DNA from: Steinernema hermaphroditum
Lineage: Eukaryota; Nematoda; Chromadorea; Rhabditida; Steinernematidae
Assembly: GCA_030435675.1 (NCBI GenBank)
Contig: CM059622.1
Location: 11,098,001-11,162,000, forward strand
Length of the DNA: 64,000 bases
Reading direction: 5' to 3'
The notes under the pieces are model-generated. The model had not been told where the DNA came from, did not search any database, and saw nothing but the letters and a program-made list of their open reading frames with translations. The translations under genes and the position numbers were made by a program. This document shows, in pieces, positions 1 through 64,000 of this stretch. Every line of letters starts with the position of its first letter. The stretch's first letter is position 1.

Positions 1-2693
1 ACTTCACCATAAACTTGTGACTTTTGACTGGTTTATGCTTGTTTCAATATGGTATATAGTGCTTACTTTTTCTAAGAATATTATGTAGAACCGACTCATG
101 AAGCCGTTGTTTTCACAAATGTTGTTCTTTTGCTTTTATATTTTGCTTTCGATTCCGTTTTGATGGGGAAAAGATCACTTTTTTGGTCAACTGGATGTTC
201 TGTTCATCTGATAACGCGTCGCGCTGCAACAAACTTTTTCTCTTTTGACGGTGACGGATTATAGTGATTCCGTTCGAGGCACTTCCTGTGACGTTCATGT
301 GCGTCACTTTTTCATAAGAAATGTTCTCTGCGCTCTGGTTCGGAGACGTTTTCGAACTGAAAGTGAGAAGAGTGCGCAAAACGTTTCCTTGAGCTATTTT
401 TGACTTTACAGTAGTAGTAGAGCAATAAGAGATTTGTAGCGACATGGATTCTTATTACTTTTTAATTCTTGCAGCGCTGACAAAGATGTAGGTCAATTAC
501 TATCTGTTATCTCCCCTTCCGTGATCCGGTTACTACTTGGGGCACGTTGACACCAACGCCATTGAGGATAGCGTGCGAGATGAACGCTGAAGAGGCTGTA
601 CATAAAGATCTAAGAAGTAGAGGTCTAAACAGTTTTGAATGAGTTAGAGTAGTTCTAGGATTGTAATAGAGAGGAAGGTATCGAGGAGAGAAAAAAAGCA
701 CTCAAAGAATTCGTTTGTATTAGGATTTGCATCAAAACGAATAAAGTCACTAATTACAATACAACATTTGAATTCTGATATGTCTTTCGTGTTGAAATCA
801 ATGTTTTTCTAGTTTAGCTAACACATTTACAACAGGACAGTCTTTCTGGCTTCCAAACGGAGCCGACCTTTTCCTGATTTTTGGTTCTTCATGTAGCTGC
901 GTCCAATTAGGCGTCGTGCTAATCACAACGAAACCAAAAATTCCGTCTCGTTGTGTCTTCGACAATTTGAAACATTTGCGCCCAACGAATGGTTTGTAGG
1001 AATTGTAAAATTGTTTGTCTTCCCAGTGATTCACACGGTTTTTGAAACACAGGCCGTGAATGTTCATACCGTTAGTGTGCTCCTTTGTCCTCCTGCCTGT
1101 CGGTTCCACAAAGCGCGCTGGGTCCGAAACTTCTCTCAGCCGTGGACTCGGCCGTCCAGTGCAACACAGATTCTCAGCCATAAATATTAATGTGCCTCAA
1201 CGAAAAGGCGTGGATCAATATGGCGCGGACCGGTTTTTTGCCGTACTGCGCCGAAGCGCGCATCCCTAACCCCTCAAATCGGCGACTCGTGCACTCCATC
1301 TGTTTTTGTTTAATTTCGGATTTGTTCTTCTCCTGTTTGTTGGCCTCGTCGCGACAATCGCCGCGCGTGCGCACCACATTACGTATTTGTTGTTGGTTCG
1401 CGCGCGCATCCTTAAGAGAGAGAAGACAAGGTCACCGCCTAACGCCACCGTCGCCTCTCCAGAAGCGCTCTAACACCATTTCTGCGGTTGCGCAACCGCC
1501 GGGAGCAAGTATTGTTTACGTCGTTGGTTCGGATAGTCCCGAATGGGGCGATCCGTTCGTACTACTTCGTGTGTACCGTTTAGTAGTGCGCTGATTGGAT
1601 CCATTCGGCGACGGACGGTTTTTATGCATTTTTTATGAGTTGGGTTGAACCGGCTTCCGTCGGTTTCGAAGAGACTGGGAAATGGGAGTTGGGAGGGGAG
1701 TTCGCGGAAACTGTTTGGTTCTGGCACTGCTATTAGTGAACCGCCTAAGAACCGTACTTCCATTTGTGATGTGAGTGTTTGAGTAATTGTGGCGTTGAAC
1801 GAGAGTACTGTAGCGAAGTAGGAGAACCTGATTTCATGTGGCGATGTTTCCTCTCATGTTACTGGTGAAAAACAGGTACATGAAATGAAAGCAATAAGTA
1901 GCAGCTGAAACATCTAAATTCAGGAACCTAGTATAATTTATTCTGTTTTTCCGATAAATAATTTCAGTCAGTAGGCCATGTTCTAGTATTTTCTTCGCTT
2001 ACAGAAGCTATCAAATGATTTACGTACAAAATAGTCGAAAAATGCATGAGCTGTATAGTCATCCAAAAACGATAGATACTAAACTGCACGTATTTAGTAA
2101 TTACACACAGAAAATGACTAACGACTGTATTTGCTTTCATATTTTTGCACATTGGTGACTATACTAAGATAATTTTATGTTACCGTATCGGAGCAAAGAA
2201 GTTGTTTTGTTTTCAGGCCTGTTTTGGCTAAAATTTTGGTCTTAAGTGGCGAACCTATAGGAGGACAGGTTATCAGCCTCCGTTTTATTAACTTTGCTTT
2301 TGATGAGATTCTCAAAAAGACTCTAAGCTGTCTTGGATATTTTGAGCGCAACCCAAATTCTACTTACTACTTTCATATGCTCTATTGTGTGCAGTGTGAG
2401 GGTAGAGATTAGTTAATCCATACAAAGAACAAACAGAAGGACTACACCTATCACTTTCCTTCGTCTCTCTACGCCCACGAAAACAGTTCGAAGTGGACGA
2501 TACCTTTTCGCTGACTATACATCCGGCAGCGACAGCCGATTGACATATTTTATGTATTTTTCTTCGTTCGCATTTCCAGTTTTGCCGCGCGGTAATTTCC
2601 GTTTTGTGCGGCGGCGCCACTCCGTCGATCTCAATAGAGGTTCCACACTGACTCTGATTTGAATTGAATGCGAACTTGAGGTGACGAACGGTC
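1..2693. other. Intergenic / upstream region of the PH-domain scaffold gene
   Basis: No coding exon is convincing here. Several open frames overlap on both strands without splice-consistent partners. A GC-rich block at about 1080-1640, with CG-dense runs, contrasts with AT-rich flanks and could hold the promoter of the downstream gene. This is inference from composition and position only. Confidence 0.4.
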
Positions 2694-2700
2694 TTTTCAG
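2694..2700 (+). promoter_or_regulatory. Probable trans-splice acceptor at the start codon
   Basis: TTTTCAG lies immediately before an ATG that opens the first in-frame exon of the PH-domain gene. Nematode spliced-leader acceptors have this consensus. A cis-splice acceptor from an unseen upstream exon would look the same. Confidence 0.45.
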
Positions 2701-5700
2701 ATGAGTCGGAAAGTGAAAGCTCAGGGCTTTCTCTACGTCGCCCCTTCAAACATCGACTTCTCTCTTCCAAGTCACACTTCTAAGGTAAGCCAAGCTTCAT
2801 AAGACTCATAAAGTTCTTCCACAATCCAAAAACGTATCTTTTTTGATGTTAATAAAAACAGAGATCATATCAAGGCCTTAGAATCCTCGTATCTACTTAG
2901 TCAGGATTATCTAAGTTATCCCCTCACAATGCATATTGCTCGATCTTACGGTAAGAGAGAGTCCCAAAATTCCGTGACCCATGACAACTCATGACGTTTC
3001 ACCCCATCACGACGATTTTTACGAGCTTCATACATCGTAGATAGAAACATTGGAGTACTAGAGAATCAATACATGTAGAAACGTTTTTTTTCCAGAGATG
3101 GCAGCGTCGATACTTCAAATTGTACGACGACGGAGAGCTCAGCTATGGCCTCGACAACGCGGTATGTCCCTTTCAGTTTTTTGTTTGCCGAATGCGGCCA
3201 ACTTGTTCTCTTCTCAATTTTCGCCTTCTTCTTGTAGACAATGCCCGCAACGAAGATGGACATGAATAGGTGCATTCGAGTTTGCGAAGCCGAGGCGATC
3301 ACCGGCCACGCGCACTCGATCCTCGTCGCCTTCTGCGTCGACGACCTCAAGAACGCCGGCCCCTCGAAGCGGGTCGACGCCGACGGCGAAGAGTACGAAG
3401 AAGAACCGCATCCAGCTGTGTGCTACATGAAGGCCGACACCACCGACGAGATCCGCTGGTGGCAACACAATCTGCAGACCTACGTTAATCAACAGAACAT
3501 CTACAGTACCCCGGCGTGGTACCGTAGGCCGAGTCCAAACGAGGATGTGCGCTGTGAGCCTACCGTAATCCAAGTTAACGATTCGGGAAGCAGAAGAAGT
3601 AGTCCGTGTTCGTCGAGGTGCTCCACTCCTGAGAACAAGCTCTACACGAGAAGTATCGACCTGGGAAGTAGACAGAGTCTCACAGACACTTCGTCTCACC
3701 ACGGAACGGTCAGAAGTGTGAAGAACCGAAGCAAGCAGAGAACCAGAGCCGTGGAGGCTGTGGAGACAGTGGAGATTTCGAGGCTCATGTCACCCGAAGT
3801 GCCCGACGTTCCTCTCCCCGAGGCTCCCATCAACGAGAAACCTCAGATTTCGGGATCTGCCACACTGTCCATGTTCCGGCCAGTACTGCAAGCACCAACA
3901 GTATGAATACAGTTTGATGGGTTGTCATAAGCCTACGATTCTAGATCGACACGAGTCATGCCCACACTCTTCGAAAGGGATGGCTCATGTTGAGAGGCCG
4001 GAGCGACAACGAGTGGATCAAGCAATGGGTCGTTCTAGCCGGTCTTTCGCTGAAGATGTACAAAGATGTGTGGCTGGAGGATAGCAGCGAGCCTCTTGTT
4101 TCCTTGGATCTGAAGGACTGTGTGAACGTTTATCCTTCAGAAACAGCCAAACACTACGGCATTGAAATTAAGGTATGTCGAACAATTTTTTTGTGAGAAA
4201 TTACCCTCCGAGCCCCAAAAGCCTCTTTCTAAAAAACGGAAGCTGATCATCTCCTTTTCAGTGCAAACGTACCCGATACATCTTGTCGGCGATGACTCCC
4301 GGTATCCGGGACTCATGGATCCAAGCGCTCCAGCAGAACCTCCACAACCCGTCACCCACCTACGTCGATAACTGCCCCTCCGTGGACGGCATGTCGATCG
4401 CCGACTCAGAAGCAGTAATCCCAGAAGGCATTAAGTAAAATAAGCGTTTACCCCGGCTTTCAGAGGCGCAAGAAGCACATCGCTTATGTTGCCCCGGAGA
4501 GCCACCACAGCAACTCGATGATGGATGGCGAGTCATCGACTTCGGAGGACGAAGACGAACTCATGAGCCCACTGGGCACCCGAAGGACCATGGCCGTGGC
4601 ACACAGGAACTCAATTTCCGTTTCGGAGAGCAGCGACGATGAAGCGACGGACCGGAGACGCGCTTCTTCGCCTCCGACGACCCTGAGGCGACGATCGCCC
4701 CTCTCGCGCGTGAAGGACAAGTCGACAAAAGCCCTCAGGAGGTGAGTGCCCACGAGGACCTCCCATTGAGGCAAGTGATGAATTTGTTAGGCGTTCGTCG
4801 CACAATTCGATTAGTTCCAAGGAGGATCGGCACAAGAAGAGGATGCAGCTCGAGGAGCAGGTTCGTTTTTCTTACTTTCATCCTTTCAGGCGATGTGACT
4901 TTGGTTGTTCTGGGACATATGTTGGCAAAAGAGAAGTAGTTAATTTTTATTTTATTGACCCCGCCACAAGATGAGTCATAAATTTTCTAATTAACATTCA
5001 CTGGATTAGATCAACATCAGCAACAGAGGCCTTTGTGTTCCTTTGTGTTTGTTTACGCTTTTTGCTATTGTTTATTTCAAAAACATGTTTACAAATGACA
5101 CTTTTATCACATCAATATTGTGTGCCTTTAGCCAAACGACCCTTTTTGTAGGCGCCGATCCTTGGATGGCTTTTTAGAATCGTTCATATTCGCCCATCCC
5201 CTGGCTACGGTAGAATTGGGCCCATCATCGCATGTCGATGGCTCTAATTTACAATCGGCTCCGATAAAATTGGACGCATCCCGCTTTCCGGCCTCTAAAC
5301 GCTGCGGTTCTAATTGAAACCCGTTTTACTCATTTGCACGGCTAACCAATTGCATTAGACGCGGTATTCATCTCAAACGATTCGCCCTTTGAGCGTCGCG
5401 CGCTTCTCCGTCCACGCGTATTTCCGTCTTATGACTCCCTTCTCGATCTCGGAGATGCTTCGACTTAGTCACGGCGATGAATCGTCATCGAATCTGCGCT
5501 GCCCCGTGTCGGCAGCGCGCTGTACTACAGCGCCAGAAGCCATCGGAAACGGCGCTCGAAGCACATTTGATCCATATGTTTTTTGGCACCGCCGAGCGCC
5601 AATAAATCTTTATATTCCAATTCGGTTGCTTCTGCTGCGAGGCCGGGGGCCGCCGCCGCTTAATCCGCTTATCACTTGCAAGTGCACTTCGCGGTCCTCA

Positions 5701-8700
5701 TGTTGAAGCCGCTCTTGAGGGTCTTGAGGAAGCGCGGCGGGTGGTTTTATGCGAGTTTAAGTGTATTGTTTCATGGGACCGGATGTCGAATGGGAACGTA
5801 GATTGGGGTTGTTAGGGTTTCGGATTTCCCACGCGATTGGGCTGTTTCTGATGAGTCGTTTTTTGGTTCTGGTTATTCTATGCACTTGAGAGTATCTCTG
5901 CCATTGTTTTGTTCTGAAAATTCAACTCAGATAAACTGATCCTGCCCACTACATTGCCTTTCTGATTAATTTTATTTCAAATTCATTAAATACATAACCT
6001 CATCATGCCACATTTTGTTAAGATTCTGTTTTTTCAAAACAACGTGTAACAAAGCACTTGTAGTAACGTGCTTTTGGTGAGTCATTGCACTAGGATAATG
6101 TTTCGGCTTCGTCGCTTAAACAAACGCATCGGAGGCGCTCTACGCCGGTCAGAGACTGTTTGAACAGCTTTACACTTCGCTGGCCAAACCATGCAATAAC
6201 AGGATTCTGCTTGGCACGCATTCATTAATCATGTCATGGTCCTTTTATTAATCATCTTATGTACAAGTGTAACCAACCCCTTCACAGCCATCTTACCTAG
6301 TCATAGTTTGGTGTGCGAGTATATATTGCTGGTTATACAGATCTGAGTAATCACTCTGTTTTGTTTTCTCTTCAGCTCTATAATCTCGTTTGAGTGGCTT
6401 CTTTTACTGAATAGAAACCGTGAATTTCGCATAAATCCGCTCGTTCTTTACACCACACAAACTACAGATTTCCCAAAATGTTCAAAACGGCACATCCACT
6501 TCCATGTCGACCGACCAAAGTCACATTCGCCCCTCTTCCCCAGAAACGCGGCGTAAGTTAACTTTTTCTCTTTTAAGGACCTCACATGCCTCAGAATCCG
6601 AGAAAAAACTCTCCGTCAGCAGGTAATCACTGGCTTCCTTCTATGTAGTTCTGTGTTTGATCAGTCCTCTGGGAATTTCCATTTCCCTTCAGTTGTGAGA
6701 GTGTTCGGATTAAAAGGGATGGCGCGGAGACCAGTTGCGCTAATCCAACGAGTCGAGCGCTGCTGGAGCGTCCCGCTTTAGTCGATTATTTGTGTAGTTT
6801 TGTGCGGAAAGCGCAGTAATTCGTCAGTCAGTTATGGTGACTCCAAGTTGCCGCTGTTTGTTTCATTACGCCTACCCGACTCTTTCGGAGAGTTTCGCCT
6901 GTGAGGTCAGAAAAAAAAACAAAAAAAATTGACCTTCTTAAATTTGAAGAATAGAATAAAATGGCATGATGTGTTTAGGTGGAAAACCTTCGTGATCAGC
7001 TGAGGGATGCGAACAAGCAACTCGTACAGACGAAGTCAGAAAACGATGAGCTTCGGAAGGCCTTCGGAAACTGCGATGTAAGTTTTTAGTTGCAAATCTA
7101 AAATCGATTCTTCGAACCCAATTTTCACAAGGACATCAACGCGTGTAGCTTGTGTTTTGAGGATCTCCTTTTCTGAAAGAACGGCTTTTTTGGTTTGCAC
7201 CAATTAGAACTGAAGTTGATTTATGTGATCCCATAAATAGGAAGCCGCGAACTGTTTATAGATGACGCAAAAACTGGTTCGCTGGACGCATTCCAAATAA
7301 GAGAGATTCAGCACTTGTGGACATCGTATGGATTTGAATACAAAATTCAATGTTCTCTGCATTAGGGCTGAGACTGGCTGATCCGTCGATTTTGGCATGA
7401 CTGTTGAGATTAGAGATTTTGAGGATTCGGGATATATGACCGCACATAATGGGGCCCACTTTTTCGTTATTAGAAGTTTCACTCGGGCGTGAATACAACA
7501 ATAAATCAACTATTCTCCCAGCAGCCAATCAACAATTAATGACTTTAGCAGAGGAGTTTGGACGAGCTGCGAAAGAGTCTTAACGATGCGGAGGACGAGA
7601 TCAAGCGGAAGCAGAGGGAAATGGATGTTTTGCGTGACAAACTCCATTCGCCGACTCTAGAAGAAGCCAACGCATGGTACTATACAGTTGATTTGCGTTA
7701 AACATGAACGTTCTGCAGCCCTGGTCAGTTGACAGCTCGCCTCGTGAACCTTCTTCAAACACAAGTGGGTGGAATCTCGAAGTTCCTCCACTCTGCCGCT
7801 TTGGACAGAAATAAGTTTGCGCCGCTGAGGCCGATGGCCGACGCGCTGATAAGAAAAGTGGCCGAGGTGAGCATGGAACCCGAAGAAGCGCCGTTCGAGC
7901 AACTCGAGGAGATCTTCCACGATGTTATCAAGGCTTATGAAGCGGTAGGTGCTTGATTTATCAGTCCTACGTACACACCGAGGGGGCGATAAGGCATGAT
8001 CCCTTTAAGGAAAAATGCAATACATAGAGACTGGAAGAGCTGATAAGGACCGGCAGAACATAAAAAATGCACCCCGAAAATGACCAAGGGTGTGTATATG
8101 TAGGGTGCGGCTTTCAGTGGTTTTTTGGTGTGTTGTGTATACAGAGGCGGCCACTTTTTCTGCAACAGATAACACAAGATCGAACCTAATGCCCTCATAT
8201 TCCATACGCTCATCTCGTTTAGTAATCTTAACGATTCGTTCGAAGACCACTTTTTATTGCACTTTACAACCTCGTGGTCACTTTTTTGTCCGTTTACATA
8301 GCAATCAGCGGAAACTGAATCACTGTTCACGCCAAAAACAAACATGACCAAACGGCGTTCACACGGTCGCCCTCCCGAGAATGCATTAGGGCCCTTATCA
8401 ACGTCCGCTTATCGATCTCATAATTTCAGCTCTCTTCATTGCTCATCGTCGCCCCTCGCGTCGCCACAAAAGACTCCGCAACGCTAACGGTACGTTTCAT
8501 TCTTTCCCCCAAATGGCCTCCACGGTCGCCGTCGACCGGATAGTCCCCTTGCTGACCCGAGTGGTTGTGGCCGCGAAGTGCCGCGCTGATCAGGAACATG
8601 TGGAGCGTGATCTTGTCGAACTGAACGCCGTCTACCTCGCCCTTCTGCGAGAAGTGGGCTATGTCTATGAGGCCAGATGCACCAGCCATCAAAGCTGCCC

Positions 8701-11184
8701 TGCTACGGATCAGTGCTACTTGAAGATACAGTACGTGAAGTGTCTACATGTGGTCCGATGCATCTCCGCCGTCCTGCAGACTCTTTTTTCCAACGTGCAG
8801 ACTTTGGAACTGTCGCCTTTCTTCTCTCTGAACCTCCTGGACGCTCTCATATCCAGAGCCAGAGTGGAGATCAAGCACAGCTATCAACTCAGATCTCAGT
8901 CAGCTATGGAGACGCCTCAGCCTGACCAGATGAAGAACATCATGGCTTCTGTGTACTTGTACAAACTGAGCGAAGAAGAGATTCACCATAATATTGAAGA
9001 TGACCTCAAAGAGAAGCTCATTCGTCTGCAGCCCTGCACTGCCAGCCTCGAGCACTACAAAGACGCAGCTGTCAACGACCACGATCAGCTTTATCAGAAC
9101 ATTGTCCATCTGATCCTCGTGATCAATCGCCTCATAAAGACGTCCAGTCTTCAAGAAGAAGAACCCAAAGAAGAGATCATCAAGGAAGCTCAGAACTTCT
9201 GGAACAACCTGCGGGAGACGGTCTTTAGCAAGAGGCTCGACGAGGCGGACTGGTTCTCCGTCTTCGGGCAAGAGAGTCTTCAAACCCAGTTGGTGGAGAA
9301 GCTGGACAGTCAAGTGTGGAACGTCTTCTTGGCCGTGTACGAAGGAGATGTTCGAACGGCGCTCGACGCCAACAGACTCATCCTGAAGGCGATCCTCTCC
9401 GCTCTGCTGGATATTCTCAAGTCAAAGTGTGGAATGGTCTCCCAGAAGAAAAGAGATTCGTGGAGTTTGACAGGAAGCCCTCACAGTCCGAAACTTCCAC
9501 CGTCTGGTGATAACCGTTCCAACGCGAACATGATGATAAATGCTGAGCTCAGATCCATTGCGGAGATGCTGTTCATCTGGAAAAAAACCAAGGTTAATGC
9601 GCCTTCCCCTTCCCGCCCATCCTTCTTTTTGAATCTCTCTTGTCACATGTAGTAAAAGACCAATTTCAGGACCCCGTCGAACAGCCGAAGTGCGAGCACA
9701 AGTCGAGTCGGGAGTATGAAGACGACCGAGAAGACCTTCTTGACAGGATCAGCGTTCTGGAAGAGAAGAACCAAGACACGGTTTACGTCTACGAAAGGAA
9801 GACGAAACATTTGGAGAGTCAGCTCCAATACGAAGAAGAACAGAGAAAGAAGCTTCTTGAGGAGATCCAGAACATGAGGGTACTTTAGGGGATGGCGGTC
9901 AGGTTTCTAAAAGGTCCACCTTAGGAAATGAACGAGCAGACGCTCGCCGCTCTGAGGCACGCCGAATCCGAACGGGTCACTCAGCTGAAGGTCCAACACG
10001 AAAGTGAGATGGAGAAACTCAGAGAAGAGCATGAGCGAGAGATGGAAGAGGACAAGATTGCCATGAAACGCGCCTTGGACGCCGTGCGTCGCGTACACGA
10101 GGAGGAACTGGCCCACACGCGGCAGCAGGCGTGCACCTGCTCCGAGGGCTGCTCCACCACGTCGGATGACACCCGCGCCAGCGAGTCTTCGCATGTCGCC
10201 GATCGGCTGAAGAGCATCTCCGCGCAGTACTCAGCGAAGTGTCTCGAACATTCTCAGCTCGAGGAGAAGGTGTCGACACTCATGTCCGAGCGGAGGGAGG
10301 CCGAAGCCAGGAGGTGAGTTGCGGTGGCCTTAAATCTCGGCCTTTCCCTTTTCTCTTTGAACAGCACTCAAGAAGGCATCATTTCAGCGAGATCGATATG
10401 AAGCGTCTCCAAAAAGAGATTCGTACCAAAGACGACGTCATCGAGGAACTCAAGGAGAAAGTGGACCAGCTTGAGAAGAAGCTGCTGGAGAAGGGAGCGT
10501 CGGCCGAAGGTGAGATCTGTTCTCGTAGGCATCGGAAGTGCTAGCCAAAAACTCGTTGCCTTTTCCTTGTGACGAAATAATGTTGCTGCGTAGCACAAAT
10601 GTAAACTCTCTTTGTTCCAGAAATTGCTGACTACTTGCACCGGTAAGCGTTCCTCGATGTTGAGTGACTTTTCCGTTGTCGTCCGTCGTGTGAATAAGTG
10701 TCGTTTTCGCATGTTCGATTCGTTTCCCTTCGGGAACCTGTGGTGTCCGCTTGCATGTCTTTCGAAACCACTTACCATTCGGATTGATCTTCATAACACC
10801 TATTTCACTTTCCCTCACCACCCTTCTACCTCCTCTCACCTTCCTCCCTTTCTAGGTCGGCGACTAAGCGATCCAGAAGCCGAACAGTTCGATACGGCCC
10901 CCTCGACGCCAGTGGCGTCCGTCCCGCAGCCCATTCGCTTCCGCCAAGCGAACCAGCCCGTACGAACAGCGTCGCGGAGAAGTGGTACGGTAGCGTCCAT
11001 AGAACGCCCTAAGAGAATCCGTTTAGATGTGCGCTTCCACAGTAATCCAGCCATTCCGGTCATGCGCGATCCGGAGCACCACGGGTACAACGTCGACGAG
11101 GTTCTGCGGCACTCGCTCGCCGTCCCTGTCCGCGAGCGGCGAAAGTTCTTCGAGCACATCGCTGAGTATCAAATGTCCTTCTAG
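2701..11184 (+). CDS. MPRIP/outspread-family scaffold, two PH domains plus long coiled coil
   Basis: Actin- and myosin-phosphatase-associated scaffold by family. Proposed exons: 2701-2784, 3096-3161, 3238-3900, 3945-4172, 4262-4414, 4464-4741, 4791-4860, 6595-6622, 6979-7077, 7552-7676, 7719-7944, 8430-9592 (internal structure uncertain), 9670-9879, 9925-10313, 10388-10509, optional 10621-10642, 10856-11184; about 1,400 residues. The first PH domain starts with RWQRRYFKLYDDGEL, the form seen in MPRIP and outspread. The second begins GWLMLRGRSDNEWIKQWVVL and continues through YGIEIKCKRTRYILSAMTPG. Ser/Arg-rich linkers follow, and exons from about 6979 onward encode heptad-rich coiled coil such as EELKEKVDQLEKKLLE. 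Two links are unresolved: exon 4791-4860 ends in phase 0 but 6595 needs phase 2, and the frame changes between 8430 and 8513 unless the preceding donor is GTGCTT at 7949. The start follows TTTTCAG directly. Confidence 0.85.
4861..6978 (+). other. Large intron region of the PH scaffold, with a probable small exon
   Basis: This holds no conserved domain. The segment 6595-6622 has good splice sites and reads IREKTLRQQ straight into VENLRDQL of the next exon, so it is probably an exon. Upstream, 6376-6552 is open in the matching frame with acceptor TTTTCTCTTCAG and donor GTAAGT. It could be an alternative 5' exon, but no in-frame ATG is visible. A TATA-like run lies near 6320. The block at 5150-5710 is GC-rich and may be regulatory. 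Confidence 0.45.
7949..8429 (+). other. Intron of the PH scaffold
   Basis: The acceptor TAATTTCAG ends at 8429. Donor choice is ambiguous: GTAGGT at 7945 gives phase 0, while GTGCTT at 7949 keeps the reading frame open straight through to the exon at 8513. No other feature is seen. Confidence 0.5.
10621..10642 (+). other. 22-nt microexon that switches the C-terminal frame
   Basis: The acceptor TTTGTTCCAG and donor GTAAGC are both near consensus. Included, it encodes EIADYLHR and shifts the last exon into a frame that stays open for 51 codons to a TAA at 11010-11012. Skipped, exon 10388-10509 joins 10856 in the frame ending at TAG 11182-11184. Both outcomes are splice-phase consistent. Confidence 0.6.
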
Positions 11185-11328
11185 CCACACCAAAGCAGAT
11201 TATCTTGAGTTTTATGTTTGGGATTTGCACCAGCTCTATTGGCTATTATTGTTGTACATATTTGATGAAACTGTCTCATTTATGCATTGCACTTGATTTC
11301 TGACGTGTTTGCTCGTCCTTGATATGCA

Positions 11329-11334
11329 AATAAA
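11329..11334 (+). terminator. Polyadenylation signal of the PH scaffold gene
   Basis: AATAAA lies 145 bases after the longer isoform's stop codon. No other signal is closer. Confidence 0.6.
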
Positions 11335-11667
11335 GACATATATTGATGGCCTCTTCGCTCACAAAGTACATGAGAAGAACACCTTCGATAACAACCCACG
11401 CACACCACATACCTAATGACATAAAGGTGAAAGCTATGAAGGAAAACGAGGCCGGAGGTGAACTCGAATTACCTTTTTTTCATTCGATACTGGAAGGAGA
11501 GACATCGCGTAGACAAATAGATATTGATGTCTCGTTTTGTAAACTTTATGAGGCCATTAGCAAGCGGAGATAGCAAACAGCAGAACAGACAAAAATAAGT
11601 CTGTCTGCACGAAAAAAGAACCTTTTCATTTTGAACAGTCTAATCTTCCTCATCCAGGCGAAAAATT

Positions 11668-11738
11668 TGCATCGGCCGGGAATCGAACCCGGGCCGCCCG
11701 CGTGGCAGGCGAGCATTCTACCACTGAACCACCGATGC
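11668..11738 (-). tRNA. tRNA-Gly (anticodon GCC)
   Basis: The reverse complement folds as a 71-nt glycine tRNA. It has acceptor stem GCATCGG/CCGATGC, D-arm TGGTTCAGTGGTAGAAT, anticodon loop with GCC, a T-arm with GGTTCGATTCC, and discriminator A. No intron is present. It sits in the gap between the PH scaffold and the first P450. Confidence 0.97.
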
Positions 11739-13194
11739 TTATCCTTTCTTCGTACGGACTTTGTTATTTGATGATTTCACAAACCAGTTTTTTTCCATAG
11801 CACTTTATAGTCAACATTCCTTGTGAAATTCTATCAATTCTGATGAAATCTAAGTTCCAAAGTACTGCGGAACCTTGTTATCTTGCAGGCAGGGAAAGAT
11901 TGAAGCAGCGAAATGGAGATTATAGATTATTTGCATAGATTAGATAAATAGATCAATTAAATATCAAAGCTGTTGATTTGCTCTAACATGGAAGTGTATG
12001 TATATCAGCCATCCGAGGCAGCTAACCACGAAAAATCCATCGGAGTAGACGGATACTTTTGTCCAGCAGTGTATACATGTTTCGAAGAGGGTTCATATGG
12101 AAGAAGAACGTCGGCATTTCTAGCCTCTCTTCAATATTCACGAAAGTGATCATAGAAAGATCCATCGAAGAAATTCAAAAGTCGGTAAGTGCACGTTGTT
12201 TCAAAAATAACATGTTTTCGGTTTTGGGTAGCTGTATCTATTTAATCCGTGTGAGGGCATTTGACTTGTCGCTGACGAGGAACCGAAAATTGTTTGATCG
12301 GAGACAAATTCTCATCGTGATTTAAGTTCATGAAACTCAACTTAACTATAAACCTGCAACGTTCGATCAAATATGGAACCCGAGACGATCCTTATTGGAT
12401 CGTAGATCTGCCTGCTGGAAGGAAACTCTTTAAGAGAGCAAAGGTCATAAATTTTCCAAACAAACTGTCAGCCTGGCATTTGTTTATACGTCTGGCAGGA
12501 ACGTGCATCAGAATCACTTGGCCTTTGATGATGGCACACTGACCCACAACGCGTCTTTCAGAAAAAAGTCAACAGAAAACAAACGAAGAGACTGTTGATT
12601 TGAAGACAGAAATCCTCGGAGTTGAATAAGACGATATGTGCAAAGAGGCTAGAAAGAAATGTGTCTCTACATATTGCAATACTCATGTTGAGTGGCTGAC
12701 TATCGATCGGTCCATTCGTCGTTTCATGAATGAGCTAAGTAATCAACCGTTCTTGGCACAATGATCGCCCCGGCTCTCAGAAGGCCAGGAAGCTGTAGTT
12801 CCGCCGCCGTTCTAAGAAGACCCGACCATCCAGGTATCACGTGAAGCTCAAGAATCGCAGAAATTTCAAAGTTTGCGCCGAGTGCTGCACTTATGATGGA
12901 AATCCACTGGAAATCCATTTGCCGTGCTACGTTTGACGCCTTCGGATATAAGAATTATAAAAAGTCAACGATGTCCCTCGATAGAAAACACTTCCGGGAT
13001 ACCGAATTACTTAACTTCTACTCTTTGACTGTTTCGATGAAAGGCCAAAGAAGTCAGCCCGCTGAGTTTTTTTAATGGTAAACAGTCTAGAAAAACATTT
13101 ATGTCCACTGATAACCGCCAGAAGTAAACATCTTTTCGACCGCTGGGCTACTTAAGACACCAGACCGTCACATGATGGCCATTTTCTTCTAACC
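11739..13194. other. Intergenic region with one weak candidate exon and a shared module
   Basis: No gene is recognised. At 12078-12183 (+) an open frame ends on a perfect GTAAGT donor, but no partner exon is convincing. The part 12741-12960 is a diverged copy of 22800-23010. Otherwise AT-rich, with nothing identified. Confidence 0.35.
12741..12960. repeat. Diverged copy of a module also present at 22800-23010
   Basis: Both copies share a GTAGTTCC block, a TAAGAAGACC block about 10 bases later, and downstream matching segments (ATATCCG-AGGCG and CAGTGGA-TCTCATTAT-like on the minus strand) in the same order and orientation. Neither copy has a long clean reading frame. It could be a relic of a duplicated gene or a repeat. 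Confidence 0.45.
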
Positions 13195-15265
13195 ATGCTC
13201 CCTGTTCCCGGCATTCTCGTTATCTTTGGTCTCTTATGGCTTTGGATGAAAGCTATCAAGAGGAGAGATCTTCCGCCTGGTCAGTAGATCTTCTATTACG
13301 AATGCACTATTCACAAACAGGTCCAACGCCGCTCCCCGTTCTTGGCAACGCACACCAACTCTTCTGGGCGTTCCTGAGAGGAAGGTCCCATGTGGACGTC
13401 TATCTCGACTGGAAGAAGATCTACGGCAACGTCTACACAATGTACATCGGACCATATCACTGTGTGGTCATAAACGACTACAAGACGACCGTTGATGCGT
13501 TCGTGAAGAACGCCGAACACCACGCTGCTAGGACGGAAGTCTTCCTCTTCAACGACGTTCGAAGTACGTAGAGTTAGAGGAGAGATGGCACAGGAGGTTT
13601 TAGAACATCTCGAATCAGGCTGATGAACCCGTTTTTGCGATTAAAGATGTTGGGTTGGTGTATTGGAAATAGCTCACTGCTTTCAGCCAAATATCATTCC
13701 GTAGGACCGTAGAGTTGACCGTCCCTTTTATTGTACACCTAGTTCGTTCTTAACTCTGTGTCAGACATCAGCAAACAAGTAGTGGGAAAATGGCCCTTTC
13801 TCAATGTATTAAGACACAGACATGAATAAACAGCCTTACTTCTTTAGATAACTTTGGAATAACGTTCGCCTCTGGACCAGGCTGGTTAGAGCAGAGACGT
13901 TTCTCCCTGAGAACCTTGAGAGATTTCGGATTCGGCCGAAACATCATGCAGCTAAGGATTCTGGACGAGTTCCAGTACCGAACAGAGAAGCTGGACCACG
14001 AACTGGACCAACACAAGGGAAAGCCTGTAGAGTTCGATCCCCGTCTCTTCCTGGACCTCCTGATCAGTTCCATCATTAACAGAATACTGGTCGGACACCG
14101 CTATGACGACGTATGTTCTCTTCCAATTTTTGAGCTGACCATATCGGCCTTAGGAACACTGGGAGGACTTCAAAAACTTCAAATACGGGCTCGACCGCGA
14201 GTTCGACGCGCTAACCATTTGGGACTTCGCCTGGATCAACAAGGACAACTATAAACTTCCCGGATTCTGGCAACGCTACAAGACCACCGGCGAACATCAA
14301 CAGGTGATGTTAGAACACATGCGGAAAGTCGTCAAGAGACGGTGGGTTACGGTAGGCAATCCTGTGCGCAAATATTTCTGTTATTCAGACGGGACGAAAT
14401 CGCTTCGGGACAGCACCACTTGGACTATGAACACGGAGGCGACGACTACATCGACGCCTATCTTATTATGTTGGAGAAGAAGAAGGAGAAGAACGAATTC
14501 CTGGGGTGGTTCAGCGACGAGAATCTGGCGACAAATCTGGTCGATCTGTGGATGGCCGGCACAGAGACTACGATCGAGGCCTTGCTGTGGTTCCTGATCT
14601 TCACACTGAACGACATGGCCGTCCAACAGAAACTGAGAGAAGAGTCATTTGCCATCACAAACGGAAACAGAAACGTCGAGCTCACGGACAGACCTAACAT
14701 GCCCTACGCTAACGCTGTGGTTACGGTAACTGACTATCCATCTAACTTTATAAAGCTCATTCGTAGGAGGTCCTTCGATGTGCCAACATATTGAATTTTA
14801 ATCTTCTTCACGAGACCACCACGAAGACCGTTGTAGGGGACTACATTATCCCAGAAAAAGTCACTCTGACGTCCCAACTCTCCGTCATGTTCAAAGACGA
14901 TGAAACCTTTCCCAATGCTGATAAGGTACCACGCGCGTCAATCATACAGCTAATTTGAGTTTTTGCAGTTTGATCCCGATAGATACATCCGCGATAAGGA
15001 CCTAACGAAACAAGTAATCGCATTCGGGGTGGGGAAGAGGGCGTGTGTTGGAGAGAGTCTGGCCAGAGCGGAACTCTTCTTGGTAGTTCTGAAAATAAGA
15101 TTCTGATTCAAACAGAACCTATTTCAGATTATCTCGAACTTCGTACAAAAATACAAATATGCCCCGATACCCAGCGTGGGTCCACCGACCACCAATGAAC
15201 TCTCTACGCTCCTCTTCCTAAGAAGAACGAAGGGTTTTAAAATGTTGATCGAAAAGGTGCATTGA
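13195..15265 (+). CDS. Cytochrome P450, nematode clan 2 (CYP33-like), gene 1
   Basis: ER-anchored haem monooxygenase by family; substrate unknown. Exons: 13195-13279, 13321-13563, 13848-14110, 14154-14341, 14389-14725, 14767-14925, 14969-15082, 15128-15265, giving 508 residues, normal for the family. An N-terminal hydrophobic anchor (residues about 3-18) is followed by LPPGPTPLP. The I-helix reads LWMAGTETT, the K-helix ExxR is EVLR at the start of exon 6, the meander is FDPDRY, and the haem loop is FGVGKRACVG with the axial Cys. Exon phases match the three complete neighbours exactly. The split after LPPG and the intron just before ExxR recur in the cluster. The intron 13564-13847 is longer than the others and looks empty. 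Confidence 0.95.
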
Positions 15266-15558
15266 TGAGTGTGCATGTATATTTTTCTGTATATATTTCC
15301 CTTCGATAGTCACAAATACATATCTGTAATGAATATTTGTAATTTTCTTGCTTACTGCATTTTAACTGTATTCCCAATTGAAGTAACTATTGAAAATGTA
15401 GCGACTCGATCAATAGATCCTTGAATTCCGAAATACCGAGCTGGACGTGCGAGCCGGCTTCGCCTTCGGTTCATTTGGCCTCTAAGTAAATCAGGCTTGA
15501 GTGTGTGGTGGATGATAGTCTTTTGACTGTGGAACCGCCTCGATACTGGTGTTAGAAT
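15266..15558. other. Gap between P450 gene 1 and the retroelement
   Basis: About 290 bases of P450 3' flank. It ends at AGAT (15559-15562), the left copy of the target-site duplication of the inserted element. No gene is seen. Confidence 0.5.
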
Positions 15559-15562
15559 AGAT
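15559..15562. repeat. Left target-site duplication (AGAT)
   Basis: AGAT abuts the left LTR terminus TGTCG and matches AGAT at 19388-19391 after the right terminus. Four or five bases is usual for Ty3/gypsy integrases. Confidence 0.75.
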
Positions 15563-15859
15563 TGTCGTGTCCGTGACACGGCATATTCTCGTATTTCCCC
15601 TCCGGTGATATGTGATCCCCTTGCAACATGTTAGTCTTATCATAAGCATGTATTACAAGGATAATACGTGGTGTAGCGGAAGCATAACGAGGGGAGAGGA
15701 GAGGGAGATAAGGCAGGCTGGTTTTAGGGAGGCGGCGCGGGGCGACCGCTTAAGGGTGAGGATGCAAGGCAGACTGCCGCGGGTAGCGAGCGGGCAGAGG
15801 CGCAGAGTGACTTTTAGCAGGAATTTACTTTTACTTATTTTACAACAAGGCACAACACA
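15563..15859 (-). repeat. LTR in minus orientation (left)
   Basis: Read on the minus strand it begins TGTGTTGTG, a tentative boundary after an A-rich tract, and ends GGACACGACA. Its last ~170 bases match the end of the right LTR read on the plus strand, including GGGATCACAT and a purine-rich GGAGAGGGAGATAAGG on the complement. The first part differs from the right LTR, so the two are not identical copies. Confidence 0.6.
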
Positions 15860-16260
15860 CTTCAAAGATTTTTTGCGATTCTGTACAGTTCCCTTTTGGA
15901 GCTGGTTTCGCAGGCTCGGCGGATGGATTCAACAGTGACCGGGTCGAGGACATCTCCCTAAGACAAAAAAGATAGGACAATGGAAAATACGGAAAAAAAT
16001 CATACCAGAAGCCAGAAGAATGCAACGAACACATTTGTTGTTTTCGTGATTGATCTCTGCCAGGAATTGATATATGGCAATGATGAGCAAAACGCCTACG
16101 ACAATCGCAGGACTTACAAGACCTTCGAGCAGAGCGTCTAGGTCGTAATCTACGGAATATATGGCGGGAGGTCGAGGACCGGAAAAAGCGGGTGACCAAG
16201 AAATACGCGACCATGAATAACATTCAATACTTGACCGCAATGGCCTCGCGTCTCACTGTT
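15860..16260 (-). pseudogene. Transmembrane ORF next to the left LTR, broken, with an intron
   Basis: On the minus strand one frame encodes a clear membrane segment (AIVVGVLLIIAIYQFL, about 16095-16140). A second frame, after an apparent frameshift, reads TTNVFVAFFWLL, then crosses a 47-nt GTATG...CTTAG intron near 15959-16005 into GDVLDPVTVESIRRACETSS and a stop. Its place between the pol region and the LTR is where env-like or accessory genes sit in such elements. No fusion or furin motif is visible, so its role is unknown. It could also be a captured host gene. Confidence 0.45.
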
Positions 16261-16367
16261 TAATTGTAATTTGTGTTTAATTTGTATGTTAGTTTATGGT
16301 TTATTATTGATGTTTCTTATTGATCTAAAATAAATAAGAGTGAAAGTCACTGCTGACCAACACTTCT

Positions 16368-16904
16368 CTAACTAAAGGAACTGAGGGAACTGCAAAATGG
16401 CGATTTTTTCAAAATGGCGATTTTTGTAAAATGGCGATTTTGGCAGTAGCGATTTTTGCAGAATGGCGATTTTTGCAGTAGCGGTTTTTGAGTAGCGATT
16501 ATGTCATGTAACCCTCTTGGAGGTGGTCGGATTTCTTCGGTAATTGCGATAATCTGGTTCTCTTTTATCGTGATTGGGTGATCACTGGAGTTTTGGAGAT
16601 TGATCGATATGCTTCCTTCTGGAGGAATAGCGCCAGCCTGCGTTCCGAAATGTGACAGGCCTTCTTCGAAGTCTGGATAATTGTGGATGTGGTATTCGCC
16701 ATGTTCCCTTCGTGGAATCGGCAATGGAATGTAGCCAGGGATGGGCATCCAGGCTCCTGGTGGCATGTTGACTGTGGTTGACGCTCTTACTGCGAATCGA
16801 GGGTTTTCTTGTCGGTTGAAGTCCCATGATCCTTTTGGGCGATGTAGTTTAACCTGAGGGTACGACTTCTTCTTCCATTCTTTTCGATTCCCTTCTGTTC
16901 GCAT
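16368..16904 (-). pseudogene. Retroelement ORF with a dUTPase-like segment, downstream of integrase
   Basis: About 178 residues. The middle part (VNMPPGAWMPIPGYIPLPIP, then SISINLQNSSDHPITIKENQ and IIAI) resembles the dUTPase-type pattern of a short strand, Asn-containing loop, I-x-x-x-Q-x-I-A at the end. The assignment rests on that pattern only. The last 40 residues come from the tandem repeat and are unlikely to be ancestral. It follows the integrase on the same strand. Confidence 0.4.
16391..16499. repeat. Short tandem repeat, unit about 17-20 bp
   Basis: At least six degenerate units built on AATGGCGATTTTT, alternating with GCAGTAGCGATTTTT, run in tandem inside the retroelement. They overlap the 3' end of the adjacent minus-strand ORF, giving a repetitive KNRYCQNRHF-like tail. 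Confidence 0.8.
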
Positions 16905-17048
16905 CTGCTCTCTTGGCCGATTGCCAGTTAACCATTGGCGTCGGTTTTGTTCACGCCTTGAGTATTCTCTTCGCGGTGCTTTTGAAGGGTCGTCGTTGTT
17001 GTTGATGATCTCTTCCTGACCTGTGACCTTTCGCGCGTCGCCCTTTGT

Positions 17049-18672
17049 CTATTCTTGAGTCTCGTCTGCATGCGTTGCATCATCGAGCTCGTTGATTTGT
17101 AAGGCGTTGACTTGCCAGAGACTATCGTCCGGGCGTTCGTCGTCTTCAGTGTCGGTGTGCTTTTCGCCTTTCTCGGCGGCGTTTACTGGTATTGCCGTCA
17201 GTAGGTTTTTTGCGTTGATGTACGTGGCGCTGGTTGTCGGGGACTTTCCATCCTTGAAGTAGTCTAGTTCTGTGGTTACGAGCACGTTGAGAAAAGAGAC
17301 GATGTCTTCTAGTGAGATGTCCTTGTGTATCCAACTTCTCTGCCATCTCAGACGCTTCGGCCAGAAATTTAGCCAATGGTTTTCGAAGATTAGGTTGACG
17401 GATCAGATGGCACAGGCGATCCTTCTTGATGACGTTGACGAAGTGTGTCTCTCCGTTCTCCGTGTCTGTTAAGCGTTCTTCTTCTCCTCGCATTGTCCAA
17501 TCGATCGCGGCGCCGTGGTCGCGAAGTGGGAGCATTGCAGCTTCTTGAAAGCGCTTTACTCTATCCGCATGAATTCGGATCGTTTTCGACGTCTTTAGAT
17601 CGGCAAGGACTAAATTCGGACGGAAGACTTGTACTACTCTGTACGGTCCTTTCCATCTGTCTTCTAACTTGCTCTTGCGCGTCGGGATCTGGATGAGAAC
17701 TAGGTCTCCAACGTCGATGGGCTTCTCCTTCGTCTTGTGTTTAGCGTCGTAATATGCTTTGTCCGCTTCGCGATTCTGGGCGATATTCTCGCGTACCGTA
17801 TCCCATGCTGCTTGCAGACGTCGTGCGAGAATGGTCTTGTATTCCGATCCTTGCAGCCAATCCTTCTGCTGCAATTTCCAGTCGGCGTCGATCGGGAGTC
17901 GGGCGTCTCTTCCAAAGGTAAGGAAGAACGGCGTTTCTTTCGTGATGCGGTGTACTGAGGTATTGAGGGCGAATGTGATAAACTTAAGTTGTTTATCCCA
18001 TTCGTCAGGACATTTCTTCGCCGTGGATGCGATCATGTCGACAAGTGGTAGGTTGACACGTTCACAGTTTCCATTCGCTTTTGGGTGGTACGGTGTCGTA
18101 CGAATGTTCTTCGTGCCGATCAGCTGTACTAATTCTTCCCAAAAGGCGGATGTGAACTGGGCGCCGTTGTCGGAGATGAGCTCTTCCGGAATGGAGTGAA
18201 TCAGAAATACTTCGTTCACAAGCTTCGGCAACTGTGCGCGCAGTGATGTTGGGAAGGGCGACGGCTGTGACGTACTTCGAGAATGCGTCGACACAAACAA
18301 GTACGTGTGCGTTGCCTTTTCGAGATGGACAAAGCGGTCCGAGGAGGTCGATGTGCAGCTTCTCGTTCGGCTGCTTGGCTTCGCTTCGGATTATCATGGG
18401 TTCATGATGCTTCTGTTGATTGGAGAGCTTCCTCTTCTGGCAGATTTCGCAGCTCGTGACTACTTTTCGCACATCTGTTTTCATTGCCTCCCAAAACACA
18501 CGTCTTTTCAGTTTCTCGAATGTCTTCTCGGCTCCTAGGTGAGCGTTCATCAACGGCGACGTGTGGACTTGTTCGATGATTCTTTGGCGGAGTGCATACG
18601 GGATGACGAGGCGAGGCTCGTCTGCATCGGATTCGGCCTTCACGCGTAGAGTGCCATCGACAAGTTCAAAAT
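17049..18672 (-). pseudogene. Ty3/gypsy-type pol fragment: integrase, frameshifted
   Basis: Minus strand, 5' end cut at about 18672 inside the RNaseH-integrase linker (FELVDGTLRVK). Next come an H2C2 zinc module (HLGAEKTFEKLK ... SCEICQKRK), then the core with HIDLLGP (first Asp), ISDNGAQFTS (second Asp) and NGNCERVN (Glu), and a C-terminal DRWKGPYRVVQVF chromo/GPY-type segment. A frameshift near 18215 separates the first Asp from the rest, and another near 17320 moves the tail into a frame ending at 17049. The catalytic triad residues are still visible. No reverse transcriptase is present. Confidence 0.85.
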
Positions 18673-19160
18673 TTGCGACGGCTTCGGGTCAACCTCGACG
18701 TCCATGGGAACTACACAGTAGGCGAGATCGATGCCCGGTTCATGGGACCCCAAGAACCGTGGCAAGGAACCGTTGCAGAGATGGCAGAGGCAGCCGACGG
18801 TTGGGAACGGTATCTCGCCAACGCGCGACGCCGCTTCCGCCGCCAGGAAATCCCGCGCCCAGGTTATGAAGCCTGGGCAGCGGAAGCCGACGCATCACCT
18901 CCGCGTCAACACCGCTCGGCTCGACATGCGGAGGACCGGCGCGAGCCCATCCCCGAGACTCCGAAGGAACCCAATAATCGCCAATCGACTCGAGGAAGTC
19001 GACCCCGACCCGTGGCATCAACCCCGACCGCGTCGAACATGTTCAGTTCGTCGTATCCGTGGCTTCCACCCGCACCACCGCACTTGACGGAGAAGACTTC
19101 TTCTCCGCTGATGAAGACGCGAATTGGATCGATTTCCAGCGCCGGGTCGGCGCTGAATGA
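18673..19160 (+). pseudogene. Gag-like or C-terminal retroelement fragment, plus strand
   Basis: It starts abruptly at the junction with the inverted pol fragment. One frame encodes a charged stretch (DGWERYLANARRRFRRQEIP, then Pro/Arg-rich sequence). After a frameshift near 18985 a second frame gives TALDGEDFFSADEDANWIDF and stops at 19158-19160. Immediately after the stop comes AGGGAGGG, a polypurine tract, then the right LTR. It is therefore the last ORF before a 3' LTR in its own element. The homology is not recognised. Confidence 0.5.
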
Positions 19161-19387
19161 AGGGAGGGTGTGTCGGGGCGTGGCCCCGCGCGCATCGTCC
19201 CCGGTTCCCCAGTATGTCCGCCCTGCGCCCTCAATACGCACCAGTCGGTCCTTATCTCCCTCTCCTCTTCCCCATGTTACTTCCACTATAATCATACAAT
19301 ACATGCTTTGATCTACCCAACTTGCAACAGGGGGATCACATAGCACGGAAGGGGAACACGAGAATATGCCGTGTCACGGACACGACA
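19161..19387 (+). repeat. Polypurine tract and right LTR (plus orientation)
   Basis: The purine tract AGGGAGGGTG (19161-19170) directly precedes TGTCGGGGCG (19171), and the terminus is GGACACGACA at 19387. This gives a 217-bp TG...CA LTR. Position and orientation fit a 3' LTR. Confidence 0.75.
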
Positions 19388-19391
19388 AGAT
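19388..19391. repeat. Right target-site duplication (AGAT)
   Basis: AGAT abuts the right LTR terminus ACGACA and matches AGAT at 15559-15562 before the left terminus. A chance match of four bases is possible, but the agreement at both exact inverted-repeat ends makes it likely real. Confidence 0.75.
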
Positions 19392-19462
19392 CCAGTTTTA
19401 TTAATTTCATTACCAACAATTTTTTAACAAAATTTCTCGATTTCTCAACTGGTTGATGAAAG

Positions 19463-19618
19463 TTATTTCTCGTCAAGAACGATTCCTTGTTTGAAGTTAA
19501 CGCAAAGTCCTCCAAGGATGCCGCCAAGGGGACCACACGGGTCGTCGTCGGCGGCAATGAAGTCGGAGACGAAGGCGACCAGGAGGAAGACGAAGAGGAC
19601 GAAGTGAAGGAACTGCAT
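19463..19618 (-). CDS. Small secreted Gly-loop peptide precursor, MQF type, copy 1
   Basis: Single exon, 51 residues. A signal peptide (MQFLHFVLFVFLLVAFVSDF, then IAA) is followed by DDD and the loop CGPLGGILGGLC, then VNFKQGIVLDEK. Two Cys enclose a ten-residue Gly/Leu/Ile segment, so a single disulfide ring is likely. Codon choice and length match copies at 40730 and 43033 almost residue for residue, including the loop and VNFKQ, while the last residues vary. A TATA-like CATAAAAGC and a CCAAT-containing box lie upstream. I do not know the family; a neuropeptide-like or defence peptide is inference only. Confidence 0.85.
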   Translation of the reverse strand: MQFLHFVLFVFLLVAFVSDFIAADDDPCGPLGGILGGLCVNFKQGIVLDEK

Positions 19619-19649
19619 GGCGATGGGTGATGGATCCTCGATTGTGGGA

Positions 19650-19727
19650 CAGCTTTTATGCAGAATTTGAATCCAGAACAGACGTAAATTCTACACACAT
19701 AATCCAATCAGAATGCACTTTTGAACA
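19650..19727 (-). promoter_or_regulatory. Conserved MQF-type promoter, copy 1
   Basis: CATAAAAGC lies about 35-45 bases before the ATG. Further up is a box reading CAAAAGTGCATTCTGATTGG on the minus strand, with the inverted CCAAT motif ATTGG. The same pair of elements precedes the MQF copies at 40730 and 43033. Confidence 0.7.
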
Positions 19728-20095
19728 ATGGGGATGAAAAATGCCTGTTCAGAATAATAATATGGGTGTACTCTCGAATTGTCGATCAGTTGCCGATCGC
19801 ATGACTGGATGATATCAGATTAATACCGGAAAATAATTGAGTAAAGGTACCACGCTTCCACGGTTCCTAGTGAACGCTCCGTACTATGGCGCCTCAAGGC
19901 CTGGTCATTTCTTAGATTTTCTACTAGTCTCTTGGTGGTGGAATCCCGAGCTTCTACGTTCTGCACGAAGTTCTGAATTCGCTGCGGTCCAGTGAGAAGT
20001 GTTCCATGCACTTCTGCTAGCATTTACTCTAGTAGCAGTTAATAGGTTGAGTAAAGTATTTATTGAATCAAATACAATTTCATATCTGCGTTATT

Positions 20096-20227
20096 TTATT
20101 TGTCGTTTGAGGCATCATTGCAGAGATAAGGAGGGATTAATCCGCCGAGAATACACATGGCATTTGATGAGCCGATGATGCAGACAACGACGAGGAGAAG
20201 AAGGAGGAGAGCGGCGAGGGTCCTCAT
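20096..20227 (-). CDS. Small secreted Gly-loop peptide precursor, MRT type, copy 1
   Basis: Single exon, 43 residues. A signal peptide of about 23 residues (MRTLAALLLLLLVVVCIIGS, then SNA) is identical to the copy at 42086. The mature part is MCILGGLIPPYLC followed by NDASNDK: one Cys-bracketed ring, shorter in Gly than its relatives, with an acidic tail. It lies 478 bases upstream of the MQF copy 1 gene on the same strand, forming the first MRT-MQF cassette. The target and function are unknown. Confidence 0.8.
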   Translation of the reverse strand: MRTLAALLLLLLVVVCIIGSSNAMCILGGLIPPYLCNDASNDK

Positions 20228-20325
20228 GGTGAAGTACAATCGGGAGACGGTTTGATCTGTCTCTCGCAAGACCGCCTTTATAGGATTGATCACAAACCAA
20301 AATAGGTCCAACATTTAAAAAGGTG
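20228..20325 (-). promoter_or_regulatory. Conserved MRT-type promoter, copy 1
   Basis: On the minus strand, CCTATAAAGGCGGTCTTGCG and then GAGAGACAGATCAAACCGTC lie within 60 bases of the ATG, with the TATA at 20277-20282. The promoter of the 42086 gene is nearly identical, with the TATA at the same distance from the start codon. Confidence 0.75.
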
Positions 20326-20864
20326 TAGCGACATTAACGTCTCACAAAAGAGCTTTTAAGAAGGACCGCCGTAAAAAGGGGCGAAACGGAGAGCAGCAAA
20401 TATGTTGTGTTCAGATTTCGTAACGAAGGACGAGTAGTCTTGACAGTTAAGCATATGGTGCAGAAATTATGTGGTGACAGTGCATGTTTAGATACCTAGA
20501 AGAAATTTGCACAGAAATTCACGGTTAGATTAGCTAAGAAGATCACCCGCTCTTTAGTAAATATAGAAGGAATTTCGCATCGAAGAATCGATGATGGGCA
20601 GAGTATGGCTACCTAGAGTGCATTCGCGCGATACTCTCTTTTCATCTTACTCTTACTCTTCACGACAATTTTATTTCCTGAAAATTCGCTAACGTGAAGA
20701 CTGGGAAAGGCTGAAGATCACTAGAACAAAACAGCCTTGTTTTGGGTTTGCTTTCCTCCTGTTCCATGATCACATCAAATGTAATCAACACATCTTATCG
20801 TCTCCCAAAAACAAGTCTCGCGTCTATTTAACTAGACCCTTAGTCATTATTCGTTCATCGGAAC
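20326..20864. other. Intergenic gap before P450 gene 2
   Basis: No gene is seen. The last 120 bases presumably hold the P450 promoter; no clear TATA box stands out. Confidence 0.4.
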
Positions 20865-22654
20865 ATGGTGTCAATATACGCTATTCTTGCTTTGGCCTTT
20901 GTAGTTTATCTTCTCTTCAAGAAGACGTTCCGGAAGGATCTACCACCAGGTTTTTCCCTAAAATAAGTCTAATCTCCAACTGCACATCTCAGGTCCTCCC
21001 GCGTTGCCACTTTTGGGCAATGCCCACCAATTCATCGTGGGTCGCCTTCAAGGCAAATCGAATGTCGACGTGATGAGAGAGTGGAAGGCGCTGTACGGAA
21101 GCGTCTACACAATGTGGTTGGGTCCTATGCCAGTGGTCATCGTTTGCGACTACAAGACGGCTATGGACGTTTTTGTGAGAAATGGAGAAGATCATGCAGG
21201 CAGAGCGAGCGCCTTTGTTTTCCAAAAAGCCAGAGGTTGGGGTGGCTGGGGTTTACTTGCTATATCATCCACCTCTAGAGAACTTGGGACTTGTGTTCAC
21301 AGACGGTCCCGCCTGGCAAGAACACCGCCGTTTTGCTCTCTTCACGCTTCGAAATTTCGGACTCGGCAGAAACATTATGCAGCAAAGAATTCTCGAAGAG
21401 ATCAAGTATCGCTTCGAGGCGCTGGACAGAGAAATCGACGATTCTAAACGCGGTTATGTCGAAATTAATCCTACCTACTTCCTTGATCTTCTTATTAGCT
21501 CAGTTATCAACAAATTGATTGCCGGATACCGTTATGATGACGTAATGTTAAAAAGTGGATTTTCAATTGTAACACGGAAGTTTAGAGCAATATCGAAGAG
21601 TTCAGAAACTTGAAGCACAGCCTCGATATAACCATGGACATTCTGACTCCACTGGACATGATTCTCTTCAACAATTACACCTACGACTTGCCGCTTTTCC
21701 GAAAACGTTGGGCTGCGACAACGAAGCCTCAGTTCGATATCATCAATTTGATGAGGAAACAGATCGCTGACAGGTATGGACATTGTATTAGGAGTTATTA
21801 TTGTACATATAATTTCAGGCGTCAGGCCATAGCTAGCGGCCAGCACCATCTGGACATGGAACTCGGAGGGGACGACTACATCGACGCCTTCTTCATCGAA
21901 ATGGAAAAGCGAAAACAAAATGGAGAAGACCTCGGCTTCTTCAAAGACGAGTACCTCGCCGCCAATGTAATGGACCTTTGGATTGCCGGAACCGAAACCA
22001 CGATTTCATCTCTGCTGTGGTGCTTCATCTACATCCTTAATGACGCTCCGATCCAGGAAAAACTGCGGGTGGAGTTCCACAGAATCACGAATGGAAATCG
22101 GGAAATCGAACTCACGGACAAGTCTTCCATGCCTTACACAAATGCTGTCATTACGGTATCATTCCACACCGGGGATCGCCTTCATTCACCTATTCAGGAA
22201 TCACTCCGTTGTGGAAATGTTCTCAACTTCAACCTACTCCACAGAACCACGTGTAAGACGGTCGTGGGAGACTACGTGATCCCAGAGAATGTGTCCATCA
22301 CTCCCCAAGTCAGTGTTATCATGACGGAAGAGAAGGAGTTTGCCAATCCAAACAAGGTAATCTCAAACGGCGCCGGACACAAACATCAGTACGTGCTTTT
22401 AGTTCGACCCGGACAGATACATCAAAAACAAGAACCTCGAAAAACAAATGATCCCGTTCGGAATCGGCAAGCGATCGTGCTTGGGGGAGCGTCTCGCAAG
22501 AGCTGAAATGTTCCTGATCCTGTCGAACTTTTTGCAACGATACAAGATATCTATCCCGGAGGGATGCGATCCGCCCTCAATGGAGCAGATCTCACTCGAA
22601 TCAATGATCAGAAGAGCGCGTCCTTATAAAATGAGAGTTGAGAAAGCGCATTAG
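20865..22654 (+). CDS. Cytochrome P450, nematode clan 2 (CYP33-like), gene 2
   Basis: Exons 20865-20949, 20993-21235, 21279-21541, 21586-21773, 21819-22155, 22198-22356, 22403-22654; 508 residues, the same as gene 1. It has the membrane anchor MVSIYAILALAFVVYLLF, hinge LPPGPPALP, I-helix LWIAGTETT, K-helix ExxR as ESLR, meander FDPDRY and haem loop FGIGKRSCLG. All first six exons have the same lengths and phases as gene 1. The last intron of gene 1, between haem loop and C-terminus, is absent here, so the last exon is fused. Substrate unknown. Confidence 0.95.
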
Positions 22655-23359
22655 AAACATTTCAGTGAAATAATGTATTTTATTGTACATAATAAATATT
22701 CGGTGGCGATCAAACTGGTCGTGCGCTCTCAGAAATGATTTGTGTGAGCGGTCGTTCTTGGCCATTGCTGGTCGCCTGAGAGATTCATTCATTGCCCCAG
22801 ATCCCAAAAGTCATGGAACCCCGGAGAGTCGTAGTTCCACGGTCCTCTTAAGAAGACCGCCACCACCGCGCCGCCACTAGAAGACGAAGAACCATTGAAA
22901 GTCTGAAGAGCATGTCGTCAACTGCTTCTATAATGAGATTCCACTGTGCCATACCGCAGAGACTCCTACGGATACGACTCTTCGCCTCCGGATACCCATA
23001 AAAACAGATGGGATCAGTGCGTTCGACTTCCACGAGATCACAAGATCCAAAAGCAGGATCTACGGCGTTTTCTATTTCGGATGATACCCTGTATCAAGTG
23101 TCGTCTTCCACATCAATTAGTGACATCAGTTCCGCATTCCCTATACATTTTTGCCCGCATTGAGTTGACTCTGAAATATCATCATAAAACCAGTTCTTCA
23201 ACTATGCCATGCGTCTTAACATCATAACACTCCACTGTGTAGTCTGTAACATTGGGGCGCTCTTATTTTTGGGAGCATGTCTGTGTTATCTATCCTTCAC
23301 GTTATGCCTGTACACAAATACAAATTACACATATCGAAAGGGACGACATTTCCTGGTGC
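22655..23359. other. Gap between P450 gene 2 and the Srsx receptor
   Basis: An AATAAA-like signal lies at about 22690, just after the P450 stop. From 22800 to 23010 is a diverged copy of the 12741-12960 module. No gene is recognised. Confidence 0.4.
22800..23010. repeat. Diverged copy of the 12741-12960 module
   Basis: It shares ordered blocks with 12741-12960, including GTAGTTCC, TTAAGAAGACC and a CCGGAGGCGAAG/CCGAAGGCGTCAA match on the minus strand. Reading frames are short in both copies. Confidence 0.45.
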
Positions 23360-24386
23360 TTATGTCGAAGGACGAACCGTCGATGATTTAGCCTCCGGTC
23401 GAGCTTCAAGACCAAACAGCTTTCGGAACTCCGCTCTGTAAAGAGTGCTTCTGAAGTAGTACACGAAGAAGGGTACTGCTAGATTGATATTGATGAATGT
23501 TCCAAGTGGAAGTTCGAGGGTCATGAAGGAGCGATGACTAGAATTCAATTCCTGTACACCTGTACATCTTTTCTCTTACTTTGGTGCCACGAGAAGAACG
23601 ACTGTGCATCCAAACATCGTCAGCAGCCAGCCGAAGAGATACATGACAATCATCGTGCTCAGAGATCTGTTGATCTTTTGGTAATCAGATGGTGACGCTA
23701 AATGAGATTTGATCTCGTGAAAGGTCTCGAAACGAATACTCACCGTTTTTGAGGAGTTTAGAAAGTGAGTAGTATATTCCAACGATTCCAAAGTTTATAA
23801 TAGATCCAGAGGCAAACCACACATTCTCGGTCACACCTGTTACAGCTTGAGCTATCATGCACAGGGTCTTCTCTTCGGTAAGACTTATATAGGAGAGAAC
23901 TTTAAAGACTGTACAGTATACCAGGCAAACTAGCAGAATGCCTCCGATATAGAGAGGTTTGTTCAGCATTTTATAGAACTGTGGCCGCTTTGCCGCGAAC
24001 ACTCTGTCCAGAGCGATGAAGAACATCAGGAGAGCGGAGAAGTCCAAGGCTGATATGAAGACGAAGTTAATCTTCCAGCAGGTGCGAAAGGTGACCAACT
24101 TTTCAGCGAAGGCGAAGTAGATGAACGGGATATGGGACACCTGCATGATGATGTCGGACACAGCTTGGAAGCCTATGAGAATATTGCAGGGACAGCGCAG
24201 CTGTTTTGACCTAAAAGAGTGAAGTAATTGCTAGCACATCGTTCGTGCTCCGTGTTACTTGATAGTGACCAAAAAGATGAGGAAGTTTCCAGTGCAGCCA
24301 ACGATGGATATGGCAATGAAGATGCTCGACATTACTTTTCCGACGAGAAAGAACGTCGAAAGAGTCACTGCAGGGGTAGCCAACAT
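23360..24386 (-). CDS. Seven-helix chemoreceptor, Srsx type
   Basis: Exons on the minus strand: 24259-24386, 23744-24210, 23580-23697, 23360-23537; 296 residues. TM1 reads FIAISIVGCTGNFLIFLVTI. It is followed by KQLRCPCNILIGFQAVSDII, the Srsx signature (short loop, CN-x-LI, then a D in TM2). TM3 ends with ALDRVF, the receptor's DRY-like position. Later segments include CLVYCTVFKVLSYIS, SIINFGIVGIYY, MIVMYLFGWLLTMFG and ININLAVPFFVYYFRSTLYR. Family role: G-protein-coupled chemosensory receptor in sensory neurons. The ligand is unknown. It sits between P450 genes 2 and 3, with a decayed relative to its right on the same strand. Confidence 0.85.
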
Positions 24387-24940
24387 CTTAAATATATACA
24401 ACGATAACGATTGAATACGAAGACAACGTTTCCTTCTTCCCGTTGTTCATTATTTCGCCGCCTAGAAAACACCTGGTTTTACGGATTTTATCATTTAATA
24501 ACGCAATGTTTTCAAAACCTTCCCTTTGAACAAATACCTAAACCAACGGCCAAAACAAACTTCTCAGGACTAGTCCAGTCAAGAAGCGAAGGAGCTCATT
24601 GGAATTATTCGATATCTCAAGTGTGCTTTATCACCTAATCACGGCTATCTATCAACAGCGAAAGAAGTCTCAACGATCACTCAACATCACCTGTAAGAAA
24701 AAATTTATGAATTTTCAACTTAATGAAAGTCTGTATTGGGTCCAAATGTTGATGAATTTTAAAAAGCTGCCGCGATACCTCTTTGAATTGTCATTTAGCC
24801 AATCCCGTTGAAATGCTAAATGTGTTTTGAGTTTGTGGTATTCGACTAATCCGCGAAGATTTCGTTGCCTTGTGATGACTTGAAATGACGTTGCCTTGAA
24901 ACCATTCAACCCTGCTTCACGTAGTGATTGACAAGTAAAT
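24387..24940. other. Gap between the Srsx gene and its pseudogene relative
   Basis: This is AT-rich, with no convincing exon on either strand. The first ~100 bases presumably hold the receptor promoter. Confidence 0.35.
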
Positions 24941-25158
24941 TCAAGTCAGCTCATCAACACCGATAGGTTTACGTTGGTTCAGCACATCGGCAACGATCTG
25001 AGGGACGTATATCCCATGCAGATGAGCAGTTGAGGTAGCATCCGTATTTTTGTAACTTCGAAAAGTTTTCATGATTCGGTAGAGAGTAATACGGGAAAGC
25101 AGCGGCGAGGTTGACATTAGCGAACGTGCCAAGTGGCATTTCCACGGCCACAAATGTG
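24941..25158 (-). pseudogene. Decayed 3' exon of an Srsx-type receptor
   Basis: The minus strand reads FVAVEMPLGTFANVNLAAAF then PYY, clearly matching FMTLELPLGTFININLAVPF in the neighbouring receptor. A frameshift then moves to TLYRIMKTFRSYKN, matching TLYRAEFRKLF. No intact upstream exons were found, although short coding-like stretches lie at 25190-25310. A tandem duplicate of the receptor gene that has lost function is the simplest reading. Confidence 0.65.
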
Positions 25159-25664
25159 CACTTACTAAAGGGAGTGCTGAACTTGGATCACAATCTTACC
25201 ACGTTGGTGAGATTCTGATTGAGATTTTGGCTGTGAATTGTGCCGGCTGTGCAGTATTTGTATGTCTGCGCAAAGTGTCTATCGCCTCCGGTAAAGATAA
25301 ACGGCAAAATCACTGTTTTTGCACGCGCAGCGGCTTGTCTGTCTAGATAATTGTGCAAGCCGATAATCCCTCGTGACGAACATTACCCAGCGAACAGTCG
25401 AGTCACATGATACATTATCCTGGAAAGCCTTCAAGCGATGGTCTTTGTGATATTGAGTGGTACAAGCAAATCAAAAGCGACATAAAATTCTGAGCACAAT
25501 TCTGATCTTTTTGTGACCAAAATACTCTTATCACTTCTGACGGTTATCGCTGTTGACAAGGGTGTGATCTTCGCGTGTTTAGAGCTGTGCGTCTAAAGTG
25601 TCCACCGGTGAGCGCTTTCATAAAAGACGCCATTTGTGAGCGCTGATTTGGGGAGCTAACGGCC
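25159..25664. other. Gap before P450 gene 3
   Basis: On the minus strand at about 25190-25310 an open stretch ends on a GTAAG donor and might be another relic exon of the decayed receptor. The rest presumably holds the P450 promoter; nothing specific is identified. Confidence 0.3.
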
Positions 25665-27497
25665 ATGGCACTCATCTATCTGTTCTTCGCAATTGCTGCT
25701 ATTCTCTTTTATGTATCCAAAAAATTGGGCAAAGGGCTTCCGCCAGGTGCGGTTACCGTTTTATGGGTTGGACTATTTGGCTCATTTCAGGACCAACCCC
25801 GATTCCACTGCTCGGAAATGCACTTCAGTTCATCTATGGCGGACTGCAGGGCAAGACCACAGTTGATGTCATGAGAGAATGGACGAAGAAGTACGGCAAA
25901 GTCTATACAGTGTGGATGGGTCCCATGCCCATTGTCCTCATTTGCGATTATCAAATTACCATGGACGCCTTTGTGAAAAACGGGGAGGCACATGCCGGTA
26001 GAACTCAGGATTTTGTGTTTACTGAAACTCGTGAAGGTAGATCCAAGGTTAGAGGTTGATTTGATACAGTTCTTGTGTAGGCTACAACGGAGTGGTCTTC
26101 AACGACGGAATCGAGTGGCAAGAGCAGCGCCGGTTCTCCCTTCACACCCTTCGGAACTTCGGGGTTGGTCGCAACATCATGCAGGCGAAGATCCTCGAAG
26201 AGGCTCAGCATCGATTTGACGTGTTGGATGCGCAGATCGAAGCGAATAATGGCAGAGTGGTCATGAATCCGTCTCCTTTCTTCGACTTGATGATAGGTTC
26301 TATTGTGAACAAACTACTTGCTGGCTATCGATACGACGAAGTAGGTGGATTGCTGTTCTCCAGATAAGATAGTACTCCCGTTGCTAGAAGAACATGGACG
26401 AGTTCTTCCGCTTCAAGCATAGCATCGACGCGGCTTTCGGAAATTTCACGATGTTCGACACGGCTGTCCTCAATAAGTTCACTTACAATCTGCCTCTTTT
26501 CAAGCAAAGATGGGATTTTCTCTGCAAACCCATGCTCGAAGTGAGAAGCTTGATGAAAAGACAAATTAAGGAGAGGTAAATGAGAAGCTATCAGACATGT
26601 CAATGAGCTGCTTAGGGTGGATGCTGTTGCCAGTGGGAAGCATGCTCTTGATCTCGACAGCGAGGGAGAAGACTACATCGAAGCCTATTTGATAGAAATG
26701 GAGAAACGAAAACAGAGTGGCAAAATGGGCTCTTTCCACCTCGAGTACCTCGCCTCAAATCTCATGGACTTGTGGATGGCTGGCATGGAGACCACCATTT
26801 CTACTCTCCTCTGGTCGTTTGTTTTCTTCGTTAATCACCCCGAAACCCAAGAGAAGGTCCGCGATGAAGTGCTGTCCGTCACGAAAGGTAACCGAGACGT
26901 CGGGCTGGCCGATAAACCCTCTCTTCCTTACACCAACGCTGTTATTACGGTACGTTCCTTTACGCTCGTTGTCCGACTATAGATTTTATCGATATTAGGA
27001 AGTTCTACGCTGCGGAAATGTGCTTAACTTCAATCTCCTTCACAGAACGACAACCGAAACCATCGTAGGAGACTATTTCCTTCCCAAAGGAACCATCATC
27101 ACATCTCAGCAAAGCGTCATCCTCACTTGGGAAGAACAGTTCAAGGAAGCTCAGAAGGTAACCGAAATTCAACAATCCAATGGAAAGAGATGTTCTTTAG
27201 TTCAACCCAGAACGATACCTTGACGATAACAAGCTGGAAAAACAAGTAATTTCCTTCGGTGTTGGCAAGCGGGCCTGTCTTGGAGAAAGTTTGGCGAGGG
27301 CTGAGCTATTTTTGGTAGAAGCTGCGCGGCTCCTTCATGGCAATAATGCGGAATTTCAGATCATATCCAACTTCGTGCAAAGGTACAAGATCTCCCCAGC
27401 TGACGGCGTTACGCCTCCCTCCATGGAGCAGCTGAATGGCGCCTCGATGACGAAGAGGGTGATTCCATTCGAAGTAGCAGTTGAGAAGGTGATTTAG
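25665..27497 (+). CDS. Cytochrome P450, nematode clan 2 (CYP33-like), gene 3
   Basis: Exons 25665-25746, 25791-26036, 26081-26340, 26388-26575, 26616-26949, 26999-27157, 27201-27314, 27360-27497; 506 residues. It has the anchor MALIYLFFAIAAILFYV, hinge GLPPGPTPIP, I-helix LWMAGMETT (Met replaces the usual Thr of AGTETT), K-helix EVLR, meander FNPERY and haem loop FGVGKRACLG. The ancestral eight-exon layout is retained. Like the other members it has ICDY followed by DAFVKNGEAHAGR. Substrate unknown; an ER monooxygenase by family. Confidence 0.95.
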
Positions 27498-27619
27498 AGC
27501 TGAATGCGGGGATATGTATAATGTGTACAGTGATGATAGCTAATATAATCAACACGTTCGCTTTTCTACAAACCACAAGGCGCAAAAATGTCAGAATCAA
27601 GCCAAAATAGTGTTGCACT

Positions 27620-29577
27620 TCAGTGAATTCTCTCAACCTTGACCGTAAAAGGTCTTGTTCTTTTCAAGGTGCCATCGAGCGCGATCTGTTGCAGTGAAGG
27701 AAGATGGCTCCCTTCTGGGACTGATAACTTGTAGTTTTGCATGAAGTTGGTCAGTATCTAGAGGGTCAGGGTTTTTAATCTCGGACCACCGCTTACCAAG
27801 AAGATTTCTGCTCTGGCTAGACTCTCCCCCAAACAGGCTCGTTTTCCTACTCCAAATGGAATCACTTGTTGTTCGAGTTTCTTGTTCTCGGACGAAAGAT
27901 ACCGCTCAGGGTCAAACTAAAGCCAGGTTACGATAGAACTGGAGAAACAGTCACCTACCGTATCAGGATTGGGGAACTGTTTGTCATCATTCACGATGGC
28001 GCTCAACTGGGCGGTGAGGGTGGTTCCTTTGGGGACCAAGTAGTCGCCCACTATGGTGTCGCATGTGGTTTCGTGAAAGAGGTTGATGTTGAGAATGCAT
28101 GAGCAGCGAAGAATCTCCGTGATAACGGCGTTGACATAAGGCGCTAAGGTCTTGTCCGTCAGCTCGACGTTTCGGTTTCCTTTTGTGATCGAAAAGACTT
28201 CCTTTCTGATCTTCTCCGCAACCTCTGGATTGTGCAAAAGGAATGTGAAGCCCCACAACATGACAGATATTGTGGTGTCCGTTCCAGCTATCCAGAGGTC
28301 AAGAAGATTGGCCAGTAGGTTGTCGTCAGTAAACGATCCTGGGTCATCTCCATTTTGTTTGCGTTTATCGGCCTCGATCAGATAAGCGTCGATGTAGTCG
28401 TCTCCGCCGTTGTGGACGTCGAGAATCCGCCGTCCAGCTGCTATGTCGGCTTTTCTGAAAATCGTTTTTAGAAAAGGGTAGGCCTTCTACGGTTAAGATG
28501 GAAAGCATTCAGAAGTAGTCATTTTTGTGCTCTCGAGACGACTCGAGCGGCCGATTCCCTTTCGCAGAAAGGTCTAAAGGCGATCGGTCGCTGTATAATG
28601 TCTAGATGCGGGCACTGTGTTCCTTTTTCAAAGTTGAGAAGCTAATTTACGATCGCTTCCTCAAATCAGACCTCTCCTGCACTTGTCTAACCAGCACACT
28701 TCGAATCTCCTCGTTCGGCTTGACCGCCTTAGCCCATCTTTGTTTGAACACAGGCAATTGATAGGTTCTCTCTGAAAAGAGGATGAAGTCTACGGGCGTG
28801 AATATGTCCAACACGGCATTAAAACTTCGTTTCATCTTGAGGAACTCGTCCATGTTGCTCTGTAAATCTCAAATGCCCATGTACGGTATCCTCGGTTCAC
28901 CTCATCGTAGCGGTATCCAGCTACCAATCTGTTGATCACCGATCCGATGAGAAGTTCGAAAAACGGTGCGGGGTTTATGACTGCAGCTTTGCTCTCGCTG
29001 TGGGATATCTCCTTGTCCAAAAGATCGAATCGGAAGGCGATCTCGTCGAGTATGATGTGCTGCATGAGGTTCCTCCCGACTCCGAAGTTCCTCAAAGTGT
29101 ACAGCGTGAATCTTTTCTGTTCCATCCATCCGGGCCCATCCGAGAATATGAGTCCGTGGTTGCCTAAACACCCCCGTTCAGCCGGCGAGAAACGTCTCTC
29201 CGACTACCGCCACGGATTTTCCTCATGGCGAAGGAGTCGTGCCGTCCAGCGTGCGCATCTCCGTTCTTCACAAAGGCGTCGATGGTGGTTTGGTAGTCGC
29301 AGATGAGGACTGCCGGCAAAGGACCTAGCCAGATGGTGTAGACATTACCGTATTTCTTCTTCCACTCAATTGTCAGGTCGACATTCGATTTGCCTCTCAG
29401 CTTTGCAATGAAACAGTGTGGAAGATTTCCGAGGAGGGGGATCGGCGGGGGACCTAGGACTTTTTGTCAAGCGGGTGGTCGGAAGTGCACACCTGGTGGA
29501 AGACGTCTCTTTTGTTTTTCGAAGAGGAAGAAGAGAAATAAGAGAACTACTACGATAAGAAAATAAATTGGCGACAT
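27620..29577 (-). CDS. Cytochrome P450, nematode clan 2 (CYP33-like), gene 4
   Basis: Exons on the minus strand: 29493-29577, 29208-29453, 28901-29163, 28672-28859, 27959-28454, 27797-27916, 27620-27757; 511 residues. It has the anchor MSPIYFLIVVVLLFLFFLF, hinge LPPGPPPIP, I-helix LWIAGTDTT, K-helix EILR, meander FDPERY and haem loop FGVGKRACLG. The intron just before ExxR has been lost, so exon 5 (496 nt) equals the sum of exons 5 and 6 in its relatives. The donor of exon 4 is GTCTGA, weaker than usual. It is tail to tail with gene 3, with only 122 bases between stop codons. Confidence 0.95.
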
Positions 29578-30023
29578 GTCTGGACGGCGGTGTTTCTGGC
29601 TGTGTAATAGATACCCCCTTTGTCTTATTCATTCGCTTCATTTAACTTACTGTAAATAATTAAGAAAAAACGTGTTCGTTGATACCGCCTCATGTGACTT
29701 TTTTAAACATTTCCTAGCATTATAGGGACTTCTTTGTCTTTTCCTATACATCTAATCAAGCCAAGGGTACATGCACAGGCTAGGGCTGCCAAGACGCACT
29801 GTATCACAATCTGGAATTCATTATTTTGAGCAACTCAACAAGCAACCGGCATGTATAACAAAAATTTGTGGCATCAAACAGGTAGCAGCGTCTCGAATTC
29901 CGCCAGGCGTTGATCGATCGCTCTAAAATGGCACGATTACAACCTAAAGAGAGAGTGCTATGAAATATTAAGAGAAGTTTAAAACGTACATGGCAACACA
30001 CAAGACAACAACGCGCACAGCGC
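29578..30023. other. Gap between P450 gene 4 and the EPT1-type gene
   Basis: Contains the 5' flank of the P450 and the 3' flank of the phosphotransferase. No gene is seen. Confidence 0.4.
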
Positions 30024-31747
30024 TTACTCTCTTCTTTTGCGTTTCTCCAGATACTCCAGGGAGAAAGCTTGAATCTTGAAGTGGTCGCACAGCTGTCGTA
30101 CCTGAAAGAGGAGACCGTCAAGCGCGAACTGTATGAAGTCACTTACCACGCAGATACCGTAATGCACGTGGGCCACCGTAACGAACAGTGCTAGGACGTA
30201 CAGAACGCTCAGCTCGTCGACGAAGAACGGCTGGAAGAGGCATAGTCCGGAGGCAGCGAGATAAGCAAACAGAGAAACATTGAAGAACTCGGCTCTGGTG
30301 CAGGACATCTGACTGATGATGAGCTTGGTGGCGATGTTAGCGAAGACGGTTCCCATGGTCCAGAAGAAGACACGCGGATCTTGCGATATCACGTTCTGGG
30401 GAGAGTACTGAGCCCAGGCGACGGACGATACGAAGAGGAAGGAAGGTCCGATCATCGGGTAGATTCGCTCGAAGTTGCTATCGTGTTTTCCAGTCTTTTC
30501 CACCTCGTAGGCGATGTACATGTTGTAGACGGACATTGCAAAGGACACGAAGCAGGGACCATAAAAGACCATCTCGAAGCAGTTGGCGAACGTCCAGTCC
30601 CCGATGACTTTAAACTGGAACCACTGGAAGCCAACGATCCAAGTGAGCAGATAGAACAGCGCAAGGCCCTGAAAACAACATATAAATGGTTTCAGTTGAA
30701 AGGGAGGCTTACATATTGGCTAGCATCATATCCCCATGACAAAAAGAGAACTCCGGTGTTATACTTCTCCCAGTGAGTTACGATGAAGACCAACTGGACG
30801 CTGATGAGGATGAGAAGAAGACGGACGAGCGAAACGCTGTACTCTCCTTGTCCGAAAATCGAGAAGATCGTGATGGTGAACGGAACCGTCGACCATGAGT
30901 CCAAGCCGTGATCAACTGAAAACAAACAGGTGTGGTAAATTGGATTACAAAACTGGTTACTTGTGTGAAATCATAATGGAGGAGATTGACAAAGCAATGG
31001 ACCTGTTTTGCGGTACATCAAATTAAGGAATGTTGGAAAAAGGATGCTGAGTGCAGTTCAGATCTCTGAATAGATCCGGAATAGCAGCTACATAACGTTT
31101 AGAAATTTGACTCAATTTTGCATGCTGTCGGCATAAAAACTGCAACTAACTCTGCTAATTTCCGCGTTAAAAGAAAAGCACCAAGTCATTACAAGCAAAC
31201 ATCGCCAAAACCGATTAAAAACCGGCCTTTCCGCTGCAAATGAATCAGCAAAGCAAACACACTTACAAAGTTCCCCAGTAGGACCAGAAGCGCCCGTCCT
31301 CCTTGCTTGTTTTCCGTCGGTTCCGTCCAGAAGATGCGCCGCGAAGGTGCAAACCGCGCAAACGATCCAAAGCCAATTCGGAAGCGCTCCGGAAACGGGC
31401 GAATGGGACGAATTCGAGTCCAGCATGTAGTCCATCGCGCTAACGAGGAAGAAGCAGCCCATGACGAGTGAAGCCCCAGCCAGCGTGAGTACGTTTGGAG
31501 CCAGCCATGTTGGATAGAACTGAAAAATCCTAATTTACCACCACATAATTCGAAAAACAACTCACATTAACGAACCAATTCCAGAAAGGATGGGAAATAT
31601 ACACAGCAATCGGACTGGAGTCGATGCAGGAGTACTGAAATGAAGGGACACGTCAAAAATACACATAAAGAGCCTGAACGGTACCTTGTAATTGTCGAAG
31701 CCTCTGATCTTCTCCGGGCTGAGATATTTCACGTCGAAGATGCCCAT
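30024..31747 (-). CDS. EPT1: Ethanolaminephosphotransferase, EPT1/SELENOI type (CDP-alcohol phosphotransferase)
   Basis: Transfers phosphoethanolamine from CDP-ethanolamine to diacylglycerol or alkylacylglycerol in the ER or Golgi (Kennedy pathway), by family. Exons on the minus strand: 31685-31747, 31566-31634, 31267-31519, 30713-30915, 30147-30668, 30024-30101; 395 residues. The start [19 protein letters not shown] and [18 protein letters not shown] match the EPT1 N-terminus. The catalytic signature [10 protein letters not shown], eight residues, then GELFDHGLDSW fits DG-x2-AR-x8-G-x3-D-x3-D exactly. [17 protein letters not shown] is also EPT1-like, and about eight membrane helices follow. 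The C-terminus ends [10 protein letters not shown] with an ordinary TAA, so the selenocysteine found in vertebrate SELENOI is absent. The intron 30916-31266 appears empty. Confidence 0.95.
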
Positions 31748-31963
31748 ACCGCCGGCGGAATCGAGCAGAGCCTGAGCGGACGAGAATTACTACTTTTGCA
31801 GACGAGACTAAACGAGTCAAACACGACTGGGCGGCGCATAACAAAACATAGGAATGAAGGAGCGCTCGGGTGTAAACGTCTGTTCGACATCTGCTCGGAG
31901 ACGAGAAGCATCTAGACTAGACGACCGCCGCGACTAGTTGACTCTGCATCGCATTGCAAGCAA

Positions 31964-32035
31964 GCGTCTGTGGTGTAATGGTCAGCATGGTTGCCTTCCA
32001 AGCAATCGACAGGGGTTCGATTCCCCTCAGACGCA
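31964..32035 (+). tRNA. tRNA-Gly (anticodon UCC)
   Basis: 72 nt with acceptor stem GCGTCTG/CAGACGC, D-arm TGGTGTAATGGTCAGCAT, anticodon loop CTTCCAA (anticodon TCC), T-arm GGGGTTCGATTCCCC and discriminator A. No intron. It lies 216 bases upstream of the EPT1-type gene, on the opposite strand. Confidence 0.97.
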
Positions 32036-33289
32036 TAAACTTTTGCCAATTGCATTTTCGTTTTTCCGTCACAATAAATATTAAAAAGGTCCAGATGCAA
32101 TGTAATCTACGGAATAAGCGTGACATGCGACATTGCGCCGAATATTGGCTAGGGAATCAACGGAATTAATCATTAGCAAACGGCCAAATGCATCGCTTTT
32201 TATAGCGAAGCCCCTGAATATTTCAAGCGTTTTATACGAATGACGGAGGCATAACACTCTTGTAAGTGACAGTGACACATTCCGGTGACACATAATGCTT
32301 AAAAGAAAGCAAAATGGAAGCATATGGGGAAGCCAAACCTAAAGTGGAACAGTTTCTGTAGCGTCCACGGTTATCACCACAATTTTTACGGTCGTTGAAC
32401 TATTACCAAAAAACGCACTTCTAATACATTTAGAAAGACCTACAGCTGAAAAAACGATCAAATTGAGAAAAATGGTTTTACCAATTCGTGAAGGAGGAAC
32501 GACAAACCATCTGAATCCCCTATTTGGACTATCCTACGCGTACAGGCAATGAAAACAAGGACAGCGTAGCAATCAAAACAATCATAAGGACAGCGACTGT
32601 TTTGACAGATCAACGTTCCTCATGATCATTGATGCTTAGAATCTTAAAGGACACCTAGTATATGCAGGAAACTTGGAGTCCTTTCTGGGAATTTGCATAA
32701 AAATCGATAGCTCGTTAACGGGACGAGCACGCGCTCGAGGATCAAAGTGCACACTTGTGGGGAGAAGTGACAAAAGATGGGCCGTTTGCACCACTCACTA
32801 GTGCGTTTCCTTTGCGCTGACCCGCAAAATCGTGCGATTGATAGCAGATCAGACAGTCGGAACTGATTAGGGCGCTTGAAGAAGAGGACGGAGACGCCAA
32901 AAAGTCGTCCTCGCAACACAATGGCGATTGAAACTGTCAATCAGCGGCTTAGGTGCAGAGGCAAGACGGCGGAACTGCACGAAAAGCTGGGAATGGGGCA
33001 GAGTGGACGACGGGTCGATGGGATAACAGCCACGTCGGGACTGGTGGTGGAAGGTACGGTCATTTATATTTGTTTTGTTAAAAGTACACAAAACCTCGAT
33101 TCGCCAAGGGCGTTCTTCGAAGAATGCCTTAGGGTCAATCGGACATGACATAGCTGCTCTTTGATCTTGATTCCAGGACGTGTTTATCAACCTTGAGCGT
33201 TGTTCATTGACACCGACCGGAGAGCGGCTTCTGTTATTTATCGATTCTTCACCGCTCTGCGGTGGTCACAACGTGTTTATGTCGCCCCG
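32036..33289. other. Intergenic region
   Basis: No gene is recognised. A T-rich tract follows the tRNA as expected for Pol III termination. A stretch at 32921-33050 (+) is open and ends on a GTACGG donor but has no partner exon. Confidence 0.35.
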
Positions 33290-33541
33290 ATGGAAGGAAG
33301 TGACGCCAATATCGACACTTCGCAACTTCTTGCTCTTCAGAAGTTCCAGCTGAACTTCGAATTGGCCCTCAAAGACGCCGCCGTCATTGTGCAGTGTGTG
33401 TTTTGCTGCGTGATGGCGCTGCTCCTCTTTCATTTGAACTTAAACAAGTTCACTGTTCACGTTTGGTACTTCGTTCTATCGACGGTCTGCTTTCTGATGC
33501 ACCACCTAAGAACAAGATTCAGGAATGTTTTCAGCGAGTAA
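33290..33541 (+). CDS. Small membrane protein, FELAL family, short member
   Basis: 83 residues, single exon. Reads KFQLNFELALKDAAVIVQCV then two hydrophobic segments (FCCVMALLLF and VWYFVLSTVCFLM). KF-x2-NFELAL is shared with the protein at 38940 (KFHKNFELAL) and more weakly with that at 39412 (KLINNFSQAV). It lacks the C-terminal membrane segment of those relatives. The start is set at the ATG before EGSDAN; an upstream ATG at 33200 is in frame but adds sequence without similarity. Function unknown. Confidence 0.6.
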   Translation: MEGSDANIDTSQLLALQKFQLNFELALKDAAVIVQCVFCCVMALLLFHLNLNKFTVHVWYFVLSTVCFLMHHLRTRFRNVFSE

Positions 33542-34322
33542 TTTGTAACGCAATAAATAGATGTACAGATGTACAAATTGGGCGCTCTTTCACGCTTCTT
33601 ATCAACACGTGAAGGACGGGGGGAAGGCACTCTACGCTCGAAGCAATGACGCTTTGCGGTTTATCGTTGGCTTGCCTAAAAATAGACGTTTTTGAATGGA
33701 CGTGAAAGACCATTTTCTTGTTCATCTTTACACTATGTGAAGTGAAGATAGAACGCACCAGCAAGTATCAATCAAACTAGAGGACTTTGTGATCAGAGCT
33801 ATGCAAGAGGCAGTGCAATGTAACAAATTCTGCAACAAACTAACACAATAGAAACTCAAGGTGCTCATACACTTGTATACTTTATGAAATTTTCATTTCT
33901 TTCAGTACCGATAACGTAATTTTATGAGCAAACCTCAGGAGGGGCAAAACAACAGGGCATTCGGTGCAATGCGTGGTGGCTCAATTTCAAGCAGAACTAC
34001 TGAGACTAAATGGTTAATAGCGTGCACTGTGGAGAGTCCAGCTCCGCCTGATCTTCATAGCGTAGTTTGAAATCGAAGCAATTTCGTGATTTCATCTTTT
34101 ACGTCGCCACTCTAATGATGTCTTTTGCAGACTTTAGTGGCTTGGCATTCCCAATACGATAAAGAAGTCCACTATTGCTCTTTTCCGAAGCAATTGACTA
34201 ATAGTACTTATAACTAATGCAATAAGCAGTTCGGCTATTGTTTTTTCAGAAAACAAAAAAAGGGCTGCCCGCTACTGTAGAAATTGGATTCACGAAGCTA
34301 GCATTTCCATCCATACCCAACA
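33542..34322. other. Intergenic region
   Basis: An AATAAA lies at about 33552 after the small membrane gene. No other gene is seen, and the segment just before 34323 is presumably the promoter of the receptor. Confidence 0.35.
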
Positions 34323-35392
34323 ATGCAGAGGGAGTTGGTACTTGTCGAGTTCTCTGTCGTCATCACGCTAAGCATAATAACTCTAATTCTTCTGGTCGTT
34401 ATTTTCCGAAAGAAGACACTGACGTCAACATGGAAAACTTGCTCAGCCCTCTGCTTCTTCTTTGGTTCCAATGCCTTCGTCTCTCTTCTAGGCATACTCT
34501 TCGCCATTCAGTGGATGCTCTTCGCCAGCAGCATAATTGAAAATGTGGCCGGGAATACAGTACTTCTCGTGGCTGTCGGTCACACCTTCATTCTATCTCA
34601 GCATATGAATCACTGCTCGACCATTGGACTCTTTGCCCAGAGGGTCTACTGTCTGCTCTATCCAACGAAATCGGCGACTAAATTTAACTACACTGTTTTC
34701 ACTATGTTACTCTTTGTTTTCATCGGCGGCTCAACTGGCTTGACCTACGCGAGGATAAGAAGTGTTACGGTTGATGGTAGCCCTGTCCCGGACGGTACGT
34801 GAACGTCCAGGAACGACGCTCTATTCCTGTGTTCCAGGCTGCTATTCTTTTAACTGTATGTCGTCAAGTAGCGCCTCAGTTCGAACGCTGTCGAACATCT
34901 TCGGAATAGGTCTGACGGCGGCTTCCATGCTGCTTGGCTCACTGATGTTATGCCTCCTGCGAAAGTATAAAAAGAGAAAATCAACGGCGCTGGACAGAAA
35001 GGTAAAAAGATGTTACAGGAGTCGAGGGCTTAGATAAAGGAGAAAGGAAGCTGTTGGTAGTGTGTGTAGAAAACGCTTGAGTAACCATTGTACATCCCAC
35101 TTTACAAACGCTTTAATGTTCAGAACAACAGCTTCGCCCTCTACGTCTTCTATGCACAGTTTGTGTTCGAAACGTTTCCGATGTTGTTCGATATTGGTTT
35201 TTCAGTAACTGTAAGTGGTCACAATTCTTTCGATTTTCTAATTGTCTTCAGGCCAATATCAATCTGGGACAGTACATCGGACCATTTGGCTTGGTTGGCG
35301 ATGCCATTGACAATGCGGTGCAGGTGTTTGTCTACTTGTTCTTAATTAGAAGTCGAAAGAAATCGGTGATTGCGGCAAATCAAATGACATAA
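34323..35392 (+). CDS. Seven-helix receptor, nematode chemoreceptor-like
   Basis: Exons 34323-34794, 34838-35001, 35124-35210, 35252-35392; 287 residues. Hydrophobic helices start almost at residue 7 (VEFSVVITLSIITLILLVVI). Next come CSALCFFFGSNAFVSLLGIL, a third segment ending in FAQRVYCLLYPTKSATKFNY (a DRY-like position followed by a short cytosolic loop) and VFTMLLFVFIGGSTGL. The later exons carry FGIGLTAASMLLGSLMLCLL, FALYVFYAQFVFETFPMLF and VFVYLFLIRSRKK. The pattern is that of nematode serpentine receptors, but I cannot assign the family with confidence. It lies in the same accessory stretch as the Srsx gene. Confidence 0.65.
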
Positions 35393-35808
35393 ATGCGATA
35401 AATAGTGGTAAAATTAAAATGAACTAACTTGTTTATCGACAGTGTAGTACTTGAAAATACCCTTTATACCCTTCACAAAGGTCACATTAAGGAATTTTTA
35501 GTTATGTAATTGTGCAATTATCCCGTAGGAAGGATATGAGAGATAGAAAAATTCACAGTGTGACGCCCGTTGTGGGATTGGACACAAAAGGACAGGTCTA
35601 ATTCATGTTTATTGATGTGGCTCCATGACCACGGGCGTATGACGCCATTAAACCTGTCCGAAACGAAAGGCTTCGGTGATGTTCACATTGTTTTCCCTTG
35701 GTTTCACAAGTTGCAAATTTCACATATCGCTTCACACAGTAACCAATGCAACGTTAGTTACCTTCCTACATTTAGCTTCTATCCGGAAAGAACTACATTT
35801 TTTAGAAA
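35393..35808. other. Gap before the PIAS gene, with trans-splice-like acceptor
   Basis: No SAP-domain exon or other gene is visible. CATTTTTTAG ends at 35805, three bases before the PIAS start codon, and looks like a spliced-leader acceptor. Confidence 0.45.
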
Positions 35809-37509
35809 ATGTTCACTAATAGCAGCTATCAATTTGCAAACATAGGCCAGGGAAACACGGTCCGCACCCAGAACCTCTGTATCGGAAAACTTCCCTTCTA
35901 CGATGCCAAAGACACAATCCTGGAATTGAAGGAATTGCCGGCAGCCGGTCCTGGACTGCAGAAGACTCCATCGAAGTTACAGTTCAAATTTGACGTGCAT
36001 CGGAGCATCCTGAATGGCTTGGCTCGAAGTGAATCGGCGCCACTCCCTCGCATGGAACTCCAACTTCGGTTCTTCTCTGCCGGTAACGCCGCAGTGGAAC
36101 AGTTCGATTCGTTTCCGCCAAATTGTTCGGTGCATATCGATGGAAAAGCAGTTACACTACCTGTAGGCCCAATTAATTCTAAATCTAATTTTATTAGCAC
36201 TCATCTTCCAGAACGTGATCCCAACGAACATACCGAAGACTGAGGCAAAACGGCCTTCGCTTCCTGTCAATGTGACCAGCTACGTCAATCTCGCTTTCAC
36301 CCAGCACAGTCTTACTGTAGAGTGGAGCGGTGATAATCGTTTTTGGGCTGTGGCCATATATCACGTCCAGCATGTGAATTCTGCATTTTTATTCAAGAGA
36401 TTAGCCGATCGACGATATATGCGACCCCAAAGCGTTACAAAGAAAACGATCATCCAACGTCTAAATGGCGACGACGACGATGGAATTTCGATGGACTCCA
36501 TGAAGGTCTCTCTTCTCTGTCCTGTAGGTTCCTTCCTTCAGTCGATACTTACTCAGATGTTGGTCATTTCAGCTGAGTCGTACGAGAATGATCATGCCTG
36601 CGAAAGGTGCCAACTGCAGCCACCTTCAATGTTTCGACCTGAATTCCTATCTAATGATGAACGAGCGAAGGTCGACGTGGAAATGCCCTATTTGCGATCA
36701 AACGTCAACCGCGTACAATTTGGTCAGAGATCAGTAAGTGCAATATTCCGATCCTTTGCTTTACTTCCTTTTAGATACTTTATTGATATACTGCACAAAA
36801 CGGACTCCTCGACCATCGAAGTCGAGCTTCTTAGAGATGGATCGTGGCGGGTGGTCGAAGTGCGGGTGGAAACATTGTCCGACGAGGAAAATTGCGACGT
36901 AATGACGTGCAAGAAGATGTCGTTCCTTTCGAAGCCTCATAATGTCCCTAAAGCGCTTTCCAGCACAACCGAAAACGCACAGTTTGATGTGATCACTTTG
37001 GACAGTGACGACGAATACGATGATGATGAAATGATAGCGCCATATGGAGCTCAGACGCACTCAAATCGGTTAGTCAACTAATTTGTAGAGCATTATCTTA
37101 AAGAAATCTTTTAAGGACTGTTTATCCGACAACGTCTCAAAATCGTGACATTCCTCTGATTTGTTTGGACGACAGCGATGACGGCCACTATCAGCTTTCT
37201 ACGTCAACTTCTACGAATATGGCAAGTGGAATGCAAGGCAACTTCGGTGGAACACCCAGCTGGATTCCAATGAATCAAAAGACGGGACCAGCATATCCGT
37301 CGATGAATTCCTCTTTTGTGGATCAAAATTCCTCATTCTACAGCGCTCACCCTTGGGGCGTCGAAGTCAATTTACATGCAACGGCTACAACAGCAGTACA
37401 CCTCCGGATGTCATACGACAACAATATGGATATAACTTCCATGGAAACTATTGAGGCACGCCAGGAACCGACTTTCGTTCGCCACAACGGATCTCACAGA
37501 CCACTTTGA
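35809..37509 (+). CDS. gei-17: PIAS-type SUMO E3 ligase (PINIT + SP-RING)
   Basis: Promotes transfer of SUMO from UBC9 to nuclear targets, by family. Exons 35809-36162, 36212-36523, 36573-36733, 36775-37068, 37116-37509; 504 residues. The PINIT domain (residues about 20-225) contains LPVNVTSYVNLAF in place of PINIT, and ends VSLLCP. The SP-RING follows directly: LSRTRMIMPAKGANCSHLQC, FDLNSYLMMNERRSTWKCPI, CDQT, with the zinc-binding C-x-H, C and C-x2-C. Downstream are an acidic SUMO-interacting motif VITLDSDDEYDDDE and a second candidate, IPLICLDDSDD. No N-terminal SAP domain is seen, and the ATG sits behind a trans-splice-like acceptor. The symbol denotes the C. elegans PIAS gene it appears orthologous to. 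AATAAA at 37611-37616. Confidence 0.93.
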
Positions 37510-37775
37510 CTTATTTGCTGAACTCCATAAACAACAATGTTCAGCAAAATTCGTACAGCAGTCCAAGGTAGTCTTCGCTCATTATGAATTGGAATGGATT
37601 TGAGTTGAGAAATAAATATAAATTAAGCTGGTCAGTTTAAGTAAGAGTTCCTGCCTCCTTGTTATACAGCAGCCAGCAGCCGGCTTTAGATCCCTGTAAC
37701 TGTGTGTAACAGCCCATAACAACAACAATTTATGGCCAACAAATGCATGAAACAGATGGTCAAACTTCGGACGTT

Positions 37776-38296
37776 TCAGAACCTAGACCACCCGGCAATG
37801 CGAAGCCACAAACACTGGAGAAGATCCGTCACCTGAGGCCAGAAATGACGAAGAAGAGCCCAAAACAGCAAGAGACCCAGAAGACACGCAAGGATCGTAT
37901 TCTGTTCGCCGACGGTTAGCCGGATCGTCACCAGATGGGAAGAAGAAGGAAGATAATCGGCAGCCAAGTGGGAGCAATCGATGCCTCCGAAAGGAGCCAA
38001 GCACTCACAAAAGTGGAAACTGTCCGTCTCATGGCAGATTCCATTATTGTGACACGGCTGGGCGTCGCACATCTGCAAGAAATAACAGTTGTTTCGGAAG
38101 ATGGAAGGAAACCCACACTTGGACTTCTCGAAGTATAAGAAGTAAAACAAGAAGACGATAAGCAGTACCGGCAGTGTGAAAGTCCCCCGAAATAAGGAAG
38201 ACTAGCTCGCTCGAGGAAGCTCGACACTGGCAGATCAAACCGTTCAGTGAGGCGACACACCCAAACAATGAGGATGAGAACCAACAACGAACCCAT
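37776..38296 (-). CDS. Small EGF-like, single-pass membrane protein
   Basis: The 3' exon is clear on the minus strand: MCDAQPCHNNGICHETDSFH then FCECLAPFGGIDC, a six-Cys EGF module, followed by a C-terminal membrane helix (TILACLLGLLLFWALL) and a short basic tail ending at 37776. Upstream, an ATG at 38296 opens MGSLLVLILIVWVC, a good signal peptide, in another frame. A GT donor after DLP joined to the TTGCAG acceptor before the EGF exon (38079) would restore phase. That intron is proposed, not proven. Function unknown; cell-surface or extracellular by architecture. Confidence 0.6.
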
Positions 38297-38939
38297 GCGA
38301 GCGACGACACATCTGGACCAGATCAGACATCTCAGGGAAGAACAAAGCTCGCCCTCGCTGATAATAATCTCCTGGTGTCGTTTTCTAAGCACTTGGCACA
38401 TCTTACGTCGTGTTTCGATTAGACGAATACGAGATGAGTGAGAACACAAAAAAGCACCGTATTACAATAATTACTCTAAAAACCGTGTACTGTAATTTCA
38501 TGCGTGCTCGCATGGTATTATGCAAAGTTGTTATACCGGGTTCAGCTCAGATGGGGATGTGCGAATAGAAAGGTAACTTAGGTCGTTTGAAAACATGGCT
38601 GATGTTTTCACACATGCCCCAGCCTATTGGTGCCAGTCCTTGGATATTAGCTTCCGATATTCGTGCTTATTCTGTCTGTATGTGCTCCAACCGTTGCGTG
38701 TGGTATTCCATTTCTGGCTGTGACGACAGCCTGTCTCGTGTTCAGGTCGGATTGATGTGGGATGGGATCGATCGTATTTTCAACACTAGCGTGAATCTGC
38801 GGATCTGGAAACGAACAGACCACTGCAATCGTCATATAATAGTTACTGTTCGATTAATGTTTTCACACATAAGATAACGCATGTGCCAAACATATGGATT
38901 TGATTCAGTTTACCTTGTTTTCGCGCGCGGAGATCAGGA
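38297..38939. other. Intergenic region
   Basis: Divergent promoters of the EGF-TM gene and the small membrane pair would lie here. An open frame at 38587-38877 has no recognisable similarity and is not called. Confidence 0.35.
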
Positions 38940-39302
38940 ATGGATGATTCTCGTGCTAATTGTGCTCTCATAAAGTCTAATGAAGATACGCTGTTCTTGA
39001 AGTCCGCCGCTAAGTTCCATAAGAACTTTGAGCTTGCTCTTCGTGAAGTAAAAAAATGTATGTATGTTATCTTGTGTCTTACGCCGGTTACGGTCATGGC
39101 CTTAGAGGTATTTAGTTACCGCTATAATGTTTTTAAAATGATGTTTTACACTATTTGGATTCGATTCGTCTTGGACTACTACCGCAATAAGAAACCAGCG
39201 GAATCAACTTTTGTGAACTCTGCTTTAACGTCTATCGTAATGTGTATCGTCATAATAGTGCCTTTGTTCCTTGCAGTCGAGTTTGTCTCTGGTTTCTTTT
39301 GA
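38940..39302 (+). CDS. Small membrane protein, FELAL family, first gene of an operon-like pair
   Basis: 120 residues, single exon. FLKSAAKFHKNFELALREVK is followed by three hydrophobic segments (MYVILCLTPVTVMAL, FYTIWIRFVLDYY and SIVMCIVIIVPLFLAV). It aligns along its length with the next protein (LDYYRNKKPAESTF against IQDYYGSTTPMEFSL) and, in its first half, with that at 33290. No known family recognised. An AATAAA at 39350-39355 precedes the next gene's acceptor by about 40 bases. Confidence 0.75.
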   Translation: MDDSRANCALIKSNEDTLFLKSAAKFHKNFELALREVKKCMYVILCLTPVTVMALEVFSYRYNVFKMMFYTIWIRFVLDYYRNKKPAESTFVNSALTSIVMCIVIIVPLFLAVEFVSGFF

Positions 39303-39390
39303 ATTTGTGCATTTGACTTATGATCGCGCTTTCATTGTTGTCACACTGTAATAAAGCATTGCTCCTGTCGGATTTCTTTCGCTTAAGGTA

Positions 39391-39400
39391 CGAATTTCAG
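39391..39400 (+). promoter_or_regulatory. Probable trans-splice acceptor between two tandem genes
   Basis: CGAATTTCAG lies 11 bases before the downstream ATG and about 98 bases after the upstream stop codon, with AATAAA in between. This spacing is typical of nematode operons whose downstream genes receive SL2-type leaders. Confidence 0.6.
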
Positions 39401-39411
39401 CAGATTAACAT

Positions 39412-39750
39412 ATGCTGAAAATGGATCTTCAACGCCAGTTCCTCGCCGCCGGCTCCAAACTAATCAACAACTTCTCTCAGGCAGTTCAGGACAGTTTCCT
39501 CTGTGCCCTACTTCATGTGTCGGTGTTTGTGGTGTTGACCGCGGCTGAAGTTATCTGCCTTTGTCGCGGTGTACACACGAGCTTCTTCTTGTACCAGTTC
39601 GGCTTACACAACATAATTCAGGACTACTACGGTAGCACGACTCCAATGGAATTCAGTCTCTGGAAGTGCGTCAACAACCGCGTTTGTTTAGTACTGGCGT
39701 GTCTACCTCTCTTTGATCTCTGCAGATTGCTCAATTACCTGCTTGCGTAG
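39412..39750 (+). CDS. Small membrane protein, FELAL family, second gene of the pair
   Basis: 112 residues, single exon. FLAAGSKLINNFSQAVQDSF leads into three hydrophobic segments (ALLHVSVFVVLTAAEVICL, FFLYQFGLHNII and CLVLACLPLFDLCRLL). Paralogous to the upstream protein by position-by-position similarity. It starts 109 bases after the upstream stop, behind a strong acceptor. Function unknown. Confidence 0.75.
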   Translation: MLKMDLQRQFLAAGSKLINNFSQAVQDSFLCALLHVSVFVVLTAAEVICLCRGVHTSFFLYQFGLHNIIQDYYGSTTPMEFSLWKCVNNRVCLVLACLPLFDLCRLLNYLLA

Positions 39751-40114
39751 AACAACTGTGATGTTTGTTTGAGTTGTATAAATAAATTTATGCAGTGTGC
39801 ACAAATTATTAATTTTGGGCCTCATTGATTAACGAATTAACTGATGGCGATGCTTTTCGTGTTTTGAACAGCAGTAAACTCCGGGACAATCATCACTTTG
39901 ATGCAACTAACAGGTAACCACAAGGTCGCAAACACTTTTTATCGTATGTTGATGTTTGAACCTAATCATCCGCCTGCAAACGCCTTCTCGTCCAAGATAC
40001 CTTTCGCAACAACCTTGATCGCGGAAACATAAACACCTTTTTAGGCTCCCTCATGACACAGTTCTCCCCTTAAAACGCGGCGTTCGCTTTGACCAACTAT
40101 TGCCTATTGACATC
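39751..40114. other. Intergenic gap
   Basis: AATAAA at about 39780 closes the small-membrane pair. No other gene is seen. Confidence 0.4.
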
Positions 40115-40558
40115 ATGAGTGCTCTGAAAGTTCTCTTCTTTGGATGTTTATTTGCTACGCAAGCTGTGGCTCTCATCCCCGACTCCGATCAACACGAACT
40201 TGTCCTCAGCGTTCCTAGTAGGCTTGTACCTCTTCACATCTTCTTAGATACGGGGCATTAAGGTAAAGACTCCGAACCCATTTCCTACGGTTCTCTATGC
40301 AATGAACTCTCGATTCTTCCGTTGATCCGTGTCGCCCTGGACAACTATTCTGACAACCTGGACATGGCGGCGAGATACATTGCAGATCATCTTCAGTATA
40401 AGGGATATTTCCTGGTCCACAGTCAGAAGTTGGATTGTCTCAGTCAGGGAAAGGAGTGGCAGTCGGTGACCAACGGCGATCTCTTTACAGGACGAAGCAC
40501 ATCGGGATGCTATTTTCACGACAACAGAATTTACGTGCTGATTGTCAAATATCAGTGA
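40115..40558 (+). CDS. Secreted Cys-containing protein, possibly ground-like
   Basis: Exons 40115-40217 and 40263-40558; 132 residues. The first exon is a signal peptide (MSALKVLFFGCLFATQAVAL). The mature part has few Cys: YGSLCNELSILPLIRVAL, then KLDCLSQGKEW and TSGCYFHDNRIYVLIVKY. The order (early Cys before a helix, mid Cys, late Cys followed by aromatic residues) loosely resembles the nematode ground-like domain. The match is weak and the Cys count low. AATAAA at about 40601. Confidence 0.6.
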
Positions 40559-40729
40559 TCACCAACCCTTATTATTCATGAGCTATTGCGAGAAACTCCA
40601 ATAAATGAGCCAATTACAAGAAATTTCTCTTGCGATCTTCACTACGACTACCGTGTTCTTATTCACAACAAAAAGTAGGGCATCATGATATTTACATTTA
40701 ACATTTTATTCTCAACTTCGAACACTGCT
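40559..40729. other. Convergent gap
   Basis: 3' flanks of the secreted protein (+) and MQF copy 2 (-). Nothing else is seen. Confidence 0.4.
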
Positions 40730-40891
40730 TCAACGGTGGCTCTCTTCAGCATGAACGATTCCTTGTTTGAAGTTAACGCAAAGTCCTCCAAGAATGCCGC
40801 CAAGAGGACCGCACGGGTCGTCGTCGGCGGCAATGAAGTCTGAGACGAAGGCGACCAGGAAGACGAAGAGGACGAAGTGGAAGAACTGCAT
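40730..40891 (-). CDS. Small secreted Gly-loop peptide precursor, MQF type, copy 2
   Basis: Single exon, 53 residues. Signal peptide MQFFHFVLFVFLVAFVSDFI, then AADDDP, loop CGPLGGILGGLC, and VNFKQGIVHAEESHR. Against copy 1 one Leu is missing from the signal core and the tail has changed, while the loop and VNFKQGIV are identical. The CATAAAAG-type TATA and the CCAAT-containing box are both present upstream (box at 40988-41015). The MRT gene expected upstream on this strand survives only as a relic at 41325-41360. Confidence 0.85.
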   Translation of the reverse strand: MQFFHFVLFVFLVAFVSDFIAADDDPCGPLGGILGGLCVNFKQGIVHAEESHR

Positions 40892-41324
40892 GGCGGTGGG
40901 TGATGGATCCTCGATGATGGGACTACTTTTATGCAGACTCAGAATCGAGAACAGACATGAATCCAGTTCTACACATGGAAGTCATCATAATCCAATCAGA
41001 ATGCACTTTTGAACAAAAAGTGAAAACTGATCTCTTTAGAATGATAATATTGAAGTACTTTCGAATTTTTGATCAAAAGTTGACGATCGCATGATTAGAT
41101 GATGTAGGTTTAATGCCGAAAAGAGCAGTAACCGTAACAGTACTACGTTCCGATTGTTACGTTTCTGGTGGGCGCTCGGTTGCCAACGATGCTAAGACGC
41201 GTCATGGACTAACCAGTTATCAGTTATATGCCCAATCTGCATTCCTGGCCAGCCGTTGTCACAGCGTATTGTGAATTCACCAGCGCTTTCTGTTGTCCGA
41301 TTAGATGCCTCGCCGGTGGAATCC

Positions 41325-41360
41325 TCAATGCCTATGGAGGGGAGCTGCGAGGGACCTCAT
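41325..41360 (-). pseudogene. Relic of an MRT-type peptide gene
   Basis: On the minus strand an MRT-like start survives (MRSLAAPLHRH, then stop after 11 codons), behind a recognisable MRT promoter containing GAGAGACAGATCAAAACGTC. The TATA position reads CTATAGAA instead of CTATAAA. It lies 470 bases upstream of MQF copy 2, the spacing seen in cassette 1. Confidence 0.7.
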
Positions 41361-41649
41361 GGTGAATTACTGTCGCGAGACGTTTTGATCTGTCTCTCGC
41401 AAGACCACTTCTATAGCATTCTCTAGAAAGGAACCAGAACAGATGCGAAATTTGAAAAAGCTAAATCAGAAAGTAAAACTACAACGGCGCTCTGTACAAC
41501 CGGACCCGTTTGTATCTCCATGTGTTTTTACAAGGGAGTGGCCGCATTGGACAACTCAAAGAGTGATCGATCTCAGACATCGGACGAGGATAACGTACTT
41601 TTACGTAGCAGTTTTAGTCAATCTAGAATATGCAGAATTATAAGGCAGA

Positions 41650-41716
41650 ACAAACGTGAATCCAGTTCTACACATGGAAGTCATCATGATCCAATCAGAA
41701 TGCACTTTTAAACAAA
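41650..41716 (-). repeat. Orphan MQF-type promoter fragment
   Basis: It carries GAATCCAGTTCTACACATGG and then CCAATCAGAATGCACTTTTA, matching the region upstream of MQF copy 2. No peptide-coding sequence follows on the minus strand, so it is a fragment of a further lost copy. Confidence 0.65.
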
Positions 41717-42000
41717 AAGTGAGAAGGAATGACAATTCGATAGCGCGGTCTAATTGTGGATAAAAAATCGCTGTTGTTGTCGCTCCACCGCACTTAGTCC
41801 TTATTTTGTCTGCTGTCTGAAATCGAACACTCCTCGAATGATTGAATGCGATTGCTGTGGACAAACGACATAGGACCCTCCCTTGTCCACAAGCTGGTCG
41901 CTTTTCACTACGCTTTACCGTCGTGATTTTTGCTCTAAAAAGTGTGATTTGATTCATCGCCGTTGTACTTTCCTTCCTTATTTAGCTTTTTCAAATGTCG

Positions 42001-42085
42001 GACCTATTTTGGTTCCATGGTCATCAAACCTATAAAAGCGGTCTTACGAGAGACAGATCAAACCGTCTCCCGATTGTACTTCACC
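42001..42085 (+). promoter_or_regulatory. Conserved MRT-type promoter, copy 2
   Basis: GACCTATTTTGGTTCCATGG is followed by CCTATAAAAGCGGTCTTACG and GAGAGACAGATCAAACCGTC, with the TATA at 42031-42037, 50-55 bases before the ATG. Matches the promoter at 20228-20325 in order and spacing. Confidence 0.75.
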
Positions 42086-42274
42086 ATGAGGACCCTCGCC
42101 GCTCTCCTCCTTCTTCTCCTCGTCGTTGTCTGCATCATCGGCTCATCAAATGCCGCCTGTGGCCCGCTGGGAAGCATAGCCGGCGGAGTTCCATGCCGCC
42201 GATACGTCGAAGCCGTCAGCGAACGAAGGTCCGCTTGTAATCTTGGAGGCATCCTTGGAGGAGTTCCTTGCTGA
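42086..42274 (+). CDS. Two-loop secreted peptide precursor, MRT type, copy 2
   Basis: Single exon, 62 residues. The signal peptide (MRTLAALLLLLLVVVCIIGS, then SNA) equals copy 1. The mature region contains two Cys-bracketed loops, ACGPLGSIAGGVPC and SACNLGGILGGVPC, separated by RRYVEAVSERR. The dibasic RR pairs on both sides of the spacer resemble prohormone-convertase sites, so two separate ring peptides could be released; this is inference. The second loop ends at the stop codon. It heads the third cassette, with MQF copy 3 at 43033 on the same strand. Confidence 0.85.
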   Translation: MRTLAALLLLLLVVVCIIGSSNAACGPLGSIAGGVPCRRYVEAVSERRSACNLGGILGGVPC

Positions 42275-42915
42275 TCTCCTTTTGAAGTTGCCGTTGAAGC
42301 TGTCGTTGAAACAACTCCAACTATTGCACATCATTTGAAATATGTTTTATATCTCATTCAAAATAAATGACCACGACAAATTGAAGCTATAACCAGGTTT
42401 ATATAAAATAGACTTGTAGAGAAGTCCTTGCCGAGAGCATCCAAGCGTGAGACCAGTCGAAAAGTCGAAAACAATAGTACTATTGTTGCACAGAGTGGTA
42501 TTCAAATGTAAATTCAAGCCGTTCTATACGAACACAGAACGAATACAGTTGCTATTTGCACTCCTTGTCCGTCTAACATTTGAACTCTAATACACACTTC
42601 TACTAGTCTCGACTCTGCATCAGGGTGCTGGTTCAATACTGTTGCCTTTTTCTCTTCAGTGTCTAGCGGTAGAGATATAGTGGTGTGGAACAGCTTTTAA
42701 ATACACGAAACTGGCAAACCTATTCTGCGCCATTTTTTGTTTCCATACATTCTGCCATTCAACCTATTTTTCCTCGATTGCACCGAACCTTACAATTTTC
42801 GGATCATGGGGGTCTTCAAATGCAATACGGCCAAAATAGGTTACAATCCACTTTTGATCAACAATTCGAAAGTACTTCCATATTGTCGTTCTAAAGAGAT
42901 CAGTTTTCACTTTTT
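42275..42915. other. Spacer inside peptide cassette 3
   Basis: AATAAA at about 42362 follows the MRT gene. No further coding sequence is convincing. Confidence 0.45.
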
Positions 42916-43032
42916 GTTCAAAAGTGCATTCTGATTGGATTATGATGTCTTCCATGTGTAGAACTGGTTACACGTCTATTCTCGATTCTGCATAAAAGCA
43001 GTCCCATGATCGACGATCCATCATCCACCGCC
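42916..43032 (+). promoter_or_regulatory. Conserved MQF-type promoter, copy 3
   Basis: CAAAAGTGCATTCTGATTGG lies at about 42920, and CATAAAAGC at 42991-42999 is about 35-40 bases before the ATG. The same order and spacing are found in the other two MQF copies. Confidence 0.75.
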
Positions 43033-43197
43033 ATGCAGTGCCTCCACTTCGTCCTCTTCGTCTTCCTCCTGGTCGCCTTCGTCTCCGACTTCATTGCCGC
43101 CGACGACGACCCGTGTGGTCCTCTTGGCGGCATTCTTGGAGGACTTTGCGTTAACTTCAAGCAAGCAATCGTTCCTACAGAAGTCCGACACCGTTGA
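43033..43197 (+). CDS. Small secreted Gly-loop peptide precursor, MQF type, copy 3
   Basis: Single exon, 54 residues. Signal peptide MQCLHFVLFVFLLVAFVSDF, then IAADDDP, loop CGPLGGILGGLC, and VNFKQAIVPTEVRHR. The loop is identical to copies 1 and 2, including most codons, while the tail diverges. The extra Cys in the signal core would be removed on cleavage. It lies 758 bases downstream of the MRT gene at 42086. Confidence 0.85.
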   Translation: MQCLHFVLFVFLLVAFVSDFIAADDDPCGPLGGILGGLCVNFKQAIVPTEVRHR

Positions 43198-43572
43198 AGC
43201 TCAATTTAGATTTAGAATTTAGCTCAACACAGTTGTTTCCGTTGTTTTTCGTTTCATTAATGTCATGTTATTCTCTACATTATTCGTCAGCTTTTTTCGC
43301 ATAGGGCTGGATATGCCGTCATAATGAATCTGTCCTCTACGCCAAGTGTTCCTCCTTATGCGACTTAATGCAAAGCAATTATTATCGTTCATTTCAAAAA
43401 ATCGAACAAATCACAGATTCACAGAATTCTTACTCGCTCGCTATGTACACACTTCAAATGCGCAAAAAGACAAACAAAATCGGGATTCTATCGAAAACAT
43501 GGGTTCACCGTACTATAAAATCTGTTCTTCTTCGTATTTACACAAATCGAGGCAAGAGGGGAAATGTCGCAT
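43198..43572. other. Convergent gap before the CAS gene
   Basis: 3' flanks of MQF copy 3 (+) and the CAS-family gene (-). Open frames at 43346-43624 lack splice or family support. Confidence 0.4.
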
Positions 43573-46500
43573 TCAGTTAGATGTGCACGTGGAGACGAGT
43601 AGTTTGAGCTCTTGGGCTGCATGAGAAACCGCTACGATACTGTTGACCATGGTCTGAATGGCGGAAACCAGGGGATACTGAAATGGCGGACGTAACTAGA
43701 AGAGCATCGCGGAAAGAGGAGTTACCTGATCAGCAGCCGCTTTCGTAGCTGAAACGCACTTCTTGAGGTTGTCGCAGAGACGGTCGGCGCTGAGTCGCAC
43801 CTCCCGAGAGAGCGTTCCTGCGCTCAGGCACTGGGCGACATTGTCGCCAATGTAAATTAGTTTGTGTGCTTCGAGAATGATCTGAAAACGAGATGTTCCT
43901 TAGCTTCCCACAGCCATCTCATCCACTTACAAGCTTCCCGCGCTGCACGAACTCTCTCGGTGGTTTGCTGCCCACCACGGCCAAAAAGTCTTCGATGGCT
44001 TTTGAAAGATTCGATGTGTGCGATTCAATTTGAGGCACGTAGAATTCGAGAAGTTGCCGATCGTCCGGGGAGAGCGATCTGATGAACTCCTTCGTGATCG
44101 TGCTCGGGATGCGAGGCTTTTTCGTGAGACGATCGTCAACCCCGACCAGGGCATAGTCCTACACACCCTCTTTTACGACATCATAATGCGCCTGCAGTAC
44201 CTGATAGATACTGTCCCGTTCGCTCACTACCGACTCCAAGTCGTCCTCTTCGAACACTACTCCCATATCGGGCTGTGCTGGCGTCTTCTTGAGGGTTCCC
44301 ACCTCATCAGCGAAGGTCACCGATCGCTTTTCGGCATTTGACGACACCGAAGGAGCGTAGTCGATCATGGAGTTGGCTGTAGAGGCAGTGGACGTGCCGG
44401 AAAGCCGTTTGGCACTCGACGAAGACGACTCATATCCATCGCGAGGGGTGAGGAAGAACGGATTCGGACTTTCTCTCGCTGTGTAGATGTTTCTTGAGGT
44501 GAGAGGAAGGAAGGTGACCATGGAAGAAGAGGTCGTCTGCCTGACCCAGTCGAGAAGTCGCCGCGCGTCTTGAGGGAGCTGCTTGATCAGAGCGACGAAC
44601 TGATCGAGCGAGTCGTTTCCGTGAGTGTTCGGGGCTCTGGCGAGGGAAGCCAAGGTCCACTTTGTGTTTTCGAGGGTGTCTTGGAGACGGTGCACAAGGG
44701 CTTGGGCGCTTCGAAGGGGGACCAATACTCTCTGGAGTTCGTTGAATTTCGGACTCGATCGGCTGACGGAGATGCGGGCGGACGCGTCGACCAGTTCGTC
44801 CAGCGAACTCACGATGATCGCCACGGTGTCACGGATGTGCTCCAGGTTCGCGGCCAGAATGTGCGTTTGGCGCCAGGCTCGAGGGGCGGTGAACTGGAAA
44901 AGGACTTCTTGGTTAGCAGTTCCAAGGTTTGAGCTCACCCTGTCCATCTTCACCGCATTCATGTCGATGACTTTGAGACAATCGCCCATCTGATGGAGAA
45001 GCTCCGATCGTGCCTTGCTTGATTCATCGTGTTCGACGTTCGCGTTGAAATCGCTACAAAGGGACGGAGTCATTAAAAGCGGCAAACAGCGTAAAGGCCA
45101 ACAAAAAGTGTTGCAGTTCCCTGAGTGCGTCGTCAAAAACCTGCCGCCACATTTTAGGTCGCGGTGGCAAATTTCGCGCACGCGTTTTGCACCGCTCGAT
45201 TTGCCCTCATTCATCGTTTAATTTGCATATACAAATTGAGTTACCGGTTGCTGGCGGAGCTAGGGCGTCGCGCTGTTGTCGCCGTCGTCGTCGGAGTCGT
45301 CGGGCGGAAATGCGCTCGGGGCAGAGGGTTGTCGTATGTGGAGTCGGAAGAAAGCGATCCGCGGTCCACTGAAGATGATGACGCAACGCTGGATCGCTGA
45401 AAGAATTGTGTTTTACATTGATAAGTATTTTGTTGTTTCTATATAAACAGGGTGCCAAGCAGCATTTAATGATCGGTCTGCCTAAGGACCCCATTCGAAA
45501 CGGCATGCATCACTCATATCTAATATCTTACATGACTTCAGTTCTCATAGACTATTGTTCCTCATGCTCTGTTCCAGCATCGTTCACCCTCACCTGGATG
45601 GTGCTCGATCCCACATTGTCGTCTTCGTTGGAATCAGAGGCGTCAGCGACGATTCCAGAGGAGGTGGGCGAGTCGGACGACGGCGATGAGTAGTCCCCTC
45701 CGGTGGTGCTCAAGGAGATCGTCGGAGGCGCCGACAGGGGAGTCGATACGGTATGTGGTTTCCGCTGCATTGTCGAATTGGTCGTCGTCGGATTTCCTAT
45801 AATGTACGGTAGCTGAGCACAATATGGAAGCGGCGACGACGCGTCGCGTCATCGACTTCCGACAAACGAACGCCGGAGGCGCGTTGCGCAAACAGCGCAC
45901 AATGCATTCCATTCATCAAATCGAAATGCAATATTTGTAAGGGATTGTTGTTTAGTATTTGGGACAAGATGAAAGACATACGAAAGATTATGAGGTGGGA
46001 ATCAAACTTGTTTACGACATATCGCCGCCAGGTGGTAATGAAATCGGCCTGGGAAGCGATCGGAAGAGGAAGAGCAAAAGGGTTGTGGCGAAGCCATAAA
46101 AACAAGTTTCTGATTTCCTATCGGTTACGCCGTATTGGGTAAGGTTGCCTCTGATGATGGGCATGACCGCTAAATTTGGGTGCTTGTAGCAGTGACGCTT
46201 TTGGGGGCGAGTGGGTACATCTACATTGCGGTGTTGATGCTATATCTCCTGTGGGTGAAACTGAAACTGAATCGTGCATTACTCAGGAACAGTACATTAT
46301 AAAGAGAGCAGGAACGGTCACTCGTGAGTTGTATGTGATTCTCTCTGTGCTTCACCATATGAGTCACAATGTCTCAAAACCGTCAGTAGTGACACAGAAA
46401 GAATCGCTCATGAATCAGCAGTACTGAATCACACTTAATCACACACACTAATTGTTCTGTTTTAGACTCCTGCTTACATTTTAGCAGACCACATAAGATT

Positions 46501-46988
46501 TAACTTAAAAATCGCAAATAAAAAATTTGAGACACAGCATGTGTCATATACGTATGACCCTGATCTCAGGGCCTAAGAGAGGGCCCGATTGCACAGAATT
46601 GTTTGACACTCAATAAAATGACTTTTATAAGCCAGCGATAGTCAACGTTCACTACACACCTTAGCGACGATCATTACACTATCTTAGAAGAACACGAATG
46701 CTCACTTCGACAACAATATGTTTTGTATTCATTTTGTCCCAACGATAATCAAATGAACTAATCGACTTACCCAGCATCTCGAGGTTCCGAATCGCCTCGT
46801 TGACTGCGTCCTCCGCCTCCTCTCGGCTTCGCGTTTTTCTCGCCTGCGACGGCCTCTTGATGGTTGCATAGTCGTCCACCGTCGAGTTTCCGTCGTTTTC
46901 GTCGGCATTCTTCACGCAATTCGCCGCGGCCCCAAAGTGTCCAAAGTATTTCCGCTGCGGAGGGTTAGGCGGCGGACTGACACGTCCA
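43573..46988 (-). CDS. p130Cas/BCAR1-family docking protein, 3' part
   Basis: Adhesion and integrin-signalling scaffold by family. Exons on the minus strand: 46771-46988, 45594-45796, 45245-45396, 44939-45053, 44201-44893, 43931-44158, 43726-43881, 43573-43677; about 620 residues, phases consistent. The N-terminal part here is Ser/Thr/Pro-rich with Tyr sites such as DDYATIKRP and STYDNPLPR. The 44201-44893 exon looks like the serine-rich helical bundle. The last three exons match the CAS C-terminal (FAT-like) domain: SPDDRQLLEFYVPQIESHTS, PPREFVQRGKLIILEAHKLI, YIGDNVAQCL and YPLVSAIQTMV. The first exon shown starts mid-codon (phase 2), so 5' exons, including the expected SH3 domain, are missing; they may lie in the large region to the right or outside the window. 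Confidence 0.85.
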
Positions 46989-49131
46989 CTGCTAAAACAC
47001 CAAACCATAACTGAATCGGGTGTTTAATGGGGTCGGCTGGCGTGTGCGTGGATTGTTCGATGAGGAGCCCCTTGTGGGTTGAGATTGGATTGGATTTGTC
47101 AGGGGAGGAGGAGGAGCCAGGCACGCTGGTGGTGGCCGTCGTAAAAAAAGGGAAGTAAATATAATAAATTCTACAAAGTGACTCGTTCGCTGAGATCACA
47201 TTAATCTGAAAAACGAATAATTCCGCAAGACAAAGGTGTTGGCGAGGGGCGCTCGTGCGCTTTAATGACGGGTGGACGGAGCGGAAAAAAGGGAATCGCG
47301 AAGTAATTAGTGGGGGAGAGGAGAAGAAGAAGATGTCGCGCGACCGTGTTCGCCGCCGGATTAATGAGAGACTAATACAAAAGTGCGCGGCTGGGATTAG
47401 GAAGAGGACTGGATTGAGCGAATGTTTCCGTTTGTTTCTGGGCAAACATTTCATAAAAAATATGACGAACAGAGTGTCAACATGACGGGCTGTAAAAATG
47501 GTCGTCAACGTGGAAAAATGGTTTCCAGAAAGAGAATGACAATGACAATCAACGACAATCTTTTGGAAAAAACATGTTTGTTGGAACGTTTGATTGTTGT
47601 GATATTTTATGTGTTTACATCAAAGATGGTATAAACCATCTGCAGAGGAATAATGATGGTGATTGCTGTGATGCTTCAAACGGAAAAACAGGACCAAACA
47701 GTCTCGTACCTCAATAAAAAATAAAAAAAAACCACGTGAAAAAAAAGGGTCCTGGGATAATTTGTCCCATCCCTCACCGGTCGAAATATTCATCAAAACA
47801 GTAACCTTTTTGAAATGCAACTTTTACCATTCGATTCTCATTCCATTTGGGTGCCGTTCATATAAGTTCAGAACCACCGCCATGTGAATATGGGTAACAA
47901 TTGTTGTTAGAGAACTGCTCAAAAATATGAAAGAAATATTTGAAAATTCAACCAAATAGAAAGGAAAAGCGAAAAGAAAATTGCAAACGGGCTGAAATCA
48001 GAGATAGGTGTGCAGATTTCAGTTGGACTATAGTGCTCTTTTCACGAATGAGGGAGGTGGGCGATAAGTGCTGAAAAAACCGACGATCGATGAAGGGTTC
48101 GAATTTCACTTTTTCATGAATAAATAAGCGTTCGAGTCATTTTATCTCTTAATGCTCGTATCATATCCGAATCGGAAAAGCAGAAGCTTATAAAACGTTC
48201 TCGAAAAATGTGACCGTTAGATTCAAATATTCAATTCTTTTGAATTGATAGTACAGTTTGGTATGTCAAACATGACGTCTGTATATCGAGGCGTACACAA
48301 CCATTCTTATGAGATACCCTTCACAGAAAGGTAAAAAAATACGGCAGAGGTTCGAGAACAAGAAGAACTGTAATGCAGCTGCCATGCTAACTGATAGCAT
48401 TATATACTAAGGGTAGAGACCGATTTCTCTCAACTGTACACAGCCGCTCAAAATGAACGCATTCCTTAGGAGCGGGCAGCAGTTCGAGGTCACCGCAGCG
48501 TAATTCCCATACGCAATTCAATCGCATAGCTCAGGGGTTAACCGACGAGAGCGAACGGATTGTTTTAAGACGAAACCCCGATCAATCCATCTCTCGCGCG
48601 TCCTTCGATTGATAGATAGATCGCCGTCGTCCGTGTCGCGCTCCCAATCAAAACATTTCCACCCATCGCCGCACCTCCTCCGGGCTACTCGGTGACGGCG
48701 CCATCGCGCACACCCCTAATAGACATATTTATAGTGGTTGGAGGACAAATCGCTTTCCGCGAAAACAAAACATCGGCCGCTATCGCGCACCGTTATGTGT
48801 GCGCGCGCCTATTTGGACTAATTATGCACGAGTGGGGAAGCGCCTGAATGGAACAATAATATTTCCGTTGAAGAAGCAGATGGGGAAGTGGTTGAAGGGC
48901 GTGCAGGAGAAGAGGGAATGAGACGGAAGAAGTTGAATGGGGGACATCAGAGGCTGGCGATTCCATAGAAAGTTCATCTTGATAGAAGGGAAGCGACACG
49001 CTTTGTGGTGCCGATGGAAGCAAGGAATGCAAAAGGAGATATTCTTTGCAAAATATTGAAGCAAAAGGATTTGCAATTGAATGCAACACAGAAGGCCTAA
49101 GGAAGATTGAGAAAGATGAGGGCAGCATCGA

Positions 49132-49600
49132 AAGTGTGTTCTAAAGGACCAAGTAATGATCAAATAAAATTTTTAAGCAGCTGTGATAGCTTGTATATAA
49201 AAAATATATGTGATATAAAAAATTTCCAAAAATTGAAAATTATACGAAATAATAACAACATTAAAATAAGAGAAGATAGAGAAAAAGAATGAAAAATTAT
49301 TTTGCCTAGATTACCCTACTGTGAAAAGGACAAGGATACCAGGACAAGGACAACATATTAAGTGTGTCTTAAAGGACTGAGTATTGAACAAGTAAAATGT
49401 GTAGAGCAGTGAAAGCTTCTGACACAAAAAAATTTCAAAAATTGAAAATTATACGAAAAAAATAACAACATTAAAATAAGAGAAGATAGAGCAAAAGACT
49501 GACAAATTATTTAATAAATTAAATGAAAAATATTATGTAATGAAATGACGGTAATCTAGGTGAAATGATGAATAATTATTTTTCCTAGATTACCGTACTA
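49132..49600. repeat. Imperfect tandem duplication, unit about 210-280 bp
   Basis: Ordered matches repeat at 49132 and 49361 (AGTGTGT-CTAAAGGAC), 49231 and 49440 (ATTGAAAATTATACGAAA, then ATAACAACATTAAAATAAGA), and 49291 and 49570 (AATTATTTT-CCTAGATTACC). The second copy has an insertion in its last third. Confidence 0.75.
49548..49596. repeat. 13-bp perfect inverted repeat with 23-base loop
   Basis: ACGGTAATCTAGG at 49548-49560 pairs with CCTAGATTACCGT at 49584-49596. The right arm is part of the tandem duplication; the left arm is an extra inverted copy of the same motif, found only in the second unit. Confidence 0.8.
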
Positions 49601-50918
49601 CGAGAGTGGTAAGTTGTAGTGAAGCTGTGCTTGGTGAGGTGAAGGGTAGGTATGAAATTTTGATGTGAATAATAGCGGCGGGATAGTTAGGAGGATCTGA
49701 GTCAAACTGTTGTAATTATCTAACAAAGTGATTCTTGATATGAAAGCATAGAATGGTTAAAAGACGCAGAAATGGATTCATCATAGATTGAAGGAATAGA
49801 CTAATATTCGACGGTTGAATACAGCAAAGTGTACGAGATTTCAATGCCGTCCGCAAAGTTTCTCATTCCCATCACTTGAATTCACGAAAGGTATGGTCGG
49901 AATGAACCAAGGTCACTGGCTCAGACTCATCAGTTATCCTGTTTTAATTGCGGTATCTCGAAAAAGACAGAAGCTGCTGAAAGTGCATGAAATCTCGAAC
50001 GATTGTTGCCTTTTCGCGACACCATTAACCAGGGATTAACAACCGAAAAAGATCGGAAAAGTGTTGTGGAGACAAATTGAAATAAATCCGATAGAGCTTT
50101 GATAGTGACTTTTCTTCGATTGCCGTCAATCTTCCAGTGCCCTCTCAACTTAGACGTCCTCCTCCCCTGGGGCCGCAACGTTTGATGTCAAGTAGGGGAC
50201 AAACAACTGACCTTTGCGTTCTGCGGACCGGGCCCGGCATTTCCTTTCTCTCCGTAGGGCGCACATTTTGGGTTTTCTGAAAGGATGGCGTTTATCGGTA
50301 AATAATATGGAACCGAAGGTAATTAAGCGCCTCGAATTCCCGTCATTCCTTTGATCTTTGTCGGTGCGGGGAGCCATAAAATTCCCCGCATGCCCATCGC
50401 TCGAAATAGTCACATCGCATCAGGGAAAACGATGCCCGAAGCGTTGCGATCCCGCAATAGGGGGTAAGGGAAATTGCGGAAAGTGATACGGAAGAAGGTT
50501 GGGAAAGACTGTTGGAAAGTGAATAAGGGATGCGGAAAGCGGGCCATACTTCTGTAACACAGACTCTGCTTTTGATTTTTGACATTCAATCACTTCTGCA
50601 TTGAACACAAGCAATTTGGAGTACAATTCATGGCCTATGAGTTGTGCCACACGGACTTGCGTCACAGTGGGTAGTGAGTTACATAAGTGTTTAGGCAAAC
50701 GCGTGCTCTTTCGAGGACATCTGGACTTTATTTCTGACACAGATACTCCAGCATGCGAGCGCCAATATCAGCTGGGTATTTCTGCCACTAAACGACACTC
50801 GTCTCCCTATGCATATGCATTTTTGTTGTTTAAGAAATCGGACTAGAACCTCCCGGTAGTGCTTTGTTTATAATGGCTACACATGCCCACCATCCAGATC
50901 ATAAAGTATAAAACTTAC

Positions 50919-51168
50919 TCCTTCCACCTTGATCGGTATATTTCTAACGACGCCCGTCGAGGGCGGATCGAATCCGCATTCTCCATCGGAGTACCGTCGC
51001 CTCTGCGAACCGTAGTGGTGGTTCATGAATCGCTCGGAGGGGGTGATCGGAAAGAGTCGTTCCATTCCGTCGGTTCCTGAATCGCGACAATTGAGAATAA
51101 ACTGACTCTGAGGCTGTCGGTAATCGATGGGTATTCCAGTCGTTATCAGTGCGCCGCTCACGTCTGGT
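50919..51168 (-). CDS. Orphan coding exon, gene unknown
   Basis: An acceptor GTTTTTATAG and a donor GTAAGTT bracket 250 bases that are open in one frame, entering in phase 2 and leaving in phase 0. The 83 codons read PDVSGALITTGIPIDYRQPQ ... GFDPPSTGVVRNIPIKVEG, compositionally like a real protein, with an Arg/Ser block (GSQRRRYSDGECG). It could be an upstream exon of the minus-strand CAS gene about 4 kb to its left, or part of another gene. I found no SH3 sequence in it and recognise no domain. Confidence 0.55.
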
Positions 51169-53569
51169 CTATAAAAACGCGGTCGGCGCGTGTGGATGCT
51201 GCCTTGCTTCAAAACATATGGGGAGAGGGGCGTTGTGGATGTACGAGAGATGTCGCGGTTAAAGTGCACTTTTTATTTGCGGCCATCAAGAATGCTACTG
51301 TCTTATGATCGCTTTCCGGCGCTGGTTGCGCATTGGGGCATTCCGCTGGCTTTGATGGCAACTTTCGCTACAAAAACGAACAAATTTACGACTCTACGCA
51401 CTTTTTATCGAGCAGAAGAATTTGATAAAAGTACGGCTAGGATCGAAAACAAAAGGCCCACCATTACTGAAGAGCATCGATGGAAGCTCCTCTCTCAAGA
51501 AGGTCGATTTGAAGAAGGGATCATTGTCGAATCCACGGTCAAAGGTGGTCGGTTCGTATTTTCGGAACATAAAAGCCTGAAAATAGGTTTTTGCACATCA
51601 CTACGTGAGCGCACAATCGGCTAAAAAGCGCCGCGCGTCAAAGAGTCGGGCAACAAAGTGGCTTAAGAGGCTTAGGACCGCCGTCGACTGTATCTAAGTA
51701 GCGGCGGATTAGGGAAGAAGCGCGCCGCGCTACAAGCGGAGGACAAGCGACCGGAATTCCGGAGTCAACAATCCAATCGAACGACCTGAGAAAGCGGTGT
51801 TTGTCCAATCGATCATGGGCGACCGATTCGGAAACGACCGAACAACGAGCGTCTTCGAAGGTGTTGGGATGAGTCAGCGAATGATAAGAAGGTGGCTGTC
51901 ACAAAAAGTCATGACAAAGCATGGAAGACAAACAGGCGATGGGAAGTGGGTGCAAGACGTGGTCAGTGAACTTTCCTATCCTGCCCAGAACCAGATTACT
52001 TCGAAGATTAACTTTAATAGACTTGAAGGAGTCCGCTGGTCTGTAGAATACAAAAAAAGGAATATGAAAATCATGGAATCATGGAACTGTCGAATCATAT
52101 AAACTATTCTAACTGCCGAAATCGAAGGAACATCTCTTGCGATGGCAACGGCAGTCGACCGCTGGGCCTCCGAAATATGAAGAATGGCCATAATACATTC
52201 GATTTTAAACGAGAAAACTCTCGATAAAAGGAACGCTAGAAAGGGATGGAATGTTCCATTTCTGAAAGGGACAGACGCTGACTCAGGGCTTCCGTCGGAT
52301 TGAGAAGCGACATTTTCCAGTAGCCTGACTGGAATTCGGACTCTACAGGGGGTGCACCAAAAATGCGTAGTGCTAACAGTCCTAACTGAACCGGCTTCTA
52401 TCACAGCGAAGTTGCGTGACACTGCATATGTGCATCTGGTAGCGTTTATCATGAATAAACCAGCAGTCAAATCCTAAGGAACCATTTTTGAGATGCTTGT
52501 TTGGATACTGACAGTGAGTCAAAAGGATGCTTGGAGGAAATCTACTGATCAAACCACTTTGCGAACAGCTCAGCAAACCAAAACCGTAGGAATGGTCAAA
52601 AACGAACTGTTATGTAATGCCTGGAAAACGCGTCGATCGAATGCCCCCGTTTAGCAAATCAAATGGAGACCATGGCGAGCATGTACGAACGGAAATGTTT
52701 TAAATTAAAGAGCCACACGATGCGTCATCGAACAAATGTCAACGTCCCACACGGACACCTCCAAGCACCTCTTCGGAACTGCAATCGTTTTAAAAAGCGA
52801 ATGACTGATGACAGTCGCACACTATTCCTGAGGGGCGAAGCAGCCGATCGAATGGAAAAAGAGGAAATGGATCGCGGCCAGTGGTCGGCAAAAGTCGCGC
52901 TCTGCCACAGGAATGAATCACTTCCCACACAAATTGTGTTGGCGAGACAGTTCGCGAAAAAAGGCTAAAATACGATTTAGTGTAAAAGAGGCTTAGGCGG
53001 CTTTTGTAGGGGCAGCGTTTGGACGCAGAAGTTTGGATAGTGAAGGTCGGTCGGATCAAGGTCGGGTGGCGAAGAGAAAACATTATGATTGGAACGATGT
53101 GCGAGGCGGACTGTAATGAAAACAAAATGTTTGAAAGGGGGGAGTGTGTCGAAGACTAAATAGACTCGTCAGGGCTCACGAAGCATGAAAGGTCGCTCAA
53201 GAAAACAGATCCGATCATCAAGGGGAATATGTAACTGAATAGAGTTTCTTTTTAATGTTTAGAACGGCACGCTCACAAACAAAGCTAGTTCCCAGAGAAG
53301 CGAAACGGAGAGAAAGAACTGCTCTGTTGGTATGGATCGTCCACTGAAGAGACAGTCACATAGGTGAATCGGATGGAGGAGATAAGTGTATCATTCATAA
53401 CAGCGCATGGGTGAATGGATTTGTACTTTTATCGATGTTAGGACGTGTTTGTCTCAGCGAAAACAACACTGTAAAAAGATTTTACTGTTATAAAAGATGT
53501 CGAGAAAGAACTAAAGAATTTCATTAATATTTAATAAAAAAAAATTTTTATTTACCGCCATGATACGAG

Positions 53570-53840
53570 CCGCGGTCAACTGTCAACTAATACGCTTGCC
53601 ATTATTACAGTTATGGCTGGCAAGATTCGAAAAAGACTTCGGGATTATGTGGCTCAAAAGGAAAGACATGAGTGATGTAATGATAGCTCAATAACTAATT
53701 AACAACAACAGATTAATCTGATCTTTTATAAAGAAAAAATTTTGATCTATTGATATTAATCAGCTCTTAAGTAATGCGCTATTATTGTGCCATTACCACA
53801 TGCATGGCTGATTCGAAAAAGACTTTCGAATGAAATTAAG
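53570..53840. repeat. Imperfect local duplication
   Basis: Two stretches about 200 bases apart share TTATTAC/TTATTGT, ATGGCTG and GATTCGAAAAAGACTT in the same order (about 53590-53640 and 53770-53830). A, T-rich spacer between them. Confidence 0.5.
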
Positions 53841-55559
53841 TGATTTAAGTGAGTTGTAGATGTGTAATGCAAAAATGTCATTCCTTTTTGAAAAAAACGT
53901 CAACGAAATGGCAACGCTCTATAGCAGCGGATGTTCAAGCAGTGATAGTGAGGTTAAAGAATCAAATAAAAAGAAATTGGCAATGGCAACAAGGCAGTTC
54001 TACCTTTTAGAAGGAACGAATATTCGTGATCAAATACCATGAAATGACCAGTCCAGCCGGTACGTGGTGTCATTATAACCGACGAAGTCCACTCATCATC
54101 TCGCCTCGCATGACGAATCTCTCATCCGCGCTCAGTACACAATTAACCCAGAAGGTTAAGTCGTAAATTCCCAAACGCTCTGCCGCTCTCGCCCGCTGCG
54201 TGACCGCAACAACACAACCTTTTAGATGACACATCGAATCGTCCGCGAATAACCTTGCAGAAGCTAAGCCCGCGCACCCCTGACCGTCTCTGTCCGGCGA
54301 AGATGGTTGATCGACACACCCATCAACCTAAATGCGTCCCTCTTCTCTTAGTCATTTCATTTGTGCGCCGCGTGAGTGGGTGGCTTTAATGGCGGAAAAC
54401 TTAAATTGACGACGTTTTTGCGGAAGAAAAAGGGGAACACGGAAGAAAACGGAGAATTCGCTGCACGCCGATATCAGAGACCAAGAAGAGAGACCTTTAA
54501 AAACCAGGGTAATCTGACAAAAATCGCTACTTTGGCGTCCTTGTCAGCCTAAAAAGAGCGCGCGAACGCGAGGCGCTCCTACAAAAACGTAATTGCCACG
54601 AATGACAATTCCAACTCAAGCGTAAATCTTCCTTTCTTCCTCGCGCGCGCCAAAGTGCACTGACTTAATTGCCTCGATCTCGTTTGAGTCACGACTGTTC
54701 AGAACTCAGCAGTATAAGCACTGTCTTGAAGGGACATAATTGGTTATCAGCTCAGAAATAAGAAGAACGAAGCCATATCAAATGAAGCGTAATGTTTGAA
54801 GGACCCAGAACTAGAAAGCTAGAAATCAGCTAAATCAGACTTAATTAAAATTAGGAGTTTTGAAGTGATAATTCTTTGTTGTTTGAGGCAAAGGACCGTT
54901 AGGAAAAGCTCGGAGACGGAGTAGGAACTAAACGTGCTCCATATCATCATCAAAAAGCAGCGCCTCGGCGAACATCGACATCGAGAAGCTGGAGAAGTGT
55001 AGGAAGAACGAACATCGAAAGAGAAAAACATATAAAGAGGCCTTTGAATCTGAAGCTGAAGACGAGACGTGTTGAAGCGAAAAATTACTGCTATCACCGC
55101 TGCGCATCACTTTAAAAGGTCCCGAATTCCACAGCGATAAATCATTCGAAAAATTCAGGGAAAAGTTCCTCCGAAACCGGAATGCTATCAAGAGTTTAGG
55201 AACTTGCTTTAGCTTCAGCTTTAGAAGCTTTAGAAACTTTTCTCCTGACATAGAGACGCAAAATAAATATATTATACAATATGAAAAGCTATTCAGAATT
55301 CAGAGCAAGCAGATTAAAAGAAGCGCTGATAGACTTGACTTGGCTGCTTTGAAAGTTAGGCTTTTATGAACAAGCGTTATAAATGAACCACACAAGGAAT
55401 TGATTGGGAAAAGGAATCGTAAGCCGTATCTACAAAAATTGAACTACAAAATATGGTAATAGCATAATAGACGAAGTTATGTGAAATGATGGATAAGAGC
55501 AAATTCCTTTGTTGTTCCTTTATGAAACAGTTCGTAGTCCACCCTAGAAATTATTGCGT

Positions 55560-55980
55560 TTATAGCGCAACAAAAGTTAATTTGAATCTGCCACTTCTTC
55601 TATAAGAATCAAGATATACTCAAGAGCACAAGATGAAAACATGAAAGAAAGGAACTCGCAGTTCTGTCAAATTCAGAACAAAGTACTCGCGAGTTTTTAC
55701 ACTGTTGTGTTGAGAGACAGCCTACTTCCGGACAGACGGTTCTACGACGACCATACCACTAATACCGATCATCAAAACAAACACACAAGGAAGAGCGTGC
55801 TTTTACTAATCGAATTAAAGTAATCATCAATCGATTGTGATTCAATAACATTCACAAGAGGGGCGAAAATGCAATGGATATTACTTGTAAAGTGGCGTCT
55901 CTGGGTTGTCAACAAACGGCATTCAAATCTGCTACTTCTTTTATGGGAATCCAGATATTTCAGAGAACAAGAAAAACAGA
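55560..55980. repeat. Imperfect local duplication about 320 bases apart
   Basis: AATCTGCCACTTCTTCTATA near 55586 and AATCTGCTACTTCTTTTATG near 55927 are followed in both by AATC-AGATAT and a CA-rich GAGCACAAGA/GAGAACAAGA segment, in the same order. Confidence 0.55.
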
Positions 55981-58900
55981 GCTAATCAAGATAATAATCG
56001 TACACACATCAACGACCAGGATAATTGGAATAATTCGCAAAAGCAGAAGGAGACACACCCTCACGCCCCAAACGCCATTGACATAATCAAACCTAAAGCG
56101 ATCGCCCTAACCATTCCGCGTCGATTTGCATCAACCGCCTCATAAATATCAATTAGCGCCACGAGTGTGATCGGAATCGAATAGCTAACCCGTCCTTCCC
56201 GGGCGGCGGCTGTAAACAAAGAGCAGCCAAGTTTCAAACCTGTTGCGGCGCCGGCGTCACAAAGGACGCCCAAAGACGTCTTCGTTAAGGCTGTCTTCGT
56301 CGCTGATTCACCGATCGATCGCCTTGCAATCGATCAGCTCGCGCGCGAGTGTTTGTCATTTAGCCGCGGCGACTCAAGACGCGCAGCCTAATTAACACTT
56401 TAGCTGAAGAAAGAGACACCGAAAACTGGATGCAAGTGGCTAACAATGGCCGACGGACGAAAAGAAGATATGGTCGAGAAATAAACAGAGCGTCATCTGT
56501 CGCTACGGCGATTTTTTTGTGAATTCGCGCAAAACGGAGCCTCCGTTGTTGAGGGGCTGAGGGGAAGACGGATGACAAATCGCTAAGAAATTTCAATTAA
56601 CCACCTCGTTCGCCTCCGACTCGGCGTTTTCGTTCTGCCGCCGAGTGCTCCGCTCGTAAATTATGTTAGATCGGCGCGGATGTGATCGAATAAATCATCG
56701 CGATGGTGTTGTTTGAGAGCATCTTAGAATGCGTGTAAAAAGTGACTAATTGGAGTCGTTTCAAGCCGTTCCGTATCGGGTTCGGGAATGGGTTTGCAGC
56801 GGAGACGAGAGTGGAACTGATGGATCTCCGTCTTCCTTGCAAGGCGTTCTTTTCCACAGGTGAAAGAAAATATTTTTTCTCTTGCTCGAAGCGGTCCAAA
56901 GGCACCGCTCACAGAAAACAATTTAAGCTCATTTGTCACAAAAGAAATTAATTTGGACCGCTCATTCCGAACTCCGGCATAAAATTCTGAAACGGTCTGA
57001 GGACACTCCACCACCGAAGACGACTTCCGGACCAAGGACGCATATCTTCGAAGCAGATGTGAGCTCTAAACCCACCACCCCTTGCGCCGTAAACGTCCTA
57101 GGAAGAAGAAGTTTTGTCGCCATTTCTGGAGGTTCGACGATTCAACGAGAAGAAGAAGATCGACGTCAATGGCGTCGTCAATGCACCCAATGCCTTTCGT
57201 AACGCCATTTATTCCATAAACGGTAAGAATGGCTAATGATAATTATCTTGGTGTTATTTTGAGCTTTAAGTAAAAAATACAACAAAAATGGTTGATACGT
57301 TTTGGGTGATTTTTCGACATTCGGATTAAGGTTCAGGTTCTCTCCTAGAGCGATGTGGAACAATTGACAAATGCAAAATATAACATATCTTTGTTTCAGA
57401 TCATGGCTGGAGGAATAAATTTAAATTCAGAGCCATTCAGAGAATTGTGCTTTCGACCTCTTGAACAAATTAGCGACAATAGAAAAGAGAAAAAGACAAA
57501 AACTGATAAAAGTGGTGGTAAACTAGAAGATTAAGAAAAACGCCTATCAAGATCAGTGCTGAATATCAATCGCAAGGCATCTGAGATTAACGAGGTGTCG
57601 AACGGTAGAGACCCGTACATTCAAATCTGTGGAATTAGGCATCCAAAATCCGGCGTGGGCGTACAATCATCGACCGGAGTCATAAAAGGCCGTGAAAGAA
57701 TTATTCGAGGCCGCGACGGTGACCACAGAAATGGTCTTGTTCTGTTTGACTTTCACAGCCGAAATCGCATCAGAACAAACAAAGATTCGATGAGGACGGA
57801 GAGCTAACGTGGGCGCCCCCCACTCTATTCCTGTTCGCGGCGATGATTTTAAGAAAATGACTCACATTATCGAAGGGCTCTGACCGGAACATCTTCTTGT
57901 GCTGCTGGACAAGAATTCGAAGAAGAAGAAGAGGTAAACAGGAGGTAATCGAAAAACACACTCGTTCGAAGTAAATACAGTCGTTCTGAAATCGTGGTGG
58001 CTATGAGACAAGGGAAGAAACAAACAACGAGGAACGCTAATTGGCGGCTACGCCACAAGGAAAACGCAAAAAAACACGACGGACAGGTGTTTAACATAAA
58101 AGTTAACGTGTTCGGCAGCTGGAATGCGACCGCTAAGCGTTCCTGGAGCATCACGCGCACAATTCGCTCTTCTCATTTTATTGCCTTCTGTGGCATCCAA
58201 TCGTTTTCTGATGGAAATAATCGAAAACATTGCGCACCGCATTATGACGTAATGAAAACCGTCTCGAATACAATCACACGGCCTTGAGAGTTTTAATTAA
58301 AATGCCTGAAGAACCTTAACATGCATGAGAATCAGGTTGCGTGGAATACATATGGTCTTTCTAAAAACACGATACGGTTGTCCGCGTCATAAAAAATTAT
58401 TTGTAAGTGGAAATAAATCATAGAATCGGGGAGCAAATGAACTCGTTGAAATAACATTGTCTTTGTAATGAAACGGTGAATTTTCCTGCTACCGCTTCGG
58501 TAATCCTAAAAATTTGTCCAAAAAGGTAGCCAATATTATTGAAGTCTATCTTACAAACGCATAAGCTTGGAACGGAGGCGTTGATCTTCTAATAAAAAAT
58601 TATGAACTATAAGAAGCAACAAAAATAAAATCTTCAAGACTCATTGTTTGTATCATTTTCTTAATTTTCACTCAGATTTTCTTTCCCCATTTACAAAAGA
58701 ATATCTCAACAGCCCACCGAAGCAGTATGTATAAAAGATCTCATATAAGTAACAAGTCGCCTTTTTATAAATTGCTGAAACGTAAACAAAACTAGCTACT
58801 ACAGGTTCCTACGGTCATCATCGATCACTGACAACCTAAATGTAAAAATAGCGTGGGTCACATCATCAACAATGAACGTGATGTTGCGCGACTGTCCGCG

Positions 58901-61900
58901 ATTACGTACCGTTTGGTATTACGATGTTACGGACGGCAAAACACCAGCATCCTACCGGCGGTAAACACACGAAAGATCTAACAGCCTTCCAGATGGAGAC
59001 ACCATAGCTTTGCGGGCGATTGGTGCACATAGAATGGTTTTAGTCCAGTCTAACCCGGTAGACAATTAGTATCGGGTTATCGGTCTCGAAGGAATAGTGG
59101 CGGTAAACCGCTCGCATTCGAACTGCTTGTGTGCCTCATTGCAAGCGTAATTTACGTGCTTAAACGCCGGCCCGGGCCCCCATTTCGTTTTGAAACTGAC
59201 CTAATACACACACAACCCAACGGACCCGTCCTCCAAACACAGGGTATGCAACACACTGTATGTAGACGATGATGGTGAAATTTAGTTCTGTTGAAGATAT
59301 TCAAAAGGATGAATGCTTTGAACGGGGTAACATTGCAGCGTGAGCAAAATTTCTTTAAAAATACAGACTCAAAATGTGAGACCAAGCATTAAAAATATCC
59401 GTTAAAGTTCCGAATTTTCATCAGCATATGTCCAATGTGTTTAGGTATCGATTCCTAACTTTGTACATAACTTTGGTTCCGATCCGTTTTCCATTGACAT
59501 AGCATAGTATGAAAAGAGTCCAATAGCAGTCTCTGAGCAATAGCATCCTAGCTAAAAATAGCGAACTATTCTCGCGGTCATTCTGAGAACATATGGTTCA
59601 GCGCTGTGCAGGATTTTCGGATATTTTGTTCACATTGAGCAGCTATTTATTTTCGTTGGGACTCAAGTAAGCTCGTACAGCCCTTATGTGAATGCAGTAG
59701 CTATGAGAGTAGCTTGCCTACTACAAGTCTTCATATCTTCTTATGCTGTAACCTTGTTGAATAGAACCTGGTCATAGGACATGATTATCTTTTTGAGATT
59801 TACCTCTCTACGATAAGTGACGAACACAAAAATGTTTTTATTCGACACCTAAGGTCCAACAGTATGTCAGTTTGTGGACTGTAGCGACAACGCGATTTGA
59901 CGTAGCCGTAATATTAAGTCATCTAAGGTGCAAAAATATATAAATTAGAGTAGAGTCTTAGACAATCCTGCACTTTTACTAACTCAAACCCAAACTAATC
60001 AATCGACGCACAGAAGTTACACTAATCAGATGGATTCAAGTGTGTAAATACCTAGGAAAAGCAAGATCTAAGTGATCAATCTTCCATCTTCGATTAAAAC
60101 ATGCTCGATCAAACAAATTTTTGCAAAAATGACTCCTGCCGTTCCAAACTGAAGATGCAACGTGGCAAACAAAAACATACAATAGCCTCATGGCCAAAAC
60201 ATAAACAAAGTGATCGCTAATCAGCGGCTGTGCTGAGCGAAAGCTGTCAACAAGCGCCACTAAGGAGCGCAAACAAGCCGCGAAGAAGTGGTCAGCAGAG
60301 TGCTCATACGACTGATTGACATCCTCTCACCCTCTTGACACTTCTGATCGCTCTCCTTCTTCCCAAGGCCGACAAAAGAACTAATGCCTCCGCAGCGGAC
60401 TGCTTCCCACCTCCCAACGTGGCAATTAGCCGTCGCTGGAGTGAGATATAAACGCATAAAACGGTTCTTCGCTGAGGGTTTGGCTTCCCGAAACCGGTTT
60501 CGCGCGATGATGAGCCTCCTAATTCAACATCGACTTAGCGGGCATCTAACGACCGAACCGTTAATTTATGGGAGCGCGGCGACGCCCATGGAGGAGCGTG
60601 GAGATGGGGAAAAAGTTGTAAAACAGCCGTGAAGGAAGCGGAGGGGGTGGCGGAAGGTAAAGAGGGGACTAAGAAGGTGTCGGGTTCCTGAAGACCGGCC
60701 GCGGAATGGAGCGCGACTTCCCGAGTTCGCCACGATCTGTTACGCAAACATAGAGCACAAGGTGGATGGCCGGTCTTGGGGTTTCCTTTGAGGTGCGCGA
60801 CGAACAGTTAGGTAGCATTTAATTCCCTGTGGGACAAGAGGTGATTTTGAGGATTGACAGAGGTTTAAGCAGATTACTCAAGTTTTTTCTTTGCAATTTG
60901 CGATTATTTTTAAGTCATTGTAAAGGAGCCAAGATGCATATGAAATGAATTTTAAGGGTAAGGCTTGCTCCAAACATTGCCTCCGTAGTAAAAAAATAGG
61001 GCGAGCAAAATTTCGATGCAGATACAAACTAGCAAAGCACAGACATTTCGACAGGCATCGGAATGGTCCCCGCCAGTGTTGGCTATTGAACAGAAATATG
61101 GTATCCCTATACTATTCGTGTTTTTTATGATATACAGGCCACATAGTTGAAGTAGTGACCAGGGAACGAGGAATAATAGTGAAAATTATTACTGAAAAAA
61201 ATCCATACAATAAAAAATCTATCGTTGTGTACAAGTCCGGCATTATGACTATCGATTTCAAGCATCGTGAATCATGGTCTCAACCTTGGCGTTTCGGTGA
61301 ACTGCAGCACCAAGGTTAGGAATGGATCGGCCTTGGGGGTAGCCACAGAAAATCGAAAACTGCAGAATTCAGGAGAAAGTGTACAAAAAAAACGGTTTCT
61401 ATGTCACCCTGCATCCTGTAATTTAACAGTATTTGAAACTGTGTTGAAAAGAGCACCTGCTATGTGTAGCTCAATTTATCCACAACCCAAATCGTATGTC
61501 GTGAACTCTACATTGCTTAGGCTACTGCTTTGGCTCGCCCGTGTATCCTCACGACATGACCCATGACCGTAGTTCCGAAATTTCTGAAACGTTGAATTAG
61601 TGGGCGCAAATAAAGCGGCTCATCAAAAATACCGCACCATATGAAATGAGAGAAACGGATCCGAGCTCAAAGCCAGGTTCCTAGATGTTCAGAGATAATT
61701 ATTTTGAGCTAGGTCGACTTCTTAGCTAATGTATTCATATCCGTAAGGCAATCCTGACCTTGACCGTTTGTTAGCCGACAATGAGATTCCGGTGTGCCCT
61801 CTAGGCCACCATCTCGCTACTTCTGGATTCGAAGCCTGTCTGCACTGATGGGACGGTATCCTCGACTGTGTGCTCCGAAGCAGGAAGAGAAGCAGGGACT

Positions 61901-62664
61901 ACGGTGATCTACCGTTCTCTGCATTATGAGATAACTTGCATGGTGAATGACATTTATTAAAGAGTAAATGAAATGAGCGTTGAACACTCTGGATCGGTCA
62001 TCTTTTCGACTTGTATGTGAAACTCTTCCAATGCTTATTTAGGTTATACACGGTATCAACGTAGGGCCTCATCCGTTCCTATCATTATTGTGGTCACAAA
62101 GCAAACACATTATCGGTACATTCTTCTTGTTTTTCTTATTTGTTTAGGTCAAATCAAGGTCGCTGTTTTCAGAACAGAGATTCGTAAGGGCAACGACAAA
62201 AATATATTTGGTCAGTGTTATCAAAATAATTTGGGCGCGTCAGACTGGTTCCATCACAAGCATTTATCCTCGTGGTTGGCAAAGAGGACGTGTTTGCCGC
62301 CAAGTCACAGAGCAGTCACAAAGTGAGCAGTCGACTAACTAGTGTGAAGAAAGTATTAAAGAAAATTCGAACTTTGAATTATACAGTAAACCAAGCATGC
62401 ATCTGGCACTGACTGAATTCAGATCTAATAACCATTACACTCCAGTTCGTAGGAAAGATAACCTAGATTATGGTATTGCAGGAATCAAGTATTTTCAAGC
62501 ACTCCAAAGTCCAGTAATTATCCAAGGGTATTATACATCTCCGAAATCTATCGGATTATGCCCACTTTGTGCATAGGCACAAGTATCAACGTGTTGTTGC
62601 AGAATTACCACCTCTGATGTGTAAAGGAGTAAACTACAAACTACGCCCACCCCTAGTTCCCTTC

Positions 62665-62714
62665 GCCGGCGCAGTATATAACCCTCGCCACCAGATCGGC
62701 TCCCATCATTCGTC
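62665..62714 (+). promoter_or_regulatory. Proximal promoter of P450 gene 5
   Basis: GCAGTATATAACCCTCGCC places a TATA box (about 62672) some 40 bases before the ATG, behind a GC-rich stretch (CGCCGGCG). A clearer TATA than in front of the other P450 genes. Confidence 0.55.
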
Positions 62715-64000
62715 ATGATTGCGCACGTCCTGATTCTCTTGTTTTCCCTCTACTTCCTCTTCGCCCTTCTGCTCCGATTCAAGAGGAAGGATCTGCCTCC
62801 GGGACCCACTCCTTGGCCACTCTTTGGCAACATCCCTGACTTCGCCCTCGCCGCCTACAAGGGAAAGAACGCCGTCGAGCTTCTGAGTGAGTGGAAGCAG
62901 CAGTTCGGCGATGTGTTCACCATCTGGATCGGCCCGAAGCCGGCTGTCAACGTGTGTGACTACAAGACCGCCATGGATGCATTCGTGAAGACGGCCGACG
63001 CCCACACAGGACGGACCAGGAACCTCGTTCACGAAGTGACCCGTGGAAACCGGGGACTTCTCTTCTCTGATGGCGATGGGTGGCAGGAGCAGCGTCGCTT
63101 CTCCCTCCATGTGCTCCGGAATTTCGGTGTTGGAAGGAACCTCATGCAGCAGAGAATCCTTGAAGAGGTCGACTACAGCTTCGAGAAGCTGAACAAGCAG
63201 TTCGAAGAGAGCGCCGACCAGAAGGTGACCATGAACCCGGCTGATCTCTTCGATCCAATGGTAGGATCCATCATCAACAAGATGCTCGCCGGATTCAGAT
63301 TCGATGAGGTAGGAACAAAGCGATTTTCTAGAGTTAATAACCCATACGTGCAGACAAACATGGAAAAGTTCTTCGCTCTGAAACACGATCTGGACAGAGC
63401 CCTGGGGTCAAATAACGTCTTCGATGTGGCCCTCCTCAAGAAGGCGACAATGAATTTGCCTGGATTCAAGCAGAGACTCGCCTACTTGATCGCCCCACAT
63501 AATAATATTCGGTCCAGCCTTAAAGTGATCGTCGATAGGAGGTATGTACGCGGGAGAATTGGGGTTTAGATCATGAGAAATAGTTCCACTTCGCTAAAAT
63601 TCTTCCATCTTTATCTTACATTTGATGTTTCAGGAAAGCTCAGATCGCCGACGGCAGCTACGTTCTTGTAGAGAACGAGCCAAATGACTACATCGACGCC
63701 TACTTGATTGAGATGGAGAAACGAAAGAACGCTGGCGAGAGTATGGGATATTTCTGCGAAGATATGCTCATGATCAACCTCATCGACCTCTGGATCGCCG
63801 GAATGGAAACGACGATTCTGACCCTTCTCTGGGGCCTAATCCACATCCTCAACCATCCAGAAGTCCAAGAGAAATGCCGCAAGGAGATCCTTCAGTGCAC
63901 TGGAGGAAACAGACCTGTGGAGCTGGCCGACAAGAAGGACCTTCCTTATTTAGTCGCTACTATAACTGTAGGTTTCTGCGTTGTGATTTCGTTAAAATCA
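62715..64000 (+). CDS. Cytochrome P450, nematode clan 2 (CYP33-like), gene 5, 3' end outside window
   Basis: Exons 62715-63308, 63354-63541, 63635-63967; the gene continues past 64000, where K-helix and haem exons are expected. It has the anchor MIAHVLILLFSLYFLFALLL, hinge LPPGPTPWP, C-helix DGWQEQRRFSLHVLRNFGVG and I-helix LWIAGMETT. Exons 1-3 of the other genes are fused into one 594-nt exon, so two introns were lost. Exon 2 keeps the family's 188-nt length. The 45-nt intron at 63309-63353 has a length divisible by three and no stop codon, so the sequence stays in frame if it is retained. GC content and codon choice are more biased to C/G-ending codons than in genes 2-4. Confidence 0.93.

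Follow-up and report, generated by a model that had tools for sequence, protein, structure and literature searches.

The window, i.e. the whole 64,000-nt stretch of Steinernema hermaphroditum DNA that was analysed, carries five short genes of two types, MQF and MRT, each encoding a putative secreted peptide built around a cysteine-bracketed loop (Table 1). All five open reading frames of the original prediction are present at their positions, and their products have the predicted size of 43-62 residues when counted from the family Met; the start codons of R1, R2 and Q3, which are nested in longer ATG ORFs (72, 85 and 63 aa, respectively), were set by alignment. The retroelement described beside the locus is an integrase ORF about 0.8 kb from Q1, and Q2 is in divergent orientation to R2 and Q3, as had been noted. 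A search of the own genome returned six full MQF-type copies, all on a single contig within 0.6 Mb, and only two full copies of the MRT type; seven of these eight genes lie inside about 102 kb and the eighth about 0.49 Mb beyond.

Table 1. Family genes, upstream blocks, remnants and neighbouring retroelement.
Feature	Position	Strand	Description
Integrase ORF	18065-18688	-	retroelement
MQF gene Q1	19463..19618	-	51 aa, single loop CGPLGGILGGLC
Q1 upstream block	19619..19838	-	common to all six MQF genes, CATAAA at -42
MRT gene R1	20096..20227	-	43 aa, single loop CILGGLIPPYLC
MRT promoter + signal-peptide block of R1	20159..20321	-	TATAAA at -55; R2 copy 93% identical
MQF gene Q2	40730..40891	-	53 aa
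Q2 upstream block	40892..41111	-	
MRT remnant R3	41336..41420	-	promoter + first ~25 nt of ORF, 86% identical
MQF promoter remnant without gene	41629..41718	-	
MRT promoter + signal-peptide block of R2	41988..42154	+	
MRT gene R2	42086..42274	+	62 aa, loops CGPLGSIAGGVPC and CNLGGILGGVPC, spacer RRYVEAVSERR
Q3 upstream block	42813..43032	+	
MQF gene Q3	43033..43197	+	54 aa
MQF gene outside window	C2:11194340-11194492	-	own-genome search
MQF gene outside window	C2:11219480-11219632	+	own-genome search
MQF gene outside window	C2:11704539-11704685 (as matched)	+	own-genome search

At the three window loci an MRT gene had been reported upstream of the MQF gene, at a spacing that we find to be 477, 758 and about 444 nt. 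The arrangement holds at two loci, where the MRT gene is intact, but at the third the MRT element is an 85-nt remnant (R3), whose front part abuts MQF-upstream DNA and past which the sequence is unrelated to MRT. Outside the window, the MRT promoter-plus-ORF blocks had no match in the 4 kb upstream of the three MQF genes, even at E 1. Within 4 kb upstream, an intact MRT gene is thus found at two of the six MQF loci, a remnant at one and no partner at three, so that the MRT-MQF cassette is not a general or fixed unit. A decayed MRT gene upstream of a further MQF gene, Q5, was also considered and rejected, as the MRT blocks have no match in that region; a stretch lying about 515-616 nt upstream of Q5 matches DNA just past the MRT remnant upstream of Q2 (114 nt, 70%) and, because the match begins at the end of the MRT part, it looks like common MQF-upstream DNA.

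The two intact MRT genes are identical at 124 of 126 nt from the TATA box to the end of the signal peptide, past which their alignment breaks off abruptly. The mature part of R1 bears a marginal resemblance to that of R2 (157 of 5000 shuffles score equally high) and no significant one to MQF (594 of 5000), while none of 5000 shuffles aligned as well as the real sequence when the mature parts of R2 and MQF were compared. The near-identical loop DNA of R2 and MQF was dropped as proof of recent common descent, since the ORFs at C1:2974344 and C2:12433305, which are unrelated, encode LGGILGG with almost identical codons. An intron beginning at the signal border, considered because the R1/R2 alignment stops there, is disfavoured: the frame continues and, in R2, encodes a Cys ring that matches, and the genes appear to be intronless. 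The family might also be read as a new class of secreted single-ring peptides, with a neutral, hydrophobic Gly/Leu disulphide ring of 12 residues that is invariant in the MQF paralogues found, and beside it an MRT line in which promoter and signal peptide stayed near-identical, the mature segment being exchanged or rebuilt where the signal is cleaved. This reading is quite unlikely; if true, new secreted ring peptides would be generated at this locus on a small scale.

Both types have putative control elements. CATAAA is found at -42 from the ATG in all six MQF genes and TATAAA at -55 in both MRT genes, AATAAA follows the stop within 90 nt in seven of the eight, and the SL1 leader of nematodes is present in the genome (22-nt leader pattern). 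Shared regulation of MRT and MQF was rejected, being unsupported by a motif comparison of the eight 230-nt promoters: no 9- or 10-mer (one mismatch) is common to all, the common 8-mers are three, where 20 controls have 1 to 23, TGATAA and the forkhead pattern occur in three and four promoters, respectively, and CANNTG, present in all eight, is so short and frequent that it carries no weight.

All eight precursors start with a strongly hydrophobic signal-like segment (best 12-residue Kyte-Doolittle mean 3.05-3.91) and have small residues before the assumed signal cut, from which we infer secretion and the cleavage site. Together with the alignments and the substitution pattern of the copies, this supports, at the level of sequence, the prediction that the peptides are a secreted family, constrained in the loop and with two subtypes of signal peptide. 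The loop CGPLGGILGGLC, noted as identical in the three window copies of MQF, is so in all six genome copies. The LGG-I-LGG core ascribed to the family is not shared by every member: in R1 the loop reads CILGGLIPPYLC, and R2 has LGSIAGG in its first ring. A degenerate DNA pattern of the core, designed to suit the codons that the family uses, matched 10 times genome-wide, eight times in family genes (two of these in R2), and the reversed-pattern control had no match genome-wide. Larger Gly/Leu-rich ORFs with LGGILGG and without a cysteine ring, the two at C1:2974344 and C2:12433305 mentioned above, have a signal-like start upstream of each, judged by eye only, and no relation to the family beyond the motif.

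No described family was recognised in Pfam or in the literature within the scope searched, in line with what had been stated. A Pfam-A scan of three of the eight precursors (Q1, R1, R2) gave none above the curated cut-off, the best sub-threshold match being Lectin_N (E 0.013), limited to the signal peptide. In the protein database the MQF query had no match, itself included, the R2 query matched only the window's own protein, and a 189-aa P450 fragment encoded in the window likewise had no match at E 0.001; as MQF was not even self-found and the P450 query was empty too, absence from this database is uninformative about other nematodes. As strings, LGGILGG occurs in a bacterial Gly-rich protein (accessible text of PMC11941926) and CGPLGG in one hydrogel paper. 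In the topic literature covered, which includes few subscription papers and no bioRxiv preprints, the titles and abstract openings mention no such family.

The pattern of conservation among the MQF copies bears on their coding status; the dN/dS comparison is confined to them, since the mature parts of R1 and R2 are too poorly alignable. Over 47 codons the pooled dN/dS is 0.25. It falls to 0 in the loop, where constraint had been suspected: all four variable loop sites are synonymous, and of the 27 pairwise differences there none is nonsynonymous (the pairs are not independent). Counted as minimum changes, the loop has four synonymous and no nonsynonymous ones (P about 0.007-0.010 under neutrality) and the 47 codons have 12 synonymous out of 23 (P 0.003-0.017); the contrast of loop versus rest is by itself not significant (Fisher P 0.056). 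The 24 variable sites fall on codon positions 1, 2 and 3 in the numbers 8, 2 and 14, and the sole indel across the 47 codons is of 3 nt. Among the six copies, the first 47 codons have a mean pairwise identity of 0.90-0.95, which drops to 0.49 in the following 59 nt (last few codons included) and to 0.33-0.37 further 3'; upstream, it is 0.73-0.84 from -220 to the ATG and 0.24-0.34 beyond. The invariant loop with synonymous-only DNA change, the identity that peaks over the ORF and the single 3-nt gap together support coding status.

These data make it very improbable that the copies are no genes at all, merely a local DNA repeat (a promoter-like element or a segmental duplication) with a chance open frame. 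The upstream non-coding DNA is indeed conserved too, partial promoter copies exist, and frame +2 is likewise stop-free in all six MQF copies, so that frame openness counts for little; nevertheless, the synonymous-biased change, the ORF-peaked identity and the frame-keeping indel argue for genes, and copies confined to 0.6 Mb of one contig are unlike a dispersed mobile element. As to what such genes would do, disulphide-ring neuropeptides have a single ring closed by two cysteines, a feature that the family would share. A signalling peptide, with the ring as receptor ligand, would account for a loop invariant in six of six MQF copies, and convertases acting at the RR pairs of R2 (at residues 38 and 47, in the very stretch that separates the rings) could free two ring peptides of ~14 residues. 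The dibasic site is, however, absent from the other seven precursors, i.e. all six MQF and R1, and local growth in copy number with remnants would be more usual in defence or exocrine families; we regard signalling as unlikely, and the neuropeptide is the least supported of the roles originally named (neuropeptide, antimicrobial, exocrine).

A neutral, strongly constrained Gly/Leu-rich ring would also suit a structural or conditioning peptide of cuticle, egg or gut lining, made for assembly and not for killing or signalling, and the genome does encode the larger LGGILGG ORFs; these are related by motif only, and a mature part of just 20-39 residues with one or two rings and no long repeats renders this role improbable as well. 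A secreted effector acting on another organism is decidedly doubtful: the conserved signal and divergent mature part of R1 and R2 are also known for toxins and other bioactive peptides, according to the accessible text of PMC6245896, but in MQF the mature part is conserved rather than hypervariable.

The best explanation, to which we give a probability of about 0.4, is that these are short genes for secreted ring peptides with an exocrine, probably defence-related function, like that of the C. elegans FIP/FIPR. A promoter of the TATA type, with CATAAA at -42 or TATAAA at -55, would drive the mRNA of an apparently intronless gene, and removal of the encoded hydrophobic signal peptide would free a peptide of 20-39 residues, in which two cysteines 10-11 residues apart would close a small neutral Gly/Leu/Ile-rich ring, or two rings in the 62-aa R2. 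The ring would be under constraint as the active portion, with more freedom at the tail end; the most likely job would be that of an exocrine, probably defence peptide secreted by gut, gland or skin, and duplicating the genes locally would increase both its dose and its variety. Against this, the inferred mature peptides of MQF are acidic, with a net charge of -1 to -3, unlike typical cationic antimicrobials; seven of the eight mature peptides in the family are net negative (-1 to -3) and R2 alone is +2, so that the antimicrobial role proposed earlier does not hold in its classic cationic form. If the genes are expressed, the nematode secretome gains an apparently undescribed small ring peptide, whose active part is already marked by selection, and R1 and R2 show how new secreted peptides may arise, with promoter and signal kept and the mature part changed. 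Genes this short are easily missed, as illustrated by the protein database that did not return the MQF protein for its own query.

Among known systems, the precursors of frog-skin antimicrobial peptides have a signal peptide that is conserved, a mature part that diverges and a poly(A) site that is not far off (PMC6245896, accessible text). R1 versus R2, one pair only, resembles this pattern, whereas MQF keeps its mature loop unchanged; the likeness is an analogy of architecture, not kinship. The NLP-29 cluster and the caenacins (CNC) are, like this family, small, clustered and duplicated nematode peptides, and are described in the available text with multiple GGY/GGW triplets, of which the eight mature sequences here have none (PMC2453101; PMC3409374). 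For the nlp-29 cluster positive selection is reported in the accessible part of PMC2453101, in contrast to the purifying selection on the MQF loop, and this strict conservation also speaks against the exocrine defence reading. For FIP/FIPR, the available text of PMC3409374 gives under 100 aa, a predicted signal peptide, a simple structure and a nearby or clustered homologue as criteria, infection induction marking FIP and not FIPR. All eight genes encode 43-62 aa, the primary structure is simple by inspection (a Gly/Leu/Ile ring and a short tail), homologues are clustered, and a signal peptide is likely from the hydrophobic N-terminus. Real genes of an undescribed family are the probable reading, although the kind is a common one, closest to the defence or gland peptides of nematodes, and the likeness to FIP/FIPR would be one of class criteria.

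The short, likely secreted peptides starting with MQF or MRT probably form a real, locally expanded nematode family, for which expression is predicted. The five ORFs originally proposed in the window are all present (Q1–Q3 of MQF type, R1 and R2 of MRT type; see table), and searches of the species' own genome (90.6 Mb, 60 contigs), in which copy counts for large families are lower bounds, gave six MQF genes, by protein and DNA search, and two MRT genes; the MQF genes Q4–Q6 fall beyond the window. The MRT promoter-signal block occurs at three places, the third being a remnant (R3), and the MQF promoter at seven, one without its gene; all genes of both types, the remnant and the promoter copies lie between 11.117 and 11.705 Mb of C2, the contig on which the window spans 11098001-11162000. 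A degenerate pattern of the ring core, the LGG-I-LGG-type segment between cysteines, matched the genome ten times, eight in MQF/MRT genes (two in R2) and two in Gly-rich ORFs that lack a cysteine ring, against none for the reversed control. An earlier, separate core pattern gave seven matches, the six MQF loops and an ORF at C2:4252083 (transporter-like by eye), and none in its control. An ORF at C1:2974344 is Gly/Ala-rich, with GGLLGGIGG-type repeats and LGGILGG, and has no cysteine ring; by eye, it is closely preceded by a signal-like ATG start, with a stop between start and frame. A short ORF at C2:12433305 ends in SLGGILGGLDL and has, by eye, a signal-like start upstream.

Features of the peptide loci and their surroundings (window positions)
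Feature	Position	Strand	Remark
Q1, MQF gene	19463-19618	-	51 aa from family start codon
R1, MRT gene	20096-20227	-	43 aa from family start codon
Q2, MQF gene	40730-40891	-	53 aa from family start codon
R3, MRT remnant	41336-41420	-	85 nt
MQF promoter without gene	41629-41718	-	own-genome search
R2, MRT gene	42086-42274	+	62 aa from family start codon
Q3, MQF gene	43033-43197	+	54 aa from family start codon
Cytochrome P450 genes	13296-14928, 20962-22503, 25781-27271, 27920-29460, 62682-64000	both	array
Retroelement integrase ORF	18065-18688		H2C2 zinc finger + rve; near Q1
ORFs matching PINIT and Serine_rich domains	35806-37078, 44162-45217		protein interaction; beside peptide genes

The coding nature of the MQF copies is supported by their conservation profile: with gaps scored as mismatches, identity among the six runs at 0.24-0.34 further upstream than -220, rises to 0.73-0.84 between -220 and the ATG, peaks at 0.90-0.95 in codons 1-47 and falls to 0.33-0.49 after them, in a stretch that opens with a few codons still coding. 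Codons 1-47 hold a single indel, of 3 nt, against upstream indels of many lengths, and their variable sites fall 8, 2 and 14 at codon positions 1, 2 and 3. The dN/dS check suggested with the original prediction, run for MQF, agrees with constraint: the pooled pairwise value is 0.25 over 47 codons and the loop has 0 nonsynonymous against 27 synonymous differences, the pairs not being independent in either figure. Counted as minimum changes, all 4 in the loop are synonymous (P 0.007-0.010, transition bias 1-5), and the 47 codons show 12 synonymous and 11 nonsynonymous ones (P 0.003-0.017); by this count alone, constraint is not significantly higher in the loop than in the rest of MQF (Fisher P 0.056). 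Frame openness is weak evidence, because frame +2 is likewise open in all six copies.

Promoter and poly(A) signals support minigene status: CATAAA stands at -42 in 6/6 MQF genes, TATAAA at -55 in both MRT genes, and AATAAA at most 90 nt from the stop in seven of the eight, Q3 being the exception. None of the eight genes has a TTTCAG acceptor in the 120 nt preceding its ATG. The 22-nt nematode SL1 leader has 333 genome sites at ≤1 mismatch (reversed control, 0), on which grounds the genome is taken as that of a nematode.

Of the 126 positions between the TATA box and codon 23, R1 and R2 share 124; past codon 23 similarity is lost, in a gapped alignment as in an ungapped one (4, 6, 1 and 1 matches per 12 in the next four windows); this break coincides with the presumed signal-cleavage border. 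Gene conversion may have held the front parts alike while old mature parts diverged, or recombination may have put the same front onto different mature parts. The mature part of R2 resembles that of MQF (0/5000 shuffles reach the real score), that of R1 resembles R2 marginally (157/5000), and R1 against MQF is not significant (594/5000). The MRT match of R3 takes in only the first ~25 nt of the ORF. A few bases past the end of this match begins a 114-nt stretch that matches DNA upstream of Q5 (C2:11219480) at 70%, which suggests that the MRT front borders on older MQF-upstream DNA. Q5 itself has a second, partial MQF promoter ~280-440 nt upstream of its ATG, and the 114-nt match lies further upstream. 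Q2, the remnants, R2 and Q3 all lie within an imperfect inverted duplication (window 40727-43200) whose arms are 80-93% complementary. The proposed fixed order, MRT upstream of MQF, holds in part, being intact at two of six MQF loci and a remnant at one; no match to an MRT block occurs, even at E 1, within 4 kb upstream of Q4, Q5 or Q6.

The surroundings are a cytochrome P450 array on both strands, with further P450 matches at C2:11078.8-11088.9 kb; the Pfam scan of the window covered 20 of 51 listed ORFs of ≥130 codons. The retroelement noted beside one peptide locus is borne out by the integrase ORF.

With cleavage assumed after residue 23 (22 in Q2), the mature peptides would have 20-39 residues, with a spacing of 10 residues between the ring cysteines (11 in the first ring of R2), and the oxidised ring would be the active part. 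A defence or exocrine function is favoured, the peptides being small, likely secreted and encoded by clustered genes whose copies arise and decay locally. The acidic charge (-1 to -3 in 7/8; R2, +2) and the absence of positive selection weaken this reading. The main rival is signalling, to which the invariant ring and the RR-flanked spacer of R2 point, but seven of the eight precursors are without dibasic sites.

The family is apparently undescribed, though of a familiar kind, judging by Pfam-A, PDB and literature searches: Q1, R1 and R2 found nothing in Pfam-A above the cut-off, and the best PDB sequence match of Q1 was an uncoupling protein (E 0.13). The protein database is blind for this genome, and absence there carries no weight. 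Unlike NLP-29/CNC peptides, these have no GGY/GGW triplets, and MQF also differs in showing no positive selection, so membership fails. The C. elegans FIP/FIPR class is operational, its criteria being size, a signal peptide, simple structure and clustering (PMC3409374); three of these are found here and the signal peptide is likely. By these criteria, though not by sequence, the FIP/FIPR class is the nearest kind to the MQF/MRT family, which is not filed as a member.
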